64,000 nucleotides of DNA. Source: Carnegiea gigantea. Lineage: Eukaryota > Streptophyta > Magnoliopsida > Caryophyllales > Cactaceae. Made by a program: the position numbers and the translations under genes. The stretch is taken from positions 1 through 64,000 of the forward strand of contig JAKOGI010002443.1 of assembly GCA_029747015.1 (NCBI GenBank), written 5' to 3'. The notes beneath the pieces were generated by a model, which was given only the letters and a program-made list of their open reading frames with translations, was not told the origin of the DNA and did no database searches. This document shows, in pieces, positions 1-64,000 of the stretch (position 1 is the first letter of the stretch; each line of letters begins with the position of its first letter).

Positions 1-173
1 TGATCTGGATGGAAAGGTTCAGTATACTTCTTTTGCTTTTGTTTCATAAACTCACCAAGTTGCTTTCTCAAATACTCATTCTTGGCCTTAAGTTCTTGAT
101 TGGAGGCAGAAATGGTTTGATTGTTATTCATAATACCTTCAAACTTCTCTTCTAAACTCATGCCAGCATTCAT
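1..173 (-). CDS. Gypsy gag N-terminus, partial
   Basis: An open frame of 57 codons starts with an ATG at 173 on the minus strand and runs off the window. It opens MNAGMSLEEKF and continues with a charged stretch that includes NEYLRKQLGEF, the coiled-coil-like start seen in gag proteins of plant Ty3/gypsy elements. Gag forms the particle that packages element RNA. A primer-binding site and an LTR lie just upstream on the same strand, which supports the start. Only the first part is present, so it is unknown whether the remainder is intact. Confidence 0.68.
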   Translation of the reverse strand, partial: MNAGMSLEEKFEGIMNNNQTISASNQELKAKNEYLRKQLGEFMKQKQKKYTEPFHPD

Positions 174-278
174 TGTAAAACTGGATGTGTAAGGGGTCGT
201 TTTATAGAATGTGTTCAAGGAATGTGCTTGGAGTGGTTTGGGAACGTGGGGGTGATTACTAGCCTAAGGCAAAACTTA

Positions 279-290
279 GCTCTGATACCA
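279..290 (-). promoter_or_regulatory. Primer-binding site (initiator tRNA-Met)
   Basis: On the minus strand this reads TGGTATCAGAGC, the exact 12-nt complement of the 3' end of plant initiator tRNA-Met. It lies between the gag start and the LTR, as expected for a minus-strand LTR retrotransposon. Confidence 0.75.
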
Positions 291-293
291 AAG

Positions 294-1430
294 TTGATGG
301 ATATGCCAATGAACTCAACTCACACTCAAAGGAATGTAATGGAAAGCTAAGAACAATAAGAACTCAGCCTTGAGTTTAAAGGAATCCGAATGGAATAAGG
401 GATTGAAGATAGAACTAAACTTACTTCTTGGATACAGATAACACCACCAAGATCAAGATTAGGGCCCTTAAACTTGAATAAGATATAGAAACGCCACTTA
501 AAAATCTTAAGACTTCACTTGAATGCCACCTTACTCGGCCTAAGTGAGGATAAGCAAGCTATGTATTTCAATTTGATAAAGGGAGCAAAGCTCCTTTTTC
601 ATTTAAAGTGAAAGGCATTCTGATTACAAAATGAGGTGCTTGCCTAGCTTATACACATCCAAGCTACCTCGAAAAGAGATTAGGAGGTATTTTCATGCTT
701 AGGAAACCTCTAACCATGCTTAAAGCTAGCTTGCATTTAGTTTAGTTATAAAGCATGATTAAGCGAACTAATTACAAGTAATGAGTCTTGTAAAGCAAGA
801 GGTTAAAGCCTTAAACTCTTCCTAAGCTCTTTATTAGGCCTTAAGAAAGTTGCTTGCACATGGAAGAGAGAGAAAAAGGGTGCTAGTAGCAAGCACTTTA
901 CGGTAAGCGAATGGGAATATTCTGGTCTTTCTTGCTTTATTTCTCTTTGGATCTTCATTTGGATGGGTTGAACAGGCTCATGACTGGGCTTTAATCCTTT
1001 TGACTACGAAATGATTCTGTTGGACCAGGACTGGAGGCCAAAAAGAAGGAAAATCACCTAATGCACCAATCGGCCATAATCATGCAGTTTGCAAGCACTT
1101 TTTAGGGGCCACATTTCTCACGCAAAAAGTGAGCATGATATGGATTTCCTTCTATGAGGGGAAACGTTGGGATGTCTACTAACTCTTGATAATGAGAAAT
1201 TAGGTTTAAATCATCATTTGCTAGCTAAAAACCTTAGCGAAATAGAACGGGGCAAAATTGGGCTCAATCCAGTGCAGGTTGCAAAATGGCCTTGGTTCTT
1301 CAATATACAACTAATTTAACTTGATTTTTTTACTTGGACTAGATATCTAACATCTTAGGGAACCTGTATATGCAAAAATATTTGACTTAAACCTCGAGGC
1401 CTAAGTAATCAGATCCAAAAACTAGCTCAA
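294..1430 (-). repeat. 5' LTR of minus-strand gypsy element, far end unresolved
   Basis: This non-coding stretch follows the primer-binding site. On the minus strand it ends in ...ATCCATCA directly before the primer site, as an LTR should. The far boundary, toward about 1,430, is not defined because no second LTR copy is in the window and the next recognisable feature is integrase sequence near 1,527. No open frame of note is present. Part of the stretch may instead be a 3' untranslated region of the adjacent integrase fragment. Confidence 0.45.
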
Positions 1431-1526
1431 AATCTGCCCTTAACCCAGATGTTGCTGTTTGCTCTCTTTGCAAAATTTGAGTGATCCTTTGGACTTTGGA
1501 TGGTGAATTGATCAGACTCCATTAGA

Positions 1527-2090
1527 CTTCGTCTCCTACCTCGAACTCCAATGGCCTTTGCCACTTGTCCGCATAGCTCTTGTGGCAACTCTAGGCCGCC
1601 TTCACCTTTTCTTGGATTACTCGTATCTTTTCTGCGGTGACCTAAATGATTTAAAGTCCAATAGTGAGTGCCTCATCGATCTCTTGCTAGGATAAGGGTG
1701 TTCTGCACCTTCTACCATACAAAGCTTCGAACGTGGACATTCCTATGCTCGAGTGATAACTGTTGTTGTACGAGAATACAATCAATGTCAATTGCTCATC
1801 CCATGCCTTCTTGAAATCCAGAATGCAGGCTCATAGCATATCCTCCAGCATCTAGAAGGTGCGCTTAGTTTATCCATCCGTGGCAGGGTGAAAGGTCGTA
1901 CTAAAGTTTAGCTTGGTCCTTAATGTCTCTTGTAGTTTCTGTCAAAATCCCGCTTGAAACCTCTTCTCTCAATTCGAAACTATGGAACTAGGCACCCCAT
2001 GCAAGCGAACGATTTCATTCAGGTAGACACGAGCGAGTTGAGCCATTGCCATTGCTATGAAGTGTGCGGACTTGGATAACCCACCAACAA
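1527..2090 (-). pseudogene. Gypsy integrase fragment (core and C-terminal part)
   Basis: Minus-strand translation shows the usual order of a plant Ty3/gypsy integrase: a start near GLSKSAHFIAMA, then the stretch resembling the family's TFQMLEDMLRACILDF, then YNNSYHSSIGMSTFEALYGR, and finally KSYADKWQRPLEFEVGD. Integrase inserts the element cDNA into the chromosome. Several stop codons interrupt the frame. The fragment is cut at 2,090, where a plus-strand LTR begins, just before the conserved VDRLTKSAHF region would start. It probably belongs to a different copy from the element at 1-1,430, because integrase sits downstream of, not behind, a 5' LTR. Confidence 0.75.
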
Positions 2091-5000
2091 TGTAATAACT
2101 CGACCATAACCCATATTTATTTATTTAAATCATATTTATTTATTTAATTAATCATGTTTATTCATTTAATTTATCATGTTTATGGATTAAATCACTCATG
2201 GTTATTTGTTTAACCAAATCATGTTCATTAATTCAATTACGCTCAATTTATATATTTACCGAATTACCTTATGTCATTTAAATTTTCGACTTTCATTTAT
2301 CGTATTTAATCATCCCGGTTAGAGGATATTTCATTTGGGTTCCATTTTATAATTCAAGTTTCATTCATTATTAATTCAAGCTTTGTTGATTAATTAAATA
2401 TCGGGTGAATCGATAATAGGCCTCGATAATTATAGTTTAAGAAATTATTATTATTTTCATCATTATTGTTATTATTGTTATTATTGTCATTGTTATTATT
2501 ATTTTTATAACAACACAAAAATTTAATTTTGAGTTACGTAAAAACGCTATTGTTGTGAAGCGTTTTATTCCCGAATCCATTTTTTTGGCCCAATTTGAAG
2601 CCCAACAAGTTTGCCTATTAATCCAACTAATTACCATGATTAAGCTTAACCATGGTTATCCAAATAGTCACTTTTCTAGATAAAATCTCAGCCAAGAGTT
2701 AGATTAGTCAAAACAAAAACAAATCAACTCAAAAACTCCATTTTCTCTCTCCTCTCTCTCTCCCCCATGGCAGCAGCTCCAACCACTGTCTGGCTATTTT
2801 CCGGCTAGTTTTCAGCTAGCCCCAGTGACCTCTAACCCCCTCGACATCCTAGTACCACTAGTCACCATCCTTCATCATCAAAACCACTAAACATCACCTC
2901 TATCTCTACTTATCTTCAAGCAAAGTGAGTAATCTTGAAACTTGATCTTGTTGGTTTTTATTTTTATTTTAGTTTTGATTCTTGTTTTGATGTTTTTGAT
3001 CATTGACCGTGATGTTTTGATAATAAATAAGAGTTATTTTGGTGTTGATCATGGTGGAGTTGAGCTTGAATCATGCTAGCGTTTAGCGGTGATCATATTC
3101 ATGCAAGCTTAAGTTAAAACCTTTTTTATGGATTGATTTATTTTTGATTTTGTAATCTTTAGTTTTATAGATGATTATGATGATGTTTTTGGTAATTTAG
3201 AATGAGTTCAAGTGAGGATTTGTGTGAAAAGAGAGGGAAAAGCTAAAAAAGTGAGGGCTGAAATTTTCAGAAAAACAAGGCATATTTCCAGAAAAATAGG
3301 GCAGACTTCAGGATTAAACTATAATGATCGGCCCATGAAAAAGTTATGATTTTTGGTATGTAGATATTTCAGTATGTTATCTTTCAAATGGATTTTGAAT
3401 CGTCTTAATCCGAGGTCTATGGAAAACGTTATGACAGTTTTACCAAAACTGTGCAGAATGGACCAAAATTGACACACTTGTGTTTTAGCCCCATTTTGGG
3501 AACCATATGGCGGGAATCATATCTTGTATTGTAAATAGAAGTTTTTTGGGACTTCTTAATCTTTTCATATTGGATTTTTAGGTCTCCATTTGAGGTCAAG
3601 GCGGAAAGTTATGAATTTTTGAAGTGAACTGACCTGCTTTGGTACAAATTGGAATGTTATTGCAATTTCTATGCAGCGTATACTTGGAACAAAATTCTAA
3701 AACTTTTACTGTAGATTATCCATATTATTTTCGAATTTCCTATAATATTTCATGAATTTCGGTTGAGTATTTTGACTTTGGTAATTTTTGAAAGCATTTT
3801 GAGTAATTGTGTAAAGAGCAATAATAAAGATTGAGTGAGATTAATCATGCACTCATTTTGTATATTTTGGGCCAAGTAAGGTCATTTAAGGGGGAAATGA
3901 ATATTCATGGACTTTTATAGAACTTTTAGCTTAATTAATGAGAAAGAAGAAGATAAATACACAATTTGGAAGCTTTGTTTCTGAGCTTTGAATCATTTAT
4001 ACATTTTTCAAGGAAAATACCAAGTCTAGTTAGCTTAATAGCTTCTATTAAGTTCAATGATTAATTTGGGGTAGAATTCTATATCTGATAGATTTAAGAA
4101 TAAAATATGAGAAGGGGGAGAGCATTGACTCAGAAACTATATTTATCAATCCAAGTTATTGTAGTTTATGCTATTTTAAACCCAGATATATCTCTCTTGA
4201 CCTCAAACCTTTATTACTTAATTCAGAATATATCAAAGGTATTTATCAAGCCAATCTATTGTACTCGTTGTTATGTTGAACCAAACTATACATCAGGAAG
4301 CCTTAAAGCCGTATCAGCAACCTATTTCAGAAAAGGCCACAACCACTCTTTCAATTGTCACCATCAAGGCCTTTACCTTTGTAATTTACCTTTGTAATCT
4401 CATTTATCTCATTGTGAACTATTATACTTTCATTTACTTTACATTAGATTTAGTTACTTTTATTAATTCAATTTTGAAGTCATATTAAAACACGCAAGTT
4501 ATGTATACCATTTAATTACTCAATTTCTATTATACATACTTTTATTTACTCAATTATGTGAGTAAGGATCATTTACTGACTACACATACCTAGAATGACA
4601 TTTATGAAATAAAGTCAAGGCCTAGTTATCGTTCCCTATTATGCATAACTGTTATCAAGTCAGAACATATTTATCAAGTCAGATGACATTTTTAAAGACT
4701 CAAGATATGTTCATTGCCTGTATCTTTAGAAAGCAGAACATGTTTATCAAGTTACAACTCTTAATGAGTTTATCAATGAATCAGTTTATACAGTGATTTG
4801 CCATTTAACTTGTGACACCGTAAGTTATCATCTATAAGGCGTTAGCCCATTATTTACCCTTGTGGTTTCAGGCCAACTCTTGATCGAATTGGCAGGTGTA
4901 CACCTATGTATAGATCATATCATTGCAAGGGGTTCACACTGAGATAATAATAAGCAATCCAGTTTTATATTACTTTCATTTTCATTGTTATTGCAAACTA

Positions 5001-5498
5001 AATGAATTGCAAAGGCAGGTACTCATCAACAGTGGTTTCATGATCATTTTACAATACAGGAATGCATGTATACTGAGTTTTTACTCACATTTTTGAATTG
5101 TTTTCATGTATTTCATTTTACGTGAAGAAGTATCACATGTTTCTCCGTTTAGCAAGCCCTTTGTCGAAGCCATCAGAATGCTCACAGTGGATTCAGCATA
5201 GCATGAATGTTGGGATCGACCTCAGGGTCAACTTGGGTCCATGTTCAATATACTTGTGCAATGTGAGTGGAGTTAGCAAATGGTATGATTAAGTTGATTG
5301 TATTGAAGCTAAACTATTACAGACTTTGATATTGGAGTGTTTCAGTTTGATAGATATTGTCATTTGAACATGAGCTGCAAAATCAAATAATTTCAGTGAG
5401 CCGTGTCCTTATCAGGACGGCAGTAGCACCTTCTATCATTAAGTCTTCCGTTGCAGTTTTTTCATAAATCATATCATTAGCATTTTGGGGGCGTTACA
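2091..5498 (+). repeat. Long gypsy LTR (3.4 kb), plus strand
   Basis: The stretch begins TGTAATAACTCG and ends GGGGGCGTTACA, an imperfect terminal inverted repeat typical of plant chromovirus LTRs, and is followed four bases later by an initiator tRNA-Met primer site. Its length is within the range of Tekay/Del-type LTRs. It interrupts the minus-strand integrase fragment at its left edge. No partner 3' LTR is in the window, so neither a target-site duplication nor the age can be judged. It holds a TTA/TTG-rich run at about 2,440-2,510, a CT-rich run near 2,745-2,765, and short chance frames at 4,107-4,488 and 5,098-5,292 that match nothing I know. Confidence 0.72.
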
Positions 5499-5502
5499 GA
5501 TT

Positions 5503-5514
5503 TGGTATCAGAGC
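5503..5514 (+). promoter_or_regulatory. Primer-binding site (initiator tRNA-Met)
   Basis: TGGTATCAGAGC matches the complement of the 3' end of initiator tRNA-Met and lies four bases after the LTR end. It is followed by AAGGTTTTAAGG and CACTGTGAGCTA, a leader motif also found after the primer sites at 18,627 and 27,307. Confidence 0.78.
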
Positions 5515-7655
5515 TAAGGTTTTAAGGACCACTGTGAGCTATCAAATGTTTATGAGTTAGCTATCAAGGTATGTATGAGTTATGTTAGACTAGACTATAA
5601 GTTCATATGTATGGGCATATATGGAGGAACCATTTCCATGTGGGTGACTCAATCATTTGGTAATATCCTGAGATTCAAGCATTAGCAAAGTGAAGTGCAT
5701 TTGGGTGACCTATTAGTGAAGCATGATCTTATTTATCTGGGAGTTATATTGTATGTTTTATATCTCTCATTTGTTTAAATTTTTGCAATCATGCACTCTG
5801 GGTGTGTGACCCATTGAGCTATTGAATTTCTTCGCTCCAATTCAGGTATCTATTTTAAGCTTTAAGCTTGGGCTTTAGTCAGTTTTTAAGCAAAACTCTA
5901 TCCGTTTTGCCCTAGGATTTTAGAGTCTTATTGAGGTGTGGTAATATATGGTTGAAACCCAATGTGGGGATGCCATTTGCAACTTCTTAAGGGATTAATA
6001 TGGTGTCAAGTTAGATGTAAACCTCTAGATGAGGACATGCCTTGTAGGGCAATATCTTTGAGGTAAACCAGCATGAGATGAACACTACATTGAGTGCTTA
6101 TGTATGGTGATAACAATTAGTAGCTTATGGTGTGCTACTTGGCATTATATGTGTGGTACAAGTAAGATTAAGCTGCCATGTGTAAGAATTATCTGATCTT
6201 GACACTAAGACCTTACCTCATCAATGCTCTCATTACTTCCTGTCATTGACTTATTTTTTCCCTAGTTGCCTTGAATTGTTCAGAGACATCATTTCTTTGC
6301 CACTAACACTCTCTTGATTTGTAATTGAGTGTTTATAAAAAATCTCATATGTGGTATGTAGGGAGTCCTTTAAATATATCTAAGCAGCCTTTCTTGTAGG
6401 TGAATCGAACCTGACAATCATAATCGTTCAATTTTCTATAATGACCCCCGGTATGCTTTACTATGTGATTTGCAGTTCTTCCTAAGTATATTTGACCCAT
6501 TCTACTTATAATTCAGTCATTATTGTGTTTATATTTTTATTGTCACCTATTTAACTCCTTGCTTCTATTTGGCCACTATTCATTTATTGCTTGCAAAGCT
6601 TTTGGTTGCTTCAGACCTAGCCATTGAGTGCCTTTTTAGCAATTAAATAGATCCATATTGCTCGTGTTTCTATAGCACAGTAATGTTATGTGGGCATAGT
6701 ACTCTATGGCCGTGACTACATATCGTTACTCAAGTTATTTTGGTAGCTCTTTCTTCACTAGTACAGCCTATCTTATTAATGAGAAACAAGGATTTTTACT
6801 ATTTCTATCTGCCAGCAGTTTTGAAGTCTATATGCCTACCCAAGACTTCCATTTACTGCAAAATGTGTTATTGATGGATGTCATTATGCTCAGTCATAAG
6901 GCTGACTCCTTCATCTTGACACATTGTCCTTTCAAACCCCAGATGAATAAAATTTCCCTTCTGGTACTGTTGACCCTTACCTTCGTCATTTTACTCACGT
7001 ACGGATACCGTATGACTTTTCAAAAGCCGCTTTGGTAATCTGTTACATTTCTTCACCTTCATTACTTAATACTTCCTCTCAACTTCATAACATCGTTCAT
7101 TTACTTTACTATCATGACCATCATGAATAAATCGCATGTCTTGTATATGTAGGACATTTATATGCCTATCTTTCATTATGAATCTTCATCCTTTCATTCA
7201 TTCAGCTTACATGTCTATCCTTTATAACCAATAAAGAAATCTCTTTGCAAGAGTTCATGGTGTGATTGCATCTCTTTACACTTTAGATCGTCCCCCTGTC
7301 TTTTAAACTTCCTGAGACCAGTAAGCAGTTGAATGTGTTATCTTTTATAAATATGCCTCTATTAGTATTGCTGGAAACGTATCCATTGGGCATTCAATCC
7401 AATTTAATTGGCAAACCTTGTTGTCATCATGGTGATAAACTGATTGTGTACTTATGGAAGATGACTTGTAAGGATGTTAAGGCCAGTTTGAGAAATGTGG
7501 AAAAACTAGATGTGTGTTTCTATAGACCGAGAGAAGAAAAACTCTATTTTCGCCCTAATTACACTGTACAAGCAAGTGAGTTATCGTTTCAGTAATGCAT
7601 TGAATATTAGCGATATGCCAACCACACTCAGTATGTACATGTCTATAATTATAGC
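5515..7655 (+). other. Decayed gypsy leader and gag region
   Basis: The region lies between the primer-binding site and the first recognisable pol sequence, where leader, gag and protease should be. I could not recognise a gag domain or a CCHC zinc knuckle. The open frames present (for example 6,706-7,038) resemble no family I know and are probably chance survivors of decay. The region is AT-rich with no clear internal repeat. Confidence 0.4.
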
Positions 7656-8060
7656 TTGTGAATTTAGAGATGTTTCATCTGAGGACTTTCAGGACTGTTT
7701 TCTCCTCAGAAACATTGATTTTCAGATCAACCTAGTTCTAGGTGCTCAATTCATTTTCAGAGCCCCTATCACATGACCCCCAGCGGAGTTCAAAGAACTA
7801 AAGATTTAGTAAGATGAGTTGTTACAGAAGGGAGTTATTTGACACAGTGTGTCACTATGGGAAACCCTAGTTTTATATGTGTGAAGAGGGAAGGCAGAAC
7901 CTTATGGTTGTGTATTGCGTATAGAGAGTTGAACAAGATCGCTATCAAAAATAAGTGTCCTATACCTTGAATAAATGATTTATAGTATTAATTGCCAACA
8001 ACAGAAGTCTTTTCCAGGAATGATTTGGGGTCTGAATATCACACCTAAATCATGCAACCA
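7656..8060 (+). pseudogene. Gypsy pol fragment: start of reverse transcriptase
   Basis: The plus-strand frame reads EFRDVSSEDFQDCF, then IDFQINLVLGAQ and RAPIT, followed after a stop by PAEFKELK. This is the linker between protease and reverse transcriptase and the first RT block of a plant chromovirus polyprotein. Further on, degenerate matches to the conserved KDGTLRLCIDYRQLNK block and to the start of the DLRSGYHQ block are visible in shifted frames (about 7,890-8,060). Multiple stops and frameshifts make it non-functional. The catalytic YVDD block, RNase H and integrase are missing, so the element is truncated here. Confidence 0.75.
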
Positions 8061-8870
8061 CGGTTTATCTTTTATAAGAATGCCCTTTTATAATAATTCT
8101 TGAAATTGTTTGCTTGTCTCTTCTTCAAAACTTAATACTATCTAATATTGTTTAATCTCCCTTGCATTTCAATTTGATATTTCCCATTAGTGTGATCTTC
8201 CATGTCTTTGCAAACCCATTGTTAAATGTGCAATACATTTTTTGTTTAACCTTATATGACTGTCAACATTCCCGTGTTCTTGACCACACCATCTTTATTT
8301 CATGATCATGAGTTGTAGTTCATTCATTTGAGAGCTGATTCACACATCTACCTTACCTCTCATTTATCCATAACGTTAAGCTTGTGTAACTTGTTCTGAA
8401 GTAATAATGTAATTCAAATCTCATCGTTGTGGGTGATTGCGATTGTCATAATCCCCTTACTCTCTTTATTTTGAACTTCAACTCCTACAAATATATCCTA
8501 CATTCTGATAAATAAGCTTCTGCATTGTCTATTTAATCTTATTATTGTACACGAATTGATTTCATATGAGTAAAGGCATATTTTTATTGTAGCTTGCTCA
8601 ATCTATTTATCCATCTATTGACACTCTGCTCATCCAATCCATTTATCTATTCATTACATTTTACTTGTCCAATCTATTTGTCTATGTATTGTACTTTTCT
8701 TATCCCATCTATATATCTATTTATTGTATATTGCTTGTCCCATCTATCTATTGCACTTATCTTGCTGCTTGTGGCTATAAAGTCACCTAGTTAAAGCCCA
8801 GTTACTTGTCATCTTGTTTCCAATTCATCAGTTAAACCCAAGTATAACCATGGCATCTTTTATGTCAACA
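8061..8870. other. AT-rich gap between two gypsy fragments
   Basis: No coding domain is recognisable. The stretch separates the end of the plus-strand gypsy pol remnant from the truncated end of the minus-strand Athila-like element. It contains the degenerate short tandem repeat listed at 8,590-8,762. The 3' LTR expected for the plus-strand element is not seen here. Confidence 0.5.
8590..8762. repeat. Degenerate tandem repeat of about 45-60 bp
   Basis: A phrase of the type CTTGTCCAATCTATTTATCTAT followed by a TTGTA-like run recurs about four times with drift (near 8,597, 8,632, 8,667, 8,700 and 8,737). The units vary in length, as in an old minisatellite. No function is suggested. Confidence 0.5.
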
Positions 8871-9188
8871 TCAAACTCGGAGCAACAAAATCCATCTAAT
8901 GAGTCTTGGTTTAGTGTCATTCTTAGCCAATAAGTGTTTTAAAACAGCATGATCAGTAAAGATAATCCCTTTTGAACACAAAAGGTATGGATGGAATTTA
9001 TCAAGTGCAAATACAATAGCTGGTAACTCTTCTTCAGTAGTAGAATAATTCTTTTGAGCATCAGTTAGAGTTCTACTAGTATAGTAAATGACCTGAGGCA
9101 ATCAATTCACCCTTTAACCCAAAATAGATGCAATGGCAAAATCAGATGCGTCACACATAATCTCAAATGACAAAGAAAAATCAAGGGG
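8871..9188 (-). pseudogene. Athila-like RNase H domain, truncated
   Basis: The minus-strand frame contains VIYYTSRTLTDAQKNYST, then TEEELPAIVFALDKF and the FTDHAVLKHLL block, ending in KPRLIRWILLL. These are the central blocks of the Ty3/gypsy RNase H domain that removes the RNA strand during reverse transcription. Upstream codons in 9,102-9,188 continue the match (the family's ASDYAVGAVLGQ-like segment) with stops. The domain is cut after RWILLL, before the tether and integrase, so the 3' half of pol is lost. Confidence 0.8.
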
Positions 9189-9983
9189 CTATATAATAGG
9201 GGCTGACACCAACAAAGATCGAAGCTTCTCAAAAGCTGTAGCACAAGACTCATCAGTCACAAAAGGACCATCTTTAGTAAGAAGATTAGTAAGTGGGTGA
9301 GCTACTTTACTAAAATCCTTAATGAATCTCCTATAGAATCCAGCATAACCAAGAAAAGATCTAACTTGCTTCACAGAAGAAGGCACAGGCATATTAGAAA
9401 TCAGATCAACCTTGGCTTTATCAACCTCAATCCCTTTTTTGGACAATTTATGTCCTAAAACAATCCCTTCTAGGACCATGAAATGACTCTTTTTGTAACT
9501 CAAAACAATATTCACTTCTTCACATCTTTTTGGCACAGTAGATAGATCAGCAAGACACACATCAAAGGAAGAACTAAAAACAGATAAATCATCCATAAAC
9601 ACCTTTACGAAATCATTAATATGATCAACAAATATGGCCATCATGCATCTCTGGAATATGAAAGGTGCATTACATAACCCAAAAGGCATCCTTCGATAGG
9701 CAAAGGTACCTTAAGGGCATGTAAAGGTAGTTTTCTCTTAGTCCTCAAGATAGACAGGTATTTGGTTTTAACCAGAATACCCATCTAACAAGCCATAAAA
9801 ACTTTATCCAGTTAATTTTTCCAAATTTTGATCAATGAAAGGGAGGGGAAAATGTTCCTTTTAGGTTATAAAACGCAGCTTTCTGTAATCAATGCATACC
9901 CTCCACCCTGTGGTCTTTCCAGTAGGAATTAGTTCACCGTCATTATTCTTAACCACAGTTATGTCAGATTTGTTAGGGACTAC
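9189..9983 (-). pseudogene. Athila-like reverse transcriptase
   Basis: The open stretch at 9,189-9,689 starts MPFGLCNAPFIFQRCMM and carries the catalytic block VKVFMDDLSVF with both aspartates, then CEEVNIVLSYKKSHFMV, GIVLGHKLSKKGIEVD and QVRSFLGYAGFYRRFIKDFS. This is a well-preserved gypsy RT palm and thumb. The preceding 9,690-9,983 carries the fingers region, matching the blocks around WRVCIDYRKLR and PLPFIDQ, but with stops and a frameshift. RT copies the element RNA into DNA. Although the catalytic residues survive, the broken frame and the missing downstream domains mean it cannot act. Confidence 0.88.
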
Positions 9984-11123
9984 TTAAACTGGACTGACCC
10001 ATTGACTATCAGAAATAGGGTAGATAATGTGAGCATCTAAAAGCTTTAGTACGTCTTTCTGGACAACTTCTTTCATATGGGGATTCAATCTACATTGCAT
10101 TTGCCTAACAGGTTTAGCAGCATCCTCTAAATGAATTTTGTGCATACAAATTGTGGGATAAATCCCTTTTAAATTAGCAAATGACCACCCAATGGCACCT
10201 TTATGATCAGATAAGACATAGATCAACTCTTTCTCTTGATCACAAGGTAAAAGAAAAGATATAATTACAGGTAGGGTCTTTCTAGGGCCTAAAAACACAT
10301 ACTTGAGTGAATCGGTAAGAGATTTCAACTCACGTTTGGGTGAAGGCACAACAGAAGATGGCATAGGAGAACTAGCCAAAGGGGGACGAGGTTCATATGT
10401 GGACACCCAAGAGGAAGACTTAAGATAAGGAGTGGGATCTAGATTAGAATCTATCTCATCTATTGCACTTCCTAAGTTAAACAATCTCAAATCCCAATGT
10501 GAAAGACAGGTTCCTAGGGGATCACTACTCAAAATAGCAGGCAAAGCTTCTTCAATCATTTCATCAATTACATCAACAAAGAAGCATTCAGATTCATCTT
10601 CAAATATAGGTTGAGTAAAAGCTTTAACAATGGTGAGCCTAACCCTCATGCTCATGACTGAGACCTCCATCACTCCCAACCTACAATTAATGGTGGCATT
10701 AGTTATGGCTAGGACGGGGCGTCCTAAAATAAGAGGGATCTGCTTAGAAGCATGACTAGGGTCCATGTCTAACATAACAAAGTCAACAAGAAAGAATCCT
10801 TTATCAATTTGCACCAAGACATCGTCTATCCGCCCCCTAGGAGTCCTAACTGACCTATCAGTAGGCTGAAGGGTACAGCTGGAAGGTTTCAGTTTGCCAA
10901 ATCCCAACTCTAAGTAAACAGTATATGGTATCAAATTAACACTAGAACCCAAGTCCAAAAGTGCCCTTTCAATTTTATAATTGCCAATATAACATAAGAT
11001 GGTAGAGACACCGGGATCTTTGAACTTAGGTAGAATGCTACATTTCAAAATTGAGCTCATTTGTTCACTTAGAAGAACCTTTTTAGACTTGTCATCTTTA
11101 GATTTCCTTTTAAAAGTGCACAT
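9984..11123 (-). CDS. Athila-like protease and start of reverse transcriptase (379-codon open remnant)
   Basis: This is the longest open gypsy frame in the window. Residues of about 45-70 carry LLDLGSSVNLIPYTVY, the retropepsin-like active site region; the family's usual aspartate of D-[ST]-G appears here as DLGSS. About residue 95 onward shows DRSVRTPRGRIDDVLVQ, FVMLDMD and PLILGRPVLA, the characteristic Athila/Tat protease blocks. The last 60 residues enter the RT N-terminus (HKIHLEDAAKPVRQMQCRLN, then KLLDAHIIYPISDSQWVSPV). Protease processes Gag-Pol. The frame ends at a stop where RT continues at lower coordinates, so it is part of a broken polyprotein. Confidence 0.82.
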   Translation of the reverse strand: MCTFKRKSKDDKSKKVLLSEQMSSILKCSILPKFKDPGVSTILCYIGNYKIERALLDLGSSVNLIPYTVYLELGFGKLKPSSCTLQPTDRSVRTPRGRIDDVLVQIDKGFFLVDFVMLDMDPSHASKQIPLILGRPVLAITNATINCRLGVMEVSVMSMRVRLTIVKAFTQPIFEDESECFFVDVIDEMIEEALPAILSSDPLGTCLSHWDLRLFNLGSAIDEIDSNLDPTPYLKSSSWVSTYEPRPPLASSPMPSSVVPSPKRELKSLTDSLKYVFLGPRKTLPVIISFLLPCDQEKELIYVLSDHKGAIGWSFANLKGIYPTICMHKIHLEDAAKPVRQMQCRLNPHMKEVVQKDVLKLLDAHIIYPISDSQWVSPV

Positions 11124-11135
11124 GTCCTTAAGACA

Positions 11136-12891
11136 CTATCCATAGGCTAGGATCTGTCTAGTTGCTTCCAAGAGGGGAAGATTGACCTTAACTTGCTTAA
11201 AAGTCTCTAGGATGTCATCTCTTTGCTTGTCTTTCTTAGAAGGAAATGGTGCATCCAAAGCTTGAGGGTAAGAAACCCTTGGCTTATATGTCATAGAAGA
11301 GTCAGACGCAACAGGAGAAGGGGATGGGTCATCCACCTTTTCAGATTCAAGGTCACTCTCCATGGTCTTAAGTCTTTCCTCTTTATCATGTTCCTTCTCA
11401 CTCGCGTTGTTATCTACTTCTTTACCACTCCTAAGAACCACTACAGCTTTCAATTATTCGAATTGCTGGCCTTTAGGGTTTTGTATGGGATGACTGTGAG
11501 GTTCTCTTTCTCCTTTTTTGCCTACAACTATTGCTAGTTGCCTAAGTTGGATTTCTAACTTAGCTATACATTGTGAGTGAGAATCAACAATATGCATTTT
11601 AGACTCAATTCCTTGGGCCTTGGAATCAACATTTTGCACGACAGAAGTCAAGGCACCAAGGGAAGAAATTACTTTGTCAATTTCAGAGCTCCCAGATGGA
11701 GCTGGATGGGAAAAGGAAGGAGTAAATTTCTGGTCTTGGAAACCAGGAAGGGTAGGTCTGCTAGACTGGGTCTGAAGATTTCAACATTTTGAGATCTCCA
11801 TGAAAAATTCAGATGATTCCTCCAACCATGATTATGGGTATTAGAATAAGGATTGTTAGATGGAGGAAATCCTTGGGTAGCATTCACTTATTCAGTCACA
11901 CAGTCAGACTTACTAATACAAGTATAGTCAACAGAAGCATGCATGGGACTAGCATAAATCGAACACACATCTTGCATAGAAGGAACATTAGACACTTTGT
12001 TCATGCACAACAATTGATCGAATTTCTTAGCTAAAGCATTAACTTTATTAGAAAGGTCAATTGAATATGAAACCTCATAAATCCCCCCTTTACTTCCGAA
12101 TTGCCTAAGCAAGTCAGAATGTGCGGAAGTAGCATTCAAATGTGAATTTTTACTCAAATGTTCAAAAAATTCCCAAGCTTCTTCAAGAGTTTTGCATAAA
12201 AAACTACGACCATATGATGCATCAACTATTTGCCTATTATGCTTATCTAATCTAGAGTAAAAACTCTAGACAAGTTACTACATAGGAACCTCATGGTGAG
12301 GACAACTTCGCAACAACTCTTTAAACCTTTCCCAACTTTCATGCAATTGTTCATTCTAATTTTGTGAGAAAGTGGTTATATCACGTCTTAAGGCAGTCAG
12401 TTTACTAATAGAGAAAAGTTTTTTTAAAAATTCCTTTTGCAATTGATCCCAAGGGGTGATATTTGTCTTAGTTTCCAACCAAGTTTTAGCTTTATCTTTC
12501 AAAAAAAAGGAAAAAGCCACAAGCGAAGAGCATCATCAGAGATATTATTCAAGAATATAGTAGAACAAATCTCTAAGAACACATCAACATGCTTGAAAGG
12601 GTTTTCGGACTCTAACCCATAAAACGACGGGAGTATTTGGATAAGAGAATGTTTAATCTCAAATGACACCGTAACAGTCGGCATATGTGTTCTTGTTGGT
12701 GAGTCATATGTGTCGGGAGTAAAATACTCCTTAAGTTGCTTAGGCGTGGGGGTTTGTTCTTCAGCTATCTTTTTCTTATATTCCTTTTTCTTAGCTCTTA
12801 TCTTATGAAGAGTGCATTCAATTTCAGGATTATATGGTTCAAGATCTAAGCACAAAGAACGTCTACCATGCATACACCCGCAAACAACCAA
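11136..12891 (-). pseudogene. Athila-like gag
   Basis: The gag domain is best kept at 12,499-12,891, where the frame reads FEIKHSLIQILPSFYGLE, FKHVDVFLEICSTI, then NNISDDALRLWLFPF, matching the capsid-like core of Athila/Tat gag. It continues with stops through about 12,160-12,500 (matches to the ERFKELLRSCPHH block), a segment at 11,888-12,157, and a hydrophilic tail at 11,136-11,651. Gag forms the virus-like particle. At least five stops or frame changes break it. The tail at 11,136-11,453 is acidic and serine-rich and runs directly into the protease frame. Confidence 0.8.
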
Positions 12892-13364
12892 GTGAATTCA
12901 ATGAGATCACCACAATAATAACCACCAAACAAAATAATAAGAAAGGAAAAGAGAGAGATAAGAAGGGAAAAAATTAAATAGAAGAAAGAGCTAAGGGAAA
13001 GATGAAAAACAAAAAAAAAAAAAAGCAAAATAAGAAAAAAATAAAAAAAGAACAAAAAGAGAAAAAAATGAGATTAAAGGGAAGGGGATTGTTAGATTAA
13101 AAACAATAAATAAAATAATAGAAATAAAAGAGTTAGATCATATTAGATTAGGTTAGAAGGGATAGGAAAAATAGTTAGATTAGAAGGAAGAGGGAATAAT
13201 AAAAATAAAATGGTTTGATTAGGAGGGATTGGGGAATAAAACAATAAAAATAAAAGGGAAGGGAATGGAGAATAAATAAACAAAAATAAAATTGTTGGAT
13301 TAGTGGAGAAGAGGGGAAGGAAAAAAAAATAATGGGAAGAGAAAATTCAAAAATCACTATTTGT
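12892..13364 (-). other. Purine-rich 5' leader of the Athila-like element
   Basis: Between the gag start and the primer-binding site lies almost 470 bp of strongly strand-biased sequence, A and G on the plus strand and therefore T and C on the sense strand of the element. Repeats of GGTTAGATTAG/AATAAAA type are visible at about 13,075-13,330. The apparent frames here (runs of Phe and Leu) are low-complexity artefacts. Confidence 0.6.
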
Positions 13365-13382
13365 TCCCCGGCAACGACACCA
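13365..13382 (-). promoter_or_regulatory. Primer-binding site (tRNA-Asp type)
   Basis: On the minus strand the site reads TGGTGTCGTTGCCGGGGA. It matches the complement of the 3' end of plant tRNA-Asp at 16 of 18 positions (the family form is TGGCGCC...). The same primer is used by the complete gag-only element at 49-56 kb. Confidence 0.8.
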
Positions 13383-13388
13383 AAAACT

Positions 13389-13680
13389 TGCTGTGGATTT
13401 TATGTTTAGTTTTAAAACCCTTGTTTTTACTTGCAAGTGTACAAGTTTAATTATAAACTAGCGAGTATGGGGTGTCAATCCCATGAGGAACAATAGTAAT
13501 TTTAAATTTCTACTTTTCCAAAAATAAAGAATAATCCGAATGAGGAGTTTAATTACCAATATGAATTAAAGGAAAAAAAAGAGAGAGAGAGAGGAGAAAG
13601 TGTCAAGTAGAGAAAATTCAGATTAGAGAATGATTTAGGGTTTTGGATTTCACATTTGATGCAAGTATTACTTTACTAAT
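13389..13680 (-). repeat. Partial 5' LTR of the Athila-like element
   Basis: The stretch next to the primer site has the LTR-end sequence common to this branch: a short ...CCACAGCA end on the minus strand, and a GGGTGTCAATCCCATGAGGAA-like segment on the plus strand that is also seen in the LTRs at 49,130 and 54,292. It is cut at about 13,680 where the inverted-repeat arm begins. The remainder of the LTR is not found elsewhere in the window. Confidence 0.7.
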
Positions 13681-13920
13681 TCAAAAACAAGCACATAATA
13701 GGGAAGCGGACGATACGGCAGATAAAGGAGCATGTTAGACACAAGATTTTACATATGAATAAGATCTCAGGAAAATACACAAAGTATATAGATAGATTAC
13801 TTAAGTGAAGCATAGGGGCTTGGTGTGCTAAGAGTCTACCCCCCTGGTTCACCGGTGCCCTTTAAGGTTATATAGACTTGCTGTTGGTGATGCAATTTCA
13901 CCCATTCTTTGCAATATATA

Positions 13921-13922
<2 letters not shown>
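13680..13922 (+). pseudogene. L1 LINE 3' end: last 40 codons of ORF2 and 3' UTR
   Basis: From 13,686 an open frame reads NKHIIGKRTIRQIKEHV and ends KISGKYTKYIDRLLK with a TGA at 13,806-13,808. This is the C-terminus of a plant L1 ORF2. It is the mirror of the end of the L1 at 45,393-45,626. The left copy is cut at its 5' side exactly at the inverted-repeat boundary. A ~115 bp 3' UTR leads into the (AT)n tract. Confidence 0.85.

Positions 13923-13978
<56 letters not shown>
13923..13978. repeat. (AT)n microsatellite
   Basis: About 28 uninterrupted TA dinucleotides follow the L1 3' UTR. The mirror tract in the right arm (45,312-45,392) is longer, as expected of a fast-changing repeat. Confidence 0.97.
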
Positions 13979-13981
<3 letters not shown>

Positions 13982-14044
13982 GCATACATAATCAGATACA
14001 TATATACGTACATATGTATACACCTACAAAAGCACATAGATATG

Positions 14045-15262
14045 TACTATAGAAACAACAACACCACCTCCCTGTGTGGGTCTCGCTTTTCCAGGGTGTG
14101 GAGAGATTCGAATAAAGGTGACTTTATCTCTACAAACATGTCGGCCTGTGTAGAGGCTGTTTCGAAGAGACCCATAAAAAAGGATGTTGTGAAAAGATTT
14201 TAAAGTGCAAGAAGCTAAAGATAAGCCATGAAGAATGAACTAAGAAATATTAACAAAACATGTGATAGGAGTTATATGAATCGTGAGTATAATATCATGG
14301 AGAGAATTACTGTACCTTTACAAACAGAGAAAAGCTAATAATATGTCCTCCCTGATGAAAATACTACCTGTATTGAAACCTGACAAACAAAAACTTGGAA
14401 AAATTTCCAGTAGTACAGAAGGATAGAAACTACTGTACGACAATCGCATCATAGCTATGAAGCTATCTTTCTATACTCCAAGACCTTAGTCCTATCTGCC
14501 CAATTCTCTTATCCTGAGCAATGTCCTCTGTCAACCCTAAAATTATCAAGTCCTGTCTAGTCTCTTCATTCAAGCTTTTCCTTAGTCGTCCCCCACATCT
14601 TCTGCCTTCTAAGATGTTCATCTTCTTACATCTCCTCGCAGGAGCATCTGCACTGCTTCTCTTCACAAGGCCAACCCATTTGAGCCTTGTCTCTTCCATC
14701 TTATTCTCGGTAGGAGCCATTGTAACTATGTCTTTAATTACTTTATTCCTAATTCTATCCACTCTTATGCAGTCACACATCCATCTAATCATCCTTATCT
14801 TTGCAACCATCAACTTTTGAACTTATGTCCTTTCAATTAACCAACGCTATGAGCCATACAACATAGCAGGTCTAACTATCATATAATAAAATTCACCTTT
14901 TAGTCCTATAAGCATCTTGTTATCACACAACATGCCTAAAGCGTTCTTCCATTTTTGCCATCCCACTTTTATGCAATGGTTAATATCCTTACCAGTATCC
15001 CCTTTTTGTTGAATGATCGAGCACATATATTTAAACTTCTCAACCTTTGGTATTGCCATTCCATCTATGGCGACTTCTCCCCTCTCCTCTTCTCTTCCTC
15101 TGAAACCACAATGTAGGTATTTAGTTTTCAATTTGCTTAATCTGAAACCTCTAAGACTTAAGTGTCAATCTTTATCATTCTAACTTGTTGTTAACTCCAT
15201 CTTTGGTCTCATCAGTAAGGGCAATATCATCTATAAAGAACATGCACCATCATAAAATGCGT
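14045..15262 (-). pseudogene. RTE-type LINE, 3' part (left copy)
   Basis: On the minus strand the fragment begins in the reverse transcriptase catalytic block, CMFFIDDIALTDETKDG, where FIDD stands for the usual FADD, continues with KFKYMCSIIQQKGDTGKDI, GWQKWKNALGMLCDNK and YYMIVRPAMLYGS (14,847-15,131), and ends with the typical RTE tail MRMIRWMCDC..., RLKWVGLVKRSSADAPARRC and the end at 14,463. The 3' UTR to about 14,045 contains the GGTCTCTTCGAAACAGCC motif known from plant RTE elements. Endonuclease and most of RT are missing; the 5' edge abuts the (TG)n tract. A frameshift and stops separate the two open stretches. Confidence 0.88.
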
Positions 15263-15266
15263 ACAG

Positions 15267-15273
<7 letters not shown>

Positions 15274-15305
<32 letters not shown>
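15274..15305. repeat. (TG)n microsatellite
   Basis: Sixteen TG units lie at the truncated 5' edge of the RTE fragment. The mirror in the right arm is a (CA)n tract of about 49 bp. Confidence 0.97.
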
Positions 15306-15306
<1 letters not shown>

Positions 15307-16084
15307 ACGCACGCTTATGTGTGTGTGTACACATAAATATATGCATGTATGTGTATGCGCCCGCGTGCATACATCCAGGTCAATGTTGGTATAGTCAAGT
15401 GTGCAAGAATTTTATACGCCGACATGGCCCAATCCATCAAAACACAACATAACCCAACAGAAAATGTATGAATACTAATCCAGTCTATTAGAGCAAATAG
15501 TTTTATAGTAAAAGGCGTGCTGGGTAAATATAAGTAATTGGTTCATGGGTTGGGTGGATGGTAAGAATTTTTGTAAGAGTGCTTGCGTTCAATTCTTGCT
15601 GCCATCAAATTCTAGTTTCTTTTATTTTCTTTTCTAATGTTGAAAAATTTTTAAATGTTTCTTTCATTTTTCTTTTTAATCAAACAAATTACTCAAAGTT
15701 TTATTTATAATACAAAATTTTCACCAAAATTATTCATTAATCATAACAAGGTGTTATTTGATTATTATCATTATTTTACTTCCATATCATTTCTTTCTTT
15801 TTTCGGGGGCAACATTCACGTTTTTCTTTTTTGGTAAAAAGAACATATTTTATTAAAAATTTTAGTTGTTTACAAAAAAATCTACCATCTTTTTCCTTTC
15901 TAATGTTGCAAGCTTTTTAAATAGTTTGTTCATTTTTTTTAACCCTGTAAATCAGTCGAAGCACAAATTATTCGTTAAAAAAACAAGTTATTAAATTTAT
16001 TTTTTTTACCTTCCTATCCTTTTTTTATCATTTGGCAACGGTTTTCTTTTTCTTCAGAAAAAATTCTGTTTCTCATTTGCTGCT
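15306..16084. other. AT-rich sequence between RTE fragment and gypsy LTR
   Basis: This segment is mirrored at 43,244-43,995 and carries no recognisable coding domain. It has T-rich runs and lacks evident repeats. It may be what remains of the DNA into which the gypsy element inserted. Confidence 0.5.
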
Positions 16085-18625
16085 TGTAACATCCCAAACG
16101 TAACACAAGTTAATTACCTTAGTTAATCTTAAATTAAGTTAAGTGTCACATTTCAATGCAACACTTGAAATATTTATGTGATTTCAGGTTGCGACGACAA
16201 AGTATCCTCAAAATAAGACTTAATTATGCTTTCTACAAAACCATTCATAACATGTGAATAAATTATTCAGCAAGCAAGTAAATTAAAAAAATTTAAATTA
16301 AATTGGTCCATGTATAAAAAATGGTAAATATTGTAATTTTTATGGAACAAATATAATTTACCCACCTAAACTACGTTAAAAAAATAATAATTCAAATAAA
16401 TGAGGTAGAATAAATACAAGGAATATAATAGGCAAAACAAGTTAATCTCATAATCTTCTTCTAACCAAATAGGAAGACCCTAAAAATAGTTCAAATATTA
16501 ACCCAAAACAATTCTGAGATAGAAAAGAAATTCTGTTCTTGTGAACAAAATAAAAAAATATAAAAATAGCTAGATATTTGAAAGGGAATGGAATTAAAGT
16601 TTTGAGAGAAAAGAAAGAAAATTCCCTAAATTCTCTTTCCCCCCAAATTAACCACATAACCCCCTTTTAACTAAATTAGTCTGACAATCCCCCCTAACCA
16701 AAAGTGTCCTGCCCAGACCAAACCCCCCCAACTCTCTGCTTCCTTAAGCCTTCTCTACTCCTTCATGCCGGTAGCCATCGTGTCGCCAGCAGTCTGTGTG
16801 CCACCCCATCGCCGGTAGCCATGCCACCTTGGCATCCGGCCGTGCTATCGTCACCTCTTTCACCCTTTTACTTGAGTTGTTTTTTAGGTATTCGTTAGGT
16901 GAGTTCTAAGACTCTCGTCAATTGTTTCCATCATTTTGTACTTGATTTAGCTAGAAATTATGTCTATTAACATTACATGATGGTAATTTAGTACAGTTTC
17001 AAAAGTTTCAATGATGGATTTTAGTGATTGGAAGATATGGATGGTATGGGTGCTGATGGAAAAAGGAGTTTTTAGATTGGGTTGTGTTTGTGTGAATGAA
17101 AGTCTAAATGGCTTAATTGAGTTGAAATTATGAGGATTTTGTTGTGAATTTAATGAATTGATGATGGGTATATGGGTATGGTGTTTTCGACATTAAAGAG
17201 CCGGGGAGGAAGAAGAGGGACTTGAGGAGTGGAGGTAGAAGGAAAAAGGAAATGGTAAATTGGGTTTTTCTTTTGGAAATAAATGCATTTGATGTAAACT
17301 TTGGAACATATCTAGGAGAGTGGATCACATTTTTGATGGGCAAATTTAGTGAATGTGTGATTAGTAGAAATCTTAAAACTTGACTCTGGATAATCTAATA
17401 AGATGAAGGGTATATGCGTTGGGCCTAGTACTACTAGTAAAATTTAGTGTCAATCTACTCAAATAAATAATTAAAGGTTATCTACGATTATGTGTTGGTC
17501 ACTACCATCTTGATTTAATACCGAAAATGTATATTGCCTTTAAAATGAAACTAAACCCATAAATTGGGCTTTCGTAATGAAAGAAGGGCTTAATGAAATG
17601 GATAATAACAACACTCATGATAGTTGTACTAAAAATAATAATAATAATACAAAAAGAGATTTAATCATGAGCTCAATTAGATAACAATGGGGAAGTGAGA
17701 GGACAAGAAAAACACCAAGCAAAATTGTGAATCGGTTACATGTTTATGATGATAATAATAAAAAAGTTATTTAATCTGTATTGATAATGAAAGATCAATT
17801 TGAAACAGAGAAAAGTCCACTTTCGTCGTCATTGAGCCATAAATAAATATTTTACAAGAGAAAAGGGAGAGACTTTAAATTCAGGCATGTTTACTTGTTC
17901 TACCCTTCAAGAGTTCACATGTTTTTTATAATTGCTGGGTTTGATAATATATAATTGCTTAGTGAGTCGTTTTCAAGTATTGTTTTCCCACATAATCAAA
18001 TGGACCCATCAATTATCAATTATCCGGGCTTATACACTTGAATTCGCACTTCAATTCACCCACACGGCCTCAAGTCAGGCTATCTGATTGGCCTAGCAGG
18101 TTTACGCATATTCAATGATCGTAGTATACATATGAGATTATTAGTTTGGGTTCCACTTTCAGATAAGAACCAGTAACAATTTTAAAATCATTCTATTTCT
18201 CCTTGTTTTTGAACTAAAATGAATGAAAATGCGCGCGCTCTCTAAAAAATGAGTTTCTATTTTGATAGTATAGGGTTGACCATGTTGAGCTTTAGCTCAC
18301 TGTTTGAGTATTTTTTGTGTTTTTTTAGGTAAATAAATTATAAAGCCCTTACCTGGCAACACCAAAGAGGCTGGAGACAGTAAATGAAGTCTAGACAAGC
18401 TCATACTGACTTTTCCAAAGGTTAAGGTTCATTGGAATGTAACCTGTGTAGATCAGTGAGCCTTCAATTGAGTTTTGGAGTGTACCAATGTGCTCTAGTT
18501 GGTTTTTCATGCAAGTAAAAGCGCATTATATTATTTAGGAAATTAATTAAGCCTTATCCTTTGTAGGATGGCAGTAACGTCCTAGTCACAATACTTTCTT
18601 TGAGCAATTTTTAATGACCAATAGA
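16085..18625 (+). repeat. Gypsy LTR 1, left arm
   Basis: The LTR starts TGTAACATCCC and is alignable along its whole length with 25,043-27,303, for example in the opening AGTTAATTACC, the GACGACAAAGT segment and the TACCTGGCAACACCAAAGAGG segment. About 45 bp present at the end of LTR 2, including the GGGGCGTTACA terminus, are missing here, so its 3' edge merges with the primer site. It is about 280 bp longer than LTR 2, mainly because of extra sequence at 17,360-17,570. Confidence 0.82.
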
Positions 18626-18626
18626 G

Positions 18627-18638
18627 TAGTATCAGAGC
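18627..18638 (+). promoter_or_regulatory. Degenerate primer-binding site
   Basis: TAGTATCAGAGC differs at one base from the initiator tRNA-Met site, and is followed by GGTTTTAAGGTCACTGTGAG, the same leader motif as at 27,321. The LTR end and the usual spacer have been lost. Confidence 0.75.
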
Positions 18639-20626
18639 ACGGTTTTAAGGTCACTGTGAGCTATATGCTATTTATAAGTTACATTTGACTAACGGAATGT
18701 GTGGTTGATTTTTAGTTCATAAGTCTGAGTGCATATGAGGATGTTCAGATAATATTTACCTTATCCCCAATCTTAATGTTAAGGTTATTGAACTATTTAG
18801 GCAACACCATGGGACTCCATCGCTAACAAAGCATGGGAAGGAATCATTTAGTTGTCCCCTATTCATGTACGTGTCTCACGAGATACCAAGCTCATAGTGA
18901 TAACTTTGTGAAGGTCAGATTCCCATTTTGTTTAATAAGGATGACATGACTTAATGATGCAATTGCCAATTTATAAGCAATTCTTGCGATATTAAATCAT
19001 CTCTAATCTTCCATACACGGGAAATGTGCTCTATTGGAGTATGCACTAAGGTTGGACCAATATGATGAGAAGTTATTCTTGAATGAATGTGCACAGGGTC
19101 TAAGACACTCTTATAATTGATTCTCCATCGATGTTTGATTCATCATTCAACTATTCAACTTGAGGGATTATATAGTGTCATCCAGACAGGCTAAAGAAAG
19201 TTGGTAGATGTCACATGGGTCATTTGTGAAAAAGATGAGAGATACCATGAGGGTAGTCATTGATTCATTTCAAAATTATATACACTCAAGTGGGTTATTG
19301 TAAGCTATATATAGGTGCAAGACACTATATAATAAGCACGGTTTGCAATTATGTATGTGGTGAAAAGAAAAAGGATTTTTAGATGAAAGTTTTGAGCAAA
19401 TATCATGATTTTGGGGTCATTAACTGATGTCATAAGAGTGAATCATGTTATATTTGAGATATTAAAGAGGGCAATGAGTCCTTGGAGATTTTCTGAGCAT
19501 GAAAAACAAATATAAAAAAATAAGTAGAGAGTTGGTATGGCGTTATGTATTTGAGAATGTTATGTACCTAGTATGATGATGACATGGATTCTAGAACTTA
19601 GGAATTCACTAGATGGTTTACCTTCATAGTAAGATGCACATGAGCAAGCTGTAAGGAAAAGAAGCATATGTAATTTCTTCTCAGGCTTGGAGGACTATGC
19701 AATATGTCCTTTTTGGGATAAGATATACTTTGCAGATAAGGAGAAAGAAAGAAAGAAAATTCACAATCAGATGTTATCATCTGTATTCGATTAACCATCT
19801 TTGTTCAGGCTACTTTCTGGAAACTTTTTTTTAACCATTGCCTATCTTGCTTATAACTAAGATTCTTATCATTCCCTTTGCCCATGTCCTTGAATCTATT
19901 ATATCCACCCAACAATATTCCCCTTGCTCTTGGAGAATTTTTTTTAACTCGACAAGCTGGTGAACAAAGTTTTTCCTTTGTATAATATTTTTACCCCTTT
20001 CTCTGACTCTTTAGAGCTCCCTATCATATGTTCTTATAAGTTCTATCTTAAATTTCTTTAACATTTTGAGTGTAAGACTTGTTTAACTTTTACATCAATC
20101 ACCAGATCCACCTCTTGTGTCTTATAACAAATTCAACTTTGTAGCCTGGATCCTCTATTTTACTCCCTTGATCATGTCAACTATCTTTAGGTATTTCTCC
20201 TGATCCATATCTGCAAACAATGATTCTTATCGTGTTCTACATCAAAATTTTTATATACTCCTTCCTATCTTTATTCTAACCATGACAATTGCCCCAAACT
20301 AATTAGTTGAAAACTCACTATTCACTTCTTTGTAGTGATAACCAAGCCTAGCGAGTGAGATTTGGTAAATGACCAAGCCTTGTAGCAGTACGAGAGAGTA
20401 CAAATATTCGCTCATTAGTGGCCTAAAAAGGGGTGCTGTAGACTCTAATTGTGGGGCAACATCAAATCCCAGAACATAGCTGATAGGTTATGGTCATCCA
20501 TAGTGGGCATGCAATACAATTTGGAATGAAAAATGAAGGCCTCCTAGCAGGGGCAGAAAGCTAACTAAGGATCCTGGTATACTAAAATGAGATTGATGGA
20601 ACATTGGTCATAGGGTATAGGTGAAC
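18639..20626 (+). other. Decayed internal region of the gypsy element
   Basis: This stretch of about 2 kb is mirrored at 38,709-40,691. It should hold leader and gag-pol sequence but no domain is recognisable in any frame. The longest frame, 19,598-19,798 on the minus strand, has no recognisable content. The region between here and the pol tail at 24,500 is far too short for a full gag-pol, so most of the coding capacity has been deleted. Confidence 0.5.
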
Positions 20627-20631
20627 CCAAG

Positions 20632-21776
20632 TGATGCGAAGCAAGCTCCGAACTTGGGCCTACCTTTACTAGTAAGGGTCTTGACCCAAGTTGGCCCAAT
20701 TTTTACCCTAAGTCAAGGACTAGGTTCCCCTATGTCAATATTAACTTGGGGTCCTTAAGAAGGTCCAAATAGGGTTAGAAAAGGGGTTGGGCCATTTGTA
20801 ACCCTAAATAAGGAGTTAATCACTTAATCCTTCTGAAATGACCTTCCTTAGCTCATTCTCAGTTTCTGGGCAAAATAATTTGCTTCATTTTTAGCTCAGT
20901 TTTTAGCCAAAAAGTGAGCTTCAATTTTCACAAATTATAGATGGACGGAAAGCCCAAATGTCTATTTTCTAAGAGTCTGGAATCGTCCCCAAAATTACAA
21001 GTATTGAGAAAGTTATGGGCTGAATACCGAGCAAGGGTCGGTCCATGACTGGAAAATGTACGATTCTAATTATGAGCTTAATTAAGGAGGTTACAACTGG
21101 GATTAATCAGCACACGCTGATTTTTCATGCACAAGGGAAGAGTTGATTAGTGGCGTCACCTCATTGGAAGAGTTGGGCCTACTCAAGGCTCTCTAGAAGG
21201 TGGAGTATGAATCCTGGAAAATACGGCCCATAGTGATTGTAATTATCTTAAGCATCTTAATTTATTTTCTCAGGATATTTTATAAGCCTCCTACTGGTCC
21301 ACTTGCTCCACTAATGTACAACGAATTCCCTCATTCATTAGGTATTTATGGACCCAATTACCTCCATAAAAAATCAAATTCGATAAATGATATGAGAGCT
21401 TAAAGCTTAGTTTTCCTCAAAATCTCAAATTCTTTATCTGTCCTCGGAGGGTGGTGATTTGAGTTTTCCCTTTAATCTAATCCTTGCTGCTAAGGCTTTA
21501 AAGGGTTAGAGGGTAGGTTGATTTAATTTAGACGTTGGTTTAACCTTTACCCTAGATATATCCTCTTTGATTTGTCTCTTAGTTACATTTTTCAAGCATT
21601 GATTAATCTCCACTAGTGGTTTTTCTTCTTATTGGGAACTCTCTCTCTTGGTTTATCTTTGGAAAGATTGGTCTTTAACATTCACTAGGCTCACCTCCAA
21701 GGATTTCACACCTTTATTTGAACTAATGGAATTCAATCTGTTTTAATTGGCATCTAAATAAGTCCGTTCTGCATCA
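20632..21776 (+). repeat. 5' LTR of nested gag-only element
   Basis: It begins TGATGCGAAGCAAG and ends TTCTGCATCA. It is alignable with 23,335-24,494 throughout, including the shared ACTGAGCAAGGG-like and TATCCTCTTTGATTT segments. The short frame at 21,200-21,403 is LTR sequence and not a gene. Confidence 0.9.
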
Positions 21777-21778
21777 AT

Positions 21779-21790
21779 TGGCATCAGAGC
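21779..21790 (+). promoter_or_regulatory. Primer-binding site of nested element
   Basis: TGGCATCAGAGC lies two bases after the 5' LTR and differs by one base from the initiator tRNA-Met complement. The right-arm copy keeps the perfect form. Confidence 0.85.
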
Positions 21791-22216
21791 ACAATGATCT
21801 AATTTCTTAGTAAACATCCCTTCCAATCATCCTGCTGTTGGAATTGCTTAAATTTTCCCCTTTTTTATACTACTTTCTTATTAGTTCTTCATCTTTAAAT
21901 CTCTTGTCTAGTCGACAAAGAACCTTAATTATAGCCCAAACACAAATCCCAGCCTAAACACATCTCTAAAACTCCATAAAAAGCCAAAAATATGAAACCA
22001 GAAATTTGATACTCCCACCCTGTACCACTTGACACGCACATGCCAGAATACTGCATTTGAAAAAATTGACCCAAAGATTGGGCACAACCAACCCGGCCAC
22101 AGAGCACGACCAAGGGCCATCCTTTTTCACTATTGTCCTACTCGTGCTCTTACAGCACGCCTGTGCCTCCCATGTTTTGGCCTCCTTTTTTTCTTCCTTT
22201 CACCTTTCTATCAACC

Positions 22217-23150
22217 ATGGCTAATGAGATACATATGGCCATTGGTGGGTTTCAAGCTCAAATGTGAGAGTTTAGCAAGTAAATGATGTATTTGAAAAAA
22301 ACCAAGAAAGAGCCTTCTTACTTTGATGGTATTAGTTTGGATCCTGTTATCTATTTGAGATGGGTTCAAATACTTAAAGATTATTTTGAGGCTAAAGGGT
22401 GTTATAATGAAGAGAATTTCTTGATAGTTACTCAAAAACTTCAAGGTTATGCCTACTATTGGCTTAAATGCCTTAGAAGGGAGAGAGCTTTTCAAGGCGA
22501 GCCCAAAATCAAGACTTTGAGTTAGCTTAAGTTACACATAGATGTAGGATTCAACCCATCTCAACTCATTAAAGAAGAACTCCTGAAAGAAAAATCAATT
22601 ATTCTCCAAGGGAAGATATTGGTTCATGAGGAAAAGCCTATCTTGCTTGGTTTAAGATGAAAGTAAACCTATTTTGGGTTTTGATAAAGCAAGAGAAAGC
22701 TTGGCCATAGATGAGAGCTCCCTTAAAGCTATCAGTCAAATGGATTTTTACACTAGTTCCTTCTTTTGATGAAACTATAGAAAGGTTCAAGTTCAAAGGA
22801 AAGAAGAGCCTAGCAAGGTTCAAAAAGAGGCCAAGGAAGAAAATGAGAGCCTTTTAGATCTTGGAGAGAAGAAAGTTGAATCAAATACCAACTAGGGAGG
22901 TTATATTATCTATTGTACTTGAATCTCACTCTTATTCTCCCTATTTTTCCAATTTGAGAATTGAGGATGAAATCCCAAAAAAAAAAAAAAATCATCCCCA
23001 AGGTCCCATTGTCCATTAAAATAATGTCGGGAGAGAGTGCTCTTATAAGCGTCATCAAGCCACAAGTGTCACCTCTCTTAAGTATGTTGAGTTTGAGCTA
23101 TCTTATGATGAGTATGTTGAGATCTTCAATGAGCTCATGAGGTAAAGGGA
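22217..23150 (+). pseudogene. gag of nested element, broken
   Basis: From an ATG at 22,217 the product would begin MANEIHMAIGGFQAQM. After two stops the open stretch 22,283-22,525 carries EPSYFDGISLDPVIYLRWV, then LIVTQKLQGYAYYWLKCL and EPKIKTLS, the retrotransposon gag core (the D-P-x-x-Y-L-x-W start and the LxGxAxxWW-like centre). Degenerate sequence to about 23,150 continues in several frames, with an A13 run at about 22,978-22,990. Gag would form the particle. No CCHC knuckle is visible. The right-arm copy (36,197-37,239) has fewer stops in the N-terminal part. Confidence 0.78.
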
Positions 23151-23320
23151 GAGCTACTCATTGCTTTGATGTTCTTCCAAAGATCTTCAACAACTACTAC
23201 ACATTCAAGAAGAGAGGAATACATAGTACTTTAGGGGTTTTCAAACCCAAAAATAGTAAAGGGCATGCAAGATTGATGTCATGGGATTTCAACCCCAAGC
23301 ATTTGAGGGCAAATCCTCTT

Positions 23321-23334
23321 GAAGGGGGACGGTT
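23321..23334 (+). promoter_or_regulatory. Polypurine tract of nested element
   Basis: GAAGGGGGACGG precedes the 3' LTR by two bases. This is the site where plus-strand DNA synthesis would be primed. Confidence 0.75.
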
Positions 23335-24494
23335 TGATGCAGAGCAAGTTCCGAACTTAGGCTTACCTTCACTAATAAAGGTCTTGGCCCAAGGTGGCCC
23401 AATATTGACCCTAAGTTAAGGACTAGGTCCCCCGAGGTCAATATCGGCTTAGGGCCCTTAAGAAGGTCCAAGTATGGTTAGGATATGTGGTTGGATAATT
23501 AGTAACCCTAACTAAGGAGCTAATCACGTAGTTATCCCAAAATCACCTTTATTAGCTCATTTTCAGTTTCTAAGTAGAATAATTTACTTCATTTCTAGCT
23601 CATTTTTTACCTAGAAAAAGAGCTCTAATTTCCATAAATTATACATGGATGGAAATCCCCATATGCCTATGTTCTAACAAGTCTTGAATTGCCCCCAAAT
23701 TCCAAGTATTGAGAAAGTTATGGGCTAAGTACTGAGCAAGGGCCGGGCCAGGACTAGAAAATGCATGGTTCTAATTATAAGCTCAATTAAGGAGGTTGTG
23801 ATTGTAATTTTAGGGATTAATTAGCATGGGCTGATTCTTCACACACAAGGGCAAAGTTGACAAGTGGCACTACCTCATTTGGAAAAGCAGAGCCTACTTA
23901 AGACTCTCTAAAAGATGGAGGATGAATCCTGGAAAAATATAACTCATAGTTATTGTAATTATCTTAAGCACACTTAATTTATTTTCTTTGGATATTTTGC
24001 AAGCCTCCTATTAGCCCACTTGCCACACTAATATACAGCTAATTCCCGCTCTTATTAGGTATTTACGGACCCAGTTGCTTCTATGAAAAATCAAATTTAA
24101 TGAATGATATGAGAGCTTGAAGCTTGGTTTTTCTCTAAATATCAAATTCTTTATCTCTCTTAGGAGGGTGGTGATTTGAGTCTTGCCTTTAACCTAATAC
24201 TTGAAGCTAAGGCTTTAGAGGGTTAGAGGGTGGGTTGATTTAATCTAGGTATTGGTTTAACCTTTAGCCTAAATGTATCCTCTTTGATTTATCTCTTAGT
24301 TACATTTTTTAAGAATTGATTAATCTCCAATCGTGGTTTTTCTTCAAATTAGGGATTTTTTTCTTTTGGTTCATCTTTGGAAAGATTGGTTTTTAACCTC
24401 CATTGAGCTCACGTCCAAGGATTTCACACCTTTATTTGAACTACTGGAACTCAATCTGCTTCAATTGATATCAGAGCAAGTCTGTTCCGCATCA
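23335..24494 (+). repeat. 3' LTR of nested gag-only element
   Basis: It begins TGATGCAGAGCAAG and ends TTCCGCATCA, followed directly by the CCAAG duplication. By eye it differs from the 5' LTR by well over 5 percent, so the insertion is old. Confidence 0.9.
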
Positions 24495-24499
24495 CCAAG

Positions 24500-25042
24500 C
24501 AACCATTGACAGAGTAAGTAAGATACAAGTACGTGTTAGGAATGCCTGAAGCTTACAAGCTAGATGTCTTGATCAAAGAAGGGACTATTAGAGTTCCAAG
24601 CCTAGATAAAGCATTTCGTAAGATATCATCATGAGGGGGGATCAAAGGTTCAAGGTCAAAGGAAACTAAGTGTAGGTATATTGGGCCTCATGAAGTGATT
24701 AAAAAGCTAACTTAGTAGCTTATACATTTGCTTTATTATCTAAATGCAAGCATGTACGTATTCCAAATTTTACATCCCAGAAAGGATGTGTTAAACTTAA
24801 CTCATGCCATTTGGCAAGAACCTCTAGAAATTGATGACAACCTACTTTATAAGGAGCTTGCCATGCAAATATTGAATTATAAAGTTAATCAGTCTTGCAA
24901 TAAAAGCTTCCCCCTAGTCAAATCCTACGAGTTGGTCATACCTCATCAGGAGTCACATGGAAATGCTCGATGTGAAGTAGACCTAAGAGCTCTTTCATAT
25001 TTACAAGTTCTAAGGATGAAACTCACTTTAAAGGGGGAAGAC
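24500..25042 (+). pseudogene. Gypsy pol C-terminus (chromodomain region) and polypurine tract
   Basis: Plus-strand frames show CRYIGPHEVIKKL (the family's RFIGPFEI block after integrase), then in 24,728-25,084 YVFQILHPRKDVLNLTHAI, EPLEIDDNLLYKE and QILNYKVNQ followed by FPLVKSYEL. This matches the integrase tail and the start of the chromodomain-like segment (the family's IPLVKVLWRNH) of chromovirus pol. The chromodomain would steer integration to particular chromatin. Frame breaks are present upstream. The sequence ends in AAAGGGGGAAGA, the polypurine tract, one base before LTR 2. Confidence 0.8.
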
Positions 25043-27303
25043 TGCAACAGCCTGAATGTCACACATGTTAATTACCTTATTTAATGTTAAATCAACAAAG
25101 TTGAGCGCCACATTTCAATTCAACATTTAAAATATTTACGTAATTTCAGGTTGTGATGACAAAGTGGCATCAAAATAAGACCTAATCATGCTTTATATAA
25201 AGCAGTTCATAATGTGTAAATAAATTATTAAACAAGCAAATAAATAAATAAAAAATTTAAATTAAATTAGCCCTTTTATGAAAATGGGTAAAAATTGTAA
25301 TTTTTTAAAAACAAATATAATTTGCCTACCTAGGCTACGTCTAGAAAACAACAATTTAGGTAAATGAGGTAGAATAAATACAAGGAATGCAATAGTTAAT
25401 AAGGGCTAATCTTATGGTCTTCTTGTAACCAAATTAGTAAGACCCTAGAAATAGTTCAAATATTAACCCTAAACAATTACAAGCTAGAAAAGAAATTTTA
25501 TTTTGGTGAACAAAATAAAAAAATTTATAAAAGTAGCAAGATTTTTGAAAGGAAGGGGAATTAAAGTTTTTAGAGACCAAAAAGAAAATTATGTCATTTC
25601 TCTTTCCACTCCCCCCAAATTAACCGACATACCCCCCCTTTTAATTAAATTAGCTTCCCCCCCCCCCCAAAATTATCCTGCCTAGACCAACCCCCCAACT
25701 CTTTCCTCCCTTATGCCTGCTTTACACCTTTACACCAGTAGCCACTTCATCGCCAGTAGTCTCCGTGCCACCCCGTTGCCAACAACCATGCCACCCTGGC
25801 GTCGGGCTGCGCTACCACCACCTCTTTTACCCTTTTTCTTGAGTTGTTTCTTCTTTTGGGTATTTGTAAGGTGACTTCTATGACTCCTTCAATTGTTTCC
25901 ATTATTTAGGACTTGATTTAGTTAGAAATCACATCTGTTAGCATTATGTGATGGTAATTTGGTGCAAATTCGAAGGTTTCAATGATGGACTTTAGTGATG
26001 GGAAGATATTTATGTTATGGGTGCCGATGGAAAAATGAGTTTGTGGATTTTGGTTGTGCTTTTGTGAATGAAAGTCCAAGTGGCTTAATTGAGTTGGCAT
26101 ATATGGATCTTGTCGTGAATTTAATGAACTGACGATGGGTATATGGGTATGGAGTTTTGGCCATTAACGAGTTGAAGAGAAAGAAGAGGGACTTGAGGTG
26201 TGGAGGTAGAAGGAAAAGTAAATGAATAAATAGGGCATGTGTGATAAAAGAAGGGCTTAAAGAAATGGATAATAATAACAATACTTATAATATTAGAAAT
26301 AATAATAATAATACAGAAAGAGATTTAATAATGAGTTCAATCAGATAACAATTGGGGAGTCAGTCATCAAGAAAATTACCAAGCAAAATTGTAAATCATT
26401 TACATTTTTATAATAAAAATAAAAAAACTATTTAAATCGTACTGATAATGAAAGATCAATTTAAAGTAGAGGCGAGACTACGTTCATTGTCATTGAGCCG
26501 TAAACAAATATTTTACAAGAGAAAAGGGAGAAATTTTAAATTCAGGTACATTCATTACATGTAGCCTTCAAAAGTTCTTATGTTTTTCATAAACGCCATG
26601 TCTCATAACATATAATTATTTAATGAAGTATTATTTTGCCATATAATCTAGTGGACCCACCAATTATCAATTATCAGGACTTATGCCCTTCAATTGACTT
26701 ACACAGCCTCAAGTCACGTTATCCAATCGGTTTGGCAAGTGTACACTCATTCCATGATTGTAGTATTTATATGAGCTCATCAATTTGGTTTCCACTTTCA
26801 GATAGTTACCGGTAATAGTTTTGAAATTATTTTATCTCTCCTTACTTCCGATCAAAAATGAATGGAAATGTGCACGCTCACTGAAAAATAATTTTCTGTG
26901 TTTACAATATAGGAGTGAATGTATTGAGCTTTGGCTCACATTTGAATATTTTTTGTATTTTATATTTGAGGTAAATAAATTATGAAATCCTTACCTGGCA
27001 ACACCAAAGAGGTGGGAGATAGTAAATGACGTCTAGACAAGCTCACAGTGACTTTTCATACGGTCAAGGCTCATTGGAACGCAAGCTGTGTAGATCACTG
27101 AGCTTTCAGTTGAGTTTGGGAGTGTACCAATGTGCTCTATTAGTTGTTACGTAAGCAAAAACACGTTATATTGTTTAGTAAATTAACCAAACCTCATCCT
27201 TTCTAGGACGAAGGTAACGCCCCAGTCATAGCACTTTCGTTGAGTAATTTCTAATGATCAATCAATTAAAGCTAATACGGAAATTAAGGGTTGGGGCGTT
27301 ACA
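25043..27303 (+). repeat. Gypsy LTR 2, left arm
   Basis: It starts TGCAACAG (TGTAAT in the right-arm copy) right after a polypurine tract and ends GGGGCGTTACA. The part from about 25,313 to the end appears identical to the right-arm copy, unlike the surrounding sequence. The short frames at 25,503, 25,918 and 26,015 lie inside the LTR and occur again, residue for residue, in the right arm; they are not genes. Confidence 0.88.
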
Positions 27304-27306
27304 GTG

Positions 27307-27320
27307 TGGTATCAGAGCCC
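27307..27320 (+). promoter_or_regulatory. Primer-binding site after the 3' LTR
   Basis: TGGTATCAGAGCCC lies three bases after LTR 2 and is followed by AGGTTTTAAGGTCACTGTGA. A primer site belongs after a 5' LTR. Its presence here shows that LTR 2 also served as the 5' LTR of another copy, now reduced to a leader, so the elements were in tandem. Confidence 0.85.
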
Positions 27321-27344
27321 AGGTTTTAAGGTCACTGTGAGCTA

Positions 27345-27997
27345 TACGTTGTTGATTATTCATATTTTATATATAATTTTATCCTTCATTTCACCTACTT
27401 TTAAATCTTTGAAATATATTTTATGAGTAAATGATGCATATTTTATGTGATTTTCAGGTAGAAATAAATTTGGCAAAATTGATTAATTTTGCTAGGATCT
27501 TCCACATGACTAATGCATAGAGTCCAAGCCCAAGAGAAAGAAAAAAAGAAAACAAGAAGCTTCAACAGTTTGGGCTTGACTTTGGCGGCCCAATTCGCCA
27601 GCCCCTTCCAACTTACCCTCCTCCTCCCAAACTCTGGCTGGGCCTGTCTAGCTAGCCGATCAGTAGCACCTAGGGCCTCGTCTAGTGCCCCACCCTCTTT
27701 CTCTCTCATCAGCCTGTGTGGACTTGTTCAGCTGCAGCCCAGACGGAGCCCAGTCTATCTCTTCTCACCTCTTTTCCTCTAGCTTGGCTGCTTTCCAATG
27801 ATCCAATTCTAGCAACCCAGCGCACGTTGCTTTCCTCCTCTCTACCTCTCCTTCCATCTGGGGCTTGTGTGCTTTGATGCCCAGTCTGCCTTCCCATCTG
27901 CGCCTAGCCCCCAAGCCTACCTCCAGCCTCTCCCATTCTTGCATGGCCTGATCTCTACGGCCCAGTTCTGCTACTTCATTTTGCCAAGTGTTTGATT
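27345..27997 (+). other. Leader-like segment with GC-rich block, left arm
   Basis: After the leader motif shared with 18,639, the sequence diverges and rises in GC content at about 27,560-27,960, with many GGCCCA-type motifs. Frames are open on both strands (27,513-27,782 plus; 27,443-27,897 minus) but match no family I know, and they are not conserved in the right-arm copy, which has indels. I regard the block as untranslated leader or captured non-coding DNA. Confidence 0.45.
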
Positions 27998-28975
27998 TTC
28001 CATAGAAGCTAATTTTAACCTAGTCAAAGCTAACTAATTTTGGTTAATTGTTAGCTAAAAACTAGCCTTTTTTCATGCATCATAACAGCTAACAATTAAT
28101 TGAAAACTAATTTTCATTACTTTTTGGGCATCAAAAGGGGTTGAATTTTCACAATAAAAGGGGACAAGGTCGAGGCAAATGGAGACACTCATTCATTCAT
28201 TTATTCTTTCTCCCATTCTCTCATTTTCCATCTTCTATTTTTCAAGAGAATATTTTATAAGACAAAATCATTTGGACTGAGCGGTTTAGAAGAAAAATAA
28301 GCTTTGTTGGCTACTTGTCTCTTTCTTCTCATCTCATTTGTGAGTCAAATTTGAGAGTGTATGCTTAATTAGTTTTGTAATTGAGTACAAAAGTTTGGAC
28401 ATATGAAGTGAAATATACCAACTTCAATAGTATTTTGACTAACTATGGCCGGCTAAACTACTCATTTCTAGGATTAGAATGGTTCCTTGATAATTATATT
28501 ATTTTTTGCTAATTTCTTTTGGGGTAATTTTTGTCTCTTTGGTTGCACAATTTTGAGCTTAAACTTGATTATAATCTATTTATGCATTTTAATACTATTG
28601 TTTATTCATATTGATTACAATAGTTCAATTTGCTATCTGAAATGAATATTAGACCTTGTAGGCTAATATGACATTATGCAATTGGACTTAAAATTATAAT
28701 TGTTACAATTGAATAATTATACTAGAAGTTAGATGAGCTATGTCTAAATGAATGACCCATGCTAAACCTCTTTAAATTTTCAACTCCACGAAATGGACCA
28801 TAAAGTCTCGTTTAGTTTTCCCTCCTTTATAAAAGATCAAATTACAACTCTGTACCCCTTGGTTACACGTTACGTAACCAAAACAAATTAAAGGGGGAGT
28901 TTTTTTTTTCCCCCACATAATAAGCATGGCAAAATAAACAAACCTGACCTAAACATACAACATAGCTTACTAAAT
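27998..28975 (+). repeat. Core repeat unit A (978 bp)
   Basis: First of two direct units in the left arm. The unit begins at the TTCCA before GCTAATTTTAACCTAG and ends before the same phrase at 28,976. Landmarks include GGCATCAAAAGGGGTTGAA, ATGGAGACACTCATTCATTC, TATGGCCGGCTAAA and a T10/C5 homopolymer junction at about 28,897-28,915. No coding frame is recognisable. Unit D in the right arm is exactly the same length. Confidence 0.9.
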
Positions 28976-29413
28976 TTCCACATGAGCTCATTTTAACCTA
29001 GTCAAAGCTAACTAATTTTGGTTTATTGTTGGCTAAAGAGTAGCCTTTTTTCATGCATCATAACAGCTAACAATTAATTGAATAATTTTCATTACTTTTT
29101 GGGCATCAAAAGGGGTTGAATTTTCACAATAGGCAAATGGAGACACTCATTCATTCATCCATTCTTTCTCCCATTCTCTCATCTTCGATCTTCTATTTTT
29201 CTAGACAATATTTTGTAAAACAAAATCATTCAGACTGAGCGGTTTAGAAGAAAAATAAGCTTTGTTGGCTATCTGTCTCTTTCTTCTCATCTCATTTGTG
29301 AGTCAAATTTGAGAGTGTGTGCTTAATTCGTTTTGTAATTGAGTACAAAAGTTTGGATATAGGAAGTGAAATATACCAACTTCAATAGTATTTTGACTAA
29401 CTATGGCCGGCTA
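28976..29413 (+). repeat. Core repeat unit B (truncated, 438 bp)
   Basis: Second direct copy of the unit, matching the first 440 or so bases of unit A with scattered changes and small deletions (for example the loss of AAAGGGGACAAGGTCG). It stops at ACTATGGCCGGCTA, where it is joined to unit C in the opposite orientation. Confidence 0.9.
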
Positions 29414-29930
29414 AGCTATGTTGTATGTTTAGCTCGGGTTTGTTTATTTTGCCATGCTTATTGTTTGAAAAAAAAAAAAGAAAACTCCCCCTTTTAATTT
29501 GTTTTGATTACATAACATGTAACCAAAGGTTACAGAGTTGTAATTTGGTCTTTTCTAAAGGAGGGAAAAGCTAAACGAGACTTTATGGTCCTTTTCGTGG
29601 AGTTGAAAATTTAAGGAGGTTTAGCATGGATCATTCATTTAGACATAGCTCATCTAACTTCTAGTATAATTATTCAATTGTAACAATTATAATTTTAAGT
29701 CCAATTGCATAATGTCATATTAGCCTACAAGGTCTAATATTCATTTTAGATAGCAAATTAAACTATTGTAATCAATATAAATAAACAATAGTATTAAAAT
29801 GCATAAATAGATTATGATCAAGTTTAAGCTCAAAATTGTGCAACCAAAGAGGCAAAAATTACCCCAAAAGAAATTAGCAAAAAATAATATTATTATCAAG
29901 GAACCATTCTAATCCTAGAAATGAGTACTT
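29414..29930. other. Spacer of the giant inverted repeat
   Basis: The only part of the 31.9 kb palindrome without a mirror at the same symmetry position. In a folded transcript or cruciform it would be the loop. It is the distal half of repeat unit C. Confidence 0.88.
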
Positions 29931-30387
29931 TAGCCGGCCATAGTTAGTTAAAATACTATTGAAGTTGGTATATTTCACTTCATATGTCCAAACTTTTGTA
30001 CTCAATTACAAAACTAATTAAGCACACACTCTCAAATTTGACTCACAAATGAGATGAGAAGAAAGAGACAAATAGCCAACAAAGCTTATTTTTCTTCTAA
30101 ACCGCTCAGTCCAAATGATTTTGTCTCATAAAATATTCTCTAGAAAAATAGAAGATAGAAGATGAGAGAATGAGGCAAAGAATGGATGAATGAATGAGTG
30201 TCCCCATTTGCCTTAACCTTGTCCCCTTTTATTGTGAAAATTCAACCCCTTTTGATGCCCAAAAAGTAATGAAAATTAATTTCAATTAATTGTTAGCTGT
30301 TATGATGCATGAAAAAAGCCTAGTCTTTAGCTAACAATTAACCCAAATTAGTTAGCTTTGACTAGGATAAAATTAGCTCATGTGGAA
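29414..30387 (-). repeat. Core repeat unit C (974 bp, inverted)
   Basis: The unit runs on the minus strand. Its outer part (29,931-30,387) pairs with unit B. Its inner part (29,414-29,930) has no partner in B and forms the 517 bp spacer of the giant palindrome, although it is homologous to the distal halves of units A and D. It carries an A12 run near 29,469 where unit D has a G12 run. Confidence 0.9.
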
Positions 30388-31365
30388 ATTTAGTAAGCTA
30401 TGTTGTATGTTTAGCTCGGGTTGGTTTATTTTGCCATGCTTATTGTTTGGGGGGGGGGGAGGACTCCCCCTTTAATTTGTTTTGGTTACGTAACTTGTAA
30501 CAAAGGGTTATAGAGTTGTAATTTGGTCTTTTATAAAGGAGGGAAAACTAAACGAGACTTTATGGCGCATTTCGTGGAGTTGAAAATTTAAGGAGGTTTA
30601 GCATGGATCATTCTCTTGGACATAACTCATCTAACTTCTGGTATAATTATTCAATTGTAACAATTATAATTTTAAGTCCAATTGCATAATGTCATATTAG
30701 CCTACAAGGTCTAATATTCATTTGAAATAGCAAATTAAACTATTGTAATCAACACGAATAAACAATAGTATTAAAATGCATAAATAGATTAAGATCAAGT
30801 TTAACCTCAAAATTGTGCAACCAAAGAGACAAAAATTACCCCAAAAGAAATTAGCCAAAAAAAATATTATTATCAAGGTACCATTCTAATCCTAGAAATG
30901 AGTAGTTTAGCCAGCCATAGTTAGTCAAAATACTATTGACGTTGGTATATTTCACTTTCTATGTCCAAACTTTTGTACTCAATTATAAAACTAATTAAGC
31001 ACACACTCTCAAATTTGACTCACAAATGAGATGCGAAGAAAGTGACAAATAGCTAAGAAAGCCTATTTTTCTTCTAAACCGCTCAGTCCAATTGATTTTG
31101 TCTTACAAAATATTCTCTAGACAAATAGAAGATGGAAGATGAGAAAATGGGAGAAAGAATGGATGAATGAATGAGTGTCTCCATTTTCCTTAACCTTGTC
31201 CCCTTTTATTGTGAAAATTCAACCCCTTTTGATGCCCAAAAAGTAATGAAAATTAATTTTCAATTAATTGTTAGCTATTATGATGCATGAAAAAGGGCTA
31301 GTCTTTACCTAACAATTAACCAAAATTAGTTAGCTTTGACTAGCATAAAATTGGCTCATGTGGAA
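30388..31365 (-). repeat. Core repeat unit D (978 bp, inverted)
   Basis: Full-length unit on the minus strand, the mirror of unit A. It has a G12 homopolymer at about 30,449-30,460. It ends against TCAAACACTTGGC, the mirror of the sequence before unit A. Confidence 0.9.
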
Positions 31366-32016
31366 AATCAAACACTTGGCAAAATGAAGCAGCAGAACTG
31401 GGCCACAGAGGCTGGATGTAGGCTTGGGGGCTAGGCACTGATGGGAAGGCAGACTCGACGTTAAAGCACACAAGGCCCAGACGGAGGGAGAGGTAGAGAG
31501 GAGGAAAGCAACGTGTGCTGGGTTGCTAGAATTGGCTCGTTGGAAAGCGGCCAAGCTAAAGAAAAAGAGGTGAGAAGGAGACAGACTGGGCTCCGTCTGG
31601 GCTGCTGCTGAATAGGCCCACACTGGTTGATGAGAGAGAAAGAGGGTGGCGCTAGACCAGGCCCTGGGTGGTGCTGATGGGCCGGCTAGACAGGCCCAGC
31701 CGAAGTCTGGGAGGAGGAGGGTAAGCTGGAAGGGGCTGGCGAATAGGGCCGCCAAAGTCAGGCCCAAACTGTTGAAGCTACTTGTTTTCTTTTTTTCTTT
31801 CTCTTGAGTTTGGACTCTAGGCATTACTCATGTGGAAGATCCTAGCAAAATTGATCAATTTCGCTAAATTTATTTCTACCTGAAAATCACATAAAATATG
31901 CATGATTTACTCATAAAATATATTTCAAAGATTTAAAAGTAGGTGAAATGAAGGATAAAATTATATATAAAATATGAATAATCAACAACGTATAGCTCAC
32001 AGTGACCTTAAAACCT
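31366..32016 (-). other. Leader-like segment with GC-rich block, right arm
   Basis: Mirror of 27,321-27,997. A 164-codon frame is open on the minus strand (31,330-31,824), longer than the left-arm counterpart, but it is of biased composition (Ser, Pro, Leu, Ala), runs into the core repeat and its reading frame is not kept between the arms. I do not call it a gene. Confidence 0.45.
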
Positions 32017-32030
32017 GGGCTCTGATACCA
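32017..32030 (-). promoter_or_regulatory. Primer-binding site, right arm
   Basis: Mirror of the site at 27,307-27,320, with the same TGGTATCAGAGCCC on the minus strand. Confidence 0.85.
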
Positions 32031-32033
32031 CAC

Positions 32034-34295
32034 TGTAACGCCCCAACCCTTAATTTCCGTATTAGCTTTAATTGATTGATCATTAGAAATTACTCAACGA
32101 AAGTGCTATGACTGGGGCGTTACCTTCGTCCTAGAAAGGATGAGGTTTGGTTAATTTACTAAACAATATAACGTGTTTTTGCTTACGTAACAACTAATAG
32201 AGCACATTGGTACACTCCCAAACTCAACTGAAAGCTCAGTGATCTACACAGCTTGCGTTCCAATGAGCCTTGACCGTATGAAAAGTCACTGTGAGCTTGT
32301 CTAGACGTCATTTACTATCTCCCACCTCTTTGGTGTTGCCAGGTAAGGATTTCATAATTTATTTACCTCAAATATAAAATACAAAAAATATTCAAATGTG
32401 AGCCAAAGCTCAATACATTCACTCCTATATTGTAAACACAGAAAATTATTTTTCAGTGAGCGTGCACATTTCCATTCATTTTTGATCGGAAGTAAGGAGA
32501 GATAAAATAATTTCAAAACTATTACCGGTAACTATCTGAAAGTGGAAACCAAATTGATGAGCTCATATAAATACTACAATCATGGAATGAGTGTACACTT
32601 GCCAAACCGATTGGATAACGTGACTTGAGGCTGTGTAAGTCAATTGAAGGGCATAAGTCCTGATAATTGATAATTGGTGGGTCCACTAGATTATATGGCA
32701 AAATAATACTTCATTAAATAATTATATGTTATGAGACATGGCGTTTATGAAAAACATAAGAACTTTTGAAGGCTACATGTAATGAATGTACCTGAATTTA
32801 AAATTTCTCCCTTTTCTCTTGTAAAATATTTGTTTACGGCTCAATGACAATGAACGTAGTCTCGCCTCTACTTTAAATTGATCTTTCATTATCAGTACGA
32901 TTTAAATAGTTTTTTTATTTTTATTATAAAAATGTAAATGATTTACAATTTTGCTTGGTAATTTTCTTGATGACTGACTCCCCAATTGTTATCTGATTGA
33001 ACTCATTATTAAATCTCTTTCTGTATTATTATTATTATTTCTAATATTATAAGTATTGTTATTATTATCCATTTCTTTAAGCCCTTCTTTTATCACACAT
33101 GCCCTATTTATTCATTTACTTTTCCTTCTACCTCCACACCTCAAGTCCCTCTTCTTTCTCTTCAACTCGTTAATGGCCAAAACTCCATACCCATATACCC
33201 ATCGTCAGTTCATTAAATTCACGACAAGATCCATATATGCCAACTCAATTAAGCCACTTGGACTTTCATTCACAAAAGCACAACCAAAATCCACAAACTC
33301 ATTTTTCCATCGGCACCCATAACATAAATATCTTCCCATCACTAAAGTCCATCATTGAAACCTTCGAATTTGCACCAAATTACCATCACATAATGCTAAC
33401 AGATGTGATTTCTAACTAAATCAAGTCCTAAATAATGGAAACAATTGAAGGAGTCATAGAAGTCACCTTACAAATACCCAAAAGAAGAAACAACTCAAGA
33501 AAAAGGGTAAAAGAGGTGGTGGTAGCGCAGCCCGACGCCAGGGTGGCATGGTTGTTGGCAACGGGGTGGCACGGAGACTACTGGCGATGAAGTGGCTACT
33601 GGTGTAAAGGTGTAAAGCAGGCATAAGGGAGGAAAGAGTTGGGGGGTTGGTCTAGGCAGGATAATTTTGGGGGGGGGGGGAAGCTAATTTAATTAAAAGG
33701 GGGGGTATGTCGGTTAATTTGGGGGGAGTGGAAAGAGAAATGACATAATTTTCTTTTTGGTCTCTAAAAACTTTAATTCCCCTTCCTTTCAAAAATCTTG
33801 CTACTTTTATAAATTTTTTTATTTTGTTCACCAAAATAAAATTTCTTTTCTAGCTTGTAATTGTTTAGGGTTAATATTTGAACTATTTCTAGGGTCTTAC
33901 TAATTTGGTTACAAGAAGACCATAAGATTAGCCCTTATTAACTATTGCATTCCTTGTATTTATTCTACCTCATTTACCTAAATTGTTGTTTTCTAGACGT
34001 AGCCTAGGTAGGCAAATTATATTTGTTCTAAAAAAAATTATAATTTTTACCCATTTTCATAAAAGGGCTCATTTAATTTAAATTATTTATTTATTTATTT
34101 CCTTGTTTAATAATTTATTTACACATTATGAACTGTTTTATATAAAGCATGATTAGGTCTTATTTTGATGCCACTTTGTTGTCACAACCTGAAATTATGT
34201 AAATATTTTAAATATTGAATTGAAATGCGATGCTCAATTTTGTTGATTTAAGGTTAACTAAGGTAATTAACATGTGTTACATTCGGGCTATTACA
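32034..34295 (-). repeat. Gypsy LTR 2, right arm
   Basis: On the minus strand it starts TGTAATAGCCCG and ends GGGGCGTTACA. From 32,034 to about 34,024 I found no difference from the left-arm copy in the blocks compared. Divergence begins in the last 270 bp. Confidence 0.88.
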
Positions 34296-34838
34296 GTCTT
34301 CCTCCTTTAAAATGGGCTTCATCCTTAGAACTTGTAACTATGAAAGAGCTCTTAGGTCTACTTCACATCGAGCATTTCCATGTGACTTGTGATGAGGTAC
34401 GACCAACTCGTAAGATTTGACTAGGGGGAAGCTTTTACTGCAAGACTGATTAACTTTATAATTCAATATTTGCATGGTATGCTCCTTATAAAGTAGGTTG
34501 TCATTAATTTCTATAGGTTCTTCCAAAATGGCATGAGTTAAGTTTAACACATACTTTCTGAGATGTAAAATTTGGAATACGTACATGCTTGCGTTTAGAT
34601 AATAAAGCAAATCTATAAGCTACTAAATTAGCTTTTTAATCACTTTGCAAGGCCCAATATACCTAGACTTAGTTTCCTTTGACCTTGAACCTTTGATCCC
34701 CCCTCATGATGATATCTTACAGAATGCTTTACCCAGGCTTGGAACTCTAATAGTCCCTTCTTTGATCGGCACATCTAGCTTATGAGCTTTAGGCATTCCT
34801 AACACGTACTTGTATCTTACTTACTCTGTCAGTGGTTG
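34296..34838 (-). pseudogene. Gypsy pol C-terminus, right arm
   Basis: Mirror of 24,500-25,042. The open stretch 34,338-34,610 reads YVFQILHLRKYVLNLTHAI, EPIEINDNLLYKE and SFPLVKSYEL. It keeps LRKYV, closer to the family's MLRKYVPDPSH than the left-arm version, so the left copy has drifted further at this point. The polypurine tract is altered (AAAGGAGGAAGA). Confidence 0.8.
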
Positions 34839-34843
34839 CTTGG

Positions 34844-36002
34844 TGATGCGGAACTGACTTGCTCTGATAGCAATTGAAGCAGATTGAGTTCCAGTAGTTT
34901 AAATAAAGGTGTGAAATCCTTGGACGTGAGCTCAGTGGCGGTTAAAGACCTATCTTTCCAAAGATAAACCAAGAGAGAAAATCCCTAATTTGAAGAAAAA
35001 CCACTCTTGGAGATTAATCAATACTTAAAAAATGTAACTAAGAGATAAACCAAAGAGGATACATTTAGGCTCAAGGTTAAAGCACTACTTAGATTAAATC
35101 AACCCACCCTCTAACCCTCTAACGCCTTAGCACCAAGTATTATGTTAAAGGGAAGACTCAAATCACCACCCTCCTAAGAGAGATAAAGAATTTGATATTT
35201 AGAGAAAAACCAAGCTTCAAGCTCTCATATCATTCATCAAATTTAATTTTTTGTGGAGGTAATTTGGTCCATAAATACCTAATAAGAGGAGGAATTAGTT
35301 GTATATTAGTGTAGCAAGTGGGCTAATAGGAGGCTTGCAAAATATCTTAGGAAAATAAATTAAGTATACTTAAGATAATTATAATAACTATGAGTTGTAT
35401 TTTTCCAGGATTCATCCTTCATCTTTTAGAGAGTCTTAAGTAGGCTCTGCTCTTCCAAATGAGGTAGTGCCACTTGTCAACTCTGCCCCTATGTGTGAAG
35501 AATCAGCCCATGCTAATTAATCCCTAAAATCACAATCACAACCTCCTTAATTGAGCTTATAATTAAAACCATGCATTTTCCAGTCCTGGACCGACCCTTG
35601 CTCAGTACTTAGCCCATAAATTTCTCAATACTTGGAATTTGGGGGCGATTCAAGACTTGTTAGAACATAGGCATATGGGGATTTCCATCCATGTATAATT
35701 TATGGAAATTAAAGCTCATTTTCTGGGTGAAAATTGAGCTAAAAATGAAGTAAATTATTCTGCTCAGAAACTGAAAATGAGCTAATAAAGGTGATTTTGA
35801 GAGAACCATGTGATTAGCTCCTTAGGTAGGTTTACGAATTATCCAACCACATATCCTAACCATACTTGGACCTTCTTAAGGGCCCCAAGTCAATATTGAC
35901 CTCGGGGGACCTTGTCCTTAACTTAGGGTCAATATTGGGCCAACTTGGGTCAAGACCTTTATTAGTGAAGGTAAGCCCAAGTTCGGAACTTGCTCTACAT
36001 CA
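34844..36002 (-). repeat. 3' LTR of gag-only element, right arm
   Basis: On the minus strand it begins TGATGTAGAGCAAG, just after the polypurine tract AAGGGGGATGG (36,005-36,016), and ends TTCCGCATCA. Confidence 0.9.
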
Positions 36003-36196
36003 AACCATCCCCCTTGAAGAAGATTTGCCCTCAAATACTTGGGGTTGAAATCCCATGACATCAACCTTGCATGCCCTTTACTATTTTCGGGTTTGAAAAC
36101 CCCTAAAGTACTATGTATTCCTCTCTTCTTGAATGTATAGTAGTTGTTGAAGATCTTTGGAACAACATCAAAGCCATGAGTAGCTCTCCTTTTGCC

Positions 36197-37116
36197 TCAT
36201 GAGCTCATTGAAGATCTCAACATACTCATCACAAGATAGCTCAAACTCACCATACTTAAGAGATGTGACACTTGTGGCTTGATCACGCTTATAGGAGTGC
36301 TCTCTCCCAACACTATTTTGATGGACAATGGGACCTTGGGGATGATTTTTTTTTTTGGGATTTCGTCCTCAATTCTCAAATTGGAAAAATAGAGAGGATA
36401 AGAGTGAGATTCAGGAAAATTAGATAATATAACCTCCCTACTTGGGATTTGATTCAACTTTCTTCTCTCCAAGATCCAAAAGGCTCTCATTTTCTTCCTT
36501 GGCCTCTTTTTGAACCTTGTTAGGCTCTTCTTTTCTTTGAACTTGAACTTTTCTATAGTTTCTTCAAAAGAAGGAACTAGTGTAAAAATCCATTTGAATG
36601 CTAGCTTTAAGGGAGCTCTCATCCATGGCCAAGCTTTCTCTTGCTTCATCAAAACCCAAAATAGGTTTACTTTCATCTTGAACCAAGTAAAATGGGCTTT
36701 TCCTCATGAACCAATATCTTCTGTTGGAGAACAATTGGTTTTTCTTTCAAGAGTTCTTCTTCAATGAGTTAAGATGGGTTGAATCCTACATCTATATGTA
36801 ACTTAAGCTAACTCAAAGTCTTGATTTTGGGCTTACCTTGAAAAGCTCTCTCCCTTCTAAGGCATTTAAGCCAGTAGTAGGCATAACCTTGAAGTTTTTG
36901 AGTAACTATCAAGAAACTTTCTTCATTGGAACACCATTTAGCCTCAAAATAATCTTTAAGTGTTTAAACCCATCTCAAGTAGATAACAGGATCCAAACTA
37001 ATACCATCAAAGTAAGAAGGCTCTTGCTTGGCCTTTTTCAAATGCATCATTTGCTTACTAAACTCTCGCATTTGAGCTTGAAGCCCGCCAATGGCCATAT
37101 GTATCTCATTAGCCAT
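36197..37116 (-). pseudogene. gag of gag-only element, right arm
   Basis: The ATG at 37,116 starts MANEIHMAIGGLQAQMREF, and the frame continues without the left arm's two early stops through QEPSYFDGISLDPVIYLRWV before a stop near 36,964. The gag core then resumes in another frame. A 159-codon frame (36,197-36,676) covers the basic C-terminal region, rich in Lys and Arg. This arm keeps the gag start better than the left arm. The open frame also extends upstream to 37,239, but the ATG at 37,116 is the conserved one. Confidence 0.75.
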
Positions 37117-37544
37117 GGTTGATAGAAAGGGGAAAGAAAGAAAAAAAGGAGGCCAAAACATGGGAGGCACAGGCGTGCTGTAAGAGCACGAGCAGGATAA
37201 TAGTGAAAAGGGATAAGGCTTGGTCGTGCTCTGCTGCACGGGTTAGTTGTGCCAAAGCTTTGGGTCAATTTTTTCAAGTGCAGTATTCTGGCATGGACAT
37301 GCCAAGTGGTACGAGGTAGGAGTGCCAAATTTTTGGTTTCATATTTTTGGCTTTTTTTTGGAGTTTTAGAGATGTGTTTAGGCTGGGATTTGTGTTTGGG
37401 CTATAATTATGGTTCTTTGTCGACTAGATAGGAGATTTAAAGATGAAGAACTAATAAGAAAATAGTATAGCAAGGGGAAAGCTTTAAGCAATTCCAACAG
37501 CAGGATGATTGGAATGGATGTTTACCAAGAAATTGGATCATTGT

Positions 37545-37556
37545 GCTCTGATACCA
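37545..37556 (-). promoter_or_regulatory. Primer-binding site of gag-only element, right arm
   Basis: Perfect TGGTATCAGAGC on the minus strand, two bases from the LTR end. The left-arm copy has one change. Confidence 0.88.
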
Positions 37557-37558
37557 AT

Positions 37559-38703
37559 TGATGTATAACGGACTTATTTAGATGCCAATTGATACAGATT
37601 GAATTCCATTAGTTCAAATAAAGGTGTGAAATCCTTGGAGGTGAGCCTAGTGGATGTTAAAGACCAATCTTCCGAAGATAAACCAAGAGAGAGAATTCCT
37701 AATAAGAAGAAAAACCACTAATGGAGATTAATCAATGCTTGAAAAATGTAACTAAGAGACAAATCAAAGAGGATATATCTAGGCTAAAGGTTAAACCAAC
37801 ATCTTGATTAAATCAACCCACCCTCTAAAACCTTAGCACCAAGGATTAGATTAAAGGGAAGACTCAAATCACCACCCTCTTAGGAGAGATAAAGAATTTG
37901 AGATTTTGAGGAAAACCAAGCTTCAAGCTCTCATATCATTCATCAAATTTGATTTTTTATGGAGGTAATTGGGTCTATAAATACCTAATGAAAGGGGGAA
38001 TTCATTGTACATTAGTGGAGCAAGTGGACCAATAGGAGGCTTATAAAATATCCTAGGAAAATAAATTAAGATGCTTAAGATAATCACAATCACTATGAGC
38101 CATATTTTCCAGAATTCATACTCCACCTTCTAGAGAGCCTTGAGTAGGCTCAACTATTCCAATGATGTGACACCACTACTTAACTCTTCCCTTGTGCGTG
38201 AAAAATCAGCACGTGCTGATTAATCCCCAAAATTACAATAGTAACCTCCTTAATTAAGCTCATAATTAGAGTCATACATTTTCTAGTCATGGACCGACCC
38301 TTGCTCGGTATTCAGCCCATAACTTTCTCAATACTTGTAATTTTGGGGACGATTCAAGACTCTTAGAAAATAAACATTTGGGCTTTTCATCCATCTATAA
38401 TTTGTGAAAATTGAAGCTCACTTTTTGGCTAAAAACTGAGCTAAAAATGAAGCAAACTATTTTGCCCAGAAACTGAAAATGAGCTAATGAAGATCGTTTC
38501 GGGAGGATTAAGTGATTAACTCCTTATTTAGGGTTACAAATGGCCCAACCCCTTTCCTAACCCTATTTGGACCTTCTTAAGGACCCCAAGTTAATATTGA
38601 CATAGGGGGACCTAGTCCTTGAGTTAGGGTCAACATTAGGCCAACTTGGGTCAAGACTCTTACTAGTGAAGGTAGGCCTAAGTTCAAAACTTACTCCACA
38701 TCA
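37559..38703 (-). repeat. 5' LTR of gag-only element, right arm
   Basis: The LTR is 1,145 bp, the same length as its left-arm counterpart. It begins TGATGTGGAGTAAG on the minus strand and ends at TGTATAACGG's mirror followed by CATCA; it is alignable with 34,844-36,002. Confidence 0.9.
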
Positions 38704-38708
38704 CTTGG

Positions 38709-40691
38709 GTTCACTTATACCCTATGACCAATGTTCCATCAATCTCATTTTAGCATACCAAGATCCTTAGTTGGCTTTCTGCCCTTATTAGAAAGCCTTC
38801 ATTTTTCATTCCAAATTGTATTGCATGCCCGCTATGGCCATAACCTATCAGCTATGTTCTGGGATTTGATGTTGCCCCACAATTAGAGTCTACAGCACCC
38901 CTTTTTGGGCCGCTAATGCGCGGATATTTTGTACTCTCTCGTACCACTACAAGGCTTGGTCATTTACCAAATCCTACTCACTAGGCTTGGTTATCACTAC
39001 AAAGAAATGAATAGTGAGTTTTCAACTAATTAGTTTGGGGCAATTGTCATGGTTAGAGTAAAGATAGGAAGGAGTATATAAAAATTCTAATGTAGAACAT
39101 GACAAGAATCATTGTTTGTAGATATGGATCAGGAGAAATACCTAAAGATAGTTGACATGATCAAGGGATTAAAATAGAGGACCTAGGCTACAAAGTTGAA
39201 TTTATTATAAGATACAAGAGGTGGATGTGGTGATTGATGTAAAACTTAAACAAGTCTTACACTCAAAATGTTAAAGAAATTTAAGACAAAACTTATAAGA
39301 ACATGTGATAGGGAGCTCTAAAGAGTTAGAGAAAGGGGTAAAAATATTATACAAAGGAAAAGCTTTGTTCACCAGCTTGTCGAGTTAAAAAAAAATTCTC
39401 CAAGAGCAAGGGGAATATTGTTGGGTGGATATAATGGATTCAAGGACATAGGCAAAAGGGAATGATAAGCATCTTTGTTATAAGTAAGATAGGCAATGCT
39501 TAAAAAAAGGTTTCCAGAAAGTAGCCTGAACAAAGACGGTTAATCGAATACAGATGATAACATCTGATTGTGAATTTTCTTTCTTTCTCCTTATCTGCAA
39601 CGTATATCTTATCCCAAAAAGGACATATTGCATTGTCCTCCAAGCCTGAGAAGAAATGACATATGCTTCTTTTCCTTACAGCATGCTCATGTGCGTCTTA
39701 CTATTAAGGTAGACCATCTAGTGAATTCTTAGGTTCTAGAATCCATGTCATCATCATACTAGGTATATAACATTCTCAAATACATAAGCAATACAAACTC
39801 TCTACTTATTTCTTTATATTTGTTTTTCATGCTCAGAAAATCTCCAAGGACTCTTTGCCCTCTTTAATATCTCAAATAGAACATGATTCATTCTTATGAC
39901 ATTAGTCAATGACCCCAAAATCATGATATTTGCTCAAAACTTTCATCTAAAAATCCTTTTCCTTTTCACCACATACATAATTGCAAACCATGCTTATTAT
40001 GTAGTGTCTTGCATTTATATATAGCTTATAATAACCCACTTGAGTGTATATAATTTTGAAATGAATCAATGACTACCCTCATGGTGTCTCTCATCTTTTT
40101 CATAAATGACCCATGTGCCATCTACCAACTTACTTTAGCCTGTCTGGATGGCACTACATAATCCCTCAAGTTGAATAGTTGCATGATGAATCAAACATCG
40201 ATGGAGAATCAATTATAAGAGTGTCTTAGACCTTGTGCACATTCATTCAAGAATAACTTCTCATCATATTGGTCCAACCTTAGTGCATACTCCAATAGAG
40301 CACATTTCCCTTGTATGGAAGATTAGAGATGATTTAATATCGCAAGAATTGATTATAAATTGGCAATTGCATCATCAAGTCATGTCATCCTTATTAAACA
40401 AACTGGTAATTTGAACTTCACAAAGTTATCACTATGAGCTTGGTATCTCGTGAGACACGTAAATCAATAGGGGACAACTAAATGCTTCCTTCCTGTGTTT
40501 TGTTATCGATGGAGTCCCATGGTGTTGCCTAAATAGTTCATTGACCTTAACATCAAGACTGGGGATAAGGTAAATATTATTTGAACATCCTCATATGCAC
40601 TCAGACTTATGAACTAAAAATCAACCACACATTTTGCTAGTCAAATGTAACTTATAAATAGCATATAGCTCACAGTGACCTTAAAACCTGT
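38709..40691 (-). other. Decayed internal region of the gypsy element, right arm
   Basis: Mirror of 18,639-20,626. I see no recognisable domain in any frame in either arm. Confidence 0.5.
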
Positions 40692-40703
40692 GCTCTGATA
40701 CTA
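40692..40703 (-). promoter_or_regulatory. Degenerate primer-binding site, right arm
   Basis: Reads TAGTATCAGAGC on the minus strand, the same single change as at 18,627, so the change and the adjacent LTR-end deletion predate the inverted duplication. Confidence 0.75.
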
Positions 40704-40705
40704 CT

Positions 40706-43243
40706 CTGTTGGTCATTAAAAATTACTTAAGGAAAGTATTGTGACTGGGATGTTACCGCTATCCTACAAAGGATAAGGCTTAATTAATTTCCTAAATAAT
40801 ATAATGTGCTTTTACTTACATGAAAAACCAACTAGAGCACATTGGTACACTCTAAAACTCAATTGAAGGCTCATTGATCTACACAGCTTACATTGCAACG
40901 AACCTTAACCTTTGGAAAAGTCACTATGAGCTTCTCTAGACTTCATTTACTGTCTCCCGCCTCTTTGGTGTTGCCAGGTAAGGACATCATAATTTATTTC
41001 CCTAAAATATAAAACACAAAAAATATTCGAATAGTGAGCCAACGCTCAACACGGTCAACCCTATACTGTCAAAATAGAAACTCATTTTTTAGAGAGCGCG
41101 CACATTTTCATTCATTTTAGTTCGAAAACAGGGAGAAATAGAATGATTTTAAAATTGTTACTGGTTATTATCTGAAAATGAAATCCAAACTGATAATCTC
41201 ATATGTATACTACGATCATTGAATATGCATACACCTGCTACGCCAATTAGATTGTCTAACTTGAGGCAGCGTGGGTGAATCGAAGTGCGAATTGAAGTGC
41301 ATAAGCCCTGATAATTGATAATTGGTAGGTCCACTTGATTATGTGAGAAAACAATACTTGAAAAAGACTTACTAAGCAATTATATATTATCAAACTTAGT
41401 ATTTATGAAAAACATGTGAACTTTTGAAGGGTAGAACCAGTAAACATGCCTGAATTTAAAGTCTCTCCCTTTTCTTTTGTAAAATATTTATTTACGGCTC
41501 AATGACGACAAAAGTGCTCTTTCCTCTGTTTCAAATTGATCTTTCATTATCAATACGGATTAAATAACTTTTTTATTATTATCATTATAAACATGTAACC
41601 GATTAACAATTTTGCTTGGTATTTTTCTTAACCTCTCACTTCCCCATTGTTCTCTAATTGAGCTCATGATTAAATCTCTTTTTGTATTATTATTATTAGT
41701 ACGGCTGTTATTAGTGTCGTTATTATCCATTTCATTAAGCCCTTCTTTTATTGCACAAGCCCAATTTATGGGTTTAGTTTCATTTTAAAGGCGATATACA
41801 TTTTCGGTATTAAATCAAGATGGTAGTGATCCAACACATAATCGTAGATAACCTTTAATTATTTATTTGAGTAGATTGACACTAAATTTTACTGTTAGTA
41901 CTAGGCCCAACGCATATATGCTTCATCTTATTAGATTATCCAGAGTCAAGTTTCAAGATTTCTACTAATCACAAATTCACTAAATTTGCCCTCCAAAAAT
42001 GTGATCCACTTTCCCAGATATGTTCCAAAGTTTACATCAAATGCATTTATTTCCAAAAGAAAAACCCAATTTACCATTTTGTTTTTCCTTCTACCTCCAC
42101 ACCTCAAGTTCCACTTCTTCCTCCTCGGCTCTTTAATGTCGAAAACTCCATACCCATATACCCATCATCAATTCATTAAATTCACAACAAATTCCTTATA
42201 ATTTCAACTTAATTAAGCCATTTAGACTTTCATTCACACAAACACAACCCAATCTAAAAACTCCTTTTTCCATCAACACCCATACCATCCATATCTTCCA
42301 ATCACTAAAATCCATCATTGAAACTTTTGAAACTGTACTAAATTACCATTGTGTAATGTTAATAGACATAATTTCTAGCTAAATCAAGTACTAAATGATG
42401 GAAACAATTGACGAAAGTCTTAGAACTCACCTAACGAATACCTAAAAAAACAACTCAAGTAAAAGGGTGAAAGAGGTGACGATAGCACGGCTGGATGCTA
42501 GAGTGGTGTGGCTACCAGCGATGGGGTGGCATACAGACTGCTGGCAGCACGGTGGCTACTAGCATGAAGGAGTAGAGAAGGCTTGAAGGAGCAGAGAGTT
42601 GGGAGGGTTTGGTCTGGGTAGGATACTTTTGGTTGGGGGGGATTGCCACACTAATTTAATTAAAAGGGGGTTATGTCGTCAATTTGAGGGGAAAGAGAAT
42701 TTAGGGAATTTTCTTTCTTTTCTCTCAAAACTTTAATTCCATTCCCTTTCAAATATCTAGTTATTTTTATATTTTTTTATTTTGTTCACAAGAACAGAAT
42801 TTTTTTTCTATTCGGAATTGTTTTGGGTTAATATCTGAACTATTTTTAGGGTCTTCCTATTTTGTTAGAAGAAGATTATGAGATTAACTTGTTTTGCCTA
42901 TTATATTCCTTGTATTTATTCTACCTCATTTATTTGAATTATTGTTTTTTTACATTGTTTAGGTGGGTAAATTATATTTGTTCCATAAAAATTACAATAT
43001 TTACCCTTTTTTATACATGGACTAATTTAATTTAAATTTTTTTTATTTATTTGCTTGTTGAATAATTTATACACATGTTATGAATGGTTTTGTACAAAGC
43101 ATAATTAAGTCTTATTTTGAGGATACTTTGTCATCGCAACCTGAAATCACATAAATATTTCAAGTGTTGTATTGAAATGTGACACTTAACTTAATTAAAG
43201 ATTAACTAAGGTAATTAACTTGTGTTACTTTTGGGATGTTACA
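40706..43243 (-). repeat. Gypsy LTR 1, right arm
   Basis: Mirror of 16,085-18,625. The minus strand starts TGTAACATCCC, and the GGGGCGTTACA end is missing here too. The short frames at 41,158 and 41,986 lie inside the LTR. In the frame shared with 17,128-17,343, eight of 71 residues differ, in contrast to the identical LTR 2 pair. Confidence 0.82.
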
Positions 43244-43993
43244 AGCAGCAAATGAGAAATAGAATTTTTTCTGAAGAAAAAGAAAACCGTTACCAAAAGA
43301 TTAAAAAAAAAAGAAAAGGAAGGTAAAAAAAAATTTAATAACTTGTTTTGTTTAACGAATAATTTGTGCCTCGACTGATTTACAAGGTCCCAAAAAAAAT
43401 GAACAAACTATTTAAAAATCTTGCAACATTGGAAAGGAAAAAGATGATAGATTTTTTTGTAAACAACTAAACCTTTTAATAAAATATGTTCTTTTTGCCA
43501 AAAAAGAAAAACGTGAACGTTGCTCCTAAATAAGGAAAGAAATGATAGGGAAGTAAACTAATGATAATAATCAAATAACACCTTGTTATGATTAATGAAT
43601 AATTTTGGTGGAAAATTTTGTATTATAAATAAAACTTTGAGTAATTTGTTTGATTAAAAAGAAAAATGAAAGAAACGTTTAAAAATTTTTCAACATTAGA
43701 AAAGAAAAAAGAAACTAGAATTTGATGGCAGTAAGAATTGAACACAAGCACTCTTACAAAACTTCTTACCATCCACCCAACCCATGAACCAGTCACTTAT
43801 GTTTACCTAGCACGGCTTTTACTATAGAACTATTTGCTCTAATAGACTGGATTAGTATTCATACATTTTCTGTTGGGTTGTCTTGTGTTTTGATGGATTG
43901 GGCCATGTCAGCGTATAAAATTCTTGCACACCTGACAACATTGACCTGCATGTATGCATGCGGGCGTGTACGCATACATGCATATATTTATGT

Positions 43994-43995
<2 letters not shown>
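43244..43995. other. AT-rich sequence outside the gypsy element, right arm
   Basis: Mirror of 15,306-16,084; no recognisable coding sequence. The plus strand carries A-rich runs matching the T-rich runs of the left arm. Confidence 0.5.

Positions 43996-44044
<49 letters not shown>
43996..44044. repeat. (CA)n microsatellite
   Basis: About 24 CA units, longer than the mirror (TG)n tract at 15,274-15,305. Confidence 0.97.
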
Positions 44045-44045
<1 letters not shown>

Positions 44046-44054
44046 CTGTATGTA

Positions 44055-45240
44055 TTTTATGATGGTGCATGTTCTTTGTAGATGATATTGTCCTTACTGA
44101 TAGGACCAAAGATGGAGTTAACAACAAGTTGGAACGATAAACATTGAAACTTAAGTCTTAGAGGTTTCAGATTAAGCAAATTGAAAACTAAATACCTGCA
44201 TTGTGGTTTTAGAGGAAGAGAAGAGGAGAGGGGAGAAGTCACCATAGATGGAATGGCAATATCAAAGGTTAAGAAGTTTAAATATATGTGCTCGATCATT
44301 CAACAGAAAGGGAATATTGACAAGGATATTAACTATTGCACAAAAATGGGTTGGCAGAAATGGAAGAACGCTTTAGGCATGCTATGTGATAACAAGATGC
44401 CTATAGGACTAAAAGCTGGATTTTATTGTATGATAGTTAAACCTGCTATGTTGTATGGCTCATAGTGTTGGTCAATTGAAAGGATATAAGTTCAAAAGTT
44501 GATAGTTGCAAAGATGAGGATGATTAGATGGATGTGTAACTACACAAGAGTAGATAGAATTAGGAATGAAGTAATTAAAGACATTGTTACAATGGCTCCT
44601 ATCGAGAATAAGATGAAAGAGACTAGACTCAAATGGGTTGGCCTTGTGAAGAGAAGCAGTGTGGATGCTCCTGCGAGGAGATGTAGAAAGATTAACATCT
44701 TAGAAGGCAGAAGATGTAGGGGATGACTAAGGAAAAGCTTGAATGAAGAGACTAGACAGGACTTGATAATTTTAGGGTTGACAGAGGACATTGCTCAGGA
44801 TAGAAGAATTCGACAGATAGGACTAAGGTCTTGGAGTATAGAAAGATAGCTTCATAGCTGTCATGCAGTTGCCGTACAGTAGTTTCTATCCTTCTATGCT
44901 ACTAAAATTTTTCCAAGTTTTTGTTTGTCAGGTTTCAATACAGGCAGTATTTTCAGCTTTCCTCTTTTTACAAAGGTATAGTAATTCTCTCCATGATATT
45001 ATACTTACGATTCATATAACTCCTATCACATGTTTTGTTAATATTTCTTAGTTCATTCTCCATGGCTTATCTTTAGTTTCTTCCACTTTAAAATGTTTTC
45101 ACAACATCTTTTTTATCGGTCTCTTCGAAACAGCCTCTACACAAGCCGAGATGTTTGCAGAGATAAGGTCGCCTTCATTCGAACCTCTCCACACCCTTGG
45201 AAAGCGTGACCCACAAAGGGAGGTGGTGTTGTTGTTTCTG
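44055..45240 (+). pseudogene. RTE-type LINE, 3' part (right copy)
   Basis: The plus-strand mirror of 14,045-15,262. It shows FVDDIVLTDRTKDGVNNKLE, closer to the family's FADDIVL than the left copy, then KFKYMCSIIQQKGNIDKDI, CMIVKPAMLYGS (44,181-44,465), and MRMIRWMCNY, RLKWVGLVKRSSVDAPARRC (44,499-44,726). The 3' UTR carries GGTCTCTTCGAAACAGCC at about 45,117. Stops occur at different places from the left copy, so both arms have drifted independently. Confidence 0.88.
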
Positions 45241-45311
45241 TAGTATATATCTGTGCGCATGTATGGGTGTATGCATATGTATGTATGTATGTATCTGATT
45301 ATGTATGCAAC

Positions 45312-45317
45312 TATATA

Positions 45318-45392
<75 letters not shown>
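45312..45392. repeat. (AT)n microsatellite at the L1 3' end
   Basis: About 40 TA units with one early TG interruption. It lies directly after the L1 3' UTR and before the RTE 3' end. Apparent frames rich in Ile and Tyr are artefacts of this tract. Confidence 0.97.
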
Positions 45393-45394
<2 letters not shown>

Positions 45395-45497
45395 CAAAGA
45401 ATGGGTGAAATTGCATTACCCACAGCAAGTATATATAACCTTAAAGGGCACTGGTGAACCAGGAGGGTAGACTCTTAGCACACCCAGCCCCTATGCT

Positions 45498-48400
45498 TCA
45501 CTTAAGTAATCTATCTACATACTTTGTGTATCTTCCTGAGATCTTATTCATATGTGAAATCCTGTGTCTAACATGCTCCTTTATCTGATGTATTATCCGC
45601 TTCCCTGTTATGTGCTTGTTGTTGAAGGTTGCATGATTCCTTATGCTCTAAATATGGTAAATGGATGCAGCAACTACTGCACATATGATCTGTTTCTCTA
45701 CTTTGGGAGATCTAGTCTTGAGAAGTGAATCCACAAATGCTTGACTATTCTGTGCTTGAAGGAGGGAAATCCACCAGATTTCCTTAGCATAAGTGCATTC
45801 AAAGAATAGATGATCCTCATTCTCTTGAGCTTGTTTACAGAGGCTGTAGGTGGTATCCTTGTGGGGGTCAAACCTGGACAGCTTTCACTTAGTGGGCAGC
45901 CTGTGATGGATGGAAATCCATAATATGAATGCACGCTTGGTGTAGTTGACCTTGCCCAAATGATTTTTGCCCAGTTCATTTTTGTTCTATCCCCCATTAG
46001 TCAGGAGTATTCTTTTGTGATCTTGTAAGTGTCTTCTCCCTACTATTCCCATGTAATGGGGTTGGAACATCCTCCCTTAAAGAGCTCCTTGATCTAGTAT
46101 ATCTTTTTCTAATACCAGCTGCTGTCAGGGGGGAGTCGTCCCACCATGTATGATTTTTTAGGTATCTACTATGGATCCACTTTACCTAAAGGATGTCTTT
46201 CTTGCGTGCAACAGCCCATACTAGCTTGGTAATCAGGGCTTTGTTGCAGGTCTCATAGTCTTTCAAACCTAGGCCAACTTGGACTTTTGGTAGACAAACA
46301 TGTTACCATGAGATATGGGGCATCCTTTCAAACTCTGCTGAGCTACTCCATAGGTAGTTCCTACAGATTTTTGTAATGGTGTCCACTACCTCTGCTGGCA
46401 GTATGAAGATTGGTGCCCAGTATGAGTACATGCCAAATAAGACATTGTTGATCAGCACAGCTCTCCCTGCAAAAAAAAGGCTTCTAGTTGCCCAAACCTT
46501 CACCTTTACAGTAATTTTCTCCACAAGACCTCTACACTCCATTTTTGTAAGCCTACTTGTTGTAATTAGTACCCCTAGGTATTTCACAGGGAAGGAAGAT
46601 TCAAATAGCCCTGTAACCTCCATACATTTTGCTTGGAGATCATGAGAGGTGCCACCAAAGACCATTTGGGATTTCCGAATGTTTGCCTTAAGGCCTGCAC
46701 AATCATGGAACTTTGTCAGTGTATGCATGATATGTTGTAAAGATTTCAAGTCAGCTTTGCAGAATATGATGAGATCATCTGTAAATATTAAGTGGGTAAG
46801 CCTTAATTTCTGACATTGAGGATGATACTTGAAATCTTTTTCCTGCCCCATCAAATGCATTAGTCTTGAGAGATACTCCATGCAAATAACAAAAAGTAAG
46901 GAGGAGAGAGGTTCTCCTTGCCTGATCCCCCTTCCTCCAATAAATCTCCCCTGGTCTTAACCATTAATATGAATTTTGAAACTGACTGAGGTAACACATG
47001 TCATGACCTACTTGGTAAACACAGTTGGAAATTTAAGAGCTTCTAGCATTTCTCTTATAAATTCCCAATGAATGGAGTCAAATGCCTTTTATAGGTCAAT
47101 TTTCAGAATGCATCTTAATGAGATATGCTTTCTTTGATAGCCTCTTGCAATGTCATGGAAAATCAAAACATTATACAGGAGCTCTCTTCCCCTTACAAAA
47201 GCACCCTAACTTTAATGCATGATACTAGGCAAGATAGCTTTAATCCTTTGGCATAGTAGTTTGGAAATGCATTTATATAACACATTGCAGCAAGAGATGG
47301 GTCCAAATTTAGTGGCTGATTAAGGGTGGTCCACCTTAGAAAGCACAAGTAACTTTGTTTCACTTATTTGCCTTAGGAGAGAGCCTGTCTGAAAGAAGGT
47401 TTGGATTGCTGAGCATACCAAAGGGCCTGTTTTGCTTCAAGTGGTTTTGAAAAAACCACTATTATAACCATCTGATCCAAGGGATTTTGTATTGGGGATT
47501 GAGAAAATAGCATCCCTTATGTCTTTATCAGTGACGTTTTGGCATATTTGGACTTGTTGTTCTATAGAAAGAACATAACCTTGGCTAATTACCTCCTTGT
47601 TGAGTGAAGATCTAGATGATGATTGCTCTCCCATTAGCTTTTTATAGAAATGAAGCAAGACATTTCTAACTTGCTCAAAGCCCTCAACCTAGGTACCCTA
47701 ATCATCCTTGATAGTATAGACGTGGGTTGAAAGTTTCGTTTGCTTGGCTTTAGCAAAGAAAAAGCTAGTGTTGTCATCTCCTTGGGTTATCCACTCCATT
47801 TTTTATTGCTGTTGCATTAAGGACAGGCTAGATAAGAGGATATCAATGTATATTTCTCTTGCCTCCTTCTCTTGTTGCTACAGGTGCATATTATAGGGAT
47901 CATCCTGCAGGGTAGATTGTATCCTGTTAAGCTCACACCTTGCCTTGTTTTGTTGGAATCTTAGGTCTGCAAAGTGATCCTTGTTAAGACTCCTAAGCTT
48001 GGTTTTGATTTGTGCCAAATACCTCCCTAACTACTGCAGTGAGATTGGACCCCCATGAGCAGCAATCTCTGTGTTGATAATAGTCCAAAAATCCCTATGC
48101 TTAGTCCACATGTCGTAATATTGGAAGCATGGTTTTGGTTTGGTGGAGGTAAGGAAGAGGATGAGCAGAGGGTTGTGGTTAGAAAGGCCACTGTTAAGAT
48201 ATTTGCAATGTGTGTAATCAAATGTATCCCACCAATAGGCATTGCTAAAAGCCCTGTCAGTTATGCTTCTTATAGTCTTATTAGTCCAAGAGAAGTAAGA
48301 CCCTGACCAATTCATCTCTTGCAGTTCACATGTGTCAGTGAAATTGGCCATGTCTTCCAGCTCATGGTCAGTCACATCATTCCCCCCTTGCTTGTCTGCT

Positions 48401-48843
48401 CTATATAGTACAGAGTTCAAATCCCCTATTACACTCAAAGCTGATGACATATTCTGTGTAATGCTATATAAATCATTCCATAAGGGATGCCTTTATTGCT
48501 CTTGGTTCAAACCATAAATAAAAGTGATACAGAACTTTTTATTTGTGCTCATCTGTGTTGCTTGGCAATGTACCAGTTGTTATGTCTGGCAAAGAATAGA
48601 AACATTATAGGAACTTGGCCTCCAAGCTATCCATATTCTGCCTTTAGGGTTCAATGAGAAGTTTGTGTGCCAGTGCCACCCTGAGAAGATTTTTGCTGCT
48701 ACCTTGCTAACATTGTGTTCTTTAACCTTTGTTTCTAACAGTCCCACAAAACCAACCTTATTGTTATACAAGAAAATTTTTACATCTTCTTATTTATTTG
48801 GCCAATTTAGGCCTCTGATATTCCAACAAACGATGCCATCCAT
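45498..48843 (-). pseudogene. L1 ORF2: endonuclease, reverse transcriptase, zinc-binding tail
   Basis: The ATG at 48,843 starts MDGIVCWNIRGLN, the opening of the apurinic-type endonuclease, followed by VGLLETKVKEHN. Further on are VIGDLNSVLY, GSYFSWTNK, DRAFSN and SNHNPLLI (48,031-48,450), the catalytic and target-recognition blocks. RT follows: FSIPNTKSLGSDGYNSGFF near 47,440-47,530, degenerate DLQKAFDS and QGEPLSS blocks, and LIFTDDLIIFCKADLKSLQ with the catalytic DD (46,303-46,881). The C-terminus has the RT-associated zinc-binding region (TPSVHSYYGF and ENEDHLFFECTYAKEIWW), ending IDRLLK-like before the TGA at 45,498. ORF2 would nick the target and copy the RNA there. At least ten stops or frame changes are present. 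Confidence 0.88.
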
Positions 48844-49129
48844 TCGAAGTTCCTCCCATTTCACTGACATCATGCTCTTGCACTAACCATGGATCCACAG
48901 TTAAGGCTTGATATTGATTGGTATGCTAAGGACTCTTGTATGGTGTAGTTTTTATTATATGGCTTGCCACTGTTCTTCTTGTAACAAGGGTAAACTCAAC
49001 TTTAGGGCCCATAAGGTGTGGTATTTGGCTTGTGACTTCTTCTGTGTGTACAACAGGTTGGAATCGCCTCTATTCTTTCCTTAGCTATCCTTTTTTCCTG
49101 TGCGATGTCTCCTCATGGTCAAACATATG
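48844..49129 (-). pseudogene. L1 ORF1, C-terminal part
   Basis: This part continues ORF1 after the nested LTR element: the minus strand reads MFDHEETSHRKK, the latter half of the zinc-knuckle region (the family's CxxCxxxGHxxxxC), followed by a hydrophilic stretch with stops that leads to the ORF2 start. The first half of the knuckle (WLPIKC) sits on the far side of the insertion at about 55,745. Confidence 0.65.
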
Positions 49130-50563
49130 TGTTATGAATTTCCACAAGCGCACGGTTTATCGCCGTAGCATTACGGGTGTCAATCCTCAGGGATGGGTTG
49201 TGAAATTAGATGGCTAACGAAAACTCAATGTCCTAACGTTAACGGAACAAATAAACAACCCAAATCACGATTATTTCTAATGTAACCTAGTAAGAGATTA
49301 ATAGCTAAAACCATAAACTAAAATACTAGGCCATACAAAACCCAAATGAACCTACTACAGGGAACAAAGCACAAACCTAGATTACTGTAAACTCAAAATT
49401 GGGCTAAATTTGAAGTAGCAGGAGCAAGAACAATAGGACAGGAACGACAGAACCAGCTATCGCTTTTTGGTAATTGGGCAAAATTCAACCAGGAATCAAA
49501 CATAGAACCCAAATTCACATAAAGTTCTTAAGTCTGGAAAGTAATTCTAAGATCTAAAATTGACCAGAATAAAAAAATGAACGCAGAGAGAAACCAAAGA
49601 ATTAATTTTTTTTTTTTCCACAATTGAAGATGAGAGTCTAAAGCTTCGAATCAGAACAGCAAAGGTCCAAAAAAAACACCTCAAATTCAAATCCTACACC
49701 TCATGATAATTCTGAAATTAAATTTAAGAACCACAACCCTAGCATTCAAGTACACATAGATATTTTCAACCAAAAAAAAAAAATGAAATTTCTAAATGAA
49801 TTAAAGCTGAAAACAAGAACTAAACTAAACCCTAAAACCCAATTTTGATAATCTGAAACTCAAGCTCAAATCTCAAATCTGGAAAACAGAAACAAAACAA
49901 AGAAAGACTGGTTCTGAACCTCTGTCCTTTCGTGCTGCTCTTCTTCCACTTATAGCCCCAAAATCATCCCAATTCCTTGATTGCTTCAATTAAACCAAAA
50001 TAGAATTTAGCTTGTGACCAACCCATTAAAGCCACTGACGTAATAAAGTGAAGAAGATGAAGCGGCGCAGGAACGACTCTGGAACAGGGGAAACCGAGGG
50101 ACGACGATGGCGGTGGGGAGACCGAGAGTGGGAGAGAGACCGCGAGGTTGAGGGGAAATGAGAAGGCATGGTGTGAGAGGGAGATGGAGAAGGAGAATCG
50201 AAGAGGAGAAGGGGCAGGGGGTTTCGGGGCTCTCTAGGAACCAAAGGGAAAGAGAAGAAGAAACAAAGGGAGGAGAGAGAAAATGAATAAGGGGAAAAGG
50301 GTCGGGTCACGTGAGGGCCACGTGATCTGGCTTGGGCTTTTTTTTAATTTTTTTTAATTTTATTGTTGTTTGGTTCGGGTTTGAGTCCATTTGGCCCAAG
50401 TCTTCATTTTTCAGCAACTCTTCATCTTTTTCACACTTTTCCCGAATTTACTCAAGAACTACAAAACAAAATAAAATCAAATGAAAACCTAAAAATAATA
50501 ATTATTTCGAGCATAAATTAGGCAGAAAGGTACTGTAAAAATTACACATTTTCGGCATCAACA
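49130..50563 (-). repeat. 3' LTR of the gag-only element in L1
   Basis: The plus strand starts TGTTATGAATTTCC and ends TTTTCGGCATCAACA. It aligns with 54,292-55,723 throughout. A polypurine tract (TATGGGGGTATTT on the minus strand, about 50,564-50,577) precedes it. Frames at 50,026-50,310 and 55,210-55,644 are the same LTR segment read on opposite strands and are not genes. Confidence 0.92.
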
Positions 50564-52167
50564 AATACCCCCATACCAAAGTTTTGCTCGTCCTCGAGTA
50601 AAACAAAACTAAAAAACCTAAAGAAAAAAAACAAAAGAAAATCCTAACTCACTTTTGTAGGAATCACCATTGCACTTAGCATGTTCAACAAGCCCTTTAA
50701 ACCCCTAGGTTAACCCTAGTGGACAAGTAAGGTCTCGCTGAGGATTTACAGAAGATATACCCACAAAATCTATGAAAGAAAACTAAATAGAAACTTAAAA
50801 ATCTTTTTTTTCCACCCAAAAATTAATATGTACAAAATTGGAGAAAGATATACACATTCTAATCAACTAAAGCACCCATGTAGCAAAGATATTGGCATGC
50901 ATATAAACAAAATATACTGATCAAGGCTCTCGACCCCATGAATGACATCAAAGCACTAATGTTTCACCCCACTGTGCATCAAAATATGGAATCCATCCCA
51001 GTGCGTGTGTGCATGTGTATCATCATCTTAGGGCTTAGGCTTACCAGGATCAAACTCAACTCCACTCGACTAACACAAATTACATTATTGACTTATCAAC
51101 ATAGGAAGCAAGCTTTCCCAGTAGCAGTGTTGCCTCAAAGGAAAACACCCAGTAGCGCATGCCTCAAAGGGTTACTTATCATTCCAAATTTCATTTTTTT
51201 CCCTTTTTCCCGCATTTTTCCATTCTTTTTCTTCATTTTCATTCTGTTGTTTTTTTTTCCCCTTGAAATTCAAACACAAACCAAAGTAATCGTGTCAAAA
51301 ACAAGTGCAAGAGCCAATAATGAAAAACTAAGACCTTCAGATGATGATGATGATATAAATAGGATTGGATTACGCACATCAATAATGAAAAATTAATGCT
51401 AGAATTAGGGCTTAGAATGCCACACTGAGGACAAAGACCTATCAAGCACATCATGCCTTATATACAAGCTAAAAATCAAAGTACAGGGGATTTAAGCTGA
51501 TAAGAATAGTATAAAGCAGCCCCAAAACAAAACAAATATCTTTTTGGATTTCAAAGTTCTCAGTTTTTTTTTTTTTTTTTTTTGGGGTTTGGTTGAAAAC
51601 AAAAAATGTTCGAAAAATAAGCACCTCACCCCCACACCAAAACTTCACAATGTCCTCATTGTGGGAACTAAAGCGCTCAAAAGCAACACAGAAATCGAGA
51701 TAGAACACAGATATACACAGACTAAGACACAACAAAACCCAAAATCACAAAAATCAAAACCAAAAGCACATTCACAAAAGAATGAAAAACAAAACCAAAG
51801 AAAACCAATTAATAAGAAAACAATCCCAGATATCCACAACAAACAAGTAATCACAAAACCAAATACAACCAAGGGTGATCACAGCCAACCCGACTCAACA
51901 AATCCCAAATTTCTCCTCAAAATTGATCACTTATCACAACCACAATCCTAAATATCTACAACGAAGAAAAAGAAAAGAAACGAAAAAGAAGAGGGAAGAG
52001 AAGAGAATGGAACGATCATACCAGGTCAGGTGTTGAAGTACGCCTAAACTAAAGCCTCCTGAAATAACAAGAGGCTCATGGAGCGTCAGCCACTCCATCA
52101 TAATGCATAAGTTGTTATTCAAATCAAAACTCATTAGCGCACATAGCAGCTTATCACATAAACAAGA
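50564..52167 (-). other. Untranslated 3' interior of the gag-only element
   Basis: About 1.6 kb between the acidic ORF and the 3' LTR. It contains homopolymer runs (T18 at about 51,566) and a short GAT run at 51,341-51,353. Frames here (50,938-51,396; 51,544-51,951) have biased composition and no recognisable domain. In an autonomous relative pol would lie here. Confidence 0.6.
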
Positions 52168-52839
52168 TCAACTCCTAAGAAAATGGAAGTAGGAAACAGC
52201 AACGAGTTGGAACAAGAAAGAGTACATCCACCATTGCAATTCAGCACAAGTAAGGACCCATTTCAACTTGTCAAATAGGTGGGCACAATCGGGAAAGAGG
52301 TAAACATACTCAAAAGTAGCCAGGAAGTGGGTCATCGGCCTAGAAATGTAATCATCATGAATGACCGGTCTAGGCAAATCAGAGGGTCCTAAGTCCACAA
52401 GTCCCTTAAGGTCAATATGTGTATGAGTCTGGTCTAAATCAAAATTTTCAGTTGCAACATTCGTAGACTCAACAAATTCAGACTTGCAAGATTCAATGAA
52501 GAGGTCAGCTTGGATGGGGTCAAAAGAAAAAGATTCATATTCAACACGCAGATCCACTTCTAACCCTACATGGACGTCGAAAGTGAATGAGTCATATTCA
52601 ACAGAGAATGACTCATGAGATATTAGAGGGTCAAAAGAGAATGATTCATATTCAATACAAAAACCCTCATCAAAACTTTCATTGCAATTAAACCCATATG
52701 AAAAAGATTCATGTTCCATATATAGAATATCATCATCAAAGTCGAAAATGGTGGGTTCAATGTCCTTTTCACGTGACTCCTGTGAAATAGCATTTGAGTC
52801 ATCTAAATCATAAAGCTCAACTACAGATGGGATGCTCAT
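52168..52839 (-). CDS. Acidic repeat protein of the gag-only element (223 aa)
   Basis: Intact frame with ATG at 52,839. The N-terminal half is strongly acidic and holds four copies of a ten-residue motif at about residues 41, 62, 80 and 99: MEHESFSYGF, IEYESFSFDP, VEYDSFTFDV and VEYESFSFDP, spaced 18-21 residues apart. The middle part carries a VDLGPSDLPRP segment and the C-terminus is hydrophobic and aromatic. I know of no domain name for it; frames of this type occur in gag-only plant elements of the Athila/Tat group. It lies downstream of the gag pieces and has no stop, unlike its surroundings, which suggests fairly recent constraint or youth. Function unknown. Confidence 0.6.
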   Translation of the reverse strand: MSIPSVVELYDLDDSNAISQESREKDIEPTIFDFDDDILYMEHESFSYGFNCNESFDEGFCIEYESFSFDPLISHESFSVEYDSFTFDVHVGLEVDLRVEYESFSFDPIQADLFIESCKSEFVESTNVATENFDLDQTHTHIDLKGLVDLGPSDLPRPVIHDDYISRPMTHFLATFEYVYLFPDCAHLFDKLKWVLTCAELQWWMYSFLFQLVAVSYFHFLRS

Positions 52840-52988
52840 ATCTAACTCACTAGTATGCTCAGATCTTGACCCTCCTCAGACACAGAAGATTCATCAAAAA
52901 TGGTGGGTGGGTCAACATAAACTAGGACGTTTTCAGCGACATCCTTGTGGGAGTTAGTGTAGGGTGCAAGGTCGAGGTCATCCTCTTA

Positions 52989-53640
52989 CTATAGACTAGG
53001 CAAAGATAGATCATCAGTCAAGCTAGAGCTAGAATGATAAGAGCGCTCAAAATCCTCATAAAGACTAACTTCAGGTGTAGGAGATCGTAAACTAGAGTCA
53101 AGCTGATTACAATTCTCCCTACTCTGGGTGATATCATGAGAATATTCAGTAATTTGCACTTTCATGGTCTCTACCATTTTAGCAGTCAATTCATTAATTC
53201 TCTTCTCAACACTAGCACATTGAGCATTAAAATAGTCACGATATGGACAAGAACAAGCATTATTAGCAGAAGATTCACAATAATCACACCAAATAAGAGG
53301 CACAGAAGCATAAGAGGAGTCATACGAATCTATAAAATGACCTCGGGAGTAAGGATTAGCATAAAAAGCAGACTCAGCATGAGTTGGTTATTTGAAATTC
53401 ATTTTAGCTTGTTCAAACTCATAAGTATCCCAAGCTAACCTTTCAAAGAAATCTCAAACCTTATCTTGCCCCCTGAGCACATGGACTCAACAATACCCCT
53501 AAATTCAGCATTTAGACCCAAAATAATGACATCACAAATTTCCCACTTCTTAAAAGATTGATTTAACTGAGCGCGGTAATCGTTAAGTCTAGACAAATAA
53601 TGCCAGAAAGATTCATGCTCATATTATGGGAATTTAAACA
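52989..53640 (-). pseudogene. Gag-derived region of the element
   Basis: From about 53,640 the minus strand reads HESFWHYLSRLNDYRAQ, then WEICDVIILGLNAEFRGIVESMC, matching the centre of retrotransposon gag, followed by a W-x-T-Y-E-F-E-Q-A-K segment. The open stretch 52,989-53,303 then shows CDYCESSANNACSCPYRDY, a Cys-rich knuckle-like segment, and a helical SVEKRINELTAKMVETMK stretch. A few stops break the link between these parts. It would provide particle binding while enzymes come from a helper. Confidence 0.72.
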
Positions 53641-54272
53641 CTGGCATTCTTTCTTTTTTTTTGCTTTTTTTGTAACGGAATGTTTTCACTTTTTTTTAAG
53701 GTTTTTTTTTTATTGAAAGAAAAATGACTCTAGGACACTAATACAAACTAATCACTAAAACAAAACATGAGACTGAAATAAGTAAGTTAAGCACACAAAA
53801 TAAACCAACAAAAATAAAACAAGATTACCAAAAGAAAAAGACCAAAACGACAAAGCATAAACACTAAGCATGACCATCATTTTTTTTTTTTAGGATAACA
53901 AAAATAGAAAGCAGAAAATAAATGAAAACAAGATAGAAAATAAACTAAAACCCTAAACAAGCAAAGACTAACCAGAAAGTGGCTTTGGTTTTTTTTTTTT
54001 TTTTTTTTGCTTGCACAAAAACCAAATTGGTTAGAACTACAAAAATCACACCAGAATAATGTCTAAAAATTCAAGTGAAACTAATCTAAACAATAAGAAT
54101 CAAAACATGAACTTACTTTAACAATCGAAAATAATCTAAACAAAATTACTAAAACAAAATAAAAACTGAATCGAAACCTACTAAAACGAAAATAAAACTA
54201 AAACGAAATTAACGCAAATGACTCGAATAACTAAACTATGACTCGAAACAACCTAATCTCACAATGCCATCA
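53641..54272 (-). other. 5' leader of the gag-only element
   Basis: Between the primer site and gag. It is A-rich on the plus strand with several T10-T20 runs (for example about 53,991-54,009) and has no open frame of note. Confidence 0.65.
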
Positions 54273-54287
54273 CCGGCAACGGCGCCA
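54273..54287 (-). promoter_or_regulatory. Primer-binding site (tRNA-Asp)
   Basis: TGGCGCCGTTGCCGG on the minus strand is a perfect 15-nt complement of the 3' end of plant tRNA-Asp, four bases from the 5' LTR. Confidence 0.92.
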
Positions 54288-54291
54288 AACT

Positions 54292-55723
54292 TGTTATGAA
54301 TTTCCGCTAGCACACGGTTTATTGCCGTGGCATTACAGTGTCGATCCTTAGAGATGGGTTGTGAAATTAGATGGCTAGCGAAAACTCAATGCCCTAACGT
54401 TAATGGAACAAATAAACAACGCAAATCACGATTATTTCTAATGTAACCTAACAAGAGATCAATAGCTGAAATCATAAACTAAAATACTAGGCCATACAAA
54501 ACCCAAATGGACCCACTAGTTGAACCCAGGGAACAAAGCACAAACCTAGATTACTGTAAACTCAAAACTGGGCTGAATTTGAAGCAGCAGGAGCAAGAAC
54601 AATAGGACAGGAATGACAGAGCCAGCTATCGCTTTTTGGTAATTGGGTAAAATTCGACCAGGATTCAAACATAGAACCCAAATTCACGTAAAGTTCTTGA
54701 ATCTGGAAAGTAATTCTAAGATCTAAAATTGACCAGAACAAAAAAATGAACGCAGAGAGAAACCAAGAACTAATTTTTTTTCCACAATTAAAGGCGATAG
54801 TCTAAAGCTTCAAATCATAGCAGCAAAGGTCCCAAAAAAACACCTCAAATTCGAATCCTACACCTCTTGATAATTCTGAAATTAAATTCAAGAACCACAA
54901 CCTTAGCATTCAAGTACACATAGATATTTTCAACCAAAAAAAAAACAAAATTTCTAAACGAATTAAAGCTGAAAACTGGAACTAAACTAAACCCTAAAAC
55001 CCAATTTCCATAATCTAAAACTAAAATTCAAATCCCAAATCTGGAAAACAGAAACAAAATAAAGAAAGACTGGTTCTGAACCTCTGTCCTTTCGTGCTGC
55101 TCTTCTTCCACTTATAGCCTCAAAATCATCCCAAATCCTTGATTGCTTCAATTAAACCAGAATTGAATTCAGCCTGTGACTGACCCATTAAAGCCACTGA
55201 TGCAATAAAGTGAACAAGATGAAGCGGTGCAGGGACGGTTCTGGAACAGGGGAAGCCGAGGGACGACGATGGTGGTGGGGGGATCGAGAGTGGGAGAGAG
55301 ACCGCGAGTTAAGGGGAAATGAGAAGGCATGGTGTGAGAGGGAGATGGAGAAGGAGAATCGAAGAGGAGAACGGGCAGGGGGTTTCGGGGCTCTCTGGGA
55401 ACCGAAGGGAAAGAGAAGAAGAAAGAAAGGGAGGAGAGAGAAAATAAATAGGGGGAACCGGGTTAGATCACGTGAGGGCCACGTGATCTACTTTGTGTTT
55501 TTTTTTATTTTTTTTATTTTTGTTGTTGTTTGGTTCGAGTTTGAGTCCATTTGGCCCAAATCTTCATTTTTCAGCATCTCTTCATCTTTTTCGCACTTTT
55601 CCCGAATTTATTCAAGAACTACAAAACAAAATAAAATCAAATGAGAACCTAAAAATAACAATTATTTCGAGCATAAATTAGGTAGAAAGGTACTGTAAAA
55701 ATCACACATTTTCGGCATCAACA
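54292..55723 (-). repeat. 5' LTR of the gag-only element in L1
   Basis: The partner of 49,130-50,563, with the same TGTT...AACA ends, followed at 55,724 by the ATATG duplication and the resumed L1 ORF1. Confidence 0.92.
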
Positions 55724-55728
55724 ATATG

Positions 55729-56592
55729 ATAGTGTTGCATTTGATAGGTAGCCATTCAAATTTCACATGCTGTCTAACCAGCACCCGAGTTTCATTGATG
55801 ACTTCAATATAGTCAGGGAAAGGGCCATCCAAGTTCACCTCTATGAATAACCTGGCATACTTTACCATCATTTTGTAACTTCTGCCCTTTGTGTATCTGT
55901 CTGTCTTGATGGGAATGCCTATGGTACTTCCTATTTTGCTTAGCCTTTTTTGACCCCAATATTTGATATCCAACTCCGGTAGCTGGACCCATAATGGCTA
56001 GGATTTGATTGATTCAGTGTGAAGCTCCATTTTAGGGTTCCAGCCGTTGACAAGAAAGGGTTTGGAATCGAAACAAAATAGCCCTCTCTTTTCCACTGTC
56101 ATTTTGTCCTGTAAATGAACAAAGCGAACTAGAAAAACACCTTTACGCACTTGAATTGTTTTATCAAGCTCATCTGCTAACCAAATCCTCTGTATAAAAC
56201 CTTACATAACTATAAATGGTGGGTTAGCACCCAGCACTGAACATAAAACCGCATGTTGCCAGTAATCTATTTCTTATTACACAATCATCCTATTCCACCT
56301 TAGCATATTTAAAGCCATTAATGAGGCTAGTAGGCATAAATTGAAGGTCTGTGCCCTCATCCTGATTTACTATTGAAGCATAGGAGCTTTGAGGTGAAAC
56401 CTGAGTGTTCTGTTCAATTGGGAAGTCTGGCGTCACCGTTGCATTCAAGTTGTTTGCCACCGAGGCTTCTGCGTTAGCCATTGCAGATTCATTTTCATCT
56501 TCTTGCTGATAATTAGAGTAAGGAGTGCTCGATTCCTTCATTAATTGCTGAATTGGAACCGCTTTTAGTCGACCTCTCTCACCCCCTGCCAT
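55729..56592 (-). pseudogene. L1 ORF1, N-terminal part
   Basis: The ATG at 56,592 begins [16 protein letters not shown] and continues with a low-complexity N-terminus, then SYASIVNQDEGTDLQF and LINGFKYAKVE, typical of plant L1 ORF1 (DUF4283 proteins). After a stretch with stops (55,980-56,290), the frame 55,729-55,973 reads KYWGQKRLSKIGSTIGIPIK, KYARLFIEVNLDGPFPDYI and VKFEWLPIKC, the end of the DUF4283 fold and the start of the zinc knuckle. ORF1 binds the element RNA. The gene is split at 55,728 by the LTR element and resumes at 49,129. Confidence 0.85.
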
Positions 56593-56635
56593 AGCTGCCC
56601 TGATCGCCCAGGGAATCAGAGAGAGAGAGAGTATT

Positions 56636-56808
<173 letters not shown>

Positions 56809-56835
56809 CTGTGTGTGTGTATATGAAAACACTAG

Positions 56836-56841
<6 letters not shown>

Positions 56842-56876
<35 letters not shown>
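56842..56876. repeat. (CA)n microsatellite
   Basis: About 17 CA units between the (AT)n tract and the Sirevirus LTR. Confidence 0.96.
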
Positions 56877-56880
<4 letters not shown>

Positions 56881-56896
56881 TATATAAATATATATA

Positions 56897-58494
56897 TGTT
56901 GAATTTCAAGAGTACACAACCACAAGAGGGGGGTGAATTGTGGTGGCCGATTTTCGCTAAATAACTAACAAACAGCCGTAGCACTTGATTGCAGAGACTG
57001 TTCGTAAATCACAAACAACCTTAAGCCTTGTTTGTAGCGGTTGTTCCCAATTGGTTCAGTAGCGAAATTCAAAGTAATAAATGCGGAAATAAAGCACGCA
57101 CGATTTTTACGTGGAAAACACCTCTAGCCCGACTGAGGTGTGAAAAAACACGACCTACCTCGTGTTGGATTTAACCACTTCACTAACGGGCTGAACACAT
57201 TACAAAAGTAACACTCCTTGCTGCAACTTGTAACCCGCGTAACCTTCTTCCCTAAGACAGGTTACACCACGTCCAATCATACTATATTGGACACGTCCAA
57301 AGTCCACTCGACTATGGACACACTCACTCACTTTCTGATCTGAGAACAGGAGTACAAAACACCTTACTGGGGTGCTTCTGATTTAAGCAGATGTAAGGTA
57401 CAATGAAGTCCTAGTATGCCAATAGTTTTGAAAGCTCAATTTTTGCACAATCTTGTCACGGTTTTTTTTCCTTTTGAAATGAAGCTTTAGAAAGCTCTCA
57501 ATGCTCTGTGAAAAACCGATTTTTCCCTTGTGTATCTCTTGCCGAAAGGAGTGAAAAGATTTTCTTATTTAAGCAAGCAAACCCAACGGCTAACTCCTTC
57601 AAAAAGGATAGAAAAATCTTCTGATTTTAGCAGCTTAGGAAATTTCTTCAGATTTCCAACGGCTAGGAACAAAGAAGATAACATTCCCCTAAACTATAGG
57701 GATTTGATACTCACGGGATAAAAACTGATTTAGCTACTTAATATAGCCGTGTAATTTAGCCCAAAAAAACGGATAAAAATCTTGGTTTCAAAATTTGAAT
57801 CAATCATGGCCTAAAAATAAGGAATAAAGGTTTTTCGGATTTTGAAAAAATCTCTAGCAAAAATAGTTTTACAATCTGCTACATATACAATAAATAATAA
57901 TCTAATCAGCCTAGGATTTCATAAAAAGATTCTTAGAGCAGCCAGCCAACCAAAAGAAATTTTTAGGTAAAACGGATGTGGCCGTTGCAGTTTCAGGAAC
58001 ACCCTAGGCACCCTGTTTGCAGGGTTGTTTAGAAATGGTGTTCTGAAGCAAATGTCGAAAACCGTTTTAAGAAGTGTTAAATTGAGACTTTCAAGATTGG
58101 CATATTAACAAGAGTCTAAAAGATAAAAACTAAACCAAACCAAGACTTATTGTTGTAAGAATCAGTCATCTTGTCAAGAATGGATGTGCAACTCCAAACA
58201 CCTTGGTCACCTTGATTACTCGGGTGATCTTGTATCGCTGAATGTAGGAACTTAGTCTTTAAGACTTAGTCAGCTGTTGTCGAGATTTGTTGTGTGCTGA
58301 TCTTTATGTCACTGAAGCTTGGAACCTGTTCTTAAAACTTGTTCTCAACATTTAGTAGACAGAACAGGTAAGTAGGATCAATACAAACAACTGCGTAGGA
58401 CCTGTTTGAAGAGCTTGTTTGGAACAACATTACTCAAGCAAGTATGCTACACTTGGATTTGTTATCATCAAAACTTTATGCAGTTAGTTCAACA
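56897..58494 (-). repeat. 3' LTR of the Sirevirus (1.6 kb)
   Basis: On the minus strand the LTR starts TGTTGAACTAAC after the polypurine tract and ends ...AATTCAACA at 56,897, a good terminal inverted repeat. Near its end the plus strand has CAAGAGGGGGGTGAATTGTG, a phrase usual in Sirevirus LTRs. The flanking bases at 56,892-56,896 are ATATA, part of the microsatellite. The partner LTR is beyond the window, so the boundaries rest on the inverted repeat and the polypurine tract. Confidence 0.82.
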
Positions 58495-58508
58495 ATTTTT
58501 CCCTTTTT
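58495..58508 (-). promoter_or_regulatory. Polypurine tract of the Sirevirus
   Basis: AAAAAGGGAAAAAT on the minus strand directly precedes the 3' LTR. A second purine-rich run, AAAAGGGGGAAGATAAG at about 58,680-58,696, lies 180 bp upstream and could be an additional priming site. Confidence 0.72.
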
Positions 58509-58882
58509 GATGATGACAAACCAAGTGACCATATTGACAAGAAAAAGATTTTATTTTCGTAAGTGCCTTTGTAAGTGACTTGATATATATCCACACAGGT
58601 GCTAGGTCAGTCAAGTCAAAAAACATATGTAAGTATAAAGACTAATGACTCAACCGTTCAACTCAACCTAGGTCCACTTATCTTCCCCCTTTTGGCATCA
58701 TTAAAAAGGTACAAACAATAGTCAGAACATGGTGTTTGCAAGTGAATCACATAAGACATAGCAAGAGATAAGCAAGATATAACAGAACCAGATATGTCAT
58801 TGAAAGTCCGGAAGGAAACACAGAAAGAGACGGGGAAGAGAACTCTAGGAAACATCCGATGAGAACAGGTTACAAGGGGTGA

Positions 58883-61046
58883 TTATGGCTGCGGAGGAGG
58901 GAGTTTGGTAGCGAGGGAGGAGAGAAGGGCAAGGAGATCTTCATGACGCTTGGCAGATAGCGCCTTCTCTTCTTCCAAGGCAGCCTTGACGGCTGTGAGC
59001 TCATCCTTGAGGCGGGAGTTATCCTCTAAAACAGCCTCAACTTTGACTGATGACCTCCCAGAAATAGGAGGTCTAGGTGTTCGGCTCCCCTGTTTAGAGA
59101 CCGAGCCCTCAGCCAGAGTATATCCACACCCCATGAGGGTGTCACTCCCTATCTCATCAATCACTTGAGCAGCCACCCTCCTTTTGAGCTCTATCCCAAA
59201 GTGCTCAAAAACCCTCGTCAGTAGAAAACCATACCCAAGATCATGTGCTCAGGTGGTGTTTGCAATATGCCCAATATGGCGGATCATAAGAACAGGAAGG
59301 TTGATGGGTTCCTCCCTATCCAAAAGATCCACCAGGCACTGATCAAGAGCATCAGCCTGGTTTCTACCTTAACCTCTTGGGATGATGTTCTTTATGACAA
59401 ACATAAAGAGCAGTTGGTGCAGAGAGGTCATCTCACCCTTCTTCACGGATGTGGGTGTTTGCAGGCCCTGGTTTTGACTCAACCGCTGTGAAAGCTCCAG
59501 CAGCCTGGCTATCCCTAGGACAGACTTATCCACCCTCACATACACATCAAAGCCAAGTGAGGGAACACCCAAAATCGTACCCAGAGTTTGTGCATCAAAT
59601 TGCACCTGTGTATCACCAATTTTACTTGTCACCACCCCTTCGGTGACGGCACAATTGGCATTGAACTCAGCCAATTCTGGTACAGAACACCCCAGCTGGG
59701 TGATCGTGAAGAGGTCCAGCCAGTTCTGGGCACGCAGCTTCTGTAGGAACACCCCCAACCCCTGTTCCTCGCAAAATTGAACTCTCACTATCTTCCCCCT
59801 AACTACATTGCGCTCAAGCAGATGCGCAATCTTGGTAGAAACAGGAGAGGCAGTAGACTTTTTGGCTCTTTTGGGGGGAGGAACAAAAGAAGCAGTCTCA
59901 GGTTTAGCTGATTTTGAGACTGGAGCAGTAGAGGTAGTCTTAGGTGTAGCTGATTTGGAGAGAGAAGAGGTGAAGGTCTTTCTCTTGGGAGGTGCTGTTG
60001 GAGGAGAAGACTTAATGGCAGGGAGAGTAGTTTTCTTTGTAGGAGCTTGTTCTTCGGAGGACTCGGAGAACACCGGCGTCCCCTATTTAAAGGGGGTGTT
60101 CTCAGAATCAGAATCCGAGAATCCTGCAGAAGAAGAAGAAGAGAGAAGAGGAAGAAATTTCCTCAATGACTGGAGTGGAGGATTTTGTGGTTCTAGGAGA
60201 GGAGTAGAAGGCAATTCTTGCAGATTTGCTCGTGGGCTTAGCAGATTTTGGAGGAGAGGGGGCTGAGGCTTTTGAGGGTTGAGGCCTTGTTTGTGGCCTT
60301 GATCTAGGCATTCTGCTACGCCTAGCCACCATCTTAACCCTTTTTCTTTTCTCTCCAGTTTGGAAGACCGAAGTCACTGATTCGGTTGCTGCAGGGGGGA
60401 TGTCCATGCCACTACTTCCCCCTGCCTCAAGAGACTGCTCAGCCAAGTCTCCTTGAAGACCAACTCCCAAATCGTCCTTAAACACCTCCTCATAGGACTC
60501 AGACCCTGTTTCGGGTACTGTTTCTTTTTCAGGAAACAGCCCGAAAGAACAGGGCTCAGAGAAATCAAAGAAACCAACATGGGACTCAAAGGCTTCATCT
60601 TGGGACCCAAGATTGCCACCAATTTTCCCAGTTGAAGCAAAGTTCTTTTCAGTGAGGGGACAAACAGTCGATCCCTCAAACACCACCAATTCCCAACCAA
60701 AATGGTAGGGAATATCTTTCAAACCCAAGCCCACTGATTTCAGGTCGACACTCTTCAAAAATCCAAAAGGTTTGAAGCTGATTGGGCGAGGAGGAGTGGA
60801 AGGTTTACCTTCTAGAATCGCCACTAAAAACGGCGACAAGGCAACAGGGGTAGGACCTGTTCGTGAGGCTGGTGCGGGTGCCCTGCTACCCTGAGATTTT
60901 GAACCAGAACTTCCAGAGCCGTTGAAGAAAGCCATTTGAGCAAGAGTTAGAGAGAGATTAGGCTTTGAGTGAAAGGAAATTGTCGGGTATTCAAGAGAGA
61001 GAGAGAGACAGAGGTAAAGATTTGGAGATTTAAAGAGAAATAGCAT
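58883..61046 (-). pseudogene. Env-position ORF with plant transposon-protein domain
   Basis: The frame opens at 61,046, but MAFFNGSGSSGSKSQ (ATG near 60,933) is the more likely start. The first half is Ser/Pro/Lys-rich with basic runs (KRKRVKMVARRSRMPRSRPQ). A frameshift in a TCT run at about 60,125-60,140 and a stop near 60,080 lead to 59,369-60,073, where a folded domain shows CEEQGLGVFLQKLRAQNWLD, CSVPELAEFNANC, LGTILGVPSLGFDVYVR and KKGEMTSLHQLLFMFVIKN. This resembles the domain annotated in plants as putative plant transposon protein. After two more stops it ends in 58,883-59,176 with a coiled coil (SRLKDELTAVKAALEEEKAL). It lies where Sireviruses carry their env-like gene; no clear membrane segment or signal peptide is seen. 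Function unknown. Confidence 0.72.
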
Positions 61047-61377
61047 GCCAAATCTTTAAAGATTTACCCGTTACAACGGGTAGATCATTACTAGCCGCCC
61101 GCGCATGCCTCGGGAAGGAGGAAAATTTAAAGGCTAGACACAACTTGTTTCACATACTAACAATCAAGGAACGTACCTATTCTTGCTGCTTGTTCTTGAA
61201 TACGAATCATTGGTAATAAGAGTAACAAGCCCAATCATGTTGGCTTTTAACACGCATCCGCATTCTGCAATCTATATATATACACAAATAGCACAAAGAT
61301 TCGACTGCAAACATTGCTATGGACAAATTGCATCCGCAGCATATAAGAGTTGCGAACAGGGGGAGAGAACAGGTTTC
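61047..61377 (-). other. Spacer between Sirevirus pol and env-position ORF
   Basis: About 330 bp without a recognised domain. It contains CCCGTTACAACGGG at 61,067-61,080, a perfect 14 bp palindrome, close upstream of the env-position frame. Confidence 0.55.
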
Positions 61378-62126
61378 TTAGGTTGTTTTCACCAAACCTA
61401 GTTCAAGTCTATTTCTCTCAAATTGATCTCTACCTAGTGCCTTAGTGAATATATCAGCAATTTGATTTTCTGTGGTACAAAAATTCATTGAAATCAAACC
61501 CTTTTCAACATTATCTCTCAAGAAATGATGTCGAATGTCAATATGTTTTGTTCTTTTATGTTGACACGGATTTTTGGCAATATTAATTGCACTAGTGTTA
61601 TCACAAAAGATAGGAATGCATCCAGTGTCAACACAAAAGTCCTTGAGTTGTTGTCTTATCCACAGCAATTGAGCACAACATGAAGCAGCTGCAACATATT
61701 CAGCTTCTGCTGTGGACATGGCAACTGAATGTTGTTTCTTGGTTGCCCAAGATGCCAAACAAGGTCCAACGAAACGAGCCATACCTGAGGTGCTTTTCCT
61801 ATCAACCAAGAATCCTCTTCCTTAAGGTATCCATTTAGTAATGCACTTTTCACGTCCATTTGATATAGCTTGATCTCCGCATGGGCTGCAAAGGCTATTA
61901 GGATACGAATAGCCTCAATTCTAGCAACTGGTGCAAAGATTTCTTCGTAATCAATCCCTTCTTCTTGATTGTACCCTTGAACCACCAGCCGTCCCTTGTT
62001 CCTGATGACTGTTCCTAACTCATCAAGTTTGTTTCGGAACACCCACTTGGTTCCAATGATTGTTCTATCTGCAGGTCGAGGTACAAGGTGCCATAATTTG
62101 TTCCTTTCAAATTGATGAAGTTCTTC
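61378..62126 (-). pseudogene. Sirevirus RT and RNase H with internal deletion
   Basis: RT begins in [20 protein letters not shown] and passes through [20 protein letters not shown] and [17 protein letters not shown], which is the N-terminal fingers region. It then jumps at about 61,812-61,821 straight to [16 protein letters not shown] in another frame, the beginning of RNase H. The catalytic YVDD block and everything around it, roughly 0.8 kb in intact relatives, is missing. RNase H continues well preserved: [53 protein letters not shown] and ADIFTKALGRDQF, ending at a stop at 61,378. The encoded polymerase could not work. Confidence 0.88.
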
Positions 62127-63938
62127 TTACATTGCTGTGACCCAATCTGAATCTGTAAGAGCTTCATTCACATTCTTTGGCTCAATGTTAGAGAGAAACG
62201 CATAGAATGCACAAAAATTCTTAAGCTTTGACCTAGTTTGCACTCCAGTATTAATATCAGACAAAATTTGCTCAAGAGGGTGTGAACGTTGGTGCTTCCA
62301 TAGCCGGAGAGTAAGTGGATCCACAGACACATGCTCTACTCTAACGGGAACACTTGGAGACTCAGGCTCACAATCAGTGCCCGAGCCTGTTCCTGAGGAA
62401 CCTGACCGGTGTTGTCCCGAACAGGGTTCAGTGGTGTTTCCCCCTGTTTGGTTCTCACCTTGCCTGTCGTTCTGAGGAACACCTTCAGGAGTTGTTTTCT
62501 CCAAGGTGTTCTTACCTTGTCTACCTTGGAGCAATACTTCTTTTCGAACAAGACCTAATTCAAATTCTTCCTCCTGTGCATCATTCTCACTCAACGAGTT
62601 AGATTCATCAAAAAGCACATGCACACTTTCCTCAACACATAAGGTTCTTTTGTTAAACACTCTGTAAGTCTTACTGTGAGAGGAGTAGCCGAGAAATATT
62701 GCCTCATCACTCCTAGGATCAAACTTTCCTAAGGCATCCTTCCCATTATTATGCACAAAACACCTGCAACCAAATGTTCTCAGGTGCGTAATGTTGGGTT
62801 TTCTGCCTTTGAAAAGTTCATAAGGAGTTTTGTTCAAAATAGGTCTGATCATGCATCTATTTATAATGTAACATGAGGTGTTCAATGCTTCGGCCCAGAA
62901 ATTCCTAGGAAGACCACTAGTAATAAGCATTGTTCTAGTCATGTCTTCCAGGGTGCGATTTTTACGTTCAACCACCCCATTTTGTTGGGGTGTTCTTGGA
63001 GCTAAGAAGTTATGATCAACACCATGTTCATTACAATAGTTAATAAAACTTACGTTTTCAAATTCAGTACCCTGATCAGATCTCAAGCTAACTAAAGAGT
63101 GTCCTACTCTCTTTTCAATCTTTTTGAGAAAGGCAATAAAATTCTCAAGGGTTTCATCCTTAGATGCCAAAAACAAGGTCCAAGTAAATCGAGAGTAATC
63201 ATCCACTACAACAAGCACATACCTCTTCCCACCTCTACTTGCTATCCTCATAGGACCACACAGATCAATGTGTAATAATTCTAGAGGTCGGGTAGTGCTT
63301 ACACACTTTTTCGATTTAAAAGAGGATCTGACTTGTTTGCCTTTTGCACAAGCTTCACATACCTTGTCATCATTAAATTTGATGGAAGGTAGTCCAACAA
63401 CTAGGTCTTTAGAAACAAGTTTGTTCAGAAGAGATAGACTTGCATGACCTAGTCTCTTGTGCCAGAGCATTACATCATCATTCAAGGCACTCAAACAAGT
63501 CAGATTGTTTTGGGGAAGTGTGAAAATACATACTTTGTAAATATTTTTGTGTCGCTTCCCCCTTAATACGACATCTCCTGTGTTTGAGTTTACAACCAAG
63601 CAACGTGTTGATGAGAACACTACTAGGTTGTTTTTATCACACAGTTGGGACACACTAAGTAAATTATGTTTCAGACCATCAACTAAGTATACATTTTCAA
63701 TCGAGTGGGAGTGGGACTCACCAATCTTACCTATACCGACAATTATCCCAGACTTGCCGTTTCCAAATGCCACACTCCCACCATCCGAAGCTGTAAGTGA
63801 GAGAAAGTTAGATTTTTCACCCATCATATGCCTCGAACACCCACTATCAACATAGCACAGCTGCTTGTTTTCAAGGTTGTTCCCTAGGCTGTTTATTGGG
63901 TTGTTTGCTGGGTTGTTCTCTCTCACTTCAGCCTGCAA
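62127..63938 (-). CDS. Sirevirus protease end and integrase (603-codon open frame)
   Basis: Longest open frame in the window. Residues about 28-40 give CYVDSGCSRHMMGEK, the copia protease D-S-G active site. LKHNLLSVSQLCDKNN and LWHKRLGHASLSLLNKL form the GAG-pre-integrase and zinc-binding region, with CEACAKGKQ. The integrase core has the D,D,E triad in LLHIDLCGPM, SLRSDQGTEFEN and RTPQQNGVVERKNRT, followed by AEALNTSCYIINR, KTPYELFKGRKP and the FDPRSDEAIFLGYS block. A single TAA at 62,124-62,126, in place of a sense codon, separates it from RT (SDWVTAM, then [10 protein letters not shown]). The true start lies upstream, since pol is fused to gag in this group, and a stop near 63,955 precedes it. 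Confidence 0.92.
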   Translation of the reverse strand: MQAEVRENNPANNPINSLGNNLENKQLCYVDSGCSRHMMGEKSNFLSLTASDGGSVAFGNGKSGIIVGIGKIGESHSHSIENVYLVDGLKHNLLSVSQLCDKNNLVVFSSTRCLVVNSNTGDVVLRGKRHKNIYKVCIFTLPQNNLTCLSALNDDVMLWHKRLGHASLSLLNKLVSKDLVVGLPSIKFNDDKVCEACAKGKQVRSSFKSKKCVSTTRPLELLHIDLCGPMRIASRGGKRYVLVVVDDYSRFTWTLFLASKDETLENFIAFLKKIEKRVGHSLVSLRSDQGTEFENVSFINYCNEHGVDHNFLAPRTPQQNGVVERKNRTLEDMTRTMLITSGLPRNFWAEALNTSCYIINRCMIRPILNKTPYELFKGRKPNITHLRTFGCRCFVHNNGKDALGKFDPRSDEAIFLGYSSHSKTYRVFNKRTLCVEESVHVLFDESNSLSENDAQEEEFELGLVRKEVLLQGRQGKNTLEKTTPEGVPQNDRQGENQTGGNTTEPCSGQHRSGSSGTGSGTDCEPESPSVPVRVEHVSVDPLTLRLWKHQRSHPLEQILSDINTGVQTRSKLKNFCAFYAFLSNIEPKNVNEALTDSDWVTAM

Positions 63939-64000
63939 AACAAATCAAGGGTTAGTTTTGGGAACCCAGATCCACTTGGGTCCCATTCTTTTAGACAGAT
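63939..64000 (-). pseudogene. Sirevirus gag-pol linker, partial
   Basis: The minus strand reads RMGPKWIWVPKTNP, then a stop, before the protease frame. GPKxxWVPK is the usual linker just before the protease in Sirevirus polyproteins. It continues beyond the window. Confidence 0.65.

What the first reader, a model, noticed from the sequence alone, without database searches (positions are those of the whole stretch)
13680..45626. Giant inverted repeat: two 15.7 kb arms around a 517 bp spacer
Seen directly: paired landmarks (RTE fragment, four LTRs, two target duplications, GC-rich block, core repeats) sit at mirror positions whose sums stay between about 59,306 and 59,337 along the whole length. 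Established: palindromes of this size are unstable and rare in eukaryotic chromosomes and are usually short-lived or corrected by gene conversion. Several percent divergence argues against a fold-back sequencing artefact, which would give nearly identical arms.
Basis: seen in the sequence. Interest (0 to 1): 0.92.

Follow-up and report, generated by a model that had tools for sequence, protein, structure and literature searches.

The report
Ancient DNA palindrome still copying itself
A 15.7-kb stretch of transposon-filled DNA, probably from a plant, sits beside its own mirror-image copy (93% alike); the copy was likely made in one error-prone DNA-repair event a few million years ago, and a 2,123-letter stretch where the two arms are perfectly identical likely records recent copying of one arm onto the other.

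Summary
The palindrome is real in the assembly: arms 13,680-29,413 and 29,930-45,626 align end to end at 93.3% around a 516-bp spacer.

(1) Polarity. The right arm reads as the source: its outer edge lies inside a LINE that runs on into the flank. The left arm is an inverted copy joined inside an LTR; matching LTR sequence resumes nearly in register on its other side.

(2) Birth. The core holds a tandem duplication of about 0.78 kb of that LTR with a 214-bp filler from an unrelated repeat. The four distinct junctions share 3-5 bp with their parents. The four core copies give a nearly star-like tree, so tandem and inverted duplication are about the same age. A chain of replication template switches (MMBIR/FoSTeS type) explains this best.

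(3) Maintenance. Outside one tract the arms differ at 6.55% of sites, with a bias fitting methylated DNA. Inside it 2,123 bp are identical; 2,000 simulations gave at most 230. Arm-to-arm gene conversion, within about 50-100 ky on recalled rates, is the simplest cause.

No reads were available, so an assembler-made identical tract is not excluded.

The parts
13680..29413 (-). Left arm: reads as the derived, inverted copy of the right arm
   Evidence: 93.3% identical to the reverse complement of 29,930-45,626; its outer end is a chimeric LTR/LINE junction
29930..45626 (+). Right arm: reads as the source copy, continuous with its flank
   Evidence: LINE copies elsewhere run through 45,626 without a break, 6 of 6 examined
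29414..29929 (.). Spacer, 516 bp: first part of one core unit (filler X plus the start of the LTR segment), with no partner in the left arm
25310..27432 (.). Identical tract, left copy (2,123 bp, zero differences)
31905..34027 (.). Identical tract, right copy
   Evidence: exact reverse complement of 25,310-27,432
8855..13685 (-). LTR element (Gypsy-type by my reading of its frames; the lineage name is recalled): internal part to about 13,395 and the first about 290 bp of its 5' LTR, cut at the left junction
   Evidence: about 85% identical to copies on C1248, C215 and C539, with an LTR pair of 1.83 kb on C1248; reverse transcriptase RVT_1 at 9,192-9,710; no Pfam family in three other frames
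13680..13684 (.). Junction J1: LTR joined to inverted LINE tail, shared TTCAA
28767..28979 (-). Filler X, inverted copy in the left arm
   Evidence: matches seven examined dispersed loci over X only
28980..29411 (-). P: partial inverted copy of the LTR segment at the inner end of the left arm
29412..29414 (.). Junction J2 (centre): inverted LTR segment to filler X, shared TAA
29415..29617 (+). Filler X, first forward copy, lacking its first bases
29618..30383 (+). U2: LTR segment, first forward copy
30384..30597 (+). Filler X, second forward copy (214 bp); left join shares GGAAA, right join shares GGT
30598..31984 (+). U3 and the remainder of the LTR out to its terminus
   Evidence: matches the C1248 LTR at 188119-187392 and at 186806-186678 in the same order
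45300..48492 (-). LINE; its 3' end lies in the right arm and its body in the right flank
   Evidence: RVT_1 at 46,306-46,956 and zf-RVT at 45,651-45,884; copies elsewhere
20633..24494 (+). LTR element nested in the arm, LTRs about 1.15 kb and 82% alike, target duplication CCAAG; mirrored in the right arm, so older than the duplication

Best explanation
This is an inverted duplication in the assembly: the left arm reads as an inverted copy of the 15.7 kb to its right, which a broken replication end likely made by switching templates several times at short shared sequences (MMBIR/FoSTeS type), and one 2.1-kb tract was likely overwritten much later by gene conversion between the arms. Shown: the arms, their continuity or break with flanking elements, the filler, the shared bases at the junctions, the near-equal divergence of the core copies, and the identical tract. 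Inferred order of steps: a break inside the LTR (J1); a switch by TTCAA into the LINE about 13.6 kb beyond the LTR, in inverted orientation; copying back towards the break; in the core, switches by GGT and GGAAA into and out of a foreign repeat (filler X), which also gave the 0.98-kb tandem unit; a second inverted switch by TAA (J2) that would restore the original direction and keep the chromosome viable. The arms then decayed independently (K2P 0.069), with no gap over 25 bp. Later pairing of the arms, intramolecular or between sisters, would have homogenised one tract.
For: Arms. Polarity: LINE copies pass through 45,626 in 6 of 6 examined loci while the left copy stops at 13,680; the LTR left of J1 ends at C1248 position 188221 and LTR sequence resumes in the core at about 188125, same orientation, and reaches the LTR terminus. 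Filler: 37 of 40 scored matches to X lie outside the window, and 7 of 7 examined match the window over X only. Microhomology: 5, 5, 3 and 3 bp at the four distinct junctions, Fisher-combined chance 1.2e-4. Same age: of 50 two-state variable sites in the four core copies, 47 are private to one copy and 0 support the split U1+U3 | P+U2 expected if the tandem duplication were clearly older. Divergence looks biological: 631 transitions, 253 transversions; such transitions are seen at 18-21% of CG, about 13% of CHG and 5% of CHH cytosines, alike in both arms; 39 gaps against 884 substitutions. Conversion: 2,123 identical bp that start inside one LTR and end inside another; the simulated longest run has mean 126 and maximum 230 in 2,000. 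Two copies: the first 770 bp of 15,300-16,300 match just the two arms among 40 scored matches.
Against: The ML tree groups U1 with U2 (support 88/84) and seven sites show a derived state shared by U1 and U2; a pure one-event star predicts none, so some core conversion or parallel change is needed. That the LTR pieces left of J1 and in the core come from one and the same LTR rests on register and orientation: their identities to other copies correlate negatively (rho -0.58 over 31 rows, 7 of which repeat another row's LTR, and biased by how the loci were found; -0.40, p 0.10 in the 18 rows found with the left piece, one of 19 dropped for equal values). The identical filler joins in both arms mean that part of the core was itself copied, so two closely spaced events cannot be told from one. 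Parent sequences at the junctions are inferred from relatives 80-90% alike. No reads were seen. Searches of 4,000-5,200 and 20,200-20,900 did not complete.
Confidence: 0.7

Rival explanations
1. Two or more separate events: a tandem duplication with filler formed first, and an inverted copy of the region was pasted in later by end-joining.
For: The same filler joins occur in both arms, so they were formed before, or during, the inverted copying. U1 and U2 group together, which no simple order predicts.
Against: 0 of 50 sites support the U1+U3 | P+U2 split that an older tandem duplication would leave; the 95% upper limit on that branch is about 0.7% against 6.55% between the arms. The central and left breakpoints fall in one small region of the LTR.
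Confidence: 0.19
2. Assembly artefact: a fold-back or chimeric read created the palindrome, or the assembler collapsed the 2.1-kb tract.
For: No reads could be examined. Sharp tract edges are also what a local collapse would give. The contig carries 5,000 N further right.
Against: Substitution-dominated, CG- and CHG-biased differences; two copies 6.5% apart are not expected from one folded molecule; the left end joins a different element, not a mirror continuation; no second near-identical copy of the arm marker or the right flank among the matches scored.
Confidence: 0.07
3. Breakage-fusion-bridge or hairpin-capped fold-back inversion.
For: It gives large inverted duplications with short spacers (recalled).
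Against: Such a palindrome forms at a broken chromosome end and is not expected to return to the same LTR; here the copy is interstitial and flanked nearly in register by LTR sequence, and filler from a third repeat is present.
Confidence: 0.04
4. A giant mobile element with terminal inverted repeats (fold-back element).
For: Long inverted arms with a short middle.
Against: The outer ends fall inside a LINE and inside an LTR, and the shared TTCAA reads as junction overlap, not as a flanking target duplication; only this locus was found for the arm marker.
Confidence: 0.01

Closest known systems
Willow (Salix purpurea) W-chromosome palindromes, PMC7023750 (passages read)
   Same: Plant nuclear palindromes with arms of about 20 kb and a kb-scale spacer (W.P1); described as likely millions of years old; gene conversion evidence limited to a part (a 3-kb region without arm differences).
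   Different: The shared willow arms are over 99% alike on average (96-99% over most of the added arms of W.P2), gene-bearing and sex-linked. Here the arms are 93% alike, made of repeats as far as seen, of unknown linkage, with one sharply bounded tract and a readable birth scar.
MMBIR/FoSTeS rearrangements (Hastings et al. 2009, PMC2621351; passages read)
   Same: Inverted duplications mixed with other duplications and sequence from elsewhere, 2-5 bp microhomology at junctions; the model says a second inverted switch would restore a viable chromosome.
   Different: Described there from human disease and model organisms; here an old event inside nested plant-type retroelements.
Chromoanagenesis during Arabidopsis genome elimination, PMC4461816 (passages read)
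   Same: Plant rearrangements with 2-15 bp microhomology at part of the junctions and inverted joins.
   Different: Chromosome-scale, new and experimental; here one local old event.
Mammalian X-chromosome palindromes, PMC8981503 (search listing and start of abstract only)
   Same: Arm-to-arm gene conversion.
   Different: Frequent conversion keeps those arms above 99%; here conversion is visible in one tract only.
Poplar sex-region repeats, PMC7465354 and PMC9636151 (search listing and start of abstract only)
   Same: Plant papers that hold the words palindrome and gene conversion.
   Different: Not read further; arm length and identity not compared.

Membership tests
Chromosomal palindrome | Long inverted repeats with a spacer much shorter than the arms | tested here: met
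   15.7-kb arms, 516-bp spacer
Palindrome with arm-to-arm gene conversion | Stretches of arm identity far above the background | tested here: met
   2,123 bp identical against 6.55% divergence elsewhere
Palindrome with arm-to-arm gene conversion | Fixed differences from a sister species without arm differences in the tract | not testable with these tools
   no related genome is held (stated in the answer)
MMBIR/FoSTeS product | Microhomology of 2-5 bp at junctions | tested here: met
   TTCAA, GGAAA, GGT and TAA; combined chance 1.2e-4
MMBIR/FoSTeS product | Templated insert from elsewhere at a junction | tested here: met
   filler X
MMBIR/FoSTeS product | All parts arise in one event | tested here: inconclusive
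   star-like site pattern, but a U1+U2 grouping at 88/84
Transposon with terminal inverted repeats | Target-site duplication flanking the whole unit | tested here: not met
   ends lie in LTR and LINE; the shared TTCAA reads as junction overlap
Long-hairpin small-RNA locus | Transcript through the spacer processed to small RNAs | not testable with these tools
   no RNA data

The most novel reading that the evidence does not exclude
A single repair accident in a retroelement-rich plant chromosome made a 32-kb palindrome together with a tandem repeat and a captured foreign fragment; it has survived millions of years, and its arms, 6.5% diverged, still recombine in 2-kb patches. Large palindromes would then be durable and partly self-correcting in ordinary transposon DNA, without genes or sex linkage.
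Probability: 0.48. Interest if true: 0.65.

Novelty: new member of a known kind. Interest (0 to 1): 0.55.

Why it matters
Large palindromes are thought to be unstable, and their origin is easily erased by the conversion that maintains them. Here both records seem to remain: the junctions of birth are legible, and one identical tract stands out against decayed arms. That would allow direct tests of how long such structures last, how much mismatch arm-to-arm conversion tolerates in plants, and how long conversion tracts are.

Tried and rejected
Fold-back transposon: rejected, because the ends lie inside a LINE and an LTR with no flanking duplication seen. Recombination between inverted transposons: rejected, because J1 has only 5 bp of overlap. 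The identical tract as a recent insertion in both arms: rejected, because it begins inside one LTR and ends inside the next element. Other conversion tracts: none seen; the longest other identical run is 117 bp if gaps are ignored and 85 bp if they count, within the simulated range (mean 108, 95% limit 140), and window variance is 1.2-1.6 times random. Test of whether the two LTR pieces share one origin by their identities to other copies: unhelpful or against. A role as a small-RNA hairpin was considered but could not be tested. Pfam gave no family for 7 of 7 frames scanned inside the arms (5, 2). Eight literature searches (one search found no paper) gave nothing closer than the willow case among what was listed; poplar papers in the lists were not read. 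That no other plant case exists is not claimed.
Full report
What was checked. The window is the first 64,000 bases of contig C2443 (109,490 bp) of a 1.13-Gb assembly. The source is unnamed. It is probably a plant: among 24 relatives of the LINE reverse transcriptase 20 carry no name and the four named ones are from Solanum, Nicotiana, Humulus and Carnegiea, and cytosine decay is raised at CHG sites, which I recall as a plant methylation context. Self-alignment confirms the inverted repeat: 13,680-29,413 against 29,930-45,626, 93.31% over 15,801 columns, spacer 516 bp.

Which arm is original. On the right, the arm's edge at 45,626 falls inside a LINE on the minus strand (RVT_1 at 46,306-46,956, zf-RVT at 45,651-45,884). 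Six other LINE copies examined all run through that point. The left arm holds only the LINE's last part and stops at 13,680. On the left, the flank is an LTR element (8,855-13,685; RVT_1 at 9,192-9,710; Gypsy-type is my reading of the frames, not a call) that ends about 290 bp into its 5' LTR. On C1248 this LTR is 1.83 kb long; on C215 it is at least 2.05 kb, the fetched stretch beginning inside it; on C539 it matches in two pieces of about 1 kb each. LTR sequence of the same family resumes in the right half of the core, in the same orientation and almost in register (left piece ends at C1248 188221, core resumes at about 188125), and reaches the LTR terminus at about 31,984. Leaving the left arm out, one reads LTR element, LTR, old flank, LINE in order. 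So the left arm reads as an inverted copy put into an LTR. That both LTR pieces belong to one LTR is likely but not proven: their identities to other copies did not support it (rho -0.58 over 31 rows, 7 of them repeats of another row's LTR, loci picked by one query or the other; -0.40, p 0.10, over 18 of the 19 rows found with the left piece).

The core. Unit U (about 0.98 kb) is present as U1 (inverted, 27,997-28,969), U2 (29,413-30,388), U3 (30,394-31,366) and a partial inverted copy P (28,975-29,413). Each full U is about 777 bp of the LTR plus a filler X. X is not part of this LTR in the copies aligned: it matches dispersed loci (40 scored of 208 candidates, 3 of them in the window). In 7 of 7 loci read, the match to the window is limited to X, 30,384-30,597, with other sequence on both sides. 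No X-to-LTR join was seen outside this locus (7 loci; 40 scored LTR candidates). Junctions and shared bases: LTR to LINE, TTCAA; LTR to X, GGAAA; X to LTR, GGT; inverted LTR to X at the palindrome centre, TAA. With window base composition the combined chance of 5, 5, 3 and 3 bp is 1.2e-4. The parents are inferred from relatives, so single bases could be off. About 95 bp of LTR between the two breakpoints is absent from the copies here.

Timing. In the stretch shared by U1, U3, P and U2 there are 50 two-state variable sites: 47 private to one copy, 2 for U1+U2 | U3+P, 1 for U1+P | U3+U2, 0 for U1+U3 | P+U2. An older tandem duplication would leave sites of the last kind. Pairwise identity among core copies is 92.5-95.0%, the range of the arms. 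Against a pure star, seven sites have a derived state shared by U1 and U2 (8 outgroup rows, two pairs of which are the same LTR), and the tree groups them at 88/84. P has letters at three of these seven sites and the derived base at one. Small conversions in the core or parallel changes could cause this.

Divergence and the tract. Outside 25,302-27,432 (a cut that drops two substitutions next to the tract edge), and from 13,686 inward, 884 of 13,493 ungapped columns differ (6.55%; K2P 0.069; 631 transitions, 253 transversions). With rates of 7e-9 to 1.5e-8 per site per year (recalled, not from a call) this is 4.9-2.3 million years. The arms carry 39 gaps, 20 of them of 1 bp and the longest 25 bp, so no private transposon. 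The nested element 20,633-24,494 has the target duplication CCAAG in both arms and so predates the copy. Inside 25,310-27,432 (right 31,905-34,027) there is no difference in 2,123 bp. Randomly placed differences give a longest run with mean 126 and maximum 230 in 2,000 trials. The sparsest window of 2,123 columns on the outer side has 116 differences, gaps counted, and the 2,002 columns on the inner side have 193. The tract starts inside one LTR and ends in the first part of the next one, so it is no insertion. Gene conversion between arms is the simplest cause; zero differences puts it within about 50-100 thousand years on the same rates. A local collapse by the assembler would look alike and needs reads to exclude.

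Copy number. In 15,300-16,300 the first 770 bp match only the two arms (40 scored of 262 candidates). The right flank 48,500-49,150 has no second close copy (second-best match 73% identical over 628 bp, highest other identity 79% over 349 bp; 40 scored of 133). This speaks against a misjoined second haplotype. The searches of the left flank (4,000-5,200) and of a second arm marker (20,200-20,900) did not complete.

Mechanism. A chain of template switches from one broken end accounts for inverted copy, tandem unit, foreign filler, microhomology and near-equal ages with one assumption. MMBIR as proposed in PMC2621351 (passages read) includes inverted duplications mixed with other changes, 2-5 bp overlaps, and a second inverted switch that would restore a viable chromosome. 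The order of switches is inferred. Two events close in time remain possible (0.19).

Known relatives and novelty. Willow W-chromosome palindromes (PMC7023750, passages read) are the nearest plant case found in eight searches. They are gene-bearing, mostly over 99% alike and sex-linked, with conversion evidence in a 3-kb region. This locus is a new member of that kind, unusual in being made of repeats as far as seen, strongly diverged, and legible in its birth. No function is shown. The plainest view is that it is a by-product of repair, its arms kept in weak contact by conversion. Changes made on re-checking: the odds of the best reading and of the novel case were lowered slightly (0.72 to 0.70, 0.50 to 0.48) because the LTR test against one-LTR origin rests on fewer distinct copies than first written and stays unresolved.

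Noticed in passing
window 12288-12394 (+): Rfam snoR71 match (42 bits, cut-off 40) inside the left LTR element's internal region; none at the gathering score in three 10-kb loci that hold other copies of the family, so probably chance.
   Followed up: partly
window 56897-64000, continuing to C2443:67334: Direct repeats 56,897-58,496 and C2443:65,736-67,334 are 97% identical, probably the LTRs of a young Copia-type element (name recalled); integrase and gag-pre-integrase domains at 62,130-63,944.
   Followed up: no
window 49130-55724: Direct repeats 49,130-50,564 and 54,292-55,724 (91.5%), probably the LTR pair of another element.
   Followed up: no
window 16085-18625 and 25048-27350: Two related LTR-like stretches about 80% alike, each followed by a sequence resembling a tRNA-Met primer site (motif recalled), so an LTR-internal-LTR-internal order rather than a simple element.
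   Followed up: partly
window 13914-13978, 45312-45392, 56637-56808: Long (TA)n runs; the first two follow the LINE tail in the two arms and differ in length, the third lies outside the arms.
   Followed up: no
L015, C539:72363-72959: Another LTR copy of the same family carries a 299-bp tandem duplication, 100% identical, so this LTR may rearrange elsewhere too.
   Followed up: no
C2443, about 72.5-77.5 kb: 5,000 N in the contig beyond the window, a gap or withheld stretch.
   Followed up: no
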